A DNA stretch of 64,000 nt from Rhizophagus irregularis (taxonomy: Eukaryota > Glomeromycota > Glomeromycetes > Glomerales > Glomeraceae). Below the pieces are notes generated by a model that saw only the letters and a program-made list of their open reading frames with translations, was not told where the DNA came from and ran no database searches. Location: contig NC_089445.1 in the NCBI RefSeq assembly GCF_026210795.1, forward strand, positions 3,472,001 through 3,536,000, given 5' to 3'. A program made the translations under genes and the position numbers. This document shows, piece by piece, positions 1 through 64,000 of the stretch. How positions within the stretch are numbered: the first letter of the stretch is position 1; every line of letters begins with the position of its first letter.

Positions 1-2012
1 CTTTATTCTTAATATTTCGAGCACGATTAGCGTATTTTAGTGTATTTAAGGTTTCCATAAAATTAGAATCAGCTGGTGAAACGCAAGCTAACATGAGAGT
101 TTGACTATTACCACCAAGTGAATCTTGCAATAAACGTGTTAATTTTGAATCTCTGTAAGGGATATGTGTAACATTTCTTGATTCATCACCAAGCGCGCTA
201 ATTACATTACCAAGAGCCAGTAAACTCCCATTAATTGCAATTCCTTCTTTTTCTCTATCACCTATGGAGTTAGTTCTCTTTAACTATTAAATTTTTTTGT
301 AAAAAAAGATAAAACCACATAAATAATTCCGACTATATAAAGAATACAATAAAATATTAATAATTACCCTTTCTGAACCAGCTAAATCTACAAAATGAAA
401 TTTTGAAGTTACTTTTGATGTCAATGATTTTTGTGCTGGTGGATCATCATTTTCTTTATTTTCTTCTAAATTTTCTATTCCTGTTTGTTTAAGTATTACG
501 GAAAATATAGCGTGTGATCTTGAAGATACTATATTCATATCTGTTGAAGCGACAGTTCGACACAATGAACCCTTTTGTAATTGTCTAATAACAAAATGAA
601 ATTGCGTGTTAAAAAAATATCATACGTATATCTTAACGTCATATAAAAAAAAAGAGCATACCCTAAAAGTTCATCTGGGCCTGAAACTTGAACTTCTCTT
701 ACACCAGCCCAATGTATTTGACCGTTAGTATCTTCTCTTATCATTAAATCACTCCTTCCTTTTTTATTATTTTCTCTACTTTGTGGGTTTAATAAGTCTA
801 TAAGAACTTCATTATATAATTCTAAGAATGATACATAAACTTCAAATTGATAAGAAGGATTTTTTTCTTTTCGTTCGTGAAGGTCAGCAAATAATTTTCT
901 TATGGCACGTTGAATTATTCCTAAAAAAAATGACGTCGCGTCATAATCTAAGTTTGATGATCATTTTAAATGAATAATAGAACAATGGAATGAATGCATC
1001 ATATTTTACCCTGATGTTCGGGTAGAATATTTGAACCGTCTAAAGCTGTACCCATACTATATGTTTTACCACTGCCAGTTTGACTAAAAAAAAAATAAGG
1101 GTTGAAAATTTTTTAATAACAATTAATTTTTATAAATAATAAAATATACAAAATATTTACTTACCCATAAGCTAACATTGTGACATTATAACTAAAAATA
1201 TATATATATTAAAATAAATAATATAATATAATAAACAATAATAAATTATATATATATATATATTTGTTATTTATATTTGATTCTTCTGAATGACGTGATA
1301 TTTTTTATCCTGTACTCACCCTTTCACCAATTTTTCTACTAGCGGACTTGCGCATTCTTGAAATACTTCTTCTTGTTCAGTATCCGATGGGAATACATGA
1401 TCGAATGTAAAGGATTTATCGTTTCCAATGAGTATTTGTGGTGCGTCAGATATTGTTGTTAAACTTTTATTACAATTTTGTTGTGTTTCTTTTTTATTAA
1501 GTGGTCTCACTCTTAAAGCAACTCTATTTATTATAAGGAGAGGACAGAAAGGAAGATGAGTGAAAGGAGGAAAAAGATAAAGGTGGAAGAAAATAAATAA
1601 GAAAAAGACTTATTAAGATTAAAGAGTGCTAGGTATGTGGCACAAAATTATCTGTGACGTATTGCCGATCATTTTAGTACCCTAGCCATGGCGAAAAAAA
1701 AGTGACTGACACGTGACTTTTGGCCCGCATTACGGCGTTATGCACTAACACGTGAAAATAACCGGTGAAGAATAAGGGGTGACGAATAAGTTTTTACCTA
1801 CTCAAAAAAAACAAGTCCCTCAGATAAATATAAAAAGTGGAAACGCGGTGGGGCGTGACGGTTGTGATGAATAAAATGCAGTCACGTGTCAGTCACTTTT
1901 TTTTCGCCATGGCTAGGGTTGTAGATCATTTCATTGATCAATGAACAATATAATTGGCGTAAACTACACATGATTTTTTGATTTATACTTACCGCACGGA
2001 AGTTGAAGTCAT
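1..2012 (-). CDS. Kinesin-4 family motor, copy A (partial, 3' end outside window)
   Basis: Plus-end-type microtubule motor of the kinesin-4 (KIF4-like) family, first copy of the array. Exons on the minus strand, each bounded by GT..AG: 1993-2012 (MTSTSVR), 1320-1523, 1165-1191, 1010-1083, 662-920, 368-584, and 283 to the window edge. Visible motifs are VRPLNKKE, the P-loop GQTGSGKT (residues 84-91), SSRSH, and Switch II DLAGSER (261-267), followed by the end of the motor (YANRARNIK). The reading frame is open to the edge. Exon 6 is the short 217-nt type, as in copy B. Oddities are GIIQRAI for GIIPRAI and YNEVLIDLL for YNEDLIDLL. Intron 1 (1524-1992) contains a MITE. The start is chosen because the same 20-nt exon 1 is present in all four copies. 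The family call is strong; the coiled-coil and tail lie outside the window. Confidence 0.88.
1675..1923. mobile_element. hAT-like MITE in intron 1 of kinesin A
   Basis: A 249-bp element with perfect 39-bp terminal inverted repeats (1679-1717 and 1881-1919, both carrying the CTAGCCATGGCG core). The repeats extend imperfectly to TAGT and TGTA at the ends. It is flanked by the 8-bp direct repeat GATCATTT (1667-1674 and 1924-1931), the duplication length typical of hAT elements. It has no coding capacity. It sits wholly within the first intron, leaving both splice sites intact. Confidence 0.85.
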
Positions 2013-3760
2013 TTTTTTCGTGTGTATGTATATATATATAACGAAAAGATTTTTAAAGCAAGAGAAGCAAGAAAAAAAAAGAAATGTATATATAAAAAAA
2101 ATTTAAAAGTGATTTTCGTTTTATAATACAATCGAAAATATATGTTAATATATATATATTTCTTATATATATTTATTCCAAAATTTATAATATATTTGTT
2201 TAATCGTAATTATTTATTTATTAAAAAAAAAAAAAAAAGAAAGTAACATATTAAATCTTCTAAAAATTATTTGTTTTTATTTTTATTTTTCTTTTTTTTT
2301 TCTAAATTGAGAGCTTATATACGGAAAAAAACCTCAAGTTTTTTTTTTTAGTTTTAAAATTAAACAATCGATTGTAATGACTTATTATTATTCGAAAAAA
2401 GAAAAGAAACAATGAAAAATAATAATAATAATAATCAAACAAGAAATTATATTCAGTTTGTTATTTCATATTTTCAATTTTATCATATTAACAATAATTA
2501 TTTAAAATTATTTTCAGCCAATGAAAAAAATCATTTGATATTAAAAAATTTTTAGATTAAAAAAAACATTTTGGTTAATTGTCCAACATATCATTCTAAT
2601 TAAGTTAAAAATCATAGAAACATACTAAAACAATGTTTTTTTTATTTACATTGATATTCACAGGGGCAAAAGAGAAATTTTTTGATATGTATTATTTATA
2701 CTTACAAATTGAGTTACAATTTACAAATAAATGCACAATGGCCAAATTTTCGAATTAACTTCATCAAATGGCTTTGTAATATATATGCACTATTTATTAT
2801 ATATTAATAATATGAAATTACACGTGGCAATCGTGGCATCTCAGATTATAGAACATCAGCCATAATATTCTAAAAGCTTGTCGATATTAAACCTATTAAA
2901 TAATAAGTTTTAAAATATTTTTTTTTAAAACACATCCGATACATAATCCGATCGAGTCGCATGGTATATATACTATTTAATATTATTTTAATAATCTAGG
3001 TTAATATGGATTATGATATTAAAATCGCAATTTGATCACGTTTTTTCTATAACTATTGGTGATTGGTCTTAGAATAAATGTAAAAATCCAAATTCCAAAA
3101 ACAATATTGAGGAGGACACTTTATATTTTTTTTTTTTCTGCCCATGAAATTATCGACAATATAGTAAGTAACGCATTGTTAATTCAAATTATCAAGCGCC
3201 GTTAGCATCTGATATTAAAGTATAAAAATAGTAAATTGATGATTTAATACCTTGATATGTCGACGTAGACCAAAGAAATACCGATTTTAAATTGTTTACA
3301 ACGTCAAAAATTATAATGAAACACTACTAAATTAAGAAGGTAAGAAAAGAAAAGAATCCACAATTTTAATAAATGAATTTAGATAACGAAATAAATGAAA
3401 TAAATGAAAGAGATAGATTGGAATCACAATGTACGATAATAAATTTCATTGTTATCAAATGACATCTATTTTTCCCACTCTAGTAAGCGTTATTCATGGG
3501 CTGTGAAGATATTTCTGCAATGGCAAAAAAATGCACAACCATAAATACAACATCAAACATGTGCACGATGGAATGTCAACAAACCTGTCAGGTTTAAGTT
3601 TAGAAAAAATTTTTTTTTTTTTTTGATGTAAATAAATACTGTACATTATTTCTCTATATTTAAATATATTCATATGATATCTCGGCATTAGTAATTTACC
3701 GGTATAACTTTTTTCACACGAAAGAAATGGAAAAATATATATATATATATCTTTTTATGA
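2013..3760. other. AT-rich intergenic, 5' flank of kinesin A
   Basis: Immediately upstream of the kinesin A start there is a stretch (about 2035-2100, AAGATTTTTAAAG) that is also found upstream of kinesin D near 39260-39320, so it probably represents shared 5' UTR or promoter. The rest is homopolymer and AT-rich sequence. The ORF at 3494-3688 has no recognisable content. No gene is supported. Confidence 0.5.
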
Positions 3761-5650
3761 TACATTTTCGGTTTAGCGTTTTTTGATTTTAATGTAACTA
3801 ATTCCGAATCTCCGATATAAAAATCATATATATGCTAGACGCTAGACGCTATTTTAATGAGTTATTCAATTACTGTGCTATTTCTTTTGTGAAATCAAAA
3901 ATTTTTTTGTATAATAAATAAATGTATTTTACCAAAGAATACTTAATTATAAAGTAATTATCGCATCGTAATGTGGGTTTATGTGAAATTTCAATGAATA
4001 TGAGAAACGTTGGTCGATAATCGATATATGGATTTCATTGTTGTTATACGATTATTATACAGTTTAACAACTATAGCTTAGATAATTAAAATTCGTATTG
4101 GAACTTTGGTAGGGAACAAATAAATCAAATTATTAATGCTTTTTGTGCATGAATGGAATTTTTCTTTTTTTTTCTTTTATTTAGAGAACCCACGCATAAT
4201 ATCTTTAATCGGTCAAAATTGAATGTCTTTTAAACTTTAATTAAAATCTCACATGTTTGAAAGAGAAATCATATGTTTAAAAAAAGAGAAAGAAGTACAA
4301 ATTCGTATGTTGATTACTTTGATGCAAATGTACCCTTGTTATTTGATCTGCATAATATATTTTACAATAAAGGTGATACCATGAGGAGAGTCAAGTCCGA
4401 TACTTTTGCTACTTTGGTAATGTGCATGCGTGTTTGTTATTTATTGGGCGTAAAACATAATAATAAATTTTTTTTTTTTCGTCCTCGCTTATTAAAAAGT
4501 CTGAGACGGATTGAATAAACATAATTTTGCCGATAGAATTTGATAGAATTGATCTTTTTTTTCTTCATGAAGGTCACATTAATAAAAATTTTTTTTTTAC
4601 AAAAAAAAAAGAAAAATCACAGTTCGCAGTATGGTAAAAAGTTGTGAAATTGATAAATAAATTTCGGAATTTAATATTATGATATAATTCCGAAAATTTA
4701 GTATTTAATCATTTATTAAAAATTCGCGTTACTCCGAAGAACCACATTTGGATCATCGTATTAATTATATGCAAACTATTTCAAATTAATAAAGTATATT
4801 TATCTGTTTATTTAAAGTCATTTTTAAAAATAAACTGATTCAGATCGGGTCAATAGTTAAAAAAAAACTGTATTATTGCATAGAAAGAATGTTCTCATTC
4901 TGTTTCAGAAAATAAAAATTTAAAGATGGAATGACTTGTGACGATTGTGACGAATTTTCACGACTAAACTGTATTTGTCATTATAGAACGCCTATTTTTG
5001 TTCAACCTACGGGAAATTGTAAATTTAATCCTAAATATGTCAATGTTTTATTTGTAAACAATGTGGTGTCATTGATTGAAAGATATTTAGGTAGTACTAA
5101 AATTAGGTACCAAGGGTACGAAGTGTGAATTAAATATATAAATAACTTATTAATAACAGAAAAAGAGACTTGAACGAGTTAAAAAAAAAAAAGAATTTTT
5201 TTTTACGAATTAGTTAAAGAATTTTCTTCTGCCTTACACTATTTAAGGGTTATCAAAAGGGTTTCAGACTCATCATGCAACTAAAGTTACTAGGAACATC
5301 CAAATTTATATAAAGATGAAAGAATTGACCTGTTTAAAAACCTGATTTTTTTCAAATAATTTACCAAATTAATTTTATGCAGATCAAGCCCATGAGTGAT
5401 GATGATACAAAATGTACTGCCTTTTTTGCATATTTCCCTATGCATTTTATGGACATTCTATAGACATTTTATGTATACTGTACACTTTACATATATTTTC
5501 TGAACGTTCCTTTTTTTATAGGGTATGAAAACAATGAAAAAAATACAATTTCGAAAAGATGCCCATGGGTTGGTGGTTTGATGTTTGGTTTACATAATTA
5601 CATTACCCTTTATTATTAATGCATTTTACATTTTGCATACATTAGATAAA
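3760..5650 (+). pseudogene. Duplicated gene relic, collinear with 40530-43600
   Basis: A set of short open stretches separated by stops. Landmarks are CMRVCYLLGVKHNN (about 4420-4470) and a Cys-containing piece, CDDCDEFSRLNCICHYR, in the ORF at 4931-5128, which continues with NPKYVNVLFVNNVV. The same landmarks recur in the same order and strand at 40.53-43.6 kb upstream of kinesin D, for example TTTGTAAACAACGTGGTG and GAATTGACCTGTTTAAAAAC. This marks a segmental duplicate rather than chance ORFs. I do not recognise the protein. The paired cysteines might suggest a small zinc-binding module, but that is only a guess. Confidence 0.45.
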
Positions 5651-6344
5651 GAGGTGTCATGGACAACGCGTTTTTTTCGAATTTAAGATTTAATGTTTTA
5701 AAATAAAAAATCGGTAAAAAATATATATATTTATATTCACATAATTAGTTCATTAATTCAAATTATATTTTTACTGCGATCATTCCTATAAAAAATTGTT
5801 TAAATCAAAGAATTTTTGTTATTCATAACAAACGATAAATTATGTATTTTTTTATTTTATTTTATTAAATATAAATATAGAGTGGGGTAATAACAAGGGA
5901 AACCCCTGTTAATTATTACCGTAAGCTAAGCTATACATAACGTTATATACACATGGCTGTTATTTATAATTCCGAGGCGGTACCCGAATTCTATTCTATA
6001 TCATAAAAGGACGAATTAAGAGAAATGAAAATCTATCTAAGTTATAATCGCGAGAAAAATACAAATAATAATCAAAAAAATGAAAAATGAAAACTATAAA
6101 ATTGTAAAGGAATATCAAATACAGTATATTAATAAAAGATGACCATCCACCCGAATGTAAATATTTTGAAGTAATATAAGCGGTACTATTTTCCGAAATG
6201 TATTAATGCCTAGTCAACTTTTAACCTTAACTTTACTAGCATTAACTTTAATTTTGTTCATTAGCAGTTAGTGATTTCCCCTCATGTTACCGATATTCAC
6301 AGCACGAATGATAAACTGGAGATAGCGACAATCTTATATTTATT
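5651..6344. other. AT-rich intergenic
   Basis: No gene, RNA or clear repeat structure seen. Low-complexity runs only. Confidence 0.4.
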
Positions 6345-6522
6345 GTCCGGAGCGAATGCGAAGGACTATACTGTATACAGTATGTCTACGCACTATGAAA
6401 AATGATCTATCACGTGACCCGGAATTCCAAGGCGTTATGCTGCTAATTAGTAGAAAATCGCTACCATTCTTGATATATGTTAACATCTTTATTTATTATT
6501 ATTATGATACCTCGCTCCGGAC
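6345..6522. mobile_element. Short TIR element candidate
   Basis: About 178 bp bounded by an 11-bp inverted repeat, GTCCGGAGCGA at the left and TCGCTCCGGAC at the right. No target-site duplication is obvious. The interior has a short palindrome (ACTGTATACAGT). The ORF overlapping it (6356-6574) looks accidental. Confidence 0.4.
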
Positions 6523-6873
6523 TTACTTACAACGGTTCCCGTTTCCTAGTCTTTACAATACATTACTCAATTAAAATACAAAAATTTACAATACAAAGTT
6601 AATTATAGTCGGATTATTTAAATATTCAAATAATAAAAAAATAAATAGGCTTTAAACGCGCGGTTATTAACCGGGTAAGATTTTTTTGACCGATTCCAAC
6701 TTCTAGAATATTAAGGAATTTTTTATTATGAAAATAAGTTATAATGTTATATGTTAAATAATAATTATACATTACTATATACTAGGTATAACGATAATAA
6801 AATATCTTGAAATTAATACTGACCATATCTTGAAATATGCACTCCAGTTTCCATTGAATATATACCAGTTTGT

Positions 6874-7580
6874 TTATATTTTTAATATATAACGCCAATA
6901 ATGTCTGAGTTTTGTTATCACAAGACCGTCATATTCGTCATATTCATCAACTTCATCAACTAAATGGTATTGCGTTTCAAAAGTCATTGTCGATAAATCC
7001 CATTGAGTCATGAAACCTTTATTAAACAGAAATAACTTTGTTTGACAAAAAAGATAGTATGTGTATTCATTAAACCTTTCTATATCGTATATTTGAGAAT
7101 GTTTCAAATATTTCCAAGGAGTTGCGGGCTTATTTATAAAAGAGTACCGGTAAATTTTATCAAATTCATTAAATCACCATTAGGAAGGAATTCCATAGGA
7201 CGATCAAATTGATGCTCTAATCGAAGAATTCGACTATCATTTAAGTCAAGAAGGTTAATTAACCATAAAAAAATTATTGTTTAAAACATATTTTTGCATC
7301 AAAATGAATAAATAAATACTTACAATAACTATTACGATCAACAAAATAACTGAATACCAAAATTCTTTTATATAGTATAAACGAAACTATACTGTAGTAT
7401 TCATCAAACTTAAAATACACGCGACGGTTATTGTTGTCCGTTCTCTTTAACCATTCACGAATTGAATTATCTTCTTCGCTACAAGTAATAGCATATGGAT
7501 CTTCTAGTATATATTGAGAAACAATAATCTGATCAATTTTCTTCCTGGTTAACGCTATCAAGTGCAAGTGCATAACTCAA
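6874..7580 (-). pseudogene. Relic of an unrecognised multi-exon protein
   Basis: Two adjacent minus-strand reading frames (7274-7573 and 6874-7107) have coding-like composition. The first carries RKKIDQIIVSQYILEDPYAI, the second QWDLSTMTFETQYHLVDEVD. A further piece between them reads as FDRPMEFLPNGDLMNLIKF in another frame. The style resembles the beta-propeller-like N-termini of large Rhizophagus membrane proteins, but no diagnostic motif is present. Stops and frame changes between pieces make a relic more likely than a functional gene. Confidence 0.35.
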
Positions 7581-7765
7581 ACTCGGGCCAGTTTGTACGT
7601 TAATATCGTACACCTCTACTGTACGTTAAGGACGCCCTTGAAAAATAACTGATAAGAGGTTCCTTAATGTACGCTGCGTACTTACATCCTACACTTGCAC
7701 GTGATATCGTTAAACTTAACTCCGGCCAGTGCGTATGTTAATATCGTAAACATAATGCGTAATGC
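7577..7765. repeat. Direct repeat with GTACGTTAA motifs
   Basis: The unit CTCgGGCCAGtttGTACGTTAATATCGTA (starting about 7583) recurs as CTCCGGCCAGTGCGTATGTTAATATCGTA (starting about 7722). Between them lie inverted GTACGTTAAGGA and TCCTTAATGTACG motifs. The same motifs occur near 10960, 20790, 31925 and 32770, so this is one dispersed repeat family. Confidence 0.5.
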
Positions 7766-8087
7766 TCAAAAAATAAAATCTTAACTCCAGCTAGTTAATA
7801 ATTCAGCCAGAATTATGGCGAAGTATCAATTACATAACTTGTCAATCACGTGATCTTTAAAATGTATAGCCGTAAGATAATAAGCTCATATACTTGAAAG
7901 GGCTATCAAAGAAGTCTGGTGCTTGCCTATGATTTGCCTGTCTGTTATATTTGCCAATAATACCAAATACTTACTTATTCTTGTACTTTTCTTTCCTGCT
8001 TCTTATCATCAAACCTGCTCAAAATACATATTCAGAGCAACTCGTTGCTGGTAAGTAGATCATAGTAAATTTGGTTAACACAACCTG

Positions 8088-8264
8088 TATACATGCTGCC
8101 CAAATTATTTTGGGATGCCATAATTATAATTTGGGATGCCATAATTCATTCGGTTTATATATAATTTACTATGTAAAGTGCCAAAATAATTTGGGATGTC
8201 ATAATTGAATTTGGGATTTTACTTATAATTATGGCAGTCCAAAATAATTTGGGTGGCATGTATA
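8088..8264. mobile_element. Palindromic MITE with nested TTTGGGATGCCATAATT units
   Basis: A 177-bp element with 41-nt terminal inverted repeats showing about four mismatches (left begins TATACATGCTGCCCAAATTA, right ends TAATTTGGGTGGCATGTATA). Two more copies of the internal unit AATTTGGGATG lie inside. CAACCTG occurs directly to the left (8081-8087) and three bases beyond the right end (8268-8274), a plausible target duplication. Confidence 0.65.
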
Positions 8265-8467
8265 AGTCAACCTGAATTAATTTTTTGTTACCATTGTTTC
8301 ATTTTACCTTCATTATATCATATTAAATGCTTTCTTTTTCATTTGAATCTATAGGAAAGAAGATGATATTTAGGATGTCCAAATTTTTGAAGTCCATTAG
8401 AAAAAAGGGTCTTTTTATCATTCAAGTCATTAAACAAATGATTTCATTTTCAATAAACTCTTAATGA

Positions 8468-9390
8468 TACAACTTCCAACTTACCTAAGGCATTAAATTT
8501 AACTACAACTGAAATTTCTAATTCACCTGAAACAGTTGAATTCCTTCGCAAATATGAAAAAAAATTAGGACAAGCGCAGAAATTTCTGGGTAAAGTTGAC
8601 AATTTCTCTGATGTACAAGTAATATATTGCAGTGCTTTGATATTGTTTCTAACCAATGCCTTTGTAGATCATGTGGGCCAGAACTTCAGGTGGCCTGCCT
8701 TAATGGATGATATCAACAGAAGCACAGCTTTCTTTTATTTGGCTGATGAATCAGCCTTAGAATATGATGATGAATCAGCGTTCAATCTTATCTTCTTCTA
8801 TAACAGTATTGATAAAAGAATATTTGATAAGCATAAGGATGATTACATGTTAGTGTATAAATAAGAAGTGAAGAAATATGGAATATTAGAATATACAAGC
8901 AAGTAATTAGAGACCCTTGAAGATAAAATGCCTGGTGTAATATATTTACTAGTTGATAAATCATGTTATGATAGTGCTGTAAAATCTCCATCAGCAAGAA
9001 CAGTGTTTACTTATCATGCTAATCAAGAATATATGGTCTGAAATATTAATTATTGTTGCAAATCAGTGCCATCAGATCCAATTAGTGCCAATCAGTATTA
9101 ATGCTAGGGCAAAAAATAAAATAAAAAATGTATTTTGTTATTTACTTATATTTACAATAAAGGTTAGAGTAATAGTTATTAGGAACTATGATAACCATTA
9201 TACTTGAGCTTAATTTAATGATCCTGCTAAAGATGGTAAACTTTATAAAACTGTAATTGATTTAGGTGCAGTTCTTTAAAAAGGGATGAAAAGTCCAAGC
9301 ATTGGATATGGATACTCTGCTTATGTTTATTATGCATCTTCAACATTTGAAATTGCTATCAGAGATAATAATGAGTGGTGTAAATAAGTA
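8468..9390 (+). pseudogene. Decayed gene, unrecognised product
   Basis: A continuous coding-like frame runs from about 8468 to 8864, starting just after an in-frame TAA. It contains FLRKYEKKLGQAQKFLGKVD, then VGQNFRWPALMDDINRSTAF, and ends DYMLVYK. Further pieces in shifted frames follow: MPGVIYLLVDKSCYDSAVKS (about 8930-8990) and MKSPSIGYGYSAYVYYASST (about 9290-9345), each ended by stops. There is no start codon at the head of the first frame and I do not recognise the family. This looks like a single degraded gene. Confidence 0.4.
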
Positions 9391-10341
9391 AGTATATAAA
9401 TACATTCAGAGTTTAGAAGAAAAGTTCTGGTAACTAAGTAGACAGCTCATTTATGTAAATTGATGTTCTAGATCAGTTTTCCTTCATACATAAGTGACAA
9501 GCCAATTCAGAGATTTAAATTTTTAAGACAATCAGACAAAATTACTCTAACAAATTTCATTTATTATACGAATATGCTTAATAATGGTATGATGTGACGC
9601 TTTTACAAGTACAGGATTTATTACAAAAATAATTCTCATAATAAAACATTAGATAAAGATTGGAATCAGAGTAGTATAATTTTTTTTTATACTTTCATTC
9701 CTTCCTTTAACAGTTACTACTCATTTTCTTACTAAAATTTATATCATTTTTTATGCCTTTGGCACCCATTAGGTGTGATTGCCTTTACTTTATATATTGA
9801 TCACTGCATGATTTTTAATCTTTTCAGTATATCTTTACAAAAAATTGCAATGTATGTTGTTGAATTTCTTCATTAATAACTCACCTGACTATAAATTCAA
9901 GGAAGAACTATCTTCTGATTTTTTTACTATATAATTCATGTGATTAAGACTTCAAGTATATTTTCTCTTGTTTTATGATTATGTCTGTAAGATTCAGGGA
10001 AAAGCGAAGCAGAATCACATGAACATAATATATATTTGTCACTACCTTAACTTCCCTTTATAGGAAAAAAATAAACAATTTATATTGTGTTTAGTATTTT
10101 AATTCTTTTTTGATTTTTTCTTTCCTTTTTTTTTGGTAATTAGTTAATAATTTGTTATTTAAAAAATTTTTTAGCATGTATAGAAATAAAATTTTATAAT
10201 ACACTAATACGCTGTTTTATTTTTTTAAACAGAACCTTTATAGAACTTGCTACAACTAAGTTTGATTCTTTTTTCACTAAATATTATTTAGCAAGTATAT
10301 ATTATGTTCATAGAGTGTAGATAGAATCAATCAAATAAATT
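9391..10341. other. AT-rich intergenic
   Basis: No gene or element recognised. Short AT-rich runs only. Confidence 0.4.
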
Positions 10342-10342
10342 A

Positions 10343-10568
10343 CTGTATATCTGATATCGCAGGCCACAGTACCCCGGGTATCTTGTAAATTTTGGAGGTT
10401 TGGCCCTATACCCCCCCATTACGCGAATTTTTACTATTAATAGAAGGGTGTTAAAACAAAATAATTAGGGTATTGTTACACGTCACACCTAAGATATTTG
10501 TTGGATTATTTAAATAATGGAGAATGTGACTTCTTTTTTGAGGGGTACTATGGCCCATGATATACGGT
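10343..10568. mobile_element. TA-flanked MITE of the GGCCACAGTACCCC family
   Basis: About 226 bp with imperfect terminal inverted repeats. The left end contains GGCCACAGTACCCC, the right GGGGTACTATGGCCC, and the outer ends are CTGTATATC and GATATACGG. TA occurs on both sides. A second member in the opposite orientation lies at about 54326-54569. Confidence 0.65.
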
Positions 10569-10881
10569 ATATTTAGATTGTAAATTTTTTTAACTACTGT
10601 AAATGATTAGATAAAAAATTGTTTTTTTGTAGGTAAAATCCTAATTCTGAGCGAGTTAGATTAAACGGTATAATTGGTTCATTAACTGGGCTTAATTAAA
10701 TGTATCTTTGTTTAACAAAAAATTTAATAAAGCGTTCCGTTTATGACATAAAGTATATGTAATTATACTCATGTGCGGATTTGTTTTTAATGAAATATAC
10801 AAAAATCAATATACTAAACTTTAATTATAATTATATTGAATAAATAGAATAATACGTTGACTTAAATACATTGATGCAAAA

Positions 10882-10980
10882 ATTTTCTAAGATAAATGTT
10901 ACAAAATAAAAGTGTGTACATTAAATTATCGTACAACTTAAAAATCAGGATGCGTACGATAATACATGCGTACATTAAGG
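10882..10980. repeat. Copy 1 of a repeat that begins each duplication unit
   Basis: TTTTCTAAGATAAATGTTAC and the following 90 bp, including CAGGATGCGTACGATAATA, are nearly identical at 20688-20800. A diverged relative lies at 32706-32810. The first two mark the left ends of the B and C duplication units; the third lies left of kinesin D. Confidence 0.6.
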
Positions 10981-11212
10981 ATTCACTCTATACTGAGCGA
11001 ACTAAACCTTCTGGAAGGTGACTGTAAAAAATACACACATATCATATATATACAATGATATTCACAATATGAAATGTAAACGAGAAAGTTTCTAAATTTT
11101 AAATGTACCAAGAAATTTGTTAATCGATAATAATTAGTTTAGAATAGAATTTCTAATATTAGATTTTTAATGCTCTCGAAATTAATAAGATTAATAAGTT
11201 ATGCTTGTACTT

Positions 11213-14200
11213 TTAGTTCAGGCGGTATTCTTCTCGCCTTCCTTCTAATGCTGCTGTTTCTTCATAATTTTTGGTGACACTGATGACACTGGCGGCACTG
11301 GCGGCACTATCCCGTCTTTCAACATTATATTTGTTCTTTGTTGAGTCAAAACCAACATCTTCTGTCGGTGTTTCTGATCTCTTTTCAAGACGTAAAGTTT
11401 CTTCGAGTTCTATGTTTTTTTTCTCATATTCACTTGTTGTAAAACCCGTAGCTCTTCGCATGACCAATAATGATTTTCTTAAATCCATAATTGTCTTTTC
11501 CCGTTGTTCTAGAATCATTTGACGAGACCAATCTCCAGTTCGAAGTTCAATAATGTCCTTAAAGAGAGATTCCAATAATGTATAAGATTCGAATTCATCC
11601 AAATTTCGTAGTATGCGAAACGCAAAATTATATGAAGCTTCAGGTGTGGCATTTTCTGGTAAGATGAAGGAAAGTTTACGTTCAGCTTCACCAGTCTTGA
11701 TACTATTCTTTCGTGGTTTATCTCCAGTTTCTTTGTTATTTTCACAATCGTGATTCGATTCTTCTTGTTTACAATTTTCTTCTTGTTCCGCGGCAATACT
11801 AATATGCAAATAATGAATCTTAGAATTAATGTAAGCAATTTCTGAGGTGATCATCTCAATCATATCATCTAATGCTTGGGCATCTCCTCCTAATTCATTT
11901 CCAATTTCACTAGTGATTATTTTTTCACGTTCTTCAAGTAATTCATTCTTCTCCACTTGTAAATTGTTTCTTTTAACGATCCATTCATCCACCATTGCCA
12001 ATGGTTGACGACCACTAATATATTTATAGATAGCTTCATCAAGAAGTTTTTTCTTGTCATCATAGATAGGACCTAAATCATCAAAAGATCGTCTCAAATC
12101 ATTTCTGCCTTCACCATTACTAGATACTGATTGTCGTTTGTGATTACGGGAAGCCTTGGTGATTGACTTATGAGTAGTGGTTCGTTTGAGTAACGCCATA
12201 ACTGATTTAATTTTTCCATTTTTTTGTAAAATTTCCTTCCGTCTCTTTTCAAGCATGATTTTTTGCATTTCATTAATTCTTTCAAGACGTTTCTTTTGTT
12301 CTTGAGCAGCTTTTTCTTTACGACAAAGATTTCGACGAAGATTTTGAATTTCACGTTGATTACGTTCAGTCGTTTCACGAACACGCTCGGCTTCATCCTT
12401 CATGCGCTTCATCATTCGTATCTTTTCACCTCTTAGTTGTTCAATTTGAACACGCATATTCTTGAGAATTGTTTCATTTTGATTCTTTGATGTGGTATTT
12501 GATTGAGTAGCTTCATTATATTTTCGACGAAGTTCACCAATTTCTCGAATTAAACGTTTCATCTTATGTTCGTAACGGGCTTTAAGTTCGGTAAGGATCG
12601 AATTCTTATCACGAGTACTAGCATTTTTTTGAGCGCGTTTAAGAGCAGCTTTTCTTTCTTTTTGTAAAGTAATTAAAGTTTTTTTCATATCAGCCAATTT
12701 TTGTTCATATTGAGCTTTCATATAAGTATATTCTTGTTCAGCGCGTTCCAATTGTGAAACAAGTTGTTTTTTAACAGAGATATCAGCTTGAATTTGGTGT
12801 AACATACGGGTGAGAGCAATAACGTTTTGTACTTGTTGGGAGGAGCAACCAGTGCTATTTTGAGAAGATTCACTTGAACAAGGGGAAATTGGTCTTGAAT
12901 TTGAAGTACGACGAGTAAGTTGTGGTGGTTGTGGATAAGATCCTTGCCATTCTGACACTTCAGTGGTTTGAATTTCACTGAAAGATACAATGCTTGATCT
13001 TCTTTTTTCTTTTTGATGATTGGGAATCATTTGATCGATATAACTTTCACTCTTAGTTGATGAAGGTTGTTTTATTAATTGACTTAAAATAGGATCATCA
13101 TGTAAAGAACCTCCATTCTTTATTAACATGTAACTTTGTCTGAGTTGTTCCTTTGCCTTTTCAAGCCTATCTCTTGTCTTGCTACGTCTTTTCAATTTTC
13201 GAGTAAGTTTGAATGATTCACTATCAACATTTTCACCATCTTCTTCTTCAATGCTTTCTTCTTCTTCTTCATATGGTGTGAATAAGGATTTAACTTCTTC
13301 CAAACTTACATGTTCAAGTTGATGATGAGATGAGGAAGGACCAATAGATGAGATTTTAGTAGTAAAAGTTTCATCAGGAACTGGGAAGTAACCATCAGCT
13401 TTTGTCTTACTTTTCTTTGAAGAACGTTTCTTCTTCTTCTTATCGGAGAATTTGATATAACCTTTCTCTCTTCTTGGTGTTGTTCCAGCCAATGAAGATT
13501 TATGTGGATGTTGAGAAGCTTGAGCAGCTAAAAGTTCAGAAATTTGATTTTTAAGATTTTTAATTTCTGATTCATAACCTTGAACGATATTATGAGTTTT
13601 AATCCTATGTTCACGATCAGCATCTGAAAGATCTTGATCATTAAAACTAATTTCCATTAAAAGAGTGTTCTTTTCAGCTTTTACAGTGACAAGTTCTTGT
13701 TCAACACTTTGAAGTTTCATTTTTGTCATTCCTAATTCTCCTTTAAGACTCTTAATTTCTTCTTCATATTTACGACTTGTTTCTTCATTACAACCACCAG
13801 CTCGTAAAATTTGAATTTCCATCTTTAATCTACTTATTTGACTACGTAGTTGATTTATTTCAACAGAATTACCATCATAACTTTCATTAACACTAACTTT
13901 ATTCTTAATATTACGAGCACGATTAGCATATTTTAGTGTATTTAAGGTTTCCATAAAATTAGAATCAGATGGTGAAACACAAGCCAACATGAGAGTTTGA
14001 CTGTTACCACCAAGTGAATCTTGTAATAAACGTGTCAATTTTGAATCTCTATAAGGAATATGAGTGACCTTTCTTGATTCATCACCAAGTGCACAAATTA
14101 CATTACCAAGAGCCAGTAAACTCCCATTAATTGCAATTCCTTCTTTTGCTCTATCACCTATGGAGTTAGTTCTCTTTAACTATTCAAGTAAAATATTTTA

Positions 14201-15821
14201 TAAAAAAGATAAAAACAGATTATTAATTTCGATTATATAAAAAATAATCATAAAAGATGAATAATTACCCTTTCTGAACCAGCCAAATCTACAAAATGAA
14301 ATTTTGATGTTACTTTTGGTGTCAATGATTTTTGTGCTGGTGGATCATCATTTTCTTTATTTTCTTCTAAACTTTCTATTCCTGTTTGTTTAAGTATTAC
14401 GGAAAATATAGCGTGTGACCTTGAAGATACCATATTCATGTCTGTCGAAGCGACAGTTCGATATAGTGAACCCTTTTGTAATTGTCTAATAATAAAATAA
14501 AATTGTGTATTTAAATAAATATATATATATACATATATTTGACGTCGTATGAGTCGTATGAAAATTTTTCTACGTATTTCGCACATTAACAACAGTAGAA
14601 ACATACCCTAAGAGTTCATCTGGGTTTGAAACTTGAACTTCTTTTACACCAGATAAATAAATTTGACCGTTCGCATCTTCTCTTATCATTAAATCATTCT
14701 TTCCTTTTTTATTATTTTCTCTACTTTGTGGGTTTAATAAGTCTATAAGATCTTCATTATATAATTCTAAGAATGATACATAAACTTCAAATTCATAAAA
14801 AGGATTTTGTTCTTTTCGTTCGTGAAGGTCAGCAAATAATTTTCTTATGGCACGTGGAATGATTCCTAAAAAAAATGACGTCATAAATTGATTATCATTA
14901 TAGAAGATTAGATGAGATATTAAATGATGCAATAGAGAATTTGTATAACAAACAATGGAACAATGGGATGAACGTATATTTTACCTTGAATATTTGAACC
15001 ATCCACAGCTGTACCCATACTATATGTTTTACCACTACCAGTTTGACTAAAAAATAGGGGGTTGATAATAAAAATCATTTTGTTTAATAAAAAAAATTGT
15101 TTCAGGATTTTAATAAATAATAAATAATAAACAAATAATAAACAAATAATAAATAAATAATAATTATGAAAAACTCAGATTGTTCATTCCCTTTGAGAAT
15201 AACTATAAAAATAAAAAAATAGAAAAATAATGATTGTTATTTACTTACCCATATGCTAAAATAGTGACATTATAACTAAAAATAAAATAAATAAATAATT
15301 TTAATACATAAATTTTAATAAAAATTAACAATGGTCGATAAAAAAGGTGATGTCTTCCCAAAACAATTTTGATGTCTGTGGTTATTCGTAACGTGACACA
15401 TGTTTTTTTTCTCGCACTCACCCTTCCACCATTTTATCTATTAGCGGACTTGCGCATTCTTGAAATACTTCTTCTTGTTCAGTATCCGAAGGAAATACAT
15501 AGTCGAATGTAAAGGATTTATCGTTTCCAATGAGTATTTGTGGTGCGTCAGGTATTACTATTAGACATTCACTACAGTTTTGTAGTGTTTCTTTGTTACT
15601 GAGTGGTCTTACTCTCAAAGCAACTCTTATTATAAGGAGAGGATGGAAATAAAAATGAGTTAGGAGATGAAACGAAAAATGACAAGGATAAAAGATGGAA
15701 GAAAATAAATAAGAATGTGAAAGAAATAGGAATAAAAATTGGAAATATTTAATTTTTTATAAAATTAAATTTTTTTTGTTCAATGATTTATAGTTACTTA
15801 CCGTACGGAAGTTGAAGTCAT
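11213..15821 (-). CDS. Kinesin-4 family motor, copy B (1251 aa, intact)
   Basis: Microtubule motor of the kinesin-4 family. Exons are 15802-15821, 15422-15625, 15249-15275, 14985-15046, 14607-14865, 14269-14485 and 11213-14179, summing to 3756 nt with no internal stop. The motor spans about residues 8-345, with P-loop [18 protein letters not shown] and Switch II DLAGSER (257-263). It is followed by a long series of coiled-coil segments (for example [20 protein letters not shown]), acidic and Ser-rich linkers, and a C-terminal segment with [20 protein letters not shown]. Compared with A, C and D, exon 4 is 12 nt shorter, which removes the PEH-containing loop. The tail is about 300 residues shorter than in D. 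No Cys-rich KIF4 tail domain is seen. A TE-like insertion lies about 20 bp upstream of the start. Confidence 0.92.
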
Positions 15822-15839
15822 TTTTTTCTTGTGTATGTG

Positions 15840-16065
15840 TATACAGTCAAACCGATATCCTAAGTACCGATAATTGCCTGTACCACAATTAAAAAGATAC
15901 TTTAGGTTACACTGATATTAATTCGGGCCAACACTATAAATTTGCTAGAGTTAACATAAAGGTTCCAAATCACATGATATTTTAATGAGTTTGGAGTTTG
16001 CATAATGCTGGCAAGAATTGGATTTGGGCCCGCATTATGATTCACTGATGATTTATATAGTTATA
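15840..16065. mobile_element. TE-derived insertion directly upstream of kinesin B
   Basis: Begins with TACAGTCAAACCGATATCC and continues through GGGCCAACACTATAAATTTG and GGCCCGCATTATGATTCACT. The equivalent insertion sits upstream of kinesin C (25836-26090) but is absent upstream of A and D. There the sequence after the shared TGTGTATGT goes straight into AAGATTTTTAAAG. The ends are eroded, so the class is uncertain; CAGTCA ends are typical of Tc1/mariner-type MITEs. Confidence 0.5.
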
Positions 16066-16800
16066 TGTAGCGATAATTGATATATTTTTCCAAAAACAAC
16101 AGTATCGGTATTTATTAAAGAGAAATTTCGGTTTAACAGAAATTTTTTTTGTTCTTTATTCGAATAAATTTGAAAGAGCATTAAAATTCGATATGCTTAT
16201 ATATATAAAAAAAAATTTTTTATATTAAATTAGTCTAAAAAAAATATAATACTTCACATCTCGATGGTTTACTCTTTTAGTATATCTTAAACATATAAAT
16301 TACTCAATAATCAATGATCCAATTTATTAAATATTACGTATATTAACATTGAAAAAGGTGAAAGATGTTACATAAATTAAAAAAGTGATAATTCGTACAT
16401 TGAATTAAAAAAAATATTTTTTTTTCAATTAAATCGGTATCATTAACTTTTAAAACTTTTAAAATAAATGATATAAATTACAATTTTTGAAAGATAATAA
16501 TATAATACAGTTATATTCACCAACAATGTTATAATTGAACCATAATAGGATATCTTAATAGTTGGGCCTGATTATAAAGTATTAAGAAAAAGATAGAAAA
16601 GAAAAGAAACTGAAGAAACTGATAAAAATATAACAATAATCAACAAGAAGCAGTCATATTTAAGGGGCGCAATTACAGCACTGAATTCGTGCAATTATTG
16701 ATCCTTATCTTCGAATTTTTCAGTAAGAGTAATAAAAGAATAAAAAAGAAAATTTTTTTATATCGCGCCCCGCGATATTCTTAAATCTCACTTTAACGAG
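16066..16800. other. AT-rich intergenic, shared with 26100-26990
   Basis: Alignable by eye to the region upstream of kinesin C, for example GGTGAAAGATGTTACATAAA and AACAATAATCAACAAGAAGC. No coding content. Confidence 0.45.
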
Positions 16801-16889
16801 CTAGAATCATTTTTCTAAGTTGTTAGTATGAAATTATCAAGAGAGTACCACTATCAGCATATACAAATATTCCTTTTAATTATCACTTT

Positions 16890-17145
16890 GATTTAAAAGC
16901 CAAATAATTTTTATTTTATCTTAAAGACGCAGGTTCAATTCCTGCACCGAGCCTTTTAATTTTTTTTTTGTTATTTGTGTCATTCGTGCTATTTGCCATT
17001 CGTGTTCGTGTTATTCAGTATATCGGATATCGGTATATCAAAGTTCTAAAAAAATTTTCAGAATAATGATCACGTGTCCAATCAAAATTATTTGGATTGG
17101 TTGCATAAGTCAAAATTTTCATTTTTTAAATCTTTTTCTTCGTGG
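16890..17145. mobile_element. Unit-1-specific insertion of about 250 bp carrying a tRNA 3' end
   Basis: Relative to unit 2 (where CACCTTGATTTA is followed closely by AACATACTCATGTGATACC), unit 1 carries about 240 extra bases here. The insert includes tRNA T-arm and acceptor-like sequence, then TTTT, then repeated TTCGTG-type words and an AATCAAAATTATTTGGATTGG segment. Confidence 0.45.
16922..16955 (+). ncRNA. tRNA 3'-half-like fragment (not a complete tRNA)
   Basis: GCAGG-TTCAATT-CCTGC forms a perfect 5-bp T stem with a 7-nt loop. It is followed by ACCGAGC plus a discriminator base and a TTTT stretch resembling a Pol III terminator. A matching 5' acceptor strand (GCTCGGT) and D and anticodon arms are not present within 100 bp upstream. 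It is therefore a truncated copy, either a retro-inserted fragment or part of a SINE-like element. Confidence 0.5.
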
Positions 17146-18049
17146 TTATTAACATACTCATGTGATACCATGAAAACGAACAATATTCTCAAGAGAACTT
17201 ATTTGGCGCTGAAGTTTTAGTTGTATAATAAATAGAATTTTAATTAAAACTATAATAATGTATTGTAAAGATAGAAAACATGTAATAAAAATAATATAAT
17301 TACTTCATTGATAATTATTTAATCGCGACATCGTTAAAATTAGAAATGCTAATTATTTGTGAAAATCTTTCTCTCCAGTATGCGCAATAGACCTTTCCGA
17401 AACATCAAACATCCGAACCAACTTCTTTAATATTATAAAAATGGATTTATAATATTTAAAGTAATAGCTTCTCCAATAAATTTAACCCAATCATTTGTAT
17501 TATTAGTTATAATTTCTTAAGCGAGTTTATTATTTGGAGACATATCAAAAATAATGGAACTTTTGGCAATTAAAATATTCCAATCGAAAAATATAATTTT
17601 CTTCAATAAGTAAAAGAAATTTGTTGGTGTAATAATTACTTTTTAATAGTATTAAAATTATTTGTTTCATATTCTCTGTAAAGGGAAGTTATTAAAATTA
17701 TTTTTCTACAATATATAGTACAACTATTTGGTGTTCCCATCACATTTACATTGGTCGAACATGTCGACGGATCTGTTTATATTTATTAATTAGATACTAT
17801 ATTAAATTTCGTTATTTATACATTAAAAGTTGCAAACTTTAGTACGTTTTGTAAAATTGTAAACGTGCTTCAATACGTAAATTACATTAGCATAGCATAT
17901 GCCTCTTTTATAATTTAAATATATTTGTATTCATTATCATAAGAATAATTACATGATCTAATAAACGATTTTTTTATTAATTTTAAGAACAGTATCATTG
18001 TATTTACGATCTTATAATTTTATAACTCTTTTGAAATTTTTCTAACTTA

Positions 18050-19872
18050 TTTTGTGCATTTTTGTTTCTTTGTTTAGCTGATTTTTCATACTAGTAAATT
18101 TCTTTATTTATATCTTTTGTAATCCTTTTCCATATTGATACATTAAAGCAAGATTATATTGTGCTATTTCATCTCTAAGTTTGCTGCGATTTGATATAAT
18201 TTGCTTATCAATTTATTTCCAATACCTTTATCATAAATGAAGCTATTCCCTTTGAATATTTTCCTTCAGCTGATTGCTTATATAATTCAAAAGCTTTATT
18301 ACAATCTTTTATAACACCAATTCCATTTTTATAACAATTACCAAGATTATGCATTGCTATCATGTTCCCATTATTTGCAGCTTTTTCATACCCAATAAAA
18401 TGCTTTTTTAAAATCTTTTCTAATTCCTATTCCTTTTTCAAAATAATAACCAATTTCTAATTATCCCACTGCATCATTTTTATTAGCTACTTTTTTATAA
18501 TATTCAAAAGACAATTTTTCATTTTCAAAGTTCCACATCCATAAAAATAACAATCACCAACAAAAAGTATATGATTTTTTTTTGATGCATTAATAAAAAA
18601 TTAAATGCTTTCTTATTATTTTGATTTGTTACAATTCCATAATAATTAAAATATTCGAGTGAATAAATAGAATTTGAACTAATTTGTTCAATAACCAATT
18701 GTAAATTTCTTGTAAACTTGCATTATAATTATTAAAATGCTTTTCTAATTCTGAAATATTATAATTTCCCTCATTTTTTAATTATAAGTATAATCATTTA
18801 TTTCTCCAACTATCATATTAAAATCTTTTTCAGTTGAAAGATTTTCTTGTTTACAATCCTATAAAAATGAAATGTGTTAAATTTGTATTCATGTGTAAAA
18901 AACGTCCAAAAAAGAACCATTTTGTCCGATTTATGTCTTATTACAAAAAAACAAAAATTAAACAAAATGATGCTTTTTTAGACATTTATTACACATGAGC
19001 ATAAATATTAAACAAATTTAACTCATTTCGTTTTATAGGGGCAAAAGAATCAATTTTTTTTGTATCCATTTTCATTTTGTCAAAATTTTGAATAATTCAC
19101 CTGGTGATTTTGAGTTATTAGCACTTAAAGAAGCCGCTTCGTTTGTTTGTCATCTCCTGTTTCGATAATTAGTGCATTTAGCCAAGTAACTACATCAGGA
19201 AGTTTTTAGGTGGGTCGGTCCATGTAATTCCACGTGGGTTTGCTCAGAAATACGTGGAATTCCACACATTCTCAATATCCTACATGGATCCACACCAAAT
19301 TTCGTGGACTTATGCCGAAAATACCACGTGTTTCGTCACAGGGTATTCGGAAAATACTGGAACTATTTTAGATTTCCACATATTTCCACACCATGTGGAT
19401 TTTAAACGGAAAAAAATTCCTGATGTACTTGATATATGGTTAGGCGATTATCTGGCTCCCATTCCAACATTCTAAAAATAAATGTAATTTTAAGATTAAT
19501 TAAAATAATATTTTATATTAAAATTTCAAATTTAAATAATACTATTCACTGGTATAAATTTTAGCATATTTTTCAGGTGTACCTTTCTCTATGACCTTGT
19601 AAAATTTCCAATGCTAAACCAACATCATATTGTTCACCTTCAACATAAAAAGGAGGTTGTCCACTAGATATTTCCCATAATAATACTCCAATACCGTAAA
19701 TATCACTTTTTTCATTTAATGAGTAAATTTGTGCTGTTTGGTCAGAACTACTACTTCGTCTGTTGAAAATCTTTGGATCAACATAAGGAACCACTCCAAA
19801 TAATTGGGATTGCAAATTTGATGACATCCCGATTCTTTTTGATAATCCAAAATCCGCCAATTTGATAGTACT
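18050..19872 (-). pseudogene. TKL kinase-Sel1 pseudogene (unit 1)
   Basis: Sister of the gene at 28874-31340. The kinase C-lobe is readable at 19573-19860 ([14 protein letters not shown], then [20 protein letters not shown]). The catalytic-loop exon start is damaged: HSGNI is followed by a stop after a small deletion. An 11-nt deletion near 19585 removes the TVVP stretch and shifts the frame. The Sel1 part (18050-18870) has many stops and frameshifts but retains [20 protein letters not shown]. Exons 1-3 are missing upstream. A foreign insertion of about 225 bp lies in exon 5 at about 19200-19425. Confidence 0.75.
19200..19425. mobile_element. CCACGTGG-rich insertion in the kinase-Sel1 pseudogene
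   Basis: About 225 bp absent from the corresponding exon of the unit-2 copy. It is rich in CACGTGG, GTGGAATTCCAC and CCACATATTTCCACACCATGTGG palindromic words. No clear terminal repeats or duplication could be fixed. The ORF at 19254-19475 lies mainly in it and looks fortuitous. Confidence 0.4.
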
Positions 19873-20687
19873 TAAATATTACCAGAATGCTATTAAAAAA
19901 ATGTATATACCTACTATATGTTTAATATTCAAAATTTCCAATACTGTTAAATGTTAATACTGCTTCAATTTAATTATTTAACGATTTTAAAATATTATCA
20001 TTATTAATTTTTTTTCTTATAAAATGATATTTTGCAATTTTAGAGTATGTCATTCCCATTACAAGAATAATTAGTTACCATCAAATGTTTATAAAACACG
20101 AAATAATAATAACTTTTCATCCATTATTCTAAAATAAACTCCTAAAAATTGATGTGACTTATAGCATATATTCTTTTTCTTTGGTCAAAAATCATACAAA
20201 TCTTCTTCGTGAATACACGAAATTACCCATCCAGATCTATAAGATGATCCATGACATTATACAAATGTTTCTTTTTAATTTTCCTAAATAAAGGGACTTT
20301 TAATTTCAGGGATCTTCTCTTACACAATTTGTATTATTTAATATTCTTTCTATATTAAATTAAACAATTTTTTTTAAAGAGGACATTCGTTAATTAAGCT
20401 CAATAGAAAAAATTGTTAAATATTAAATAAATAATATAAAAAAATCTTGATTTGCCTACCGGCCTCACTCATTTCAAAGTCAAATCAAAAATGCAAATCA
20501 AATAGTCGATTAGTAATCAGAAATAGGTTACTTATTTGATTATTATATTTTGCAATCCGTCAGAATTTCTGGATCCGGATCATACCCAAATTAAAAAGAA
20601 TGCTACCTGCCTCTAAAATGGGTATTACCCACTTATACTCATTTATCTTTTTGTTAAATATGACCCGAGTATATCTGGGTCGCAACA
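19873..20687. other. Junction region between duplication units
   Basis: No gene recognised. Kinase exons 1-3, expected here from unit 2, are absent. Confidence 0.4.
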
Positions 20688-20798
20688 ATTTTCTAAGATA
20701 AATGTTACAAATTAAGTGTGTACATTAAATTATCGTACAACTTAAAAATCAGGATGCGTACGATAATAATACCATACACATGATGCGTACATTAAGGA
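20688..20798. repeat. Copy 2 of the duplication-unit boundary repeat
   Basis: Near-identical to 10882-10980. It marks the left end of the second (kinesin C) unit. Confidence 0.6.
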
Positions 20799-21009
20799 TG
20801 CTCTTAGCTCGTATTTTATATACGGTACAACGATAATGAGTATGATATGACCCTCGTTGTATGGTATGGTCAAATATCAGCTATACTGTATAGAATTTTA
20901 ATATGTAAGTAGGTACCATACTAACAATACATACCAATTTTTAGCACCATATCGTATATACAATGGAGGTCATATCATACTCATTATCTATATTCTCTTT
21001 TATATAACG
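20799..21009. mobile_element. Inverted-repeat element absent from unit 1
   Basis: In unit 1 CGTACATTAAGG continues directly into ATTCACTCTATAC. Here about 210 bp intervene. The insert has long imperfect inverted repeats sharing AATGAGTATGATATGACC near 20837-20854 and its complement near 20968-20985, so it can fold back on itself. Confidence 0.6.
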
Positions 21010-21249
21010 AATTCACTCTATACCGAGCGAACTAAACCATATCTGCAAAAAATACACACATATAATATATATACAATGATATTTTTTTTCACAATATGAA
21101 ATGTAAACGAGAAAGTTTCTAAATTTTATTAATGTACCAAGAAATTTATTAACCGTTTATAATTAGATTAGAAAGATAGAATTTCTAATATTAGATTTTT
21201 AATGCTCTCGAAATTAATAAGATTAATAAATTATGCTTGTGCTTTTAGT

Positions 21250-24200
21250 TCAGGCGGTATTCTTCTCGCTTCCTTCTAATGTTGCTAATATTTCTTCATA
21301 ATTTTTGGTGACACCGATGACACTGGCGGCACTGGCGACACTACCACGTCTTTCAACATTATATTTGTTCTTTGTTGAATCAAAACCATCATCTTTTGTT
21401 GGTGTTTCTGATCTCTCTTCAAGACGTAAAGCTTCTTCGAGTTCTCCGTTTTTCTTCTCGTATTCACTTGTTGTAAAAGCCGTAGCTCTTTGCATGGCCA
21501 ATAATGAATTTCTTAAATCAATAATTGTCTTTTCTTGTTGTTCTAGAATCATTTGACGAGACCAATCTCCAGTTCGAAGTTCAATAATATCCTTAAAGAA
21601 GGATTCCAATATTGCATAAGATTCGAATTGATCCAAATTTTGTAGTATGCGAACCGCGACGTTATATGAAGCTTCAGTGTGGAATTCTCTGGTAAGATGA
21701 AGGAAAATTTACGTTCAGCTTCACCAGTCTTGATACTATTCTTTTGTGGTTTATCTCTAGCTTCTTTGTTATTTTCACAATCATGATTCGATTCTTCTTG
21801 TTTACAATTTTCTTCTTGTTCCGCGGCAATACTAATATGCAAAGAATGAATCTTAGAATTAATGTAAGCAATTTCTGAACTGGTCACCTCAATCATGTCA
21901 TCTAATGCTTGGACAGCTTGGGCATCTCCTCCCAATTCATTTCCAATTTCACTAGGAATTATTTTTTCACGTTCTTCAAGTAATTCATTCTTCTCCACTT
22001 GTAAATTGTTTCTTTTAACGATCCATTCATCCACCATTGCTAATGTTTGACGTCCACTAATATATTTATAGATTGCCTCATCAAGAAGTTTTTTCTTATC
22101 ATAACCACTTGCAAATACTTCATCATAGATAGGACTTAAATCATCAGAGGATCGTCTCGTTTCCTTTCCGTCTTCAGTATTATTAGATATTGATTGTCGT
22201 TTGTGATTACGGATAGCCTTTATGATTGATTTTGGAGTAGTGATTCGTTTGAGTAATGACATAACTGATTTAAGTTTACTATTTGTTTGTAAAAATTCTT
22301 TCCGTCTCTTTTCAAGCATGATCTTTTGCCTTTCACTAGTTCTTTCAAAACGTTTCTTTTGTACTCGAGCAGATTTTTCTTTACGACGAAGGTTTTGAAT
22401 TTCACGTTTATTACGTTCAGTCATTTCACGAGCACGTTCAGCTTCATCTTTCATACGTTTCATCGCTCGCATCTTTTCACTTTTTAGTTGTTCAATTTGA
22501 GCACGCATAATCTTGAGCATTGTTTCATTTTGATTCTTTGATGTGGTATTAGATTGAGTAGCTTCATTATATTTTCGACGAAGTTCACCAATTTCTTGAA
22601 TTAAACGTTTCATTTTGTGTTCAAAACGGGCTTTGAGTTCGGCAAGGATTGGATTCTTATCACGAGTGCTAACACCAGTATTAGCATTTTGAGCACGTTT
22701 AACAGCAACATTTCTTTCTTGCTGTAAAATAATTAAAGCTTCTTGCATATCAGCCAATTTCTGTTCATATTGAGCTCTCATATAAGTATATTCTTGCTCA
22801 GCGCGTTCCAATTGTGAAACAAGTTGTTCTTTAACAGCGATATCAGCTTGAATTTGATGCAACATACGGGTGAGAGCAATAACGTTTTGTTGTTGTTGGG
22901 AGGAGCAACCGCTATCTTGAGAAGAAACTTGAGAAGATTTACTTGAACAAGGAGAAATTGGTCGATCGGAGAAACAAACAGAACGACTTGAATTTGAAGT
23001 ACGACGAGTAGGTTGTGGTGCATTAGATTCTTGCCATTCGGGTACTTCAACGGTTTGAAGTTCACTGAAGGATACACTGCTTGATCTTCTTTTTTCTTTT
23101 TGATGATTAGAAATCATTTGATCAATATAACTTTCACTCTTAGTTGATGAAGGTTGTTTTATTAATTGACTTAAAATAGGATCATCATGTAAAGAACCTC
23201 CATTCTTTATTACCATGTAACTTTGTCTGAGTTGTTCCTTGGCCTTTTCGAGCTTATCTCTGGTCTTACTACGTCTTCTTAATTTTCGAGTAAATTTGAT
23301 CGATTCACCATCCAAATTTTCATCATCATCCTCAATGTTTTCTTCATCTTCTTCATATTGTGTGAATAAGGATTTAGCTTCTTCCAAACTTTGATTATTT
23401 ACGACATGTTCAAGTTGATGATAAGATGAGGAAGGACCAATAGGTGAGATTTTAGTAGTAGAAGTTTCATCAGAAACCGGGAAGTGACCATCAGCTCTTG
23501 TCTTACTTTTCATTGAAGTACGTTTCTTCTTCTTTTTACCTTTCTTCTCACTATACTCTTTATTATTATTATTAAGATTATAAATATCTTCATCAGATGA
23601 ATAAATATGAGGATTGGAGAATTTGATATGACCTTTCTTTCTTCCTGGTGTTGTTCCAGCAAAAGAAGATTTACGTGGATGTTGAGAAGATTGAGCAGCT
23701 AAAAGTTCAGAAATTTGATTTTTAAGATCTTGAATTTCTGATTCATAACCTTGAACGATATTATGAGTTTTAATCCTATGTTCACGATCAGCATCTGAAA
23801 GATCTTGATCATTAAAACTAATTTCCATTAAAAGAGTGTTCTTTTCAGCTTTTGTAGTGTCAAGTTCTTGTTCAACATTTTTAAGTTTCCATTTTGTCAT
23901 TCCTAATTCATTTTGAAGACTCTTAATATCTTCTTCATGTTTACGACTTGTTTCTTCATTACAACCACCAGCTCGTAAAGTTTGAATTTCCATCTTTAAT
24001 CTACTTATTTGACCACGTAATTGATTTATTTCAACAGAATTACCATCATAACTTTCATTAACACTAACTTTATTCTTAATATTACGAGCACGATTAGCAT
24101 ATTTTAGCGTATTTAAGGTTTCCATAAAATTAGAATCAGCTGGTGAAACACAAGCCAACATAAGAGTTTGGCTATTACCACCAAGTGAATCTTGTAACAA

Positions 24201-25818
24201 ACGTGTTAATTTTGAATCTCTATAAGGAATATGAGTGAACTTTCTTGATTCATCACCAAGAGCACTAATTACATTACCAAGGGCTAGTAAACCACCATTA
24301 ATTGCTATTCCTTCTTTTGCTCTATCACCTACGGCGTTAGTTCTCTTTAACTATCCAAGTAAAATATTTTATAAAAAAGATAAAAACAGATTATTAATTT
24401 CGATTACATAAAAAAATAATTATAAAAGATGAATAATTACCCCTTCTGAACCAGCCAAATCTACAAAATGAAATTTTGAAGCTACTTTTGATGTCAATGT
24501 TTTTTGTCTACTCTTTCTTTTTGAACCGGCTAAAGATTCTGCTGGTGAAACATCATTTTCTTTGTTTTCTTCTAAATTTTCTATTCTTGTTTGTTTCAGT
24601 ATTACGGAAAATATAGCGTGTGATCTTGAAGATACCATATTCATATCTGTCGAAGCGACAGTTCTACGTAGTGAACCCTTTTGTAATTGTCTAATAATAA
24701 AATAAAATTGCGTGTATTAAAAAATTATACATATATTTTAACAACGTACAAAAAAAAGGGCATACTCCAAGAGTTCGTCTAGGTCTGAAACTTGAACTTC
24801 TTTTACACCAGCCCAATATATTTGACCGTTTGCATCTTCTCTTATCATTAAATCACATTTTCCTTTTTTATTATTTTCTCTACTTTGTGGGTATAATAAG
24901 TCTTTAAAATCTTCATTATATAATTCTAAGAATGATACATAAACTTCAAATTCATAAGAAGGATTTTTTTCTTTTCGTTCGTGAAGGTCAGCAAATAATT
25001 TTCTTATGGCACGTGGAATGATTCCTAAAAAAAAATGACGTCATAAATTGATTATATTTTAGATGATCATATTAAATGATGCAAGAGAGAATTTGTATAA
25101 CAAACAATGGAACAATGGGATGAAAGAATATTTTACCTTGATGTTCGAGTGGAATATTTGAACCGTCTAAAGTTGTACCCATAGTATATGTTTTACCACT
25201 GCCAGTTTGACTAAAAAGTAGGTAAAAATAATTTTGTTTAATAAAAAAAATTATAAATAATAAATATATAATAAATATGAAAACTCTTTACTTACCCATA
25301 TGCTAAAATAGTGACATTATAGCTAATAAATAATTTAATGCATAAAATAAACAATGGTCGATAAAAAAGGTGATGTTTTCCAAAACAATTTGATGACTGT
25401 GGTTATTCTCCCGTCTCACCCTTCCACCAGTTTATCTATTAGTGGACTTGCGCAACCATGAAATACATCTTCTTGTTCAATATCCGAAGGAAATACATAA
25501 TCGAATGTAAAGGATTTATCGGTTCCAATGAGTATTTGTGGTGTTTCAGGTATTATTGTTAAACATTCACTACAATTTTGTAGTATTTCTTTGTTATTGA
25601 ATGGTCTTACTCTCAAAGCAACTCTATTTATTATAAGCAGAGGATGGAAATAAAAATAAGTTAGGAGATGAAACGAAAAATGCCAAGGATAAAAGGTGGA
25701 AGAAAATAAATAAGAATGTTAAAGAAATAGGAATAAAAAAGGAATTATTTAATTTTTTATAAAATTAAACTTTTTTTGGTTCAATTATTTATAGTTACCG
25801 TACGGAAGTTGAAGTCAT
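21250..25818 (-). CDS. Kinesin-4 family motor, copy C (frameshifted near the C-terminus)
   Basis: Exons are 25799-25818, 25420-25623, 25296-25322, 25137-25210, 24766-25024, 24441-24690 and a last exon from 24350. The motor reads through with P-loop GQTGSGKT and [10 protein letters not shown]. Switch II reads DLAGSEG instead of DLAGSER, replacing a highly conserved arginine. Exon 6 is the long 250-nt form with an 11-residue insertion (contains [11 protein letters not shown]), as in D. In the last exon a one-base deletion at about 21677 (ACACTGAAGC versus ACACCTGAAGC in B) sends the frame to a stop at 21549, giving about 1211 aa. The original C-terminal frame remains open at 21250-21636 and ends SEKNTA. 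It may be a truncated functional protein or an incipient pseudogene. Confidence 0.85.
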
Positions 25819-25835
25819 TTTTTTCTTGTGTATGT

Positions 25836-26090
25836 GCATACCGTCAGACCTCTATGTACCGATATCCTATGTACCAATAATTTCCTGTACCGATAAATTT
25901 TCCATGTCCCGTTTTACAATTAGCAAGAAAACCTATATTATATATACAGTAGTAACATGTACCATACTTTAGGTTACACTGATATTAATTCGGGCCAACA
26001 CTATAAATTTGGCCAGAGTTAACATAAAGGTTCTTCTGGCAAGAATTGGATTTTGGCCCGCATTATGATTCACTGATGCCTTTAAAAAAG
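25836..26090. mobile_element. TE-derived insertion directly upstream of kinesin C
   Basis: Equivalent of the insertion upstream of B. It opens with CGTCAGACCTCTATGTACCG and closes with CCCGCATTATGATTCACTGATG. Beyond it, homology to the kinesin D upstream region resumes (AATACAAGAGAA, GGGAAGAACAT). Confidence 0.5.
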
Positions 26091-26990
26091 CGAAATTTTT
26101 TTTTAAAAGGATTTGTATTTATAATACAAATGAAAATATATACAAGAGAATAAATAAATAAAGAGGAAAGGGAAGAACATCTTTTTGAGGAGATGAATTA
26201 TTTCAAAAGGCTCTTTTATTGAATAAAACACATATATATATACTATATATAGTTTGAATCTAAGAGGCGAAGAAAAAGAATTTAGGCAACTACTAATATA
26301 TACGTTTGGAATTTGGATTATAAAAAAGATAATAACAAAACATCGTAATTATTTATTAAAAAAAGTAGAAATTGATATATAGTATATACATTAAATAATT
26401 ATTAAAGAGAAATTTCGGTTTAAAAAAATTTTTTTTTTTTGTTCGTTATTCGAATAAATTCAATGATCACCTTCAATTTATAATATTTAATATAAATAAA
26501 TCAATTTTTTTATTTAAAATTGGATTATCACAGTACGTCAATTTATTAAATATTACGTATATTAACAGGTTCGCTTCATGTTTTACAATTGAACAGAAAA
26601 GGTGAAAGATGTTACATAAAATTAAAAAAGAGATAATTCGGACATTGAATTAAAAAAAAATTGTTTTTTTTTCATTAAATCAGTAACTCATGATATAAAC
26701 TATAATCTTTGAAAGATAATAATATAATACAGCTAGTTATATTCACCAAAATGATCATAATAGGATATCTTAATAGTTGGATCTAATTATAAAGTATTAA
26801 GAAAAAGAAAAGAAAGAAAAGAAACCGAAGAAACGGAGAAAAAATATAACAATAATCAACAAGAAGCAGTCATAATTAAGGGCGCAATTATTGACCTTAT
26901 GCAGATAATCCTTATATTCGAATTTTTCAGTATGATTAATAAAAGAATAAAAAAGAAAAATTTTTTATATTGCGTCCCGCGATATTCTTA
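26091..26990. other. AT-rich 5' flank shared with unit 1
   Basis: Collinear with 16100-16800. No gene seen. Confidence 0.4.
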
Positions 26991-27620
26991 AATCTCACTT
27001 TAATTCATCAATATGTTATTCGTCATTATAGGTACAGTTTTTGGGATATTAATAGCTTTACGAGCTAGAATTATTTTTCTAAGTTGTTACTTGTTAGTAT
27101 CGTTCCAAGTGAAATTACCAAGAGAGTACCACTATCGGCATATTCCATTGCTAACAAATATTCCTTCGAATTATCACCTTGATTTACTTTATAAAATTAT
27201 AAATAATTTTTGATTTTTTATATTATTATTTTTTTAATTTAACATACTCATGTGATACCATGAAAACGAACAATATTCTCAAGAGAGCTTACTTGGCGCT
27301 GAAGTTTTAGTTAAATAGAATTTTAATTAAACTATAATAATGTATTGTAAAGATAGAAAACATATGTAATAAATATAATATAATTACTTCATTGATAATT
27401 TATTTAATCGTGACATCGTTAAAATTAGAAAAAGATTTCAATGCTAATTATTTGTGAAAATCTTTCTCTCCAGTATGCACAATAAACCTTTCCGAAATAT
27501 CCGAACCAACTTCTTTAATATTATAAAAATGGATTTATAATATTAAAATAATTCTTTTAATAGCTTCTCCAATCAATTTAACCCAATCATTCAGTTTGTA
27601 TTATTAGTTATAATTTCTTA
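26990..27620 (-). pseudogene. TKL kinase pseudogene fragment (unit 2)
   Basis: Minus-strand remnants in correct order. LNDWVKLIGEAIKRII lies near 27550-27600. A glycine-loop-end piece follows near 27475. EYLLAMEYADSGTL lies near 27130-27170, matching [13 protein letters not shown] of the intact gene. LGNFTWNDTNK follows after a frameshift. Catalytic-loop and later exons are missing. The plus-strand ORF at 27013-27213 is its antisense shadow. Confidence 0.65.
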
Positions 27621-27634
27621 AGCGAGTTTATTAC

Positions 27635-27834
27635 AGTCAGACCTCTATATATAATTGCACTCTCCATAATTGCACCCACTATGTATACCCGCTCTAAATG
27701 CACCCTCTGGTTCGGTCCCAAGCTTATATGATCTCTAATTATTTTACCTCTATAAATGCACACCCTCTTTAAATGCACTATTTTGAAAATTATGCATATG
27801 GTTCCAAGGGTGTGCAATTATGGAGGTCTGACTG
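27635..27834. mobile_element. Tc1/mariner-type MITE with TA duplication and preserved empty site
   Basis: A 200-bp element beginning CAGTCAGACCTCTATATATA and ending ATTATGGAGGTCTGACTG, flanked by TA at 27633-27634 and 27835-27836. The sister locus in unit 1 (about 17521-17545) reads GAGTTTATTATTTGGAG with a single TA and no element, an exact empty site. Interior words such as AAATGCACCCTCT and AAATGCACACCCTCT repeat. The ORF at 27608-27817 lies inside and is not a gene. Confidence 0.9.
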
Positions 27835-28873
27835 TATTTGGAGACATATCAAAAATAATAAAACTTTTGACAATTAAAAAATTCAAATTGCAAATTGCAA
27901 GTATAACTTTATATATATAATCTAACGCATCTCATTTACATGTTGGTCGACATGTCGACAGATCTGTTTATATTTATTAATTAGATTTCACTTATTACAA
28001 TTTTGATTTAATTAATCATTTTAAAGAAAAAGCTGCTAACACAACTTTTTATAAAATATTTTTTTTTGTAAAGGTGAATTCATCTCAACACAATTCAATG
28101 AAATGGAGTTTGATAATTTTCATATTGGTAGAACGCAAGATGGTAAAATGACATATTCGTACTATAACTTCAGTATGATGAATATATAAATTTCTGTGTA
28201 TCGCGTTATATCAGAATAATCTCTTTATTTTTGTGAATATGGGTTTACTTCATTATAAAATAGTGTGGTGTAATTACATTTAAATAACTGATAAATAAAC
28301 TTAAGTTAGGGATAATTATTATACATCCGAAGAAATAATTTGCGCAAATTATCCGCGAATGAATACTCCGAGAGTCGACTAGATATTTTCATACGCGTTT
28401 TTTATGATAATTACAATTTATCTGTTATAAGATAACATTCGCTATTTTAACGTTTTATTAAAATATACTTGTTTCCATTTTTATTTAATAAGTAAAATCG
28501 ATTACATATGAAAAACTTGTACATGTTTATCTTTCACGGTTTACTCTCTGTATTTCAGTTATATCCACATTACCCGTTTATCATTCACGGATCGATTCAC
28601 TCACTATTAAAAGTTGCACACTTTGGTGCGTTTTGTAAAATTGCAAATATAAACTACTATACGTGCTTCAATACGTAAATTACATTAGCATAGCATATGC
28701 CTCTTTTATAATTTATATATATTTGTATTCATTATCATAAGAATAATTACATGAGATAAATAATAATCTAATAAACGATTTTTTATTAATTTTAAGAACA
28801 GTATCATTGTATTTACGATCTTATAATTTTATAAATAATAATTAATTTACATATTTGCAATTTTTAATGAATT
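27835..28873. other. Intergenic with possible short coding relic
   Basis: Around 28070-28187 the plus strand reads GEFISTQFNEMEFDNFHIGR and continues to SYYNFSMMNI and a stop. This is coding-like, but without a start or recognised family. From about 28600 the sequence aligns with unit 1 (17800-18050). No other feature is seen. Confidence 0.3.
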
Positions 28874-31340
28874 TTATAAATCATGAAGTGTTTCTAACTT
28901 ATTTTGTGCATTTTGATTTCCTTGTCTAGCTAATTGTTCATACCAATAAATTGCTTTATTTATATCTTTTGTAATTCCTTTTCCATATTCATACATTAAA
29001 GCAAGATTATATTGTGCCATTTCATTTCCTAGGTTTGCTGTTTTTTGATATAACTCAAATGCTTTTTGCTTATCAATTTTAGTTCCAATACCTTCATCAT
29101 AACAATATCCTAATGAAGTTATTCCCTTTGAATATCTTCTTTCAGCTGATTGCTTAAAGAATTTAAAAGCTTTATTATAATCTATTTTAACGCCAATTCC
29201 ATTTTTATAACAATTACCAAGATTATGTATTGCTATGATGTTCCCATTATTTGCAGCTTTTTCATACCAATAAAGAGCCTTCTTTAAATCTTTTTCAATT
29301 CCTATTCCTTTTTCATAACTATAACCAATTTCTAATTGTCCCACTGCATAATTTTTATTAGCCACTTCTTCATAATATTTAAAAGATAATTTTTTATTTT
29401 TTATAGCCCCATATCCATAAAAATAACAATCACCAACAAAAAGTTGTGCTAATACATGATTTTTTTTTGATGCATTGATAAACAAATCAAATGCTTTCTC
29501 ATTATTTTTACTTGTTACAATTCCATGAAAATTAAAATATCCAAGTAAACAAATAGAATCTGAACTAACTTGATTATTCAATAACCAATTGTAAATTTCC
29601 TGTGAACTAGCCTTACAATTATTAAAATGTTCAATAACTTGCAACTTTTCTAATTCGGGATTATCATTTCCATCATTTTTTAATTTATAAATAAAATCAT
29701 TTATTTCACCAACAATCATATTAAAGTCTTTTTCAGTTGGAAGATCTTCTTGTTTACTTGAGATTGCAGTTGGAAGATCTACTTGTTTACTTGAGATTGC
29801 AGTTGGAAGATCTTCTTGTTTACTTGAGATTGCAGTTGGAAGGTCTACTTGTTTACTTGAGATTGCAATAGAATTAATTTCTTCTGTATTCATTTCCATT
29901 TTGTCAAAGTTTTGAATAAGTTGAGATAATTCTCCTTGTGATTGTAAATTATTAGTACTTAAAGAAGTCGCCTCATTAGGTTCTTGTTTAACTGATATCT
30001 GATGGTCTTCTGAAGTCACCTCATTAGGTTCTTGTTTAACTGATAGTATCTGATGAGTCGCCCCATTGAGTTCTTGTTTAACTGATATTATATTTGATTT
30101 GATCATTAGTGCATTTAGCCAATCAACTACTTTATATATGATTGGACGATTATCAGGTTCTCCATCCCAACATTCTGAGAATAAATGTAATTAAAGATAA
30201 ATTTAATTTATATTTAGATATTTTTTCAGTTAAAAAATTTACTTACTAGTATAAATTTTACATATTCTTCAGGAGTATCGGGAACAACTGTTTCTCGAAA
30301 ACCTTGTGAAATATCATAAATTAAACCAACATCATATAACCCATCAACAGAAAAGGGAGGTTGCCCGCTAGATATTTCCCATAATAATACTCCAACACTG
30401 TAAACATCGCTTTTTTCATTTAATGAATAAACTTGTGTTTGGTTATTATTATTTCTTCTCCTGATAAAGCTTTTTGGGTCAACATAAGGAATCACCCCAA
30501 ATAATTTGGACTGAAAATTTGATGACATCCCGATTCTCTTTGATAATCCAAAATCTGCCAATTTGATCACGTTTTGGTGAACTAATATATTATCAGAGTG
30601 CTAATAAAAAATGTATATATGAAATAAATAATGTGAATATGATATTATTAACAATCAATTTGAAAGAATAATGATTAAGTTACCAGGTCACGGTGGATAA
30701 TCTTTTCTTTATGTAAGCATGATACAGCGCAAGCTAACTGGTATGCCATATTATATTTGTCGTCCCAAGTAAGGTTAGTGAAGTTTTTTTTTAAGTAACT
30801 TCGCAGACTACCACTATTAGCATATTCCATTACTAACATATAATTATTATTAATATGATAATCTAAAGAAAAAAGGAAACGTTCATTAGAATCATTTTTA
30901 TGAATAAAATTCATAATATATATTAATTAATTAGGTATCATTATAATACCTGCTGATTCGAATTTTGTTATTCCATGGCAACGAATAATATTATCATGAT
31001 AATCGACTTCTCGTTGAATTTTTAACTATATAAATTTAAATTTTAATAAATAAATATTACAATGATAAAAAGAGATGTCTTTATTCAAAATTACCTCACA
31101 AACAATTTCTTTTACGGTGACATTGTCAAGACTAAAAAAAGATTTTAACGCAAAACATTTTCCTAAATTTTTCCAATTTGCGCTGTACACTTTTCCGAAA
31201 CCTCCGGTACCAATTTCTTGAAAGTTGCTAAATTCTTTATATTCATAATATTTTATATGTTCTTTATCAACAGCTTCTTCAATCCAATTAATCCATTCAT
31301 TTTTATTCTCCGTATCATGCATTTTGATATTATCAGACAT
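28874..31340 (-). CDS. TKL kinase-Sel1 repeat protein (unit 2, one-base frameshift between the parts)
   Basis: Probable signalling kinase fused to Sel1 (TPR-like) scaffolding repeats. Exons are 31095-31340, 30950-31025, 30684-30862, 30247-30600 and 28874-30174. The kinase shows glycine loop GTGGFG, ALK lysine, catalytic HRDLHSDN, DFG, and VDPK where most kinases have APE. Exon 5 opens with the kinase end ([11 protein letters not shown]). A linker follows with three (I/L)SVKQE motifs and four copies of an 11-residue AISSKQxDLPT unit, then about six Sel1 repeats (for example [20 protein letters not shown]). Exon 4 lacks one base near 30255 relative to the copy at 45 kb (GTAAAATTT versus GTTAAAATTT), so normal splicing puts the Sel1 part out of frame. 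It may be an early pseudogene, a kinase-only protein or a sequencing error. Confidence 0.85.
29743..29870 (-). repeat. 33-bp coding minisatellite in the kinase-Sel1 linker
   Basis: About four tandem copies of a 33-bp unit (GTTGGAAGATCTtCTTGTTT + ACTTGAGATTGCA on the plus strand), alternating GATCTTC and GATCTAC or GGTCTAC variants. They are translated as [11 protein letters not shown] or [11 protein letters not shown]. The unit is a multiple of three, so copy-number changes would keep the frame. Confidence 0.8.
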
Positions 31341-32896
31341 CTTGAATAATAATAATTTGACAGAATAATTTAAAAACGAGAGTTTGAACGATTAAGAGTT
31401 GTAAAATATTTTTTTGTGTAAATGGTCTATTTTAAGTATCTTATGCAATTTATTTTCCGATAGTCGCACAGCGTCACAGATTTGTATCATCATAAATAAA
31501 ATTAATCAAAGTAAATGACTAAAAAAAAAATTACAATTATATTCGTTAAATTTGGTTAAAACGTAAAATAATTAGTAATTGGTTAGTTACAAACTTACAT
31601 TTAAAATAAAAATTGGACTATCCGCAAAGACCATTGGCTAGCTAATGATAAAGATGCACCAATTGAAAAAACTTTAATTATGAATACCAATTGAATTTAT
31701 AGTCTATAAAAAAATATTTTTTATATAAACATAATCCTGGTTTTTATAACTTCTACTTTTAAATTTCATTACCAAAGCAAGTTACTAGCTTGGCTAGCGC
31801 CCAGCCAACCATACATATATGAAATATGCAGTACCAAAAGCGATATACTCCGGCCAGCATTACGGAATTAAGAAATTAACTATGTGACATACTGACAGAT
31901 ATAAAGACAGGATTTTAGTCTTAACGTACGCATCATGTGTACGATCCTCATTGAAATTACAATGTAATACTAGAATTTTGTTTTATTAAATTAATGGATG
32001 AACTGATTTGATCAAGACTATAATCAATTGCTACATTGGTTCAACACACTCAGTAATATTTAAGGAAGAAAAAATTCCATTATCTGTAATACAACAAAAA
32101 AGAAAACTATTCTAATGGGCTATAAAAAGGAAATAATGTTATTAAAATTTAGCTGATAACGACCTCATTGTATAAGACGTACATACGACTACAATGCTAG
32201 CTAAAAAATGCACCAAATAGGATTTGAGTTAGAATGTCATTTTAGATTATCTTCACACCTAGACACGCCTAAATCTACATAATCACATACTATTAACTGT
32301 ACCTAATAATCTAAGCGCAAGAAATATGAAATATGTAAAAATAATGCTAGTTAGATTTGTAATTCCCGCTCAAAAGTTAAATGCGATTGCCTTTATAAGA
32401 AATAAATAATGTTTAATTTTTTTTCTTTTTCTTTTGTCTTTATAATTAGTAAATAGTTATGTTTATATATATATATATATTAATATGTATAGAAATAAAT
32501 CATATCGAACTTATAAAATTTATTTAATTTGTTTTATTATAATACGCGTCTTTTTTTTATTTAGTTTTCACGGAATTTGGTCCTAAATAAGTTGTGTTGC
32601 AGCCTTGTAGGTATATTTATAGCGGATTTTTTATATTTGTTCAATATTAATTGATGGTTTAATTAATATTATTTTAAAAAAAAAATTTCTTTGAGAAAAC
32701 GCAAAAATTTTCTCAGATAAAGTTATATGTATAACTTTAAAAATCAAGACGTGTACTGCATCCAAAGGATGCGTAAGATAATACTGTATCTTACACGTTA
32801 AGAATGCTCTCATTTTAAATTCCAATTTTTTAATTAATGTTATACATATATAATAAATTATATTATGTATAATATAACCGAACTTTTAGTCTCAGT
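31341..32896. other. Intergenic; boundary repeat copy 3 at 32706-32810
   Basis: No gene supported. Near 31925 and 32706-32810 there are GTACG/AAGAATGCTCTC words related to the duplication-unit repeat at 10882 and 20688 (AAAATTTTCTCAGATAAAG). CTCCGGCCAGCATTACGGAATT near 31850 belongs to a GGCCAGnATTA word family also seen near 7720 and 47950. The ORF at 32631-32825 has no recognisable content. Confidence 0.45.
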
Positions 32897-33316
32897 TATC
32901 ACCAATATTCAGATATCTCTTTGTTGAATGGTGACCCATTTGGCGTGAATAATATAGTAAGGTTTGTATCTTTTAACATGGGCTTTTAATATGTAAAGAA
33001 AGTTAACAGATATAAAAAGCAAGCAACATGAACAAGATAATTCTCAGCAGCTTTTTAGAGGGGGCACTAATTCAGGTTTAAATTGCTTAGCAATTTCTCT
33101 AACAAGACGTTGAAATGGTAATTTCAGATGGTTGAGATAAAAATTCATTCCCAAAATGTTTATTATTATAAACAAAAACCTTATTTTCTTTCTGTTAGAT
33201 AATTTAGGTATTTGTAAATAAACAACCATTCCAGATGTGACGGTTACATAATAAAATTTTTTATCCCCTGATTTTGCAAAGTTTATCGAATTTAGTTTCA
33301 TTGTTCTTTTATCCAA
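32897..33316 (-). pseudogene. Histone H3 pseudogene
   Basis: The minus strand contains LKLPFQRLVREIAKQFKPEL (about 33075-33135), which is the alpha-1/alpha-2 region of histone H3 with few changes. In shifted frames downstream come KAAENYLV (H3 QEAAEAYLV), DTNLT, and IHAKWVTIQQRDI (H3 IHAKRVTIMPKDI) followed by a stop near 32900. Upstream, SGDKKFYYVTV and SGMVVYLQI align weakly to the H3 stretch before alpha-N. At least two frameshifts, missing segments and a stop inside the C-terminal helix rule out a functional H3. The open frame at 33044-33316 covers only part. Order and identity make the H3 origin firm. Confidence 0.8.
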
Positions 33317-34059
33317 AAATCAGTTATTTGGTTGGTAAATTGATATGCTGACAATTTAAATCTTTAACGTACAATATGTTTGTAGTAAAATGGTAATGTT
33401 ATAATAAGGTTATTATGTATGCAGTACAATCAATACAATCAATATTATCCGTACTTTTGTCATTAAAACATCCCGTACGTTTTTGTTTCTTTTTTATTAT
33501 ATTATTGTTATTATTTCACTTACTAAAAAAATTAATGGATAACAGAATATCGCATCGCGTTAATTGTTATCGATCAATAAAAAAAGGAAAAAAAAAAACT
33601 GAATTGGTCAAAAAAAAAAAAAAAAAAAAAGAACTAGTAATTGGTCAAAAAGGAAAAAAAATTGGTCTGAAAAAAAATCAAATCATTGAAAATTTTTTTG
33701 AAAAAACAAATTAGTCCTTATAACCTCAAAAAAACCTATATTACATGGATTTTTTCCCTGAAAAAATACCTCATCTATTTTCTAAATATTTTTTTTCGGT
33801 AGTTGAAGAGTAATAAGAAAGAAGTAAGGAAAAAAAGGAGAAAAGGGATAAAAAAAAAAATAATAATAATAAAATAAATAATAAGTACACATATATCTAC
33901 AATAACAATTTTTTTACAGTATGAACAAAGAAAGGAAAAAGTTTCTAAATTTTCAATGTCTCAAGAGATTTATTAACCAATAAGAATTAGTCTATAAAGA
34001 TATTAAATTTCAGGTGACCTTCTCGCCTTACACTGGTGACACTGGCGACATTGGCGACA
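33317..34059. other. Low-complexity intergenic, 3' flank of kinesin D
   Basis: Poly-A-rich sequence at 33570-33700 creates a lysine-rich plus-strand ORF (33415-33714) that I do not regard as a gene. From about 33900 the sequence aligns with the 3' flanks of B and C (GAAAAAGTTTCTAAATTTT). It also contains bases homologous to the end of the B and C coding tails (about 34010-34060). Confidence 0.5.
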
Positions 34060-37000
34060 CTACCATGTCTCTGAGCTTGATTGTGTTTGACTCTTTGATA
34101 AACGATCAAAAATATTATCTCCTGTCGGTGTTTCTGATCTTGTATGTGTATGGAGCGACATTAATGCACGTTTTTCACGTTCACTGGTAGTACTTGTTAC
34201 GCTTACTGCATCACTACTATCGGGTGAACTATGTCCATATGGACTTTGTCGCATATGGTATGCTGCTATTATGTCTTTGGAACCTCGTAGTGCTATACTG
34301 CTTTGTGATCTTCGCCTATCACCACTGCTTAAATATCCGTTAACACGTGGACAATCACCACCTGATTCTAAGTAGAAACCCGCGCTTGTTAAACTACTTT
34401 GTCGACTATGTGCAAGAATTGTTGACCCATCGTGAAGCGAACTTGAAAATTGAACACTAGATTTACTTCGTTCTAAATGTTGATCACTGGATCTGGAACG
34501 TTCTAAAGGTTGACCAATGGACCTTGTGCGTTCTAAATGTAAATTTCCAAGCTCTATTGAAGGAGAAATATTCTCATCTTTTGATTGACTATTAGAGGGT
34601 CTTACATTATTGTTGATAATGCTTCTAATGCTAAAGTCATTATAACCAGAGTCTTTTCTCTTTGAATTTGTTGGAACTTCTGGCGTTGATGATTGTATTT
34701 CATTAACTTGTTCGGATACCTTTACACGTGGTTGAAGATTTAACCAACTCAAAGGCATTGGTGATCTGGAGAAACTTGCTCTATTATTATTACCAGTATT
34801 CATTGGACTTGCAGATAATAGTGAGGAAAAGAAGTAAGCCGCATCATCGTTAACGAAGTATGAATTGTGTCTTGATGATGATCCTATTTGACTAGGAGTT
34901 CCAAAAGTTCCTGCCGAAACTGCTGCTTCAACTCCCACATAAGCTTGATCTAATCTATGTTTAAGTAAGAAAATAGCTTTGGAAGTACTATTTTCAATAT
35001 CGTCCATCTGTAATTCTCTCTTTTCTGGACTTAATGATCTTCCACCAAGACGTAAAGCTTCTTCGAGTTCTCTGTTTTTCTTTTCGTATCCACTTGTTGT
35101 AAGAACTGCAGCTCTTCGCATGGCCAACAATGTTTTTCTTAAATCCGTAATTGTCTTTTCTTGTTGTTCTAGAGTCATTTGACGAGACCAATCTCCAATT
35201 CGAAGTTCAACAATATCCTTAAAGAAGGATTCCAATATTGTATAAGATTCGAATTGATCCAAATTTTGTAGAATGCGAACAACAACGTCATATAAGACGT
35301 CTGGTGTGGCATTCTCTGGCAAGATAAAGGAAAATTTCTTTTCAGCTTTACCAGTCTTGATACAACTCTCTTCTTGTTCCGCAGCAATACTTGATTGTAA
35401 AGAACGAATCTTGGCATTGATGTAAGCAATTTCTGAGGTGATCATCTCAATCTTATCATCTAATGCTTGAGTATCTCCTCCCAACTCATTTTCAATTTCA
35501 TTAGTAATTATTTTTTTATGTTCTTCAAGTAATTCATTCTTCTCCTCTTGTAAATTGTTTCTTTTAACGATCAATTCATCTATTTGACGACCACTAATAT
35601 ATTTATAGATTGCTTCATCAAGAAAGTTTCTCTTATCATAATCACTGGCAAATATTTCATAGCGGATAGGACTTAAATCATCGGAGGATCTTCTCGATTC
35701 CTTCCCATTACTAGATGTTGATTGATTTCTTTCGTGATTATGGGTAGTAGTTCGTTTGAGTAACGCCGTAACTGATTTAAGTTTTCCATTTTTTTGTAAA
35801 ATTTCCTTTTGTCTCTTTTCAAGCATGATTTTTTGCATTTCGCTAGTTTTTTCAAGACGTTTCATTCGTTCTTGAGCAGCTTTTTCTTTACGACGGAGAT
35901 TTTGAATTTCACGTTGATTACGTTCAGTCGTTTCACGAACACGCTCGGCTTCATCCTTCATGCGCTTCATCATTCCTCTTAGTTGTTCAATTTGAGCACG
36001 CATACTCTTGAGAATTGTTTCATTTTGATTCCTTGATGTGGCATTTGATTGAGTAGCTTCATTATATTTTCGACGAAGTTCACCAATTTCTTGAATTAAA
36101 CGTTTCATCTCGTGTTCATAACGGGCTTTAAGTTCGGTAGGAATTGAATTCTTATCACGAGTACTAACGCCAGTACTAGCATTTTGAGCGCGTTTAACAG
36201 CGGCGTTTCTTTCTTGTTGTAAGGTAATTAAAGCTTCTTGCATATCAGCCAATCTTTGTTCATATTGAGCTCTCATATAAGTATATTCTTGATCAGTTTG
36301 TTCCAATTGTGAAACAAGTTGTTCTTTAACAGCGATATCAGCTTGAATTTGATGTAACATACGGGTGAGAGCAATAACGTTTTGTTCTTGTTGGGAGGAG
36401 CAACCAGTGCTATTTTGAGAAGATTTACTTAAACAAGGAGAAATTGGTCGATCGAAGAAACAAACAGAACGACTTGAATTTGAAGTACGACGAGTAGGTT
36501 GTGGTGCATTAGATTCTTGCCATTCGGGTACTTCAATTGTTTGAATTTCACTGAAGGATACACTGCTTGATCTTCTTTTTTCCTTTGAATTATTGGACAT
36601 CATTTGATCAATATAACTTTCACTCTTGGTTGATGAAGGTTGTTTTATTAATTGACTTAAAATAGGATCATCATGTAAAGAACCTCCATTCTTTATTATC
36701 ATGTAACTTTGTCTGAGTTGTTCCTTGGCCTTTTCGAGCTTATCTCTGGTCTTACTACGTCTTCTTAATTTTCGAGTAAATTTGAACGATTCACCATCCA
36801 AATTTTCATCATCATCCTCAATGTTTTCTTCATCTTCTTTATATTGTGAGAATAAGGTTTTAGCTTCCAAATTTTGTTCATTTATAACATGTTCAAGTTG
36901 ATGATGAGATGATGAAGGACCAACAGGTGAGATTTTAGTAGAAGTCTCATCACCTTTCTTCTCATCACTCTCTTTATTACTATCACTATCATTATTTTGA

Positions 37001-39243
37001 TGATAAATATCTTCATCAGATGAAAAGATATGAGGATCAGATAATTTGATACGACCTTTCTCTCTTCCCGGTGTTGTTCCAGCAAAGGAAGATTTATGTG
37101 GATGATGATGAGTAGCTTGAGCAGTTAAAAGTTCGGAAATTTGATCTCTGAGATTTTTAATTTCTGATTCATAACCTTGAACGATACGATGAGTCTTAAT
37201 CCTATGTTCACGATCAGCATCTGAAAGATCTTGATCATTAAAACTAATTTCCATTAAAAGAGTGTTCTTTTCAGCATTTGCAGAGATAAGCTCTTGTTCA
37301 ACACTTTGAAGTTTCATTTTTGTCATTTCTAATTCTCTTTTTAGACTCTTAATTTCTTCTTCATATTTACGACTTGTTTCTTCATTACAACCACCAGCTC
37401 GTAAAGTTTGAATTTCCATCTTTAATCTGCTTATTTGACCACGTAGTTGATTTATTTCAACAGAGTTACCACCATAACTTTCATTAATACTAACTTTGTT
37501 CTTAATATTACGAGCACGATTAGCGTATTTTAGTGTATTTAAGGTTTCCATAAAATTAGAATCAGCTGGTGAGACGCAAGCCAACATGAGAGTTTGACTA
37601 TTACCACCAAGTGAATCTTGTAATAAACGCGTTAATTTTGAATCTCTGTAAGGGATATGTGCGACGTTTCTTGATTCATCACCAAGCACGCTAATTACAT
37701 TACCAAGGGCCAGTAAACCCCCATTAATTGCAATTCTTTCTTTTGCTCTATCACCTATGTCGTTAGTTCTCTTTAACTATTCAAGTAAAAAGATTTTATA
37801 AATAAAGATAAAACAGATTATTAATTTCGATTACATAAATTATAAAAGATGAAAAATTACCCTTTCCGAACCAGCCAAATCTACAAAATGAAATTTTGAA
37901 GTTACTTTTGATGACAATAATTTTTGTTTATTTTTTCCTTTTGAAGCAGCCGAAGATTCTGCTGGTGGAACAACATTTTCTTTATTTTCTTCTAAACTTT
38001 CTATTCTTGTTTGTTTCAGTATTACGGAAAATATAGCGTGTGATCTTGAAGATACCATATTCATATCTGTTGAAGCGACAGTTCTACATAGTGAACCCTT
38101 TTGTAATTGTCTAATAATAAAATAAAAATTGTATATTTACAATATATATATACGTATATTTGACGTCGTATGAGTTGTATGAAAAATTTTCTACGTATTT
38201 CGCACATCAACAACAGTAGAAACATACCCTAAGAGTTCATCGGGGTCTGAAACTTTAACTTCTTTTACACCAGCCCAATGTATTTGACCATTGGTATCTT
38301 CTCTTATTATTAAATCATTCTTTCCTTTTTTATTATTTTCTCTACTTTGTGGGTTTAATAAGTCTATAAGATCTTCATTATATAATTCTAAGAATGATAT
38401 ATAAACCTCAAATTGATAAGAAGGATTTTTTTCTTTTCGTTCGTGAAGGTCAGCAAATAATTTTCTTATGGCACGTGGAATAATTCCTTAAGAAAATGAC
38501 GTCATAATTTAAGTTTGATGATCATTTAGATAATGCAATAAACCATGCATATTTTATTTTACCTTGATGTTCGGGCGGAATATTTGAATCGTCTAAAGCT
38601 GTACCCATACTATATGTTTTGCCACTACCAGTTTGACTAGAAAAATTTTTTTTGTCAAATTTTTATAAATAATAAATATGCAGACTAATTAAAAATAATG
38701 AATGATTATATTTACTTACCCGTATGCTAAAAGTGTGGCATTATAACTAAAAATATAAATGATAATAAAATAAATAATATAACATAATGTGTAATGTAAT
38801 TAATGTAATGTAATAATAAAATTTAACAATAGTCGATAAAAAAAAGTGATATCAACTACCTCGGAATATTAACACCGATGGGTTTTTTTCCTGTACTCAC
38901 CCTTCCACCAGTTTATCTATTAGCGGACTTGCGCATTCTTGAAATACTTCTTCTTGTTCAGTATTCGATGGAAATACATAATCGAATGTAAAGGATCTAT
39001 CGGTTCCAATGAGTATTTGTGGTGCGTCAGGTATTGTTGTTAAGCATTCACTACAATTTTGTAGTGTTTCTTTGTTATTGAGAGGTCTTACTCTCAGAGC
39101 AACTCTATTGAGAGGATGGAATGAAAAACGCCAAGGATGAAAAAGGTAGAAGAAATAAATAAGAAGGAATAAAGAATAAAAAGGTAAAGGAATTACTTGA
39201 TTTTTTGATTTATGGTTACTTACCGTACGGAGGTTGAAGTCAT
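34060..39243 (-). CDS. Kinesin-4 family motor, copy D (1516 aa, longest, intact)
   Basis: Microtubule motor of the kinesin-4 family. Exons are 39224-39243, 38901-39104, 38720-38746, 38563-38636, 38228-38486, 37861-38110 and 34060-37776, totalling 4551 nt, in frame. Motor motifs are VRPLNNKE, P-loop GQTGSGKT (84-91), SSRSH (215-219), and DLAGSER (272-278). A long coiled coil and acidic region follow ([20 protein letters not shown]). D alone has a Ser-rich tail of about 300 residues, with [10 protein letters not shown] and a tandem [30 protein letters not shown] repeat that could be phosphorylated. The last residues ([10 protein letters not shown]) arise from a frame change: the DNA beyond 34060 encodes [16 protein letters not shown] in another frame, homologous to the B and C termini. 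D is probably the best model of the ancestral gene. Confidence 0.92.
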
Positions 39244-40529
39244 TTTTTTTTCTTGTGTATGTGTACAAGACGAAAAAGATTTTTAAAGTAAGAGAAGGTA
39301 AGTAAGAAAAAAAAAAGAAATATATGTAAGAAAAACGAATTTTTTTTAGAAGGATGGTTGTTATGAAATAAATACAAGAGAAGGAGAAAGGGAAGAACGT
39401 TTTTTATTTTATTTGAGATATTCAAAAGATTCTTTTATTGATTTATTGAATAAAAGCAAAAAAAAAATAGTATTTTTTTTTGAATTTATTCAAAAATGAA
39501 GGATTGAAAACTTTTGATGGTGCTTACTATATATAATTAATCGATCACATAAAAAAAATTTTTTTGTATTATAATTAATCTAAAAAAATATATTGTTATA
39601 CTTCACATCCCGATGGTTTACTCGTATAGGAGTTTCAATTTACTAATCGAGTTTGACATTTAAACTGCCTGAATAAATTTTTATGGTCATGTGATTTTAC
39701 TAATACTGTATTTTAAATCGGATTTAAAACGGTTTTGAGAAAGACCAACATTATCAAGTTATCATTTATGTATATCGTCGCTCAATACTTCTAAAGTTGA
39801 CAAAAATCCTTTCAATCGTTTAAGTCAAGCATGTTCATAGAGAAATCCTTTAACCATACTTATAACTGAACTATTTATTACTTTTTTAAGATTTAATCAA
39901 TTTGTTCACATAATGAATACACTTTTAATATAAATTTTTAACACCTCAATTTCTTAAAATAATAAAACCTTATGTTGCCTAATGGCTATAGAAAAATAAT
40001 GTGATAAAACAAATCATTACCTAGAGTTATGGTTAGGATGTGTTAATTATAGAGTTAGGGTTATCACTTTACGATTGTCGGTGAAATGATTGTCTGGTTG
40101 GCGAAAACCCGGTGAAACGTTCCCCTAAAATGATAAAATTTTAACTTTATTTTTCTTGATTGTTATATTTCTATAAACAAAAAAAGATTGTCAACGTTAA
40201 CATCCATTTTTAGATATTTAAAAAAGAACATAATCAAAGGAACCGCCTTTTTTTTATCATCCTGAAAAAACTTAATTTTTTGATTCACAATTTATATTAT
40301 TTTCATTGTTCTTTATAGTCTCATTTTATTGCCACACTCTCGTTATTAGGAATTTCTTTTTAAAAAAAATGGTTATCAGATAAACTTTCTTCAAAATAAT
40401 TTTACATAAGCGAAATGGAAACATTCTTTTTAATCAATCGCAAAAGGCGGAAGAAATGATGAAAGTTTTCATTTTTTACAGTATACATATATTCATAATA
40501 TTTGTGTGGGCGGTAAACGATGATTCATT
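39244..40529. other. 5' flank of kinesin D
   Basis: AAGATTTTTAAAGTAAGAG at about 39269 matches the kinesin A flank. The later part shares words with the kinesin C flank (AATACAAGAGAAGG, GGGAAGAACG). No gene is seen. The ORF at 39240-39425 is low complexity. Confidence 0.45.
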
Positions 40530-43500
40530 TTCGGTTTAGCGTTATTTGATTTTAATGCAGCTGATCCCTGATATTTTTATAAACAAAAAAAAAATAATAA
40601 TCTTTTAAAGTTTTCTCGGAAGAAAATAACAATATCAGATATTTTTAGAAAAAAACAGAAAATATATTTAAGATTTGTTCAAGGTATACTATTTAAGTTA
40701 TCGGTTTTACATAATATGATGGTTTTAAATAAAAACCTCTACTTTTTTCTTTTACTTATTACGTTGTTTTCAAAAAAGAAATATACTATATATACAGTAT
40801 ACTAGATGCTGATATTCAATCACTGTGCCAAAAAAAAAAATTGCGCAATATACAGTATATGCTAAAGTGTCAAGGAATATATATATATATATATATAATA
40901 GTGTCAAAATTTTTTATTACTTTGAAAAGAAATAGGACAAATAATTTGTGAGATGGTCTATGCAATTTTTTTTATATAAAGAAATAATTATTTTAACAAA
41001 GAATATTTTTTTAGAAAGTTTCACATACCAAATTTAATAAAAGGATATTAATTATTAGAAGTATGTGTATATTTTTTGAGTTTGAAACTTTGAAACTCAT
41101 TGTAATGTGAGTTTATGCGAAATTTTAATAAAAAATTCCCAATTATCGTTTTAAAAGGTTTAAAAGATGTAACACTAACGAAAATCCATCTGTCTTATGC
41201 GTACGTGCTTAATTTGACTCGCATAATACGAAGAGTCACACTTGATAGGTCCAAATCGATACTTTTGCGTCTTATGCTCTTACAGATAAACTTGTTAGAA
41301 ATCTTGTTATCATCATAATAACTACACTAAATAAGGAAAAACCTATAAGTTTATGGTAAGGAACGTGCAATATACTGCAAATGCATGTAATATAAAACAT
41401 TTGAAGAAATCAATTCCCACGCAAAAGCAAAATTTATTATATCTTATTCGTCAAATTAAATATCTTTTTAATTTAAAAATCCTACATGTCCGGACTATGA
41501 ACGTTTAATTAATTTATTCTCCATTCGTATTTCCGGCTACTTTTGTAGATAACGTGCGTACGTGTTTGCTATTTTTGGGCGTAAAAAAAAAAATAATTAA
41601 TAAATTTTGTTCGTCTTATCAGTGTTTTCTTTCTTTTATTTTTAGTGCGCAGAACTTGAATGAATCGGACTTTGGAGTAATCTGATATGAAGGGAAATGG
41701 TTTATATTAATTGTCCCTAGAAACTTTTTTCTTTGTTTTTCATCTCATATTTATATTGCATTTAAAAATTTAGTCTGAAACGAATGAATTAAAACGATGA
41801 AAGAGTTAATGTGAGAAAAAAAATATTAAATTTATCTTTTTTTACGTTTATAAATCATCGTCATATTTTTAACACGATATTAAACTGCAAAATAATAATA
41901 ATAATAATAAACAAAATATGATAATAATATGATTTGATATCATAAATATTTTTTTAACAAAAAAAAAGACACAAAAAACCGCAGTATAGGAAATCGACGT
42001 TTATCACATCATTACAGCATTACGAAACCTTAAAAAAAATATTGTATTGATAGATATTGATTTGAAATTAATATAGCTTTTGAACTGTATTTTGGTGAAA
42101 CTAACACTTGATGTGATGATTTAAAAGGTGTTTTAAGGTTAAAAAAATATTGTTCTGGATAAAAAGTGGCTAAAATTTTTGTCATACAGTACGTAAGAAA
42201 AATTTTAAAGGATGTGATGGACGTGACGATCGTGACGTATATGAAATTCAAAATCCTAAATATGTCGAATAAAACATGCGTCTATTTGTAAACAACGTGG
42301 TGCTAGTTTAAAAAAATTTTTTAGCAACTAAGCACATGTTATAGCTTACATTAAAAAATAGTATTTATTATAAAAACTTTAATAGAACTATATTTTAAAA
42401 CGGATAAACATGTAAAAGGGATCGAAGAAGGGATATTAGTATATCATTTTTATCATTGTATCATCGTTTTTTTCCGTAATAACTTACCGACTCAAAAAAT
42501 ATTGTACTGTAGATTCCGATACTATCTATCTCAAAGTATATCCAAAGTACACTCACTATATTGTACTTTTTATATTAGATTAAAGAAGAGTCAAACAACA
42601 ATATTAAGGTTAATATTAGTAATAAAACGCTCCATGACGAAATGTGTGTGTGACCAGGATTACATAAAAAACCGAGTAATAAAACATAATAAATGTAATA
42701 AATATAGTAAATGCGGCATAGATAATGAAAATATTAAATTTTAGAAACAAATGAATGAAAATATGAAAGAATAAAAAATTGAAAGGATGGTTTCATTAGG
42801 TAATTATGGTAAATTATGCTTCATTTCTTTGAAAGAGATGTACGTCAAAACTGTGAAACGTGTGGAGAAACGTATCTTGAATTCTTACGCCAGATAATTC
42901 CTATAAGTTTACTTTAAAAAAAATTTCATTATCAGTGATCGTGATTAAAAGAGATTTAGATAGTATTAAAACTGGGTATAGGTTTTTTTCACGTGAACTA
43001 AATTTCTAATGATTTATACTAATAATTTATTTGTTTATTTAATAACGGAAAAAGAGACTTTAGCGAGTTAAAAAAAGATTGGAATTTTTGTCGAGATTTT
43101 TTTTCGTTAAAGAACTTCTTCCTTCGGCGGCTTTTTCTTTTGCTTACAGATTTGTTTACTTTTTAAAAAAAAAAGCAGGGTAACCTAAGGTACTAGTCTC
43201 AATTATCTTGTCATAATAATCTTTGAAGTTACTAAATTAGAATATGATTGCGATCAGACCCATTTTATAAATTATATTGTTTAATACATTTGTACAAAGT
43301 TTGATAGAATTGACCTGTTTAAAAACCTGATTTTTTTTTCACTTTATGATAATTACCAAAATAATTTTTAAAATATCTATTTTAAGAAAATTCTTTGCAG
43401 ATCAAATCATTCACTAAATCATTTAAATTATGCAGGTTTAATTGTTTCGCAATGATGATTTTACGCCAAAGGGTTTTTATTCTATGAAAACAATGCGTAA

Positions 43501-43600
43501 AACATCAAATTACCTGTACTACTAGCGTGCATTAATGGGTTGGTTGATTATTGTTTGATGATTGATGGTTGACATTGCTTTAGATTGAAAACCCGTAAAA
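40530..43600 (+). pseudogene. Duplicated gene relic, collinear with 3760-5650
   Basis: Counterpart of the relic upstream of kinesin A. Shared landmarks in order are CGGTTTAGCGTTATTTGATT (40531), a GTGTTTGCTATTTTTGGGCG segment (about 41560), NPKYVE then LFVNNVV in broken frames (about 42255-42305), GAAAAAGAGACTTTAGCGAG (43045) and GAATTGACCTGTTTAAAAAC (43309). An additional Cys pair (NCETCGETYL) is readable near 42850-42880. Many stops interrupt it. The ORFs at 41115-41318, 42030-42251 and 42502-42744 are not convincing genes. Confidence 0.4.
41887..41910. repeat. (AAT)n microsatellite
   Basis: Seven or more uninterrupted AAT units. Short (TA)n tracts occur at about 3736-3750 and 40877-40900. 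Confidence 0.7.
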
Positions 43601-44429
43601 TAATTAATTATTATTAATGTATGTACTTATTTTAGAACATTAAAATCTCGAAAAAAAAATTGTGTTTTCAGTGAGACCGAGACATCTCCAAATTCTCTAA
43701 TGTATGCAAAATGTAATAATATACTGTTTATCGGTAAAAAAAATTAGCTCATTAAATTTTTTTTTTGCATAAATGGTTTGCTGTGTTTAGACAAAAGATG
43801 TTTTTACTGCGGTCCTTTTTTTTTAAAAAAAAAAAAAAATTGTTTAAATTAACCGAGAATAGAAACACCAATGGCCATAATTTAAAGATTTTCCGAAATA
43901 TTGTTAACAGTGATAAAAAATTAAAAAATAAGTGTATATAGCAGAAGGTAAATGCGACCTACGAAAATAAAACAAAACCAAATCCAACCAGACTTGTGTA
44001 CGCTAAATGCGCTCTATTTTTATATAACAAATTCATTAATTAAACTATATCAAATATATTAATAAATATAGCATATATGTCAAATAAACTATATCAAATA
44101 TATGTGATAATCCTATATGTTCGATTTCTTTCACAGAACCAGTTATAGTAAAGAATTACCCTGAACTACGGTATATAAAATAGAAAATTAAGCAGTTATA
44201 AAGAAACTATAACAAGCCACTCGTATCTGGCGGAGAAAAAAAAAGAAAAAAGAAAAAAAGGCAGTAATAAAATAAAAGGAAAATAGAATTCACTAATACC
44301 CATATTGTTCTTACGCTACACATAAATACTGTCAGGTGTAAAACGGTGTATCTTCCGTTATTTTAGTATATTATTCTTCGGTTGTATCGGCTTCACCGTG
44401 TCAGTATTGCGCCGGGGAAGCTTTTTTTT

Positions 44430-44610
44430 GTTTAAGCGTGATGACCGCACAGTATATTTTGAATTTGAACTTTTTCATGTTCATCTGCGTCAGACTTTGC
44501 TACTTTCATTTTAGCCTTAAATCCTTCGCAAATTTCACAAAGATCACTTGCTGGTGCTTGAAACTTAAGATATGGAATCATTTCAATCCAAAGTCTCTGA
44601 AAAGTATAAT
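44430..44610 (-). pseudogene. Fragment of an unrecognised protein with a CxxC motif (transposon-like)
   Basis: The minus strand reads QRLWIEMIPYLKFQAPASDL, then CEICEGFKAKMKVAKSDADE, in one continuous frame between stops, about 55 residues. The CxxC after a PYLxFxxPxxD stretch resembles a segment in transposable-element proteins of these fungi, but the match is from memory and unverified. The plus-strand ORF at 44438-44629 is its shadow. Confidence 0.4.
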
Positions 44611-44997
44611 AAGAAATTATTTGGTTTGATTCATCATGTTCAGTATAATAATAATCCTTGTATTATTTATAAACAAAAGTATATGTTCTATCAGTAGGTA
44701 GATAAATAAATGTATTGGAATCATTTCTATGTCATAATGGAGAGTAAACCATGAACACAACTATATTGAACTAAAAAATTGTTTTAAATGTAATCTCCGA
44801 ATTAATATTATCAGTCATAGCAGCCCCAAAATTTTCTCCGGATTGGGCAATTTTACAAAGCAATATGTAAAATTATGCAATATCGCCTAGGCTGAGAATT
44901 GTGTGACTATAGGAAATAAATTGCATAAATACTTTAAATAATGACCGCTCAATCCTATTGTTTTAATAATTCTCTTTTAAATTGTTCATTATTCAAT

Positions 44998-47336
44998 ATG
45001 ACTGATAATATCAAAATGGATAATATTGAGAATAAAAATGAATGGATTAATTGGATTGAAGAAGCTATTGATAAAGAACATATAAAATATTATGAATATA
45101 AAGAATTTAATAAATTTCAAGAAATTGGTACTGGAAGTTCTGGAAAAGTGTACTGCGCAAATTGGAAAAATTCAAAAAAATGTTTTGCGTTAAAATCTTT
45201 TTCTAGTCTTAACAATGTCACCGTAAAAGAAATTGTTCATGAGGTAATTTTGAATAAAAGCATCTTATATTTTATTTATTTATTAAAATAAAATTTTAAT
45301 TTATATAGTTAAAAATTCACCGTAATGTCGATTATCACGATAATATTATTTGTTGCCATGGAATAACAAAATTTGAATCAACAGGTATTATAACAATATT
45401 TTAATTAATATTCTAAATTTTATTCGTAGAAATGCATTTTAGTAATTGTTTTCTTTGGTTCCTTAGTAGAATATCATATTAATAATAATTACATGTTAGT
45501 AATGGAATATGCTAATAGTGGTAATCTTCAAAGCTATTTGAAAATAAACTTTGATAAACTTACATGGGATGATAAATATAATATGGCGAATCAATTAGCT
45601 TGCGCTGTATCATGCTTACATGATGAAGGAATTATTCATCGTGACTTGGTAATTTATCTGTCTTCTTCAGTCAATTGTTGACAGTATTATACTTTCATTG
45701 CTAATTTTAAAACATAAATTTTTAATAGCATTCTGGTAATATATTAGTTCATCAAAAAACAATCAAATTGGCGGATTTTGGATTATCAAAAAGAATCGGG
45801 ATGTCATCAAATTCTCAATCCCAATTATTCGGAGTGGTTCCTTATGTTGATCCAAAATTTTTTAACAGACGAAGAAGTAGTAGTAATGGCCAAACAACAC
45901 AAATTTACTCATTAAATGAAAAAAGTGATATTTACAGTATTGGCGTATTATTATGGGAAATATCTAGTGGAAAACCTCCTTTTTATGTTGAAGGTGAACA
46001 ATATAATGTTGATTTAATTTTGGAAATTTCACAAGGTCATAGAGAAACTGTTGTTCCTGGTACACCTGAAGAATATGTTAAAATTTATACCAGTGAGTAG
46101 TACTTTAAATTTGAAATTTTAATATAAAATATTATTTTAATTAATCTTAAATTACATTTATTTTTAGAATGTTGGGATAGGGAGCCAGATAATCGTCCAA
46201 CCATATACCAAGTAGTTGAATGTTTAAATGCAAAAACAGATGTAATGATTGAAAATCATCAATTTTCAAATGGGCAAGAGCTTAATAATGCTCCTCTAAA
46301 TATCGATAATACACAATTACAAGGAGAGTTATCTAATAATACAGAATCACGAGGAGAATTATTTAATAATAATACAGAACCACAAGGAAAGATGTCTAAA
46401 CTTATACAAAATTTTAATGAAATGAATACAGAAGAAATTGATACTATAGCAGAGTCAAATGAACAAGAGAATCTTTTATTTGAAAAAGATTTTAATGGAA
46501 TAATTAATGAAATAAATAAATTAATTTTTAAATTATTAAATAAAGGAATTGAATGGAAATTATTAAATGAACAAGTTATTGAATATCTTGGTAATTGTAA
46601 TATAAGTTCACAAGAAATTTATAATTGGTTATCAAATAATCAAAATAATCCAATTTCTATTTTTTTACTTGGTTATTTTAACCTTTTTAGAATTGAAAAT
46701 TATAAGAAAGCATTTAATTTATTTATTAATGCATCAGAAAAATATCATACATTAGCACAATATTTTGTTGGTTATTGTTATCAATATGGATATGGTACTA
46801 TAAAGAATGATAAATTAGCTTTTGAATATTTTGAAAAAGTAAAAAATTTCACATTTGGACAATTTAAAATTGGTTATTTTTATATAGATGGAATAGGTAT
46901 TAAAAAGGATTTAAAAAGGGGTATTTATTGGTATCAAAAAGCTACAAATAATGGAAATATCATAGCTATACATGATTTAGGTACTTGTTATAAAGATGGA
47001 ATAGGTGTTAAAAAAAATTATAATAAAGCTTTTGAATTGTTTAATCAATCAGCTAAAGGAGGATATTCGGTTGGAATAATGATGTTAGGATACTGTTATA
47101 ATAATGGTATTGGAACTGACATTGATAAACAAAAAGCATTTGAATTATATCAGAAATCAGCAAATTTAGAAAATAAAGTAGCACAATATAATCTTGGTAA
47201 TATGTATGAATATGGAGACGGAATTACTAAAGATATAGATAGAGCGATTTATTGGTATAAAAAATCTGCCAATCAAGGAGATCCGGATGCACAAAATAGA
47301 TTAAATAGATTACAAATACTTCAAAAAAATCAATAG
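44998..47336 (+). CDS. TKL kinase-Sel1 repeat protein (677 aa, intact)
   Basis: Probable cytosolic Ser/Thr-type signalling kinase with C-terminal Sel1 repeats. Exons are 44998-45243, 45309-45384, 45470-45648, 45729-46092 (5' edge within 2 bases) and 46168-47336, totalling 2034 nt. The glycine loop is GTGSSG (residues 44-49), the lysine K66 in ALK, catalytic HRDLHSGN (164-171), DFG (183-185), and VDPK replaces APE. The kinase ends with KCWDREPDNRP (from 289). A linker rich in Asn and Glu follows, then Sel1 repeats from about residue 450 (GYCYQYGYGTIKND, GTCYKDGIGVKKNY, GNMYEYGDGITKDI). The start at 44998 (MTDNIKM) matches the other copy's MSDNIKM; an in-frame ATG at 44941 is the alternative. 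It lies on the strand opposite to the rest of the array. Confidence 0.92.
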
Positions 47337-47717
47337 CTAGTAGTTTATTAAGTTGTATTTTTTTTTTAATTTATAAAATAGTGAATAAAATATAACAAAT
47401 GAAACTAAAGTCTTAATAAAATTTATTATAACAAGGTAGTCAATGTAAATTGGTTGAATGTATCATTAAAATCATTTTTTCCATTGTTCAAACATTATCC
47501 TAATTAAGGTTTCCAATTTTCCATGATGGTTTTTCATAATTTGGAAAGTATCTTTTTCTATGATTTTCTAATATTTATTTACAGCATTTCATTTATGTAA
47601 AAAAAAAACTGTAATTACAAAATTGGTCTATTCATAATATACACTGTTTTACATACATAACCTCAATTTACAGTATTTACAAGTATTTACATATTTATCA
47701 TAACAATAGTACATATA

Positions 47718-48116
47718 CAGTCAACTCTGGTTATAGTAACGAACCATGTTTGTACCAAAACCACTACCAAAACCTCGTTATACCGAATCATAATTTCTAG
47801 AACCGATTTTTTATAAATAATTTCACTGGATATAACAAACTTTTATAATAAAACACTATATAACGTATCTTAACTAGCCAGCTATGTAATAACTTAGTTT
47901 ATACTTTCTATAACGAACGGTCATGTGACTATATAGTAGTCCAGGCCAATTTTATAGTGCTGGCCAGAATTACTCGAAAATTTATGTTAAAAGAAATTAT
48001 AATTCTGGCCAGAATTACAAATTTGATCTAAATTACCTATAAAGAAAACTAGTTAACGAATTCACTATATGCCTCCTGGAACAGAGGGTTCGTTATATCC
48101 AGAGTTGAGTTGACTG
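47718..48116. mobile_element. Tc1/mariner-type MITE with TA duplication
   Basis: A 399-bp element flanked by TA (47716-47717 and 48117-48118). The left end is CAGTCAACTCTGGTTATA. The right end, read inward, is CAGTCAACTCAACTCTGGAT, with a 5-bp internal duplication, and both continue into ACGAACC. The interior holds GGCCAGAATTA words. No transposase is encoded. Confidence 0.8.
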
Positions 48117-48179
48117 TAATATTAAAATAATTAAGTCTTGATAATGCATAATAATATTTTTTTTTAAAAAACTACATTG

Positions 48180-49650
48180 TCCACATTGTCCACATTTGTT
48201 AAAGGAATATATTTGTTATTATCGTGGTAGCGATATTGAACATATAAAATATAGCCATAAGCCCATAACAAAGACATTAAAAAAGTTATAAAAAACTTAT
48301 TATGATATCACGATTTGCAAATTCAATATGAGAATAATCAAAAATTAGCAAAACTTGAACGTCAGCAACTCAGCATTATTGATAAAGTAAGGGTGATTTA
48401 ACTATTGCACATGTATGCTATGAAGCAATTTTATATAGCAACGGAATAAATTGGAATTGGTGCGATTTTGGTGCATTTTTTAAGAATCATTTTGTATAAC
48501 ACAATACCATCATCTTCGCTCTGAAGTATCAACAGAATCCGGTGATGTAGAATCATGTTATAAATTATTAAAAAGTGATAATTTTAATAAAAATGGTAAA
48601 CCCGATTTAATTATACTACATCATTAACAGCAGAAGAACGACAAAATTACTTATATTCAAAAATTCGACAATATGTTGATGAACCTTACAAAGATAAGTA
48701 TTATGCAAAAACCAAAATAATTATAATTTAAAAAATAAAAAATAAAAATAAAAATTTATAAAACTTTTAAAATGATTATAAATAATTCAAGTATGAAATA
48801 AAATTGTTGCTGCAGTATAAAAGAAACGTCAATAATGTTTCTTAAAGTTAATTTTCTTCAAGATCATTCCTAAAAAGAAAGAAGAAAAGGAATGTTAGAG
48901 AGAAAAAAAAAAAAGAATTTACTCGCCATCTCAAAGTCCAAGGCTAAAATCCAGTCTAAGAAGGTCGTCCCTAAAGAGGAAGAAGAAAAAGAACGTAAAT
49001 AATATCGTTCCTAGAGTAAAAAAAAACAAAAAAAAGTAATTCACTAACTATTTTAAAGTCCAAGGCCGAAATCCAGCCCAAGAAGGCCGTTCCTAAAAGA
49101 AAGAAGACCCTAAAGTATAAAAAAAAAGTTCCGGAATATTACAGCTATTTGCAAAAATAACGGACCACCTAATTCGCGTATGAAATTTTCATACGCAGTC
49201 ATACACGCTGCTGATAACTGCGGATGACTGCATATGAAAAATTCAAAAAATGAGTTTGACGGTCCGGGCAGATATTACTTTCATATTTTATAAATTTAAA
49301 TGGATTAGATTGTTATTACTATGCGTTGACTGCGTATGAAAATTTCATACGCAGTCGAAAAATGAATTAGGTGGTCCGACTGGTCCGTTATTTCGCAAAT
49401 AGCTATAAAATCCGATTAATCCAATCAAATCTATAACATTACTGCAGCTACTGCAGCTAATTTAAAATCGGTTAACGTAGTATGCCGATCATTTCCAAAT
49501 CTATTTTTAGATTTTGGAACCATAAAGACAGAGTGCACGTCAATGTCAAGATTCACTAAGCTCATATAGTTCGCAGACTTCCACTTGTTAAATGACTTTG
49601 ATGGGTATTCAGATTATAGAATGGTTGAATGGTACTATAACCTAGTCTAA
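48180..49650 (+). pseudogene. Gene relic with Lys-rich tandem repeats, split by a MITE
   Basis: Scattered coding-like pieces on the plus strand: VSTESGDVESCYKLLKSDNF (about 48520), AEERQNYLYSKIRQYVDEPY (about 48630) and, further on, DFHLLNDFDGYSDYRMVEWY (about 49575-49635). Between them a unit of about 110 bp is repeated: KSKAKIQSKKVVPKEEEEK (about 48935) and FKSKAEIQPKKAVPKRKK (about 49055), with a partial copy near 48860. The Lys/Pro/Ala repeats resemble linker-histone-like basic tails, but no globular domain is visible. A MITE interrupts the region at 49142-49405. Stops throughout. Confidence 0.4.
49142..49405. mobile_element. TA-flanked MITE with CGTATGAAATTTTCATACG palindromes
   Basis: A 264-bp element between TA (49140-49141) and TA (49406-49407). 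The ends are CAGCTATTTGC and GCAAATAGCTA, followed inward by AATAACGGACCA on both sides. Inside both arms is the palindrome GTATGAAAATTTCATAC, so each arm can form its own hairpin. No coding capacity. Confidence 0.75.
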
Positions 49651-50256
49651 GAGTATAAAAACAAAGTAATTTAAAGTTTCTTATATGTTTGTCTTTAAAA
49701 TTATAATAGATAAGAAATTACAAAAGAAAAAAGTTTTTAAAAAAATAACCAAAAAAAAAAGAAGTAGGAATAGAAAAGATAAATAAAATATAAAATATTG
49801 ACTATAATATGTTGGACGTTTAGTTTTTTTTTTGTCAAAAATAAAATTTTTTTAATCAACCCCTGATATGAAATCCTGTGCGGATCAATTTAGTACATTG
49901 ATAATTTAATTGGTTAAAACTAAATGTCAAACTGAACTAAGACTAAAATAATAAAATGATTAAAATGTACATTAACTGCAGAATGAGAAAATGGATTATT
50001 ATTTGATAATTCAACTATTTTGTTTTTTCTATCTATTTTTCATAAAATCATTAAACTTACTGATATAAACTTATGTTAATCAAATTATTGTGAAAGATAA
50101 TATTGTCCATTTATTAACTTATTTAACGCATAATGTCTTGGTGTAATAAACCAATATTTCAACATAGCATAACTAAAATTATAATTTAATAAGCAATATA
50201 AATTCCAATTATTTTCCGCCACTACTGTAAGTCATCGCATAAATCATCGCTCTGAT

Positions 50257-50460
50257 TTAAGGGAAAGAATATCCGTTAAAAAATTGATTTACGGATTGAT
50301 TGTTCGTATTTTGTAATGGTAATCTCCCAACACGAGTCGTATCAATTTTAATTTTATGTCTTTCTCGACGATCATTCCGCCTTCGAATAATAAGACTAGC
50401 GTAAAATGAAGGAGTACGTTCAATAGTTTCGGTAAAATTGGATATATGAGATTGATTCAT
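50257..50460 (-). CDS. Small basic protein (67 aa), paralogue of the gene at 62 kb
   Basis: Single-exon frame from ATG at 50460. It has a central Arg-rich segment, YASLIIRRRNDRRERHKIKI, and C-terminal LPLQNTNN and VNQFFNGYSF. The protein at 62091-62363 shares YASLxIRRR, RLPxQNTN and NQFFNG. The upstream non-coding DNA is also alike (AAAAATTCGTCAAAGCAG then TCGTTGTTAAAAAA), which supports a real duplicated gene rather than a chance ORF. There is no signal peptide or membrane segment. The Arg cluster could serve nuclear import or nucleic-acid binding, but the function is unknown. Confidence 0.6.
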   Translation of the reverse strand: MNQSHISNFTETIERTPSFYASLIIRRRNDRRERHKIKIDTTRVGRLPLQNTNNQSVNQFFNGYSFP

Positions 50461-51875
50461 TGTAAAAATTGTTTTTTTTTCAAGACGAGAAAAAAAAAAT
50501 ATGGAATAAAAAAATTCGTCAAAGCAGAAAAAAAAGAAAATTTTTTTTTCGTTGTTAAAAAATATTTTGGCAAAGAGGGGGTTATTTATATAAAAAAATT
50601 CACTTTTTTAACCATTTATTTTTATTATTGTAACATATTATTAACATAACTGATTGAATGAATATTTGGGATATGGATTGTTGGTATCTGAACTTATTGC
50701 TGACTTGATAAGGAAAGATAAGGTATATTGCAACATTCTGATTATTTAGTAAAAATATATACTGTATAAAAAAAAAAATATTTATTTATTTATTTATTTA
50801 TTATTTATTTAAATCATTATTTTTAAAAAATTTTTCCCTTTATACAATAAAGACAATAAAGTAGATCGCAAATCGATTTTTGGGGGAAAGATGTGAAATG
50901 GATAACAAAAACGTGACTATGTTATTTTAAACAACGAATCTCGGAACTAAGATCATAATTATTTTACCGGTATAAACTGTATTTTTTTTACAATATATTC
51001 TCATAATAAACAAAATGAACACAATAGATACACGTACTGTATATATATACACATTAAATATTTAATATATATTATTTTATTTTAAATTTTGGTCCTATTT
51101 TTTTGATAATAAATGAGTATAAAAAAATTTTGACAATAAAGTAACAAAAGGTTGTGATTTTTTGAAACAATTAAAAAAGTAAATGTTCGTCATCATAATT
51201 ATTATAATTAATATTTGTATTTATTTTAAGAAATGATTGATTATTTAAAATCCTTTTTTCGAATTTTATCATATTAAATAAAAAGTACTCCAAATTTAGT
51301 ATTCTCTTTCTGTTACATGCAATAGAAGTTTCATGTTTTGATGTCAATTGATATAAAAAAAAATTATAATTTTTTTTTAACTCGAAAACAATTAATAATA
51401 TTATTTATATATAGTATATATAAATCTTTTATTGTATAAAAAAAAAATTTTTTTTTTTTCATTTTTAAGTTTACGTTACATTATATATATTATAAAAAAT
51501 TTTTATATATAATAAAAAAAAAATTTATGGAAAACAAAGTAAAAACGAAAATGTATGAACGTGATCCTATTTATTATGTAATAACAATGACTTTTTAATA
51601 AGTTGCAAGATCATCGCGGATAATTTTACTCATCATTTAACAAATATAACACAAGAAGGAAATTCTATTTATTTAAATTGTCAATATCAACATAAACCCG
51701 GTTTTCACCGCTCACTGCGTAATTTTCTTTGTATAAATTTTATTTATTTTCACGAATTTAGCTTTATTGTTTTTACAATAGTATTAAAAACAAAAGAATA
51801 ATAAAAGTAGATCCTACTACATTTATTTTAAGTTTAAACCTGATCTGTTTATTTATTGTATTTTTTTATTTTATT

Positions 51876-51918
51876 ACCCTTTTTACCCTTTTTATCCTTT
51901 TTATCCTTTTTATCCTTC
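51876..51918. repeat. Tandem CCTTTTTAT-type repeat
   Basis: About five copies of a 9-bp unit, CCCTTTTTA grading into TCCTTTTTA. Confidence 0.7.
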
Positions 51919-52710
51919 TTTCTTTCTCCCCAATTTTTTAATATATATGGTAATCATTATTATTAATTATTATTTATAACTTATTATTATTATTATTATT
52001 TATTTGGGGTTCACTTGTTTAAATATTATTTGGAAATTTCGGACCTTTTTGGGGTGCATATGTATGTACTGTATATATATGTATGTATGTTACTTAAACA
52101 AGATTAAATAGCTCAAGGTAACCTTGTTACCTGATTCGAAAATACATAGTATGATCACGAGGTCAAGTCATTTATTTGAACAAACGAACAAACACAAAGG
52201 TTTATCATTAGATTAAATAAAGTAAAAAAAAAAAGATTGTACGGTTAATTACCTTGTGATTTATTAATTACCTTATTATTATTAGTTAAATGTCTAGAAA
52301 AGATAAATATTATATTATTATTATTACTATTATTATTATTATTCCTATTTTTAATATTAAATACAGGTAATGTAATGTTATGTGTGTATCATATCTTATA
52401 TATATCAAGTACTAAATATGTATTATAAGTATTCTTCTAATTTCTTTTTTTGTAAATCTCACGAGATAATTATGTACAATATGTCACCAAGTGAAATCAG
52501 TCCCCAAATATGTTCCTTCTCATTAAAACATTCCAAAAAGGTTTGATTATAAGTTTACTCAATTACCGTAATAATTCCGTAATTTTGTCATTTTTTTGTA
52601 ATTTGATAAGATTGTAAACTATTTTGTAATCATGTCAAAACAATTTATTTTAATAAAAAACTGTGAATTGTGGATCTTTTTCTCGGTTGTTATTCTTTGG
52701 TACATGTCAC

Positions 52711-52738
52711 AAAAAAAAAAAAAAAGAAAAAAAAAAAG

Positions 52739-52787
<49 letters not shown>
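52711..52787. repeat. Interrupted poly(A) tract
   Basis: 77 bp of A with two G interruptions (about 52726 and 52738). The lysine-rich ORF across it is an artefact of the tract. Confidence 0.8.
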
Positions 52788-52789
<2 letters not shown>

Positions 52790-54325
52790 AAAACAATAAT
52801 AAAAATGTTTGTTACAAGTTTGAATTGTATACCTAGTCGGTCATATTCCCCAGTCGGTCTTTCTTATTTCCCCACTGAATAAAAAAAAAAAAATTCTGAA
52901 ACAAAAAAAGAAATATATATATGTATATATATTATTTTATTTACCCCATAAAAAGCTTAGAATATGTCAAAAAGCTTCAACACGAAACATAACATAAACA
53001 TACATACAATATTACATACATACATTACATACATAATATACATCATCATCTTTTTTATCAGATTTAATCGTCCAATCTATTAAAGGAAATCAAAACTTAA
53101 AAAAAAAACAAATTTTTATTTTTTGAGTCATTTTAACTCGGGTACACATATTTTTATTAAGGTATTATTTTTTTATGTAGTACTCTATTTTTCAAAAAAA
53201 GTTTATTATTTTATTTTTATTTTATTATTTAATTTTTTTTTCTTATTATCTATACTTGGTTTTATAAAAGATTTTTTTTCTTTTTTCTTCTTTTTTACTT
53301 TATATAGTAATTTGTAATACTAATGTATGTTAATGCTATGCACAAAGCGGTAATTACAAATTATTTAATTACATCACGAGACTTTGTGTTGCCGTGTGTT
53401 GCATAAATCAAAAAAAGGTTTTTTTCTTTCTTTTTTCTTTTTATTAATTACTATTATTATTGTTGTTGTTGTTATTATTATTATTATTTTAACTCATTCG
53501 ACAAATCAATCGACCAATTAGATCTTCTAATTGATAAATAAAATGATTTTGACTCTTTTTTTTAATGGTTAAACTCAAAAGAAGATCCAATGAACAAAAA
53601 AAAATCTAAAAAAAGAAAAAAGCATTTTGTCATAATCTTCCGTTATTGTCATTAAATTTTTTATTTTCGCGCCCAAAAGAATTAATATACAATTATACAA
53701 TGATCATTCATTGTTGATCCTTCCCCTATAAAAAATTTTATCCGTTATTTCTGTAAAAACTCCGTGAAAATGAGCCTTTCACGGATCCATTCACAGAAAA
53801 TGCAAATAATTCGATAAATTCCGTGATATAAGGTTATTAATTCCGGAAATATGAGCCTTTTACGGAAAAAAGATGGAATAAATAAAACGGATTGACTTTT
53901 TTTACAGGGCTTTAGAGAGAGAGAAAAAAAAAGTGAGTTGAGAGCCAATTTGGCATAACTTAAATCTTAAAAATCTTGGCGAAAAAAATAATACAATATT
54001 TTTTTTACTTAGTAATAAAAAAAACCTAGATTTTGTATGTGGCACAATTTATCCTTTTTATTTTAAAAAAAGAAAGGAAGAAAGTTTTTTTTTTTATTAT
54101 TATAATAAAAAAAAAGTTTATATATTATTGTAAAAAATGATTCCTTTTTTTTGGGGGTGAAGTTTACTTACTCTCGGTATTCGGTAGACGGTAGTTCATT
54201 TTTGTTTTATCATTGTATGATTTGTGATTTGTTGATTTCGTTAAACCATTCTATCATTATTATATTACATTATATAAACTATATATATTATATATATATG
54301 TGTGTGTGTTTATGTAACATTCAAT

Positions 54326-54569
54326 GTATTTTGCGGGCCACAGTACCCCATGCAGAGTACCCTACAAAAAAGAACTCCCATTTTCTACGATTTTATTATT
54401 TAAAATAATTTAATAAATACCTAGGTATTACGCATGATAAATACCCAATTATTATATAAGTTTTATACATATCTACTAATAATAAAAACTCACGCAATGG
54501 TGGGGGGTATAAGGTCAAAACCTCTGAAATCTGTATCATACCCGGGGTACTGTGGCCCCCGTTATACGG
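54326..54569. mobile_element. MITE of the GGCCACAGTACCCC family, second copy (inverted)
   Basis: The left arm has GCGGGCCACAGTACCCC. The right arm has CCGGGGTACTGTGGCCCCCG and then TTATACGG followed by TA. The segment GGGGGGTATAAGGTCAAAAC at about 54512 is the complement of the GTTTGGCCCTATACCCCCCC-type stretch in the element at 10343-10568, so the two insertions are in opposite orientation. The left outermost bases are eroded. Confidence 0.65.
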
Positions 54570-55205
54570 TAATTTCCTTTTATATATTTCTTTTTTAATT
54601 TTTTTTTCTTTCTTCTTCTTCTTCCTTTTTTTTTACAGTAAATATTTCCTCTTGTTTTTTTTTTTACAGTAAGATAATTTTCCACAGTTTAAAAATAATT
54701 TCCACAATCCACAAATAAAATTTATTTCCAAATAATCTCTTTACAATAAATAAAAATATTAATTAAAAAGAAAAGATATCTTTTTTTTTATTTATTTATT
54801 TATTTTTGTGCTATAATAAATCATTTCATCATTTCAATCATCAAATCATCAAAAAATAAAATGTAATTTATATATTTGTAATTTTTTTTTTGCTCTATTT
54901 TACACACATATATATATATTCAAAAAAACTTTTTTTTTTTCACCACAATATATCCAAAACACCATATTCCCTCACGTTTTAGTTAAACAGGAAATGATGT
55001 CAGATTATCTACCATAGTTGGCTGCATATGGCTTGTTAAAAGTTTGTTTATTCTCGATTCAATTTTCTTTCCTGTTCTTAAACTTGTTGATTTTTCTCTC
55101 CCACACTTTAAAAGAAAATTTTATTTAAATGTTAAATCAGAAATACAGCTCCTGAGTATTCATTATCGGTTTATTTTTGAGGAATAAATTTTTAAATTTT
55201 TATTC
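54570..55205. other. AT-rich intergenic
   Basis: No gene recognised. Confidence 0.4.
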
Positions 55206-56640
55206 AGGCGCGAATGACATATCAAAACTTCCTACAAATCCGATTATCAGTGAAGATGAAATTAAAGACGTTGATTTAGTTCTTTTATATTTTTAATTAG
55301 TTGGTCGGGGTGTTTCCAGGGTTGTTGGTCTTCATTGGAAAGGCCAGGCTCAGTAAAGTCTGTGCTCATAATATCGAAGAACTTCATCTACATAGTGGAA
55401 AGCAAGGACGTGGTGGAAAGAAACAATCTGGAACTGCCAAACGATCTAACGACCCTAATGTTTCATCAGAGTAAGTAACTGTTTATTATATAGTAAAAGC
55501 GATAAAAAGCAAGTTAGAAAGAAAATAATGTGTTTATAGGATGATAAATTGACAAAAGAAGAGATAGAAAGTTTGGATTATAGCGGAGATAAAGGTGATA
55601 GTGATAATCATCATCAGTAGATCCAGTTGACCAAAGTCAATTGGATCAGTTTAAAGATGGATATTATAGAGTACAAGATTTAGATTCAAGATGACGATGA
55701 ACTTGAGAGGATGATTATAATGAAAAAATACTTCAGAAAACTTGCAGGATTTATGCTTTGAATAGATTTTGTATAGTTTTGTCATTAAAATAATTTTAAC
55801 TTAAAAAGGAATTGGTCAACTGTGAAACAATCTATGGAAATGTTGTTGAAACGTATACTCACACCAAAGACATCAGTTGATTTGCTACGCAAGATCAGTC
55901 CGATTCATGATGTCCTTATACAATTTGCTTTATTGAAGTAACGGTGGGTTAATTTTTGTAAAATAAATAGTAAAATACAGTAGAGACATGCTTACATACT
56001 TACCATTTATATAGGTGTTGGTAAATGTTTTACAAAGGGAACTAAAACTTCAATGTATGATGATACCCAAATGTTGAAGAGCTCAATGTGAGAAATCAAG
56101 TTATGGGAGATGATGACAATCCGAGAACTATTCAGTCCACTACAAAGGTGGAGGTATAATGTACTATGTTATCCCAAATATTGGGGAAATGACCCATCTT
56201 TGCAACATCAGATTTCATTTGAGAGACTATCAATTAAACAGGGTTCCAGACAGATTAATGAATAAATTTAAAGCTGATATGACAAAATTAAGGCATGATA
56301 TCAACAAGCTTAAAAAAGAATCCTAGATGTATCTAGATAGCTAAGGAAATTCTTGATGAGGAACCTATGATCGAATATCGCCCTCCTTTCTTAAATGGAT
56401 TAGATCTTGATGCCTTCTTCAAAAAATATCAGATTTCATTGGAAGTGCAAGGGGCTCAGCATCGGTTTCATAGCACCAGCTGGTATAAAGATGTAAAAAA
56501 CTTGGGGACATCGTTAATCATGATCGACAAAAACGATGCATATGTTAAGTTAATGAAATTTTTGTTCTTGAAGTATTGTATGACGAAAAACGGAAATCTT
56601 TATTCCTAAAAGGATACAAAAAATTAGGGAGTTTGTTTGT
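55206..56640 (+). pseudogene. Decayed PD-(D/E)XK-like nuclease gene
   Basis: Plus-strand pieces with stops between them: SGANDISKLPTNPIISEDEI (about 55206), HNIEELHLHSGKQGRGGKKQ (about 55360-55420) ending at a GTAAGT donor near 55470, and LTKEEIESLDYSGDKGDSDN (about 55550). The most telling piece is at 56367-56510: PPFLNGLDLDAFFKKYQISL then EVQGAQHRFHSTSWYKDVKN. After one frameshift this continues as GDIVNHDRQKRCIC, a stop, and FVLEVLYDEKRKS. The order D, ExQ, H, K/DR, LEVxYDE resembles Vsr/DUF559-type restriction-endonuclease folds. Multiple lesions make it non-functional. The nuclease assignment is by motif pattern only. Confidence 0.5.
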
Positions 56641-57100
56641 CTAGCATCCAAAAGTTTCGATCTCCTATGATCAATGACCTTATAATAATTGATATTTAAT
56701 TTTCTTGCATATTCTATGTTCAAAATAACGGTCACGATCCCAACCAATCCATCAAAATAATCATGTGAAAAAATACGAAGCTCAAAGTCCTGCGACATAT
56801 GGGGCGAGTATAGTCCGTAGCCAATAATCATGTACAGTATATTAGTTCGTCGTGTATCACGATTACAAGCCGAATCATGTAATTTATTTATTGTATCAAT
56901 AAAGAATTCTGCCGAAAAAGCTATACATTGTATCAAGAATATTTTTCGAAATGTATGATGAATAAAAAAAGTGAGACCTAAAGTCCCACTTGGATCAAAT
57001 AAATCGCATCCTATATGAAAGTTGTAATCGAATATGCAATCTGAACTTGATAAATAAATGCGCAGTAATGTTAGACATTGATCTTTGTATATGGAGTTTT
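56550..57100 (-). CDS. Hypothetical open reading frame, about 180 codons, unrecognised
   Basis: The frame is open from about 57100 (after a TAA) to 56550; the first ATG is at 56936 (128 aa). Content looks coding: DYNFHIGCDLFDPSGTLGLT, FSAEFFIDTINKLHDSACNR, MSQDFELRIFSHDYFDGLVG and LNIEYARKLNINYYKVIDHR. Upstream, a possible exon LTISDIDDVNN is followed by GTAAGT near 57245 and a CTGCAG acceptor near 57170. The last 30 residues run antisense through the nuclease relic, so the original gene probably ended earlier. I do not recognise the family. It is either a small gene or a relic. Confidence 0.4.
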
Positions 57101-57259
57101 TATTATGATTTTAAGCGGATCCGTTGATCAGATCATATTAACGTAAAAGCGTATTTCAAAATCGATCCTGCAGTTAGCGAATCTTTTTATTTGCCTTGCG
57201 CAAGTAAAGCAAAAATTAAATAAAAATTAAAACTGACCAAACTTACCATTATTTACATC

Positions 57260-58709
57260 ATCAATATCACTAATAGTAAGGTAGGTTGGTTTATTGTTCG
57301 GCTAGCTCATTGAAACATGTCATCACGAATTCACGATGTTGATCGATTTTCCTGTCTCTATAGATTTCCAAAATAAAACGGACATATTACTCTTCTTGTT
57401 ATACATTATATCGGCACGCAGAGAAAATCTCTGATTATCATCACGTGTACAATAGACGCAGTGAAATTATTCACATGAATCTCGTCAGCACTCAGCAATA
57501 GAAACAAATTAGATATAGTAGATATTTTTCGAAAATGTGAGAGAGCAAAGAAATGAACATGATGCTGGAACTCGCATTAAATGGCATAAGATCCATGTAC
57601 TTCCTTCCCGTCAATATATTTCGCTTGCTTCTCTACCCCAAGTCGATCCGTTTTTTATATTCCATCTTTTTTTTCTATACGCTAGAGAAATTTTCTGATG
57701 TTATTGATAAGCAAAAATAAGAAGTAAAGGAAAAAAAATTAAAAATATTAGGAATAAAAAAAAATAATAAGCTTAATGTCATTTCTTAAAAATAGCTGTT
57801 GAATATAATGTTTTTTATCTATATCAGTAATGTTTTAGAAATTAGAATCTTTAAAGATTCTTTATAGATAGAAAGAATCCTTAAGGATTCTTAAATCTGA
57901 AGTTATAGAATTCTTCAAAATATTACCGATGAAATCAACTAAATCTTTGCCAAAAGGTGAATCCAATAAATTTTTTTTTAATTAAAAAAATTTTTTTTTT
58001 TGAACCTATTTTAAATATAAAAATGCAACTAAAAAGAGTTTTTAAATTAATATATATGATAATATACCCCAATTTTTGAATTTTTGTTAGAAGCTGTAAT
58101 AGAAATTTTTATTTATTTTTTTCTTGAAGCGAGGCACCATAACACCTTAGGCTGGTTAAACTAAATTTTTAAACTTGCTAGAAAAATTTTCAAGCGCAAT
58201 AGAAAAATTATGGAAATCATATCAAAAAAAAAACTGCATAAAATCTTAAACTTATTTAGCTTTATTTTATTTTCTGGTATTTTTCAATTTATATAGTATT
58301 GTGTATTAGTAGTAGGTTCATTTCATGCGTTGGGTCATTTGTTTTAGCAGGTAAAGAAATTTAACCATAAAAAAAAAATTGGGATTATCAATTTAGAAAA
58401 CATATGATTACTTGAATTTATTCATCTTTTTTTTATAGAGCTTTTGCTTTATCGGTTAAGAAAATTTTCAACTATAATTAATTTTCTGTATAGAGTAGTT
58501 CCGCCAAATTATTTAAAATGTTTTCAAAATTTGCTATACGAAAAATACTAAGAATAATAATTCAAATTATAAGGAACAAAGTTAGTAAAATGTCAGATAC
58601 AATTCATAGAATATAAAGCTCGAATTATAAATTATGGTTATCTTTCATTTTTAAACTCCTCCTTAGCGTGGAGAGGTATGACGAGCTAGGATAAAGTGCA
58701 TTAAGTGCA
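57260..58709. other. AT-rich intergenic
   Basis: No gene recognised. A short AAAGATTCTTTA/AAGGATTCTTA repeat lies near 57850-57890. Confidence 0.4.
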
Positions 58710-58715
58710 TTTATA

Positions 58716-59092
58716 TTAGAGTTCCAATCTGACATCCGACGGATGATCAATCTCTTCTCATTTATTTTTGGAAAGAGATATTTATGTTTCATAATTATAA
58801 TTTAGGAACTGCATTCGATGTAAGGTGATCAGACTATGCATTATTTAATTAATTGAACATAAAATAAATGGGGTGAAATCTTAGTCGGATTGAATTTTCA
58901 TCCGTCGGATGATATTTTAATCCGTTCCTAATTTCTCCTCACTTTCATTTTTGAAAAGAAAGTTTATTTATTAAATTATATACTGTATTATGCTTTTAGG
59001 ATATCCTTAAAAAAAATGCTCTTTTATATTAATTAAATGAGCGTACAACTGTCAAAATGTGATTATCGTCGGATGACGGATTGGAACTCTAA
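58716..59092. mobile_element. TIR element with CATCCGACG arms and a 6-bp duplication
   Basis: 377 bp bounded by TTAGAGTTCCAATC at the left and GATTGGAACTCTAA at the right, continuing inward into CATCCGACG and CGTCGGATG. Flanked by TTTATA on both sides (58710-58715 and 59093-59098). The internal CATCCGTCGGATG palindrome repeats the arm word. No coding capacity. Confidence 0.7.
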
Positions 59093-59248
59093 TTTATATC
59101 ATAAGCACTTAACTTTATACATTGGCCTGACGGAATTTTGGAAAGATAATTTTTATTAGACGAAGCTGACTGTATGAAACAAATCGAAAGGAGTCATATA
59201 CAAATCCATAGCATTTGTTCTTTCCGTCCCCGGCTTCGCTTGTATACA

Positions 59249-59839
59249 TTATCCTTGGGGATAACATCCCGGGAAATAATACATGGTTGATTCTGGGTCA
59301 TACGGACCAAAATACACCACATCCATCTCACATACTTTTCCAAAATCTCTATCATTTTCTTTAGCTATAACGGTTAAATATTTGTCCCGGTCTGGACGAC
59401 AGTGTTCATGATAGAACCCAAACGCGTGCATCAGTTCGTGTACAATATTACTCTCAGTATGTGGATAATTTTGCAAGTCCTTGGTTACCGATAATTCCTT
59501 TATAATTGTGAAATGGAATGAGTTTAGTGAATTATAGACAAATATGGTAAGTACCTGGTGTTTTCTTTTCCTACCAACACAGGAACCTTATCAACGATTT
59601 TTACATAATCTGATTGATCCGTTCTTTTCACGAATTTTACTGAACTAACGTTGGAGATCATATTCATTGCATTTGACACAATGATTTGAAGTCCCAACTC
59701 CCAAGGACACATTATTGTCGAATTCATACGGAAGTATTCCGTTCGGCCAGACATCAGAACATGGTTTACACAAGGACCTAGAAATATATATATAGGGGTA
59801 AGGTGATGAAAAAAATTTTTTACTATGAGCTGTACGCAT
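59249..59839 (-). pseudogene. Astacin-family (M12A) zinc metalloprotease, broken
   Basis: The minus strand has the full astacin zinc signature HELMHAFGFYHEHCRPDRD (about 59384-59440) followed by STMYYF at the Met-turn position. Upstream pieces match the astacin N-domain: CSDVWPNGILPYEFDNNVSL (exon from an AG acceptor at 59778), then, after a frame change near 59695, IIVSNAMNMISNVSSVKFVK and RTDQSDYVKI. An intron is plausible from GTACTTACC (about 59553) to an acceptor near 59500. The reading ends at 59249, about 40-45 residues short of a usual catalytic domain. No signal peptide exon was found. The frameshift and short C-terminus argue for a pseudogene, although the active site is intact. Confidence 0.7.
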
Positions 59840-59952
59840 TTTTTCAGGGCCGGAATTATTATAATGACAGTCGGTTACTATAATAGGAAATATATTCTGA
59901 CTGGCATTATTAAAATTATTTCAAAAAGGAAAGATTTTCATGATTTTTTTTT

Positions 59953-60288
59953 TTAGTTCAAACCTGACCCTTTTATGGGTCCTTTTACGCATATTCTCTT
60001 TATAATAGGAGATAACATCAGCATCAGTCCATTTGGCAGCATAAGCGACTGATGGTCGTTCCATTCTTCCACGTTGAGATTGTTGGGCAGCTTTTTAAGA
60101 TAGTTATTTGGAATACGAAGAACTTCTTCCTTTTGTTCGACTTCTTCACGTAATTTCTCTTGAATAATATCAAATTGTTTGCAAATCTCTTTATAAGAAG
60201 AGATAACATCAGTATTGGTCCATTTATGAGTTTGATCGAGATAATCAACAGATTGAGTGGCAGAATAAGTAACTGATGGTTGTTCCAT
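59953..60288 (-). CDS. Small protein with an internal WT-x-DVISxYKE repeat (111 aa, probably frameshifted)
   Basis: Frame from ATG at 60288. It begins MEQPSVTYSATQSVDYLDQT and contains HKWTNTDVISSYKEICKQFD, then a charged helix (QEKLREEVEQKEEVLRI). In the annotated frame the C-terminus is nondescript. In the +1 frame, however, the same DNA (about 59960-60062) encodes ERPSVAYAAKWTDADVISYY followed by KENMRKR, a clear second copy of the N-terminal motif. A single-base lesion near 60063 has probably broken a two-repeat protein. The family is not recognised; the WTNxDV pattern is reminiscent of Myb/SANT-like or MADF-like helices but unproven. It lies about 110 bp upstream of the astacin relic on the same strand. 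Confidence 0.5.
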   Translation of the reverse strand: MEQPSVTYSATQSVDYLDQTHKWTNTDVISSYKEICKQFDIIQEKLREEVEQKEEVLRIPNNYLKKLPNNLNVEEWNDHQSLMLPNGLMLMLSPIIKRICVKGPIKGSGLN

Positions 60289-62090
60289 TTTTGTTTTTTA
60301 TTTCTAAAAAATAATTATGTTTTTTTTTAAGTGTTCGTAAATAAAAAAAATTTTTTTTTATAAAAATTATTTATAAAATTGAAAATTTTTTTTCGCGAAT
60401 CGAATTGTTTTTTTTAAATCAAAACACTTTCCAAGTGTATCTCGTTTTTATTGTTTGTTGTTCTCTCAAAAAATATTATTATTGAATATTGTTTTTTTTC
60501 TTCAAAGTGAGAACAAAATTTCTTCACTTTTTTTTTGAGATATATATAAAATATGTATAAGACTAATTTTAACTGAGTGATTTAACCTGGCTACTAGTAA
60601 ATTTTATATAATTATATAATTTTGCCTAAATTTTCAAAAAAAAAATATAAATTATGATTACAATAAAAATGAGAGACATTGTCAAAAATATAAGAAAAAT
60701 TGGTCATTATACTACTCTATAATATCCAAATAAATAAAATCTATATAAAATGAAATGAATAATAACACAAATAATTTTTTTTTTTTAGATGTAAAATATA
60801 AATTTTAGGGGGGTGATTTAACCCAGGTTATTTAACCCAGAGGACAAGTTAGCAAAACTCATAAAAAATATATTATTTGTATAAATTATTTATTTATTTA
60901 TTTTTTTAAAGTTTTTTTTTAAAGTTAGGCTTTCCCTATAGGCTATATTACAATGTTATGTAACGTAAATGAAAAAAAAGTAATATTATCGTTCAGCCCA
61001 ATAAGATCATGCAGATTTTCATAGACCGATATTGTTTATTAGGCATAGCAATAACATATGATTGATATAATAAAGTGAAGTAAAAAATATGGTGTAAATG
61101 AATGTTTTGTAGGAAAAGTTTAAATAAAGCTAATAAAGTGGATTAAAAATAGCATAAAAATGAAATTTATAGAAAGCTTATTTATGATGTTATTAATTAA
61201 TGCATGATCAAAGGGCAATATCGGTCCTGTGACCAACATAGCTACTCCCCTATTCAATAACTATTAATACAGCCACACCGCCACACAAAAATTACCACCG
61301 GTAATAATAGAAAATTTGAAATTCAATAATTACATATTATTGTATGGGGGTATATAAAATGGCACAGCCATTTTATCCTATTGTTAAGTATATAATTATA
61401 TTATCGTTTAGCTTTTTTTAGTTCATATTGAGAGTTAAAAAAGTTTATGTATTAGTTTTAAAAAAAAATTATATGTAAAAGTTTAAAAAAAGTTTATTAG
61501 ATAAAAGTTTAAAAAGTTTATATAAATGTATAAATAAGTTTATTTTAAGTGATTGTTTTATTTTTTTATTCTATTTACTTAAATTATCGTATGATCATAT
61601 GTCTGCATAAAATAAATGATAGGATGTTCAATATGAACCTATGTGGCTAAATGATAATAATAAAAATAATAACGAAGTTTCTTTAAAATTATTAGCTAAA
61701 CCAAGAAAACCTAGTTGAAATCTTAAACTATTACAAATAAGAGTGAATATTATAATACGTCATCTTTTGAACAAAAAAAAAGAATAAAGAAAAACCATCC
61801 ACAATGCAAAGGTGGCTGGCTAATTTATTATGTTTATTTATAGATTTTAGGATTTTTAACCATGTATAGTCTCTATAAATAAATGTAATACAAAAGTTGA
61901 TCATTATTAACGAATGAGTGATCGTACATAATTTTTGCCGTTAACGTTATTATCGATAAAAATAAAATTAACTTCGAAAGTGAGTAGGTTTGCTAACGAT
62001 ATTTGAGATATTCGAATCTTTCCATATACGAATTTTGACGATTTCGACTAAACGTAAGCGAAGATAATTAAAAAGCGATTGGATCATTCT
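60289..62090. other. AT-rich intergenic
   Basis: No gene recognised. GATTTAACCTGGC and GATTTAACCCAGG words recur near 60580 and 60815. Confidence 0.4.
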
Positions 62091-62363
62091 TTAACGAAAA
62101 GTAGATCCATTAAAAAATTGATTTGTAAATAAATCGTTTGTGTTTTGTATCGGTAATCGTGGTAATCGTCTTATGCGATTCAATATATACATATTGTTAA
62201 TTGTAATTCCATGTCTTAACCGTCGTTGATTTCGGCGTCTACGAATAGTAAGACTAGCGTAGGACGATAAATTGTTAGATGTTGTGTCTGAATAGTCGCA
62301 AGGAGCACATTCCATTTGAGTTGCATTTATTGTTCGATTTGTTGGTTGTTGTTCATTATCCAT
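62091..62363 (-). CDS. Small basic protein (90 aa), paralogue of the gene at 50.3 kb
   Basis: Starts at MDNEQQP (ATG 62363). An upstream in-frame ATG at 62450 adds only low-complexity residues and has no counterpart in the paralogue. It contains SSYASLTIRRRRNQRRLRHG, IRRLPRLPIQNTND and NQFFNGSTFR, the last three shared in order with the 50257-50460 protein. The N-terminal half (NATQMECAPCDYSDTT) is unique to this copy. Upstream AAAAATTCGTGAAAGCAGG and TCGTTGTTAAAAAA match the other copy's 5' flank. Function unknown; it is basic, soluble and possibly nuclear. Confidence 0.6.
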   Translation of the reverse strand: MDNEQQPTNRTINATQMECAPCDYSDTTSNNLSSYASLTIRRRRNQRRLRHGITINNMYILNRIRRLPRLPIQNTNDLFTNQFFNGSTFR

Positions 62364-64000
62364 TATAAAAATTATATATATTTTTAAAATTTCTTGAAGT
62401 GTTCTCTCGAAATAGTTTATTAAATTCTTTTCTTTTATTTTTTTTTTCAAAGTGAAAAATAATTTTGCAGTCTCTTTTTTTTTATATATTTATATATAAA
62501 TATATATCATATAAGAATTTTTTAAAAAAAAAAATTGGAAAGAAAAGTGCTTCTACTTGACGTTCAAAGAAAATAAAAAATATATAAAATAAAAAATTCG
62601 TGAAAGCAGGAAAAAATAAAAGGAATTTTTTTTTTCGTTGTTAAAAAAAAAATATTTAGTTAGAAGGTTTACAGTATTTATAAAAAAAGATCTGGCTGAT
62701 TTTTAATCATACTATAAAAAACCAAAATTATTTTTTTTCTTCGAATTTGTTATATAGATTAGATATTAAATTTTATAGTTATTCAATATGCATGGAATTT
62801 ATTATTGATGAACTACTTATACGAGGCCTCCCGGATATAAAATTTATCCGATGGAAAAGAGTTTTCTTTAATTATGGGGGGTAAATGATTGGCTGAAAAT
62901 AAGCCGCGAATAATATACGTTTTTTGTCCTATAATGGAAAGTTTTAGTCGTAGTGGCACCCAAATGACAGCTTATGCCGATTATAAATAATTCTTTTAGA
63001 AATGATCGACAAATGTGTCGCCAGTTTACAAAATGTGCGAAAAAGACACGGATGACCAAAAATTAGTCACGTGAATTTCGTGACATTTTTGTAGGGTACG
63101 CAGGGGAAGTCGTTTTTTACAAAATCTTTTTCTTTTCAAAAAAAAAAAACCTTAATAAACTGCTCTGCAATATTACTTAGAACGACAATCGAGGTTTTGG
63201 CTGAAAATTTTGACTTAAACGCGATTTTTTAAACAATAAATCGACTAATTGTAATGACAACACGTGATCCTAAATCCCATAAGGAAATCAATGTGCGGCA
63301 CATTTGCGCATATTCTTATATTGTTGAACATGATTTAAAATTTGAATTTCAAATACTGATGCACCCGGTACATTAGTTTCTCAATTAAAGAAATTGTGTT
63401 TGACTCTGACTAAAAACTGACCTAGAATTTCCAAATTCCAACAAATGATTCTTATTGATAGTATTTTTTTTTCTTTCATGATAAAGAAAAAATTTAATAA
63501 TATTAAAAAAAAAAATGTTTTCTTATAACATTAATTAATATAATAATTTATTTATTTATTTATTGACGAGCTTAAAAAAAGAAAAAAAAGAATTCTTTTT
63601 CTGGTTTATTAATTTTTTAATGTATACAGTTTTAATTTGAAATGTTACAAACAAAACCAATGTTAGATTGATAAATTTGGATAGTGCTTTTTTATAATAA
63701 TAATATTTGTTTTTTTAAAAGAAAATTATTTAAACCATAAATAGTTTAACATTATTGTTTATCATACTATTTAATTTCTAAACTCAATCGGCATTCGCAA
63801 CTCCAATTACTTACACATTACCAAATATAGTACAATGATTATTCTGTTTTTGTTTATTAGGACTATCATTACATAATGTAAACTTATTTATTTGTTAACT
63901 TTGTGTTCGGCCGATTTATTTGTTACTCGTTCCTTCTTAAATGACATTTTAATTCTATTTACAATTTTATTATTTTTTTTTTTGGTAACCTGAACAAAGA
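62364..64000. other. AT-rich intergenic to window end
   Basis: Apart from the 5' flank shared with the 50-kb paralogue (62580-62650), no gene or element is recognised. The minus ORF at 62868-63059 has no recognisable content. Confidence 0.4.

Follow-up and report, generated by a model that had tools for sequence, protein, structure and literature searches.

Judged from its genome sequence, the root-symbiotic fungus Rhizophagus irregularis has an unusually large family of kinesin-4 genes, in which the motor has been kept and nearly all duplicates have an altered tail. Four members of this family, copies A to D, lie in the window analysed here, a stretch of 64,000 nucleotides (C17:3472001–3536000 of a 146,748,485-base assembly in 32 contigs), where BLAST of the window against itself delineated four blocks of related sequence, all on the minus strand. 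Exon models gave each copy seven exons, with lengths of 20, 204, 27, 62–74, 259 and 217–250 nt followed by a long last exon; every intron of all four copies has GT-AG borders, and the 27-nt microexon is present in all four. These models bore out an earlier note on this DNA, which had described four same-strand copies with common exon lengths and this microexon, and had proposed a tandem array formed by local amplification: the homologous copies are adjacent and head-to-tail on a single contig, C17, and their aligned DNA is ~80–87% identical over kilobases, far above chance.

Copy A (1–2012, minus strand; exon models and genome sequence) is cut by the window start, with exons at 2012–1993, 1523–1320, 1191–1165, 1083–1010, 920–662, 584–368 and 283–1, the last continuing to the left of the window. 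Its state, which could not be told from the window, was read from the genome sequence: the open frame of the last exon extends over 1094 codons to a point ~3.0 kb left of the window, and related sequence outside this frame continues to C17:3468752. Intron 1 of this copy measures 469 nt, against 119–176 nt in the other array copies, and by eye positions 1600–1960 within it look like an insertion that has long terminal inverted repeats. Copy B (11213–15821, minus strand) has seven exons, a last exon of 988 codons and a deletion in the tail; its frame is open, as the earlier note had stated, but we count the gene as shortened, because ~350 codons are absent relative to the family member on contig C13 (the C13 copy). 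Copy C (21250–25818, minus strand), also with seven exons, carries the same tail deletion, and the frameshift proposed for it proved to be a 1-nt deletion near codon 887 of the last exon (near 21.7k in the window), which spares the motor and most of the stalk; the frame of the start codon ends at 21549 and the shifted frame continues to 21250. Copy D (34060–39243, minus strand) has seven exons and 1516 aa and is open as had been claimed, but its own extreme C-terminus is altered.

All four array motors gave a full-length match to the Pfam Kinesin model (352–365 bits, positions 1–327), and the motor domain is complete in each, with GQTGSGKT, SSRSH and DLAGSE, which we take to be the P-loop, switch I and switch II motifs of the kinesin motor. 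Among solved structures, 7x4n was closest to copy D (E 1.3e-107), followed by KIF4 and KIF7, and together with the Pfam match this agrees with the kinesin-4 identity given in the earlier note, an assignment made from the PDB matches and not from a full kinesin tree. The 7x4n structure appears in a paper whose abstract presents KLP-12 as the orthologue, in worms, of KIF21A and KIF21B (PMC9451533), and the motors of A–D are 52–55% identical to that of C. elegans KLP-12. The stalk is of KIF21 type, with the KIF21A_4th model (PF25764) exceeding its cut-off in B, C, D and the C13 copy, and PF23203 slightly under its cut-off in D and the C13 copy. No WD40 domain was matched in the last exon of D or of the C13 copy, and we therefore refer to the array motor, which by these matches is a kinesin-4 nearest to KLP-12/KIF21, as KIF21-like rather than KIF21. 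The Rhizophagus genes share with KIF21 and KLP-12 the motor domain throughout and the KIF21A-like stalk model; they differ in the missing WD40 domain (D and the C13 copy) and in having many copies per genome. Plus-end-directed motility and inhibition of microtubule dynamics are described for KLP-12 (PMC9451533), and because of this homology the products of the array clade would most likely be kinesin-4 motors that move towards microtubule plus ends and slow their dynamics. Searches of viral and prokaryote contig collections gave no relatives of the last exon of D, in keeping with a fungal gene; no Rfam family reached its gathering score in the window, and no tRNA was detected there.

The whole-genome search that the earlier note had suggested revealed dispersed copies besides the array. 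With the last exon of D as query (37 of 55 candidates scored, which makes the counts lower bounds), the KIF21-like clade contained at least seven genes, namely A–D on C17, two genes on C4 (C4a at 3.82 Mb and C4b at 4.03 Mb) and the C13 copy (C13:2.63 Mb), and the 47 matches listed included no fifth array copy. Four relics, fragmentary and interrupted by stops, were located at C4:3.80, C15:0.79, C9:3.60 and C10:3.28 Mb. A second kinesin-4 clade comprised six more distant loci (61–67% identity over ~130 residues), which grouped as a single clade with support of 100; the search also gave weaker matches. For the one of these six that was compared the closest solved structures were likewise 7x4n, KIF4 and KIF7. 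In the dispersed genes of this second clade (L017–L022), GQTSSGKT replaces GQTGSGKT. Across the genome, 83 Pfam Kinesin matches resolved into at least 22 loci over cut-off and one weak locus, with 13 of the 22 being kinesin-4 genes by our own grouping (7 + 6), in line with the high copy number for a fungus that had been suspected; the other nine and the weak locus may include further kinesin-4 genes. For comparison, the portion of PMC8950801 consulted names one kinesin-4 gene per species for Schizophyllum (Schcokin4), A. nidulans (An6875) and U. maydis, and its section 4 gives kinesin totals of 9–11 in A. nidulans, N. crassa and U. maydis, and of five to eleven across the fungi listed; earlier work has mentioned fungal homologues of KIF21A (PMC9145010). 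Rhizophagus has in common with these species a kinesin-4 motor in a filamentous fungus, and is set apart by 13 such genes among 22 loci, a difference drawn from literature counts and not from sequences. The root of the gene tree was weakly supported, and this weak outgroup placement favoured neither array-to-dispersed nor dispersed-to-array descent. C4a and C4b (L011 and L012) form a young pair, with a motor dS of 0.021 below the dN of 0.040 and more replacement than silent changes, and C4b contains a long asparagine run.

The earlier note had raised the possibility that the copies are assembly artefacts, as might arise from duplicated haplotypes or misjoined contigs. This is highly improbable, given that the array copies are 13–20% diverged, all on C17, and differ in introns and flanks, and that the matching published DAOM197198 assembly reports uniform long-read coverage, with average Nanopore values of 77–85x on every nuclear contig, these being contig averages and not array-specific (PMC10234402).

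Within the array, motor dS ranged from 0.148 to 0.217 with dN/dS of 0.25–0.37, the in-frame part of the last exon had dN/dS of 0.41–0.56, and many intron pairs were only 56–76% identical. Using a simple site-count expectation and treating changes as independent, we found an excess of silent changes among the copy-specific motor changes of all four array copies when these were compared with each other (A P 0.0022, B P 0.0035, C P 0.02, D P 0.0035). When all seven clade genes were compared, the motor excess was significant in A (P 0.029), B (P 0.0053), D (P 0.001) and the C13 copy (P 0.0013), and no significant constraint was seen in C (P 0.19), C4a (P 0.62) or C4b (0 silent and 16 replacement changes); in the corresponding stalk test it was significant in A (P 0.0018), D (P 0.0041) and the C13 copy (P 0.0042), with no significant constraint in B (P 0.21), C (P 0.14), C4a or C4b. 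Indels in the last exon, scored in six copies each against the C13 copy and entering more than once where common to several copies, were multiples of three in 62/62 cases before codon 886 and in 30/48 cases after it. Because of the motor dS, the dN/dS values, the silent excess and the in-frame indels, we consider the array to be neither very recent nor simply decaying, and C, C4a and C4b may be relaxed. The proposal of a recent, ongoing amplification at different stages of decay thus holds in part: the amplification is real, "recent" is unsupported given the motor dS and the intron divergence, and decay is not the main reading given the dN/dS of the motors and the uniformly in-frame indels, although C, C4a and C4b do show no significant constraint. 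Less probably, only the C13 copy would be needed and the array copies would be slowly dying, losing weakly constrained tails first, with the remaining constraint a remnant. The lack of significant constraint in C, C4a and C4b and the four relics elsewhere in the genome fit such a birth-and-death process, but the silent excess in the own motor changes of A, B and D and the complete lack of frame-breaking indels before codon 886 in six copies do not, nor does the thoroughly broken state of the kinase-Sel1 neighbour between B and C (see below), next to kinesin genes that are not broken in this way.

The C-terminus is altered in six of the seven clade genes, the exception being the C13 copy, which has the longest last exon (1386 codons). 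We take its tail, probably the ancestral one, as complete on the grounds that its middle part recurs in A, D, C4a and C4b and its end in B and C. The first tail changes, as aligned, are distinct in each copy save for the deletion common to B and C: in A the first frame-breaking change lies near C13 codon 1251, B and C lack the ~350 codons mentioned above, in D ~51 terminal residues of the C13 product are replaced by a few, the C4a frame stops after 1207 codons, and C4b has a frame shift near codon 1222. The segment of the D last exon that is missing from B and C (34140–35035, minus strand) has GT and AG at its edges by eye, and we considered whether it was an intron removed in those two copies; this was rejected because the C13 copy, C4a, C4b and A retain it wholly or partly as open frame. 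Tail dN/dS was 0.58–0.68 in the seven comparisons involving A or D. These values, and the alteration of all six tails outside C13, are what slowly dying copies would show, but the lower tail dN/dS of 0.36–0.44 among C4a, C4b and C13 argues against it. The tail-altered copies might instead be selected regulators, which for instance form dimers with the full-length product of C13 and modify what it does or carries. Repeated C-terminal change with retention of motor and coiled coil would suit this idea, as would the repeat inserted on the 5′ side of B and C, but tail loss also fits relaxed constraint, and we regard selection for such a role as quite unlikely.

The array copies have probably also exchanged sequence. 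Between B and C, introns 1, 4 and 6 are 95–97% identical and introns 2, 3 and 5 only 72–87%; in intron 5, B and D are 95% identical versus 72% for B and C, and a short exon 6 is common to B and A. A dispersed repeat (25836–26036) lies directly 5′ of the start codon of C and is partly retained at B; it has at least 51 matches in the genome (from 40 scored of 116 candidates), and did not appear when the 600 bases upstream of A, D, C4a, C4b and C13 were aligned, with up to three best matches shown per pair. Shared flank, deletion and 5′ repeat had suggested B and C as sister genes, a relationship rejected for the coding sequence with the topologies tried: motor plus stalk coding sequence rejected a B-C clade with p-AU 0.012, four topologies being given. 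It is this conflict between a shared deletion and 5′ repeat on one side and the coding sequence on the other that makes exchange probable. The longest runs of shared variants in a three-copy test were matched in 0/2000 permutations for B-D and for C-D, with P 0.026 for B-C; in a four-copy test all six pairs had P ≤0.026, and because all six did so, these run tests may be inflated by rate variation along the gene. Non-allelic gene conversion would be the simplest reading of the mosaic.

The kinesin genes alternate in part with genes coding for kinase-Sel1 proteins. One such gene lies left of A (L009:1115–3590), a broken relic with stops, frameshifts and inserted elements lies between B and C (17822–19909, minus strand), another gene lies between C and D (28874–31391, minus strand) and an inverted one beyond D (44938–47336, plus strand); no kinase-Sel1 gene or relic was seen between A and B. 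Palindromic inserted elements occupy 18858–19475 inside the relic, of which 18858–19039 pairs with itself in the BLAST of the window and a second was read by eye. Elsewhere in the window, an astacin-type (M12A) peptidase fragment was noted at 59249–59587 on the minus strand, and open frames at 44432–44662 and 56337–56609 had no Pfam match and gave the impression, at most, of transposon or nuclease remnants. With the gene beyond D as query (103 of 2920 candidates scored, ranked by similarity), 78 of the 103 kinase-Sel1 places taken lie on C4, also home to C4a, C4b and one relic, and a very large kinase-Sel1 cluster is apparent at ~2.2–5.5 Mb of that contig. The kinesin relics on C15 and C10 also adjoin kinase-Sel1 genes, such that, of the four kinesin loci off C4 and C17, two have one of the 22 remaining places less than 5 kb away; the chance of two such loci within 8 kb is ~4e-5 under uniform placement, in a test made after the pattern had been seen. 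The C13 copy and the C9 relic had no kinase-Sel1 gene on their own contigs among the places listed. From the closeness at the array, C4, C15 and C10 we infer that kinesin and kinase-Sel1 genes were copied together in part, by ectopic exchange. Tandem arrays and expansion of the Sel1 and kinase families are known in R. irregularis (PMC8647823), and the present array resembles those expanded-family arrays (kinase, Sel1, BTB, Kelch) in belonging to the same species and containing kinase-Sel1 genes; it differs in that the text consulted names signalling and RNAi families, with a cytoskeletal motor not among them.

Taken together, we favour with moderate confidence an explanation in which segmental duplication and unequal exchange multiplied a KIF21-like kinesin-4 gene, partly along with an adjacent kinase-Sel1 gene that belongs to a highly amplified family, giving the four-gene array on C17, the further genes on C4 and several relics. 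The members would later have exchanged sequence by non-allelic gene conversion, most copies would have retained motor and most of the stalk as a working protein, and all six copies apart from C13 would have lost the C-terminal tail or seen it change. Where expressed, the products would presumably be active motors with altered tails, and in B and C the 5′ region would be altered as well.

No prior report of a kinesin-4 array in R. irregularis was found among the matches listed in titles and abstract openings of open-licence PMC papers. The coenocytic hyphae of this lineage depend on long-range transport, and a count of at least 22 kinesin loci, including 13 of kinesin-4, would make this species an exception to the description of fungi as having few kinesins. 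The array suggests a route for the amplification of a conserved motor gene next to one of the expanded gene families of the fungus, and its copies are natural tail variants for study. As a tentative and rather doubtful suggestion, kinesin-4 may be the commonest kinesin class of R. irregularis, and the tail-altered duplicates, arisen repeatedly from one KIF21-like gene, may be kept to tune microtubule dynamics beside the full-length C13 motor in its long, many-nucleate hyphae.
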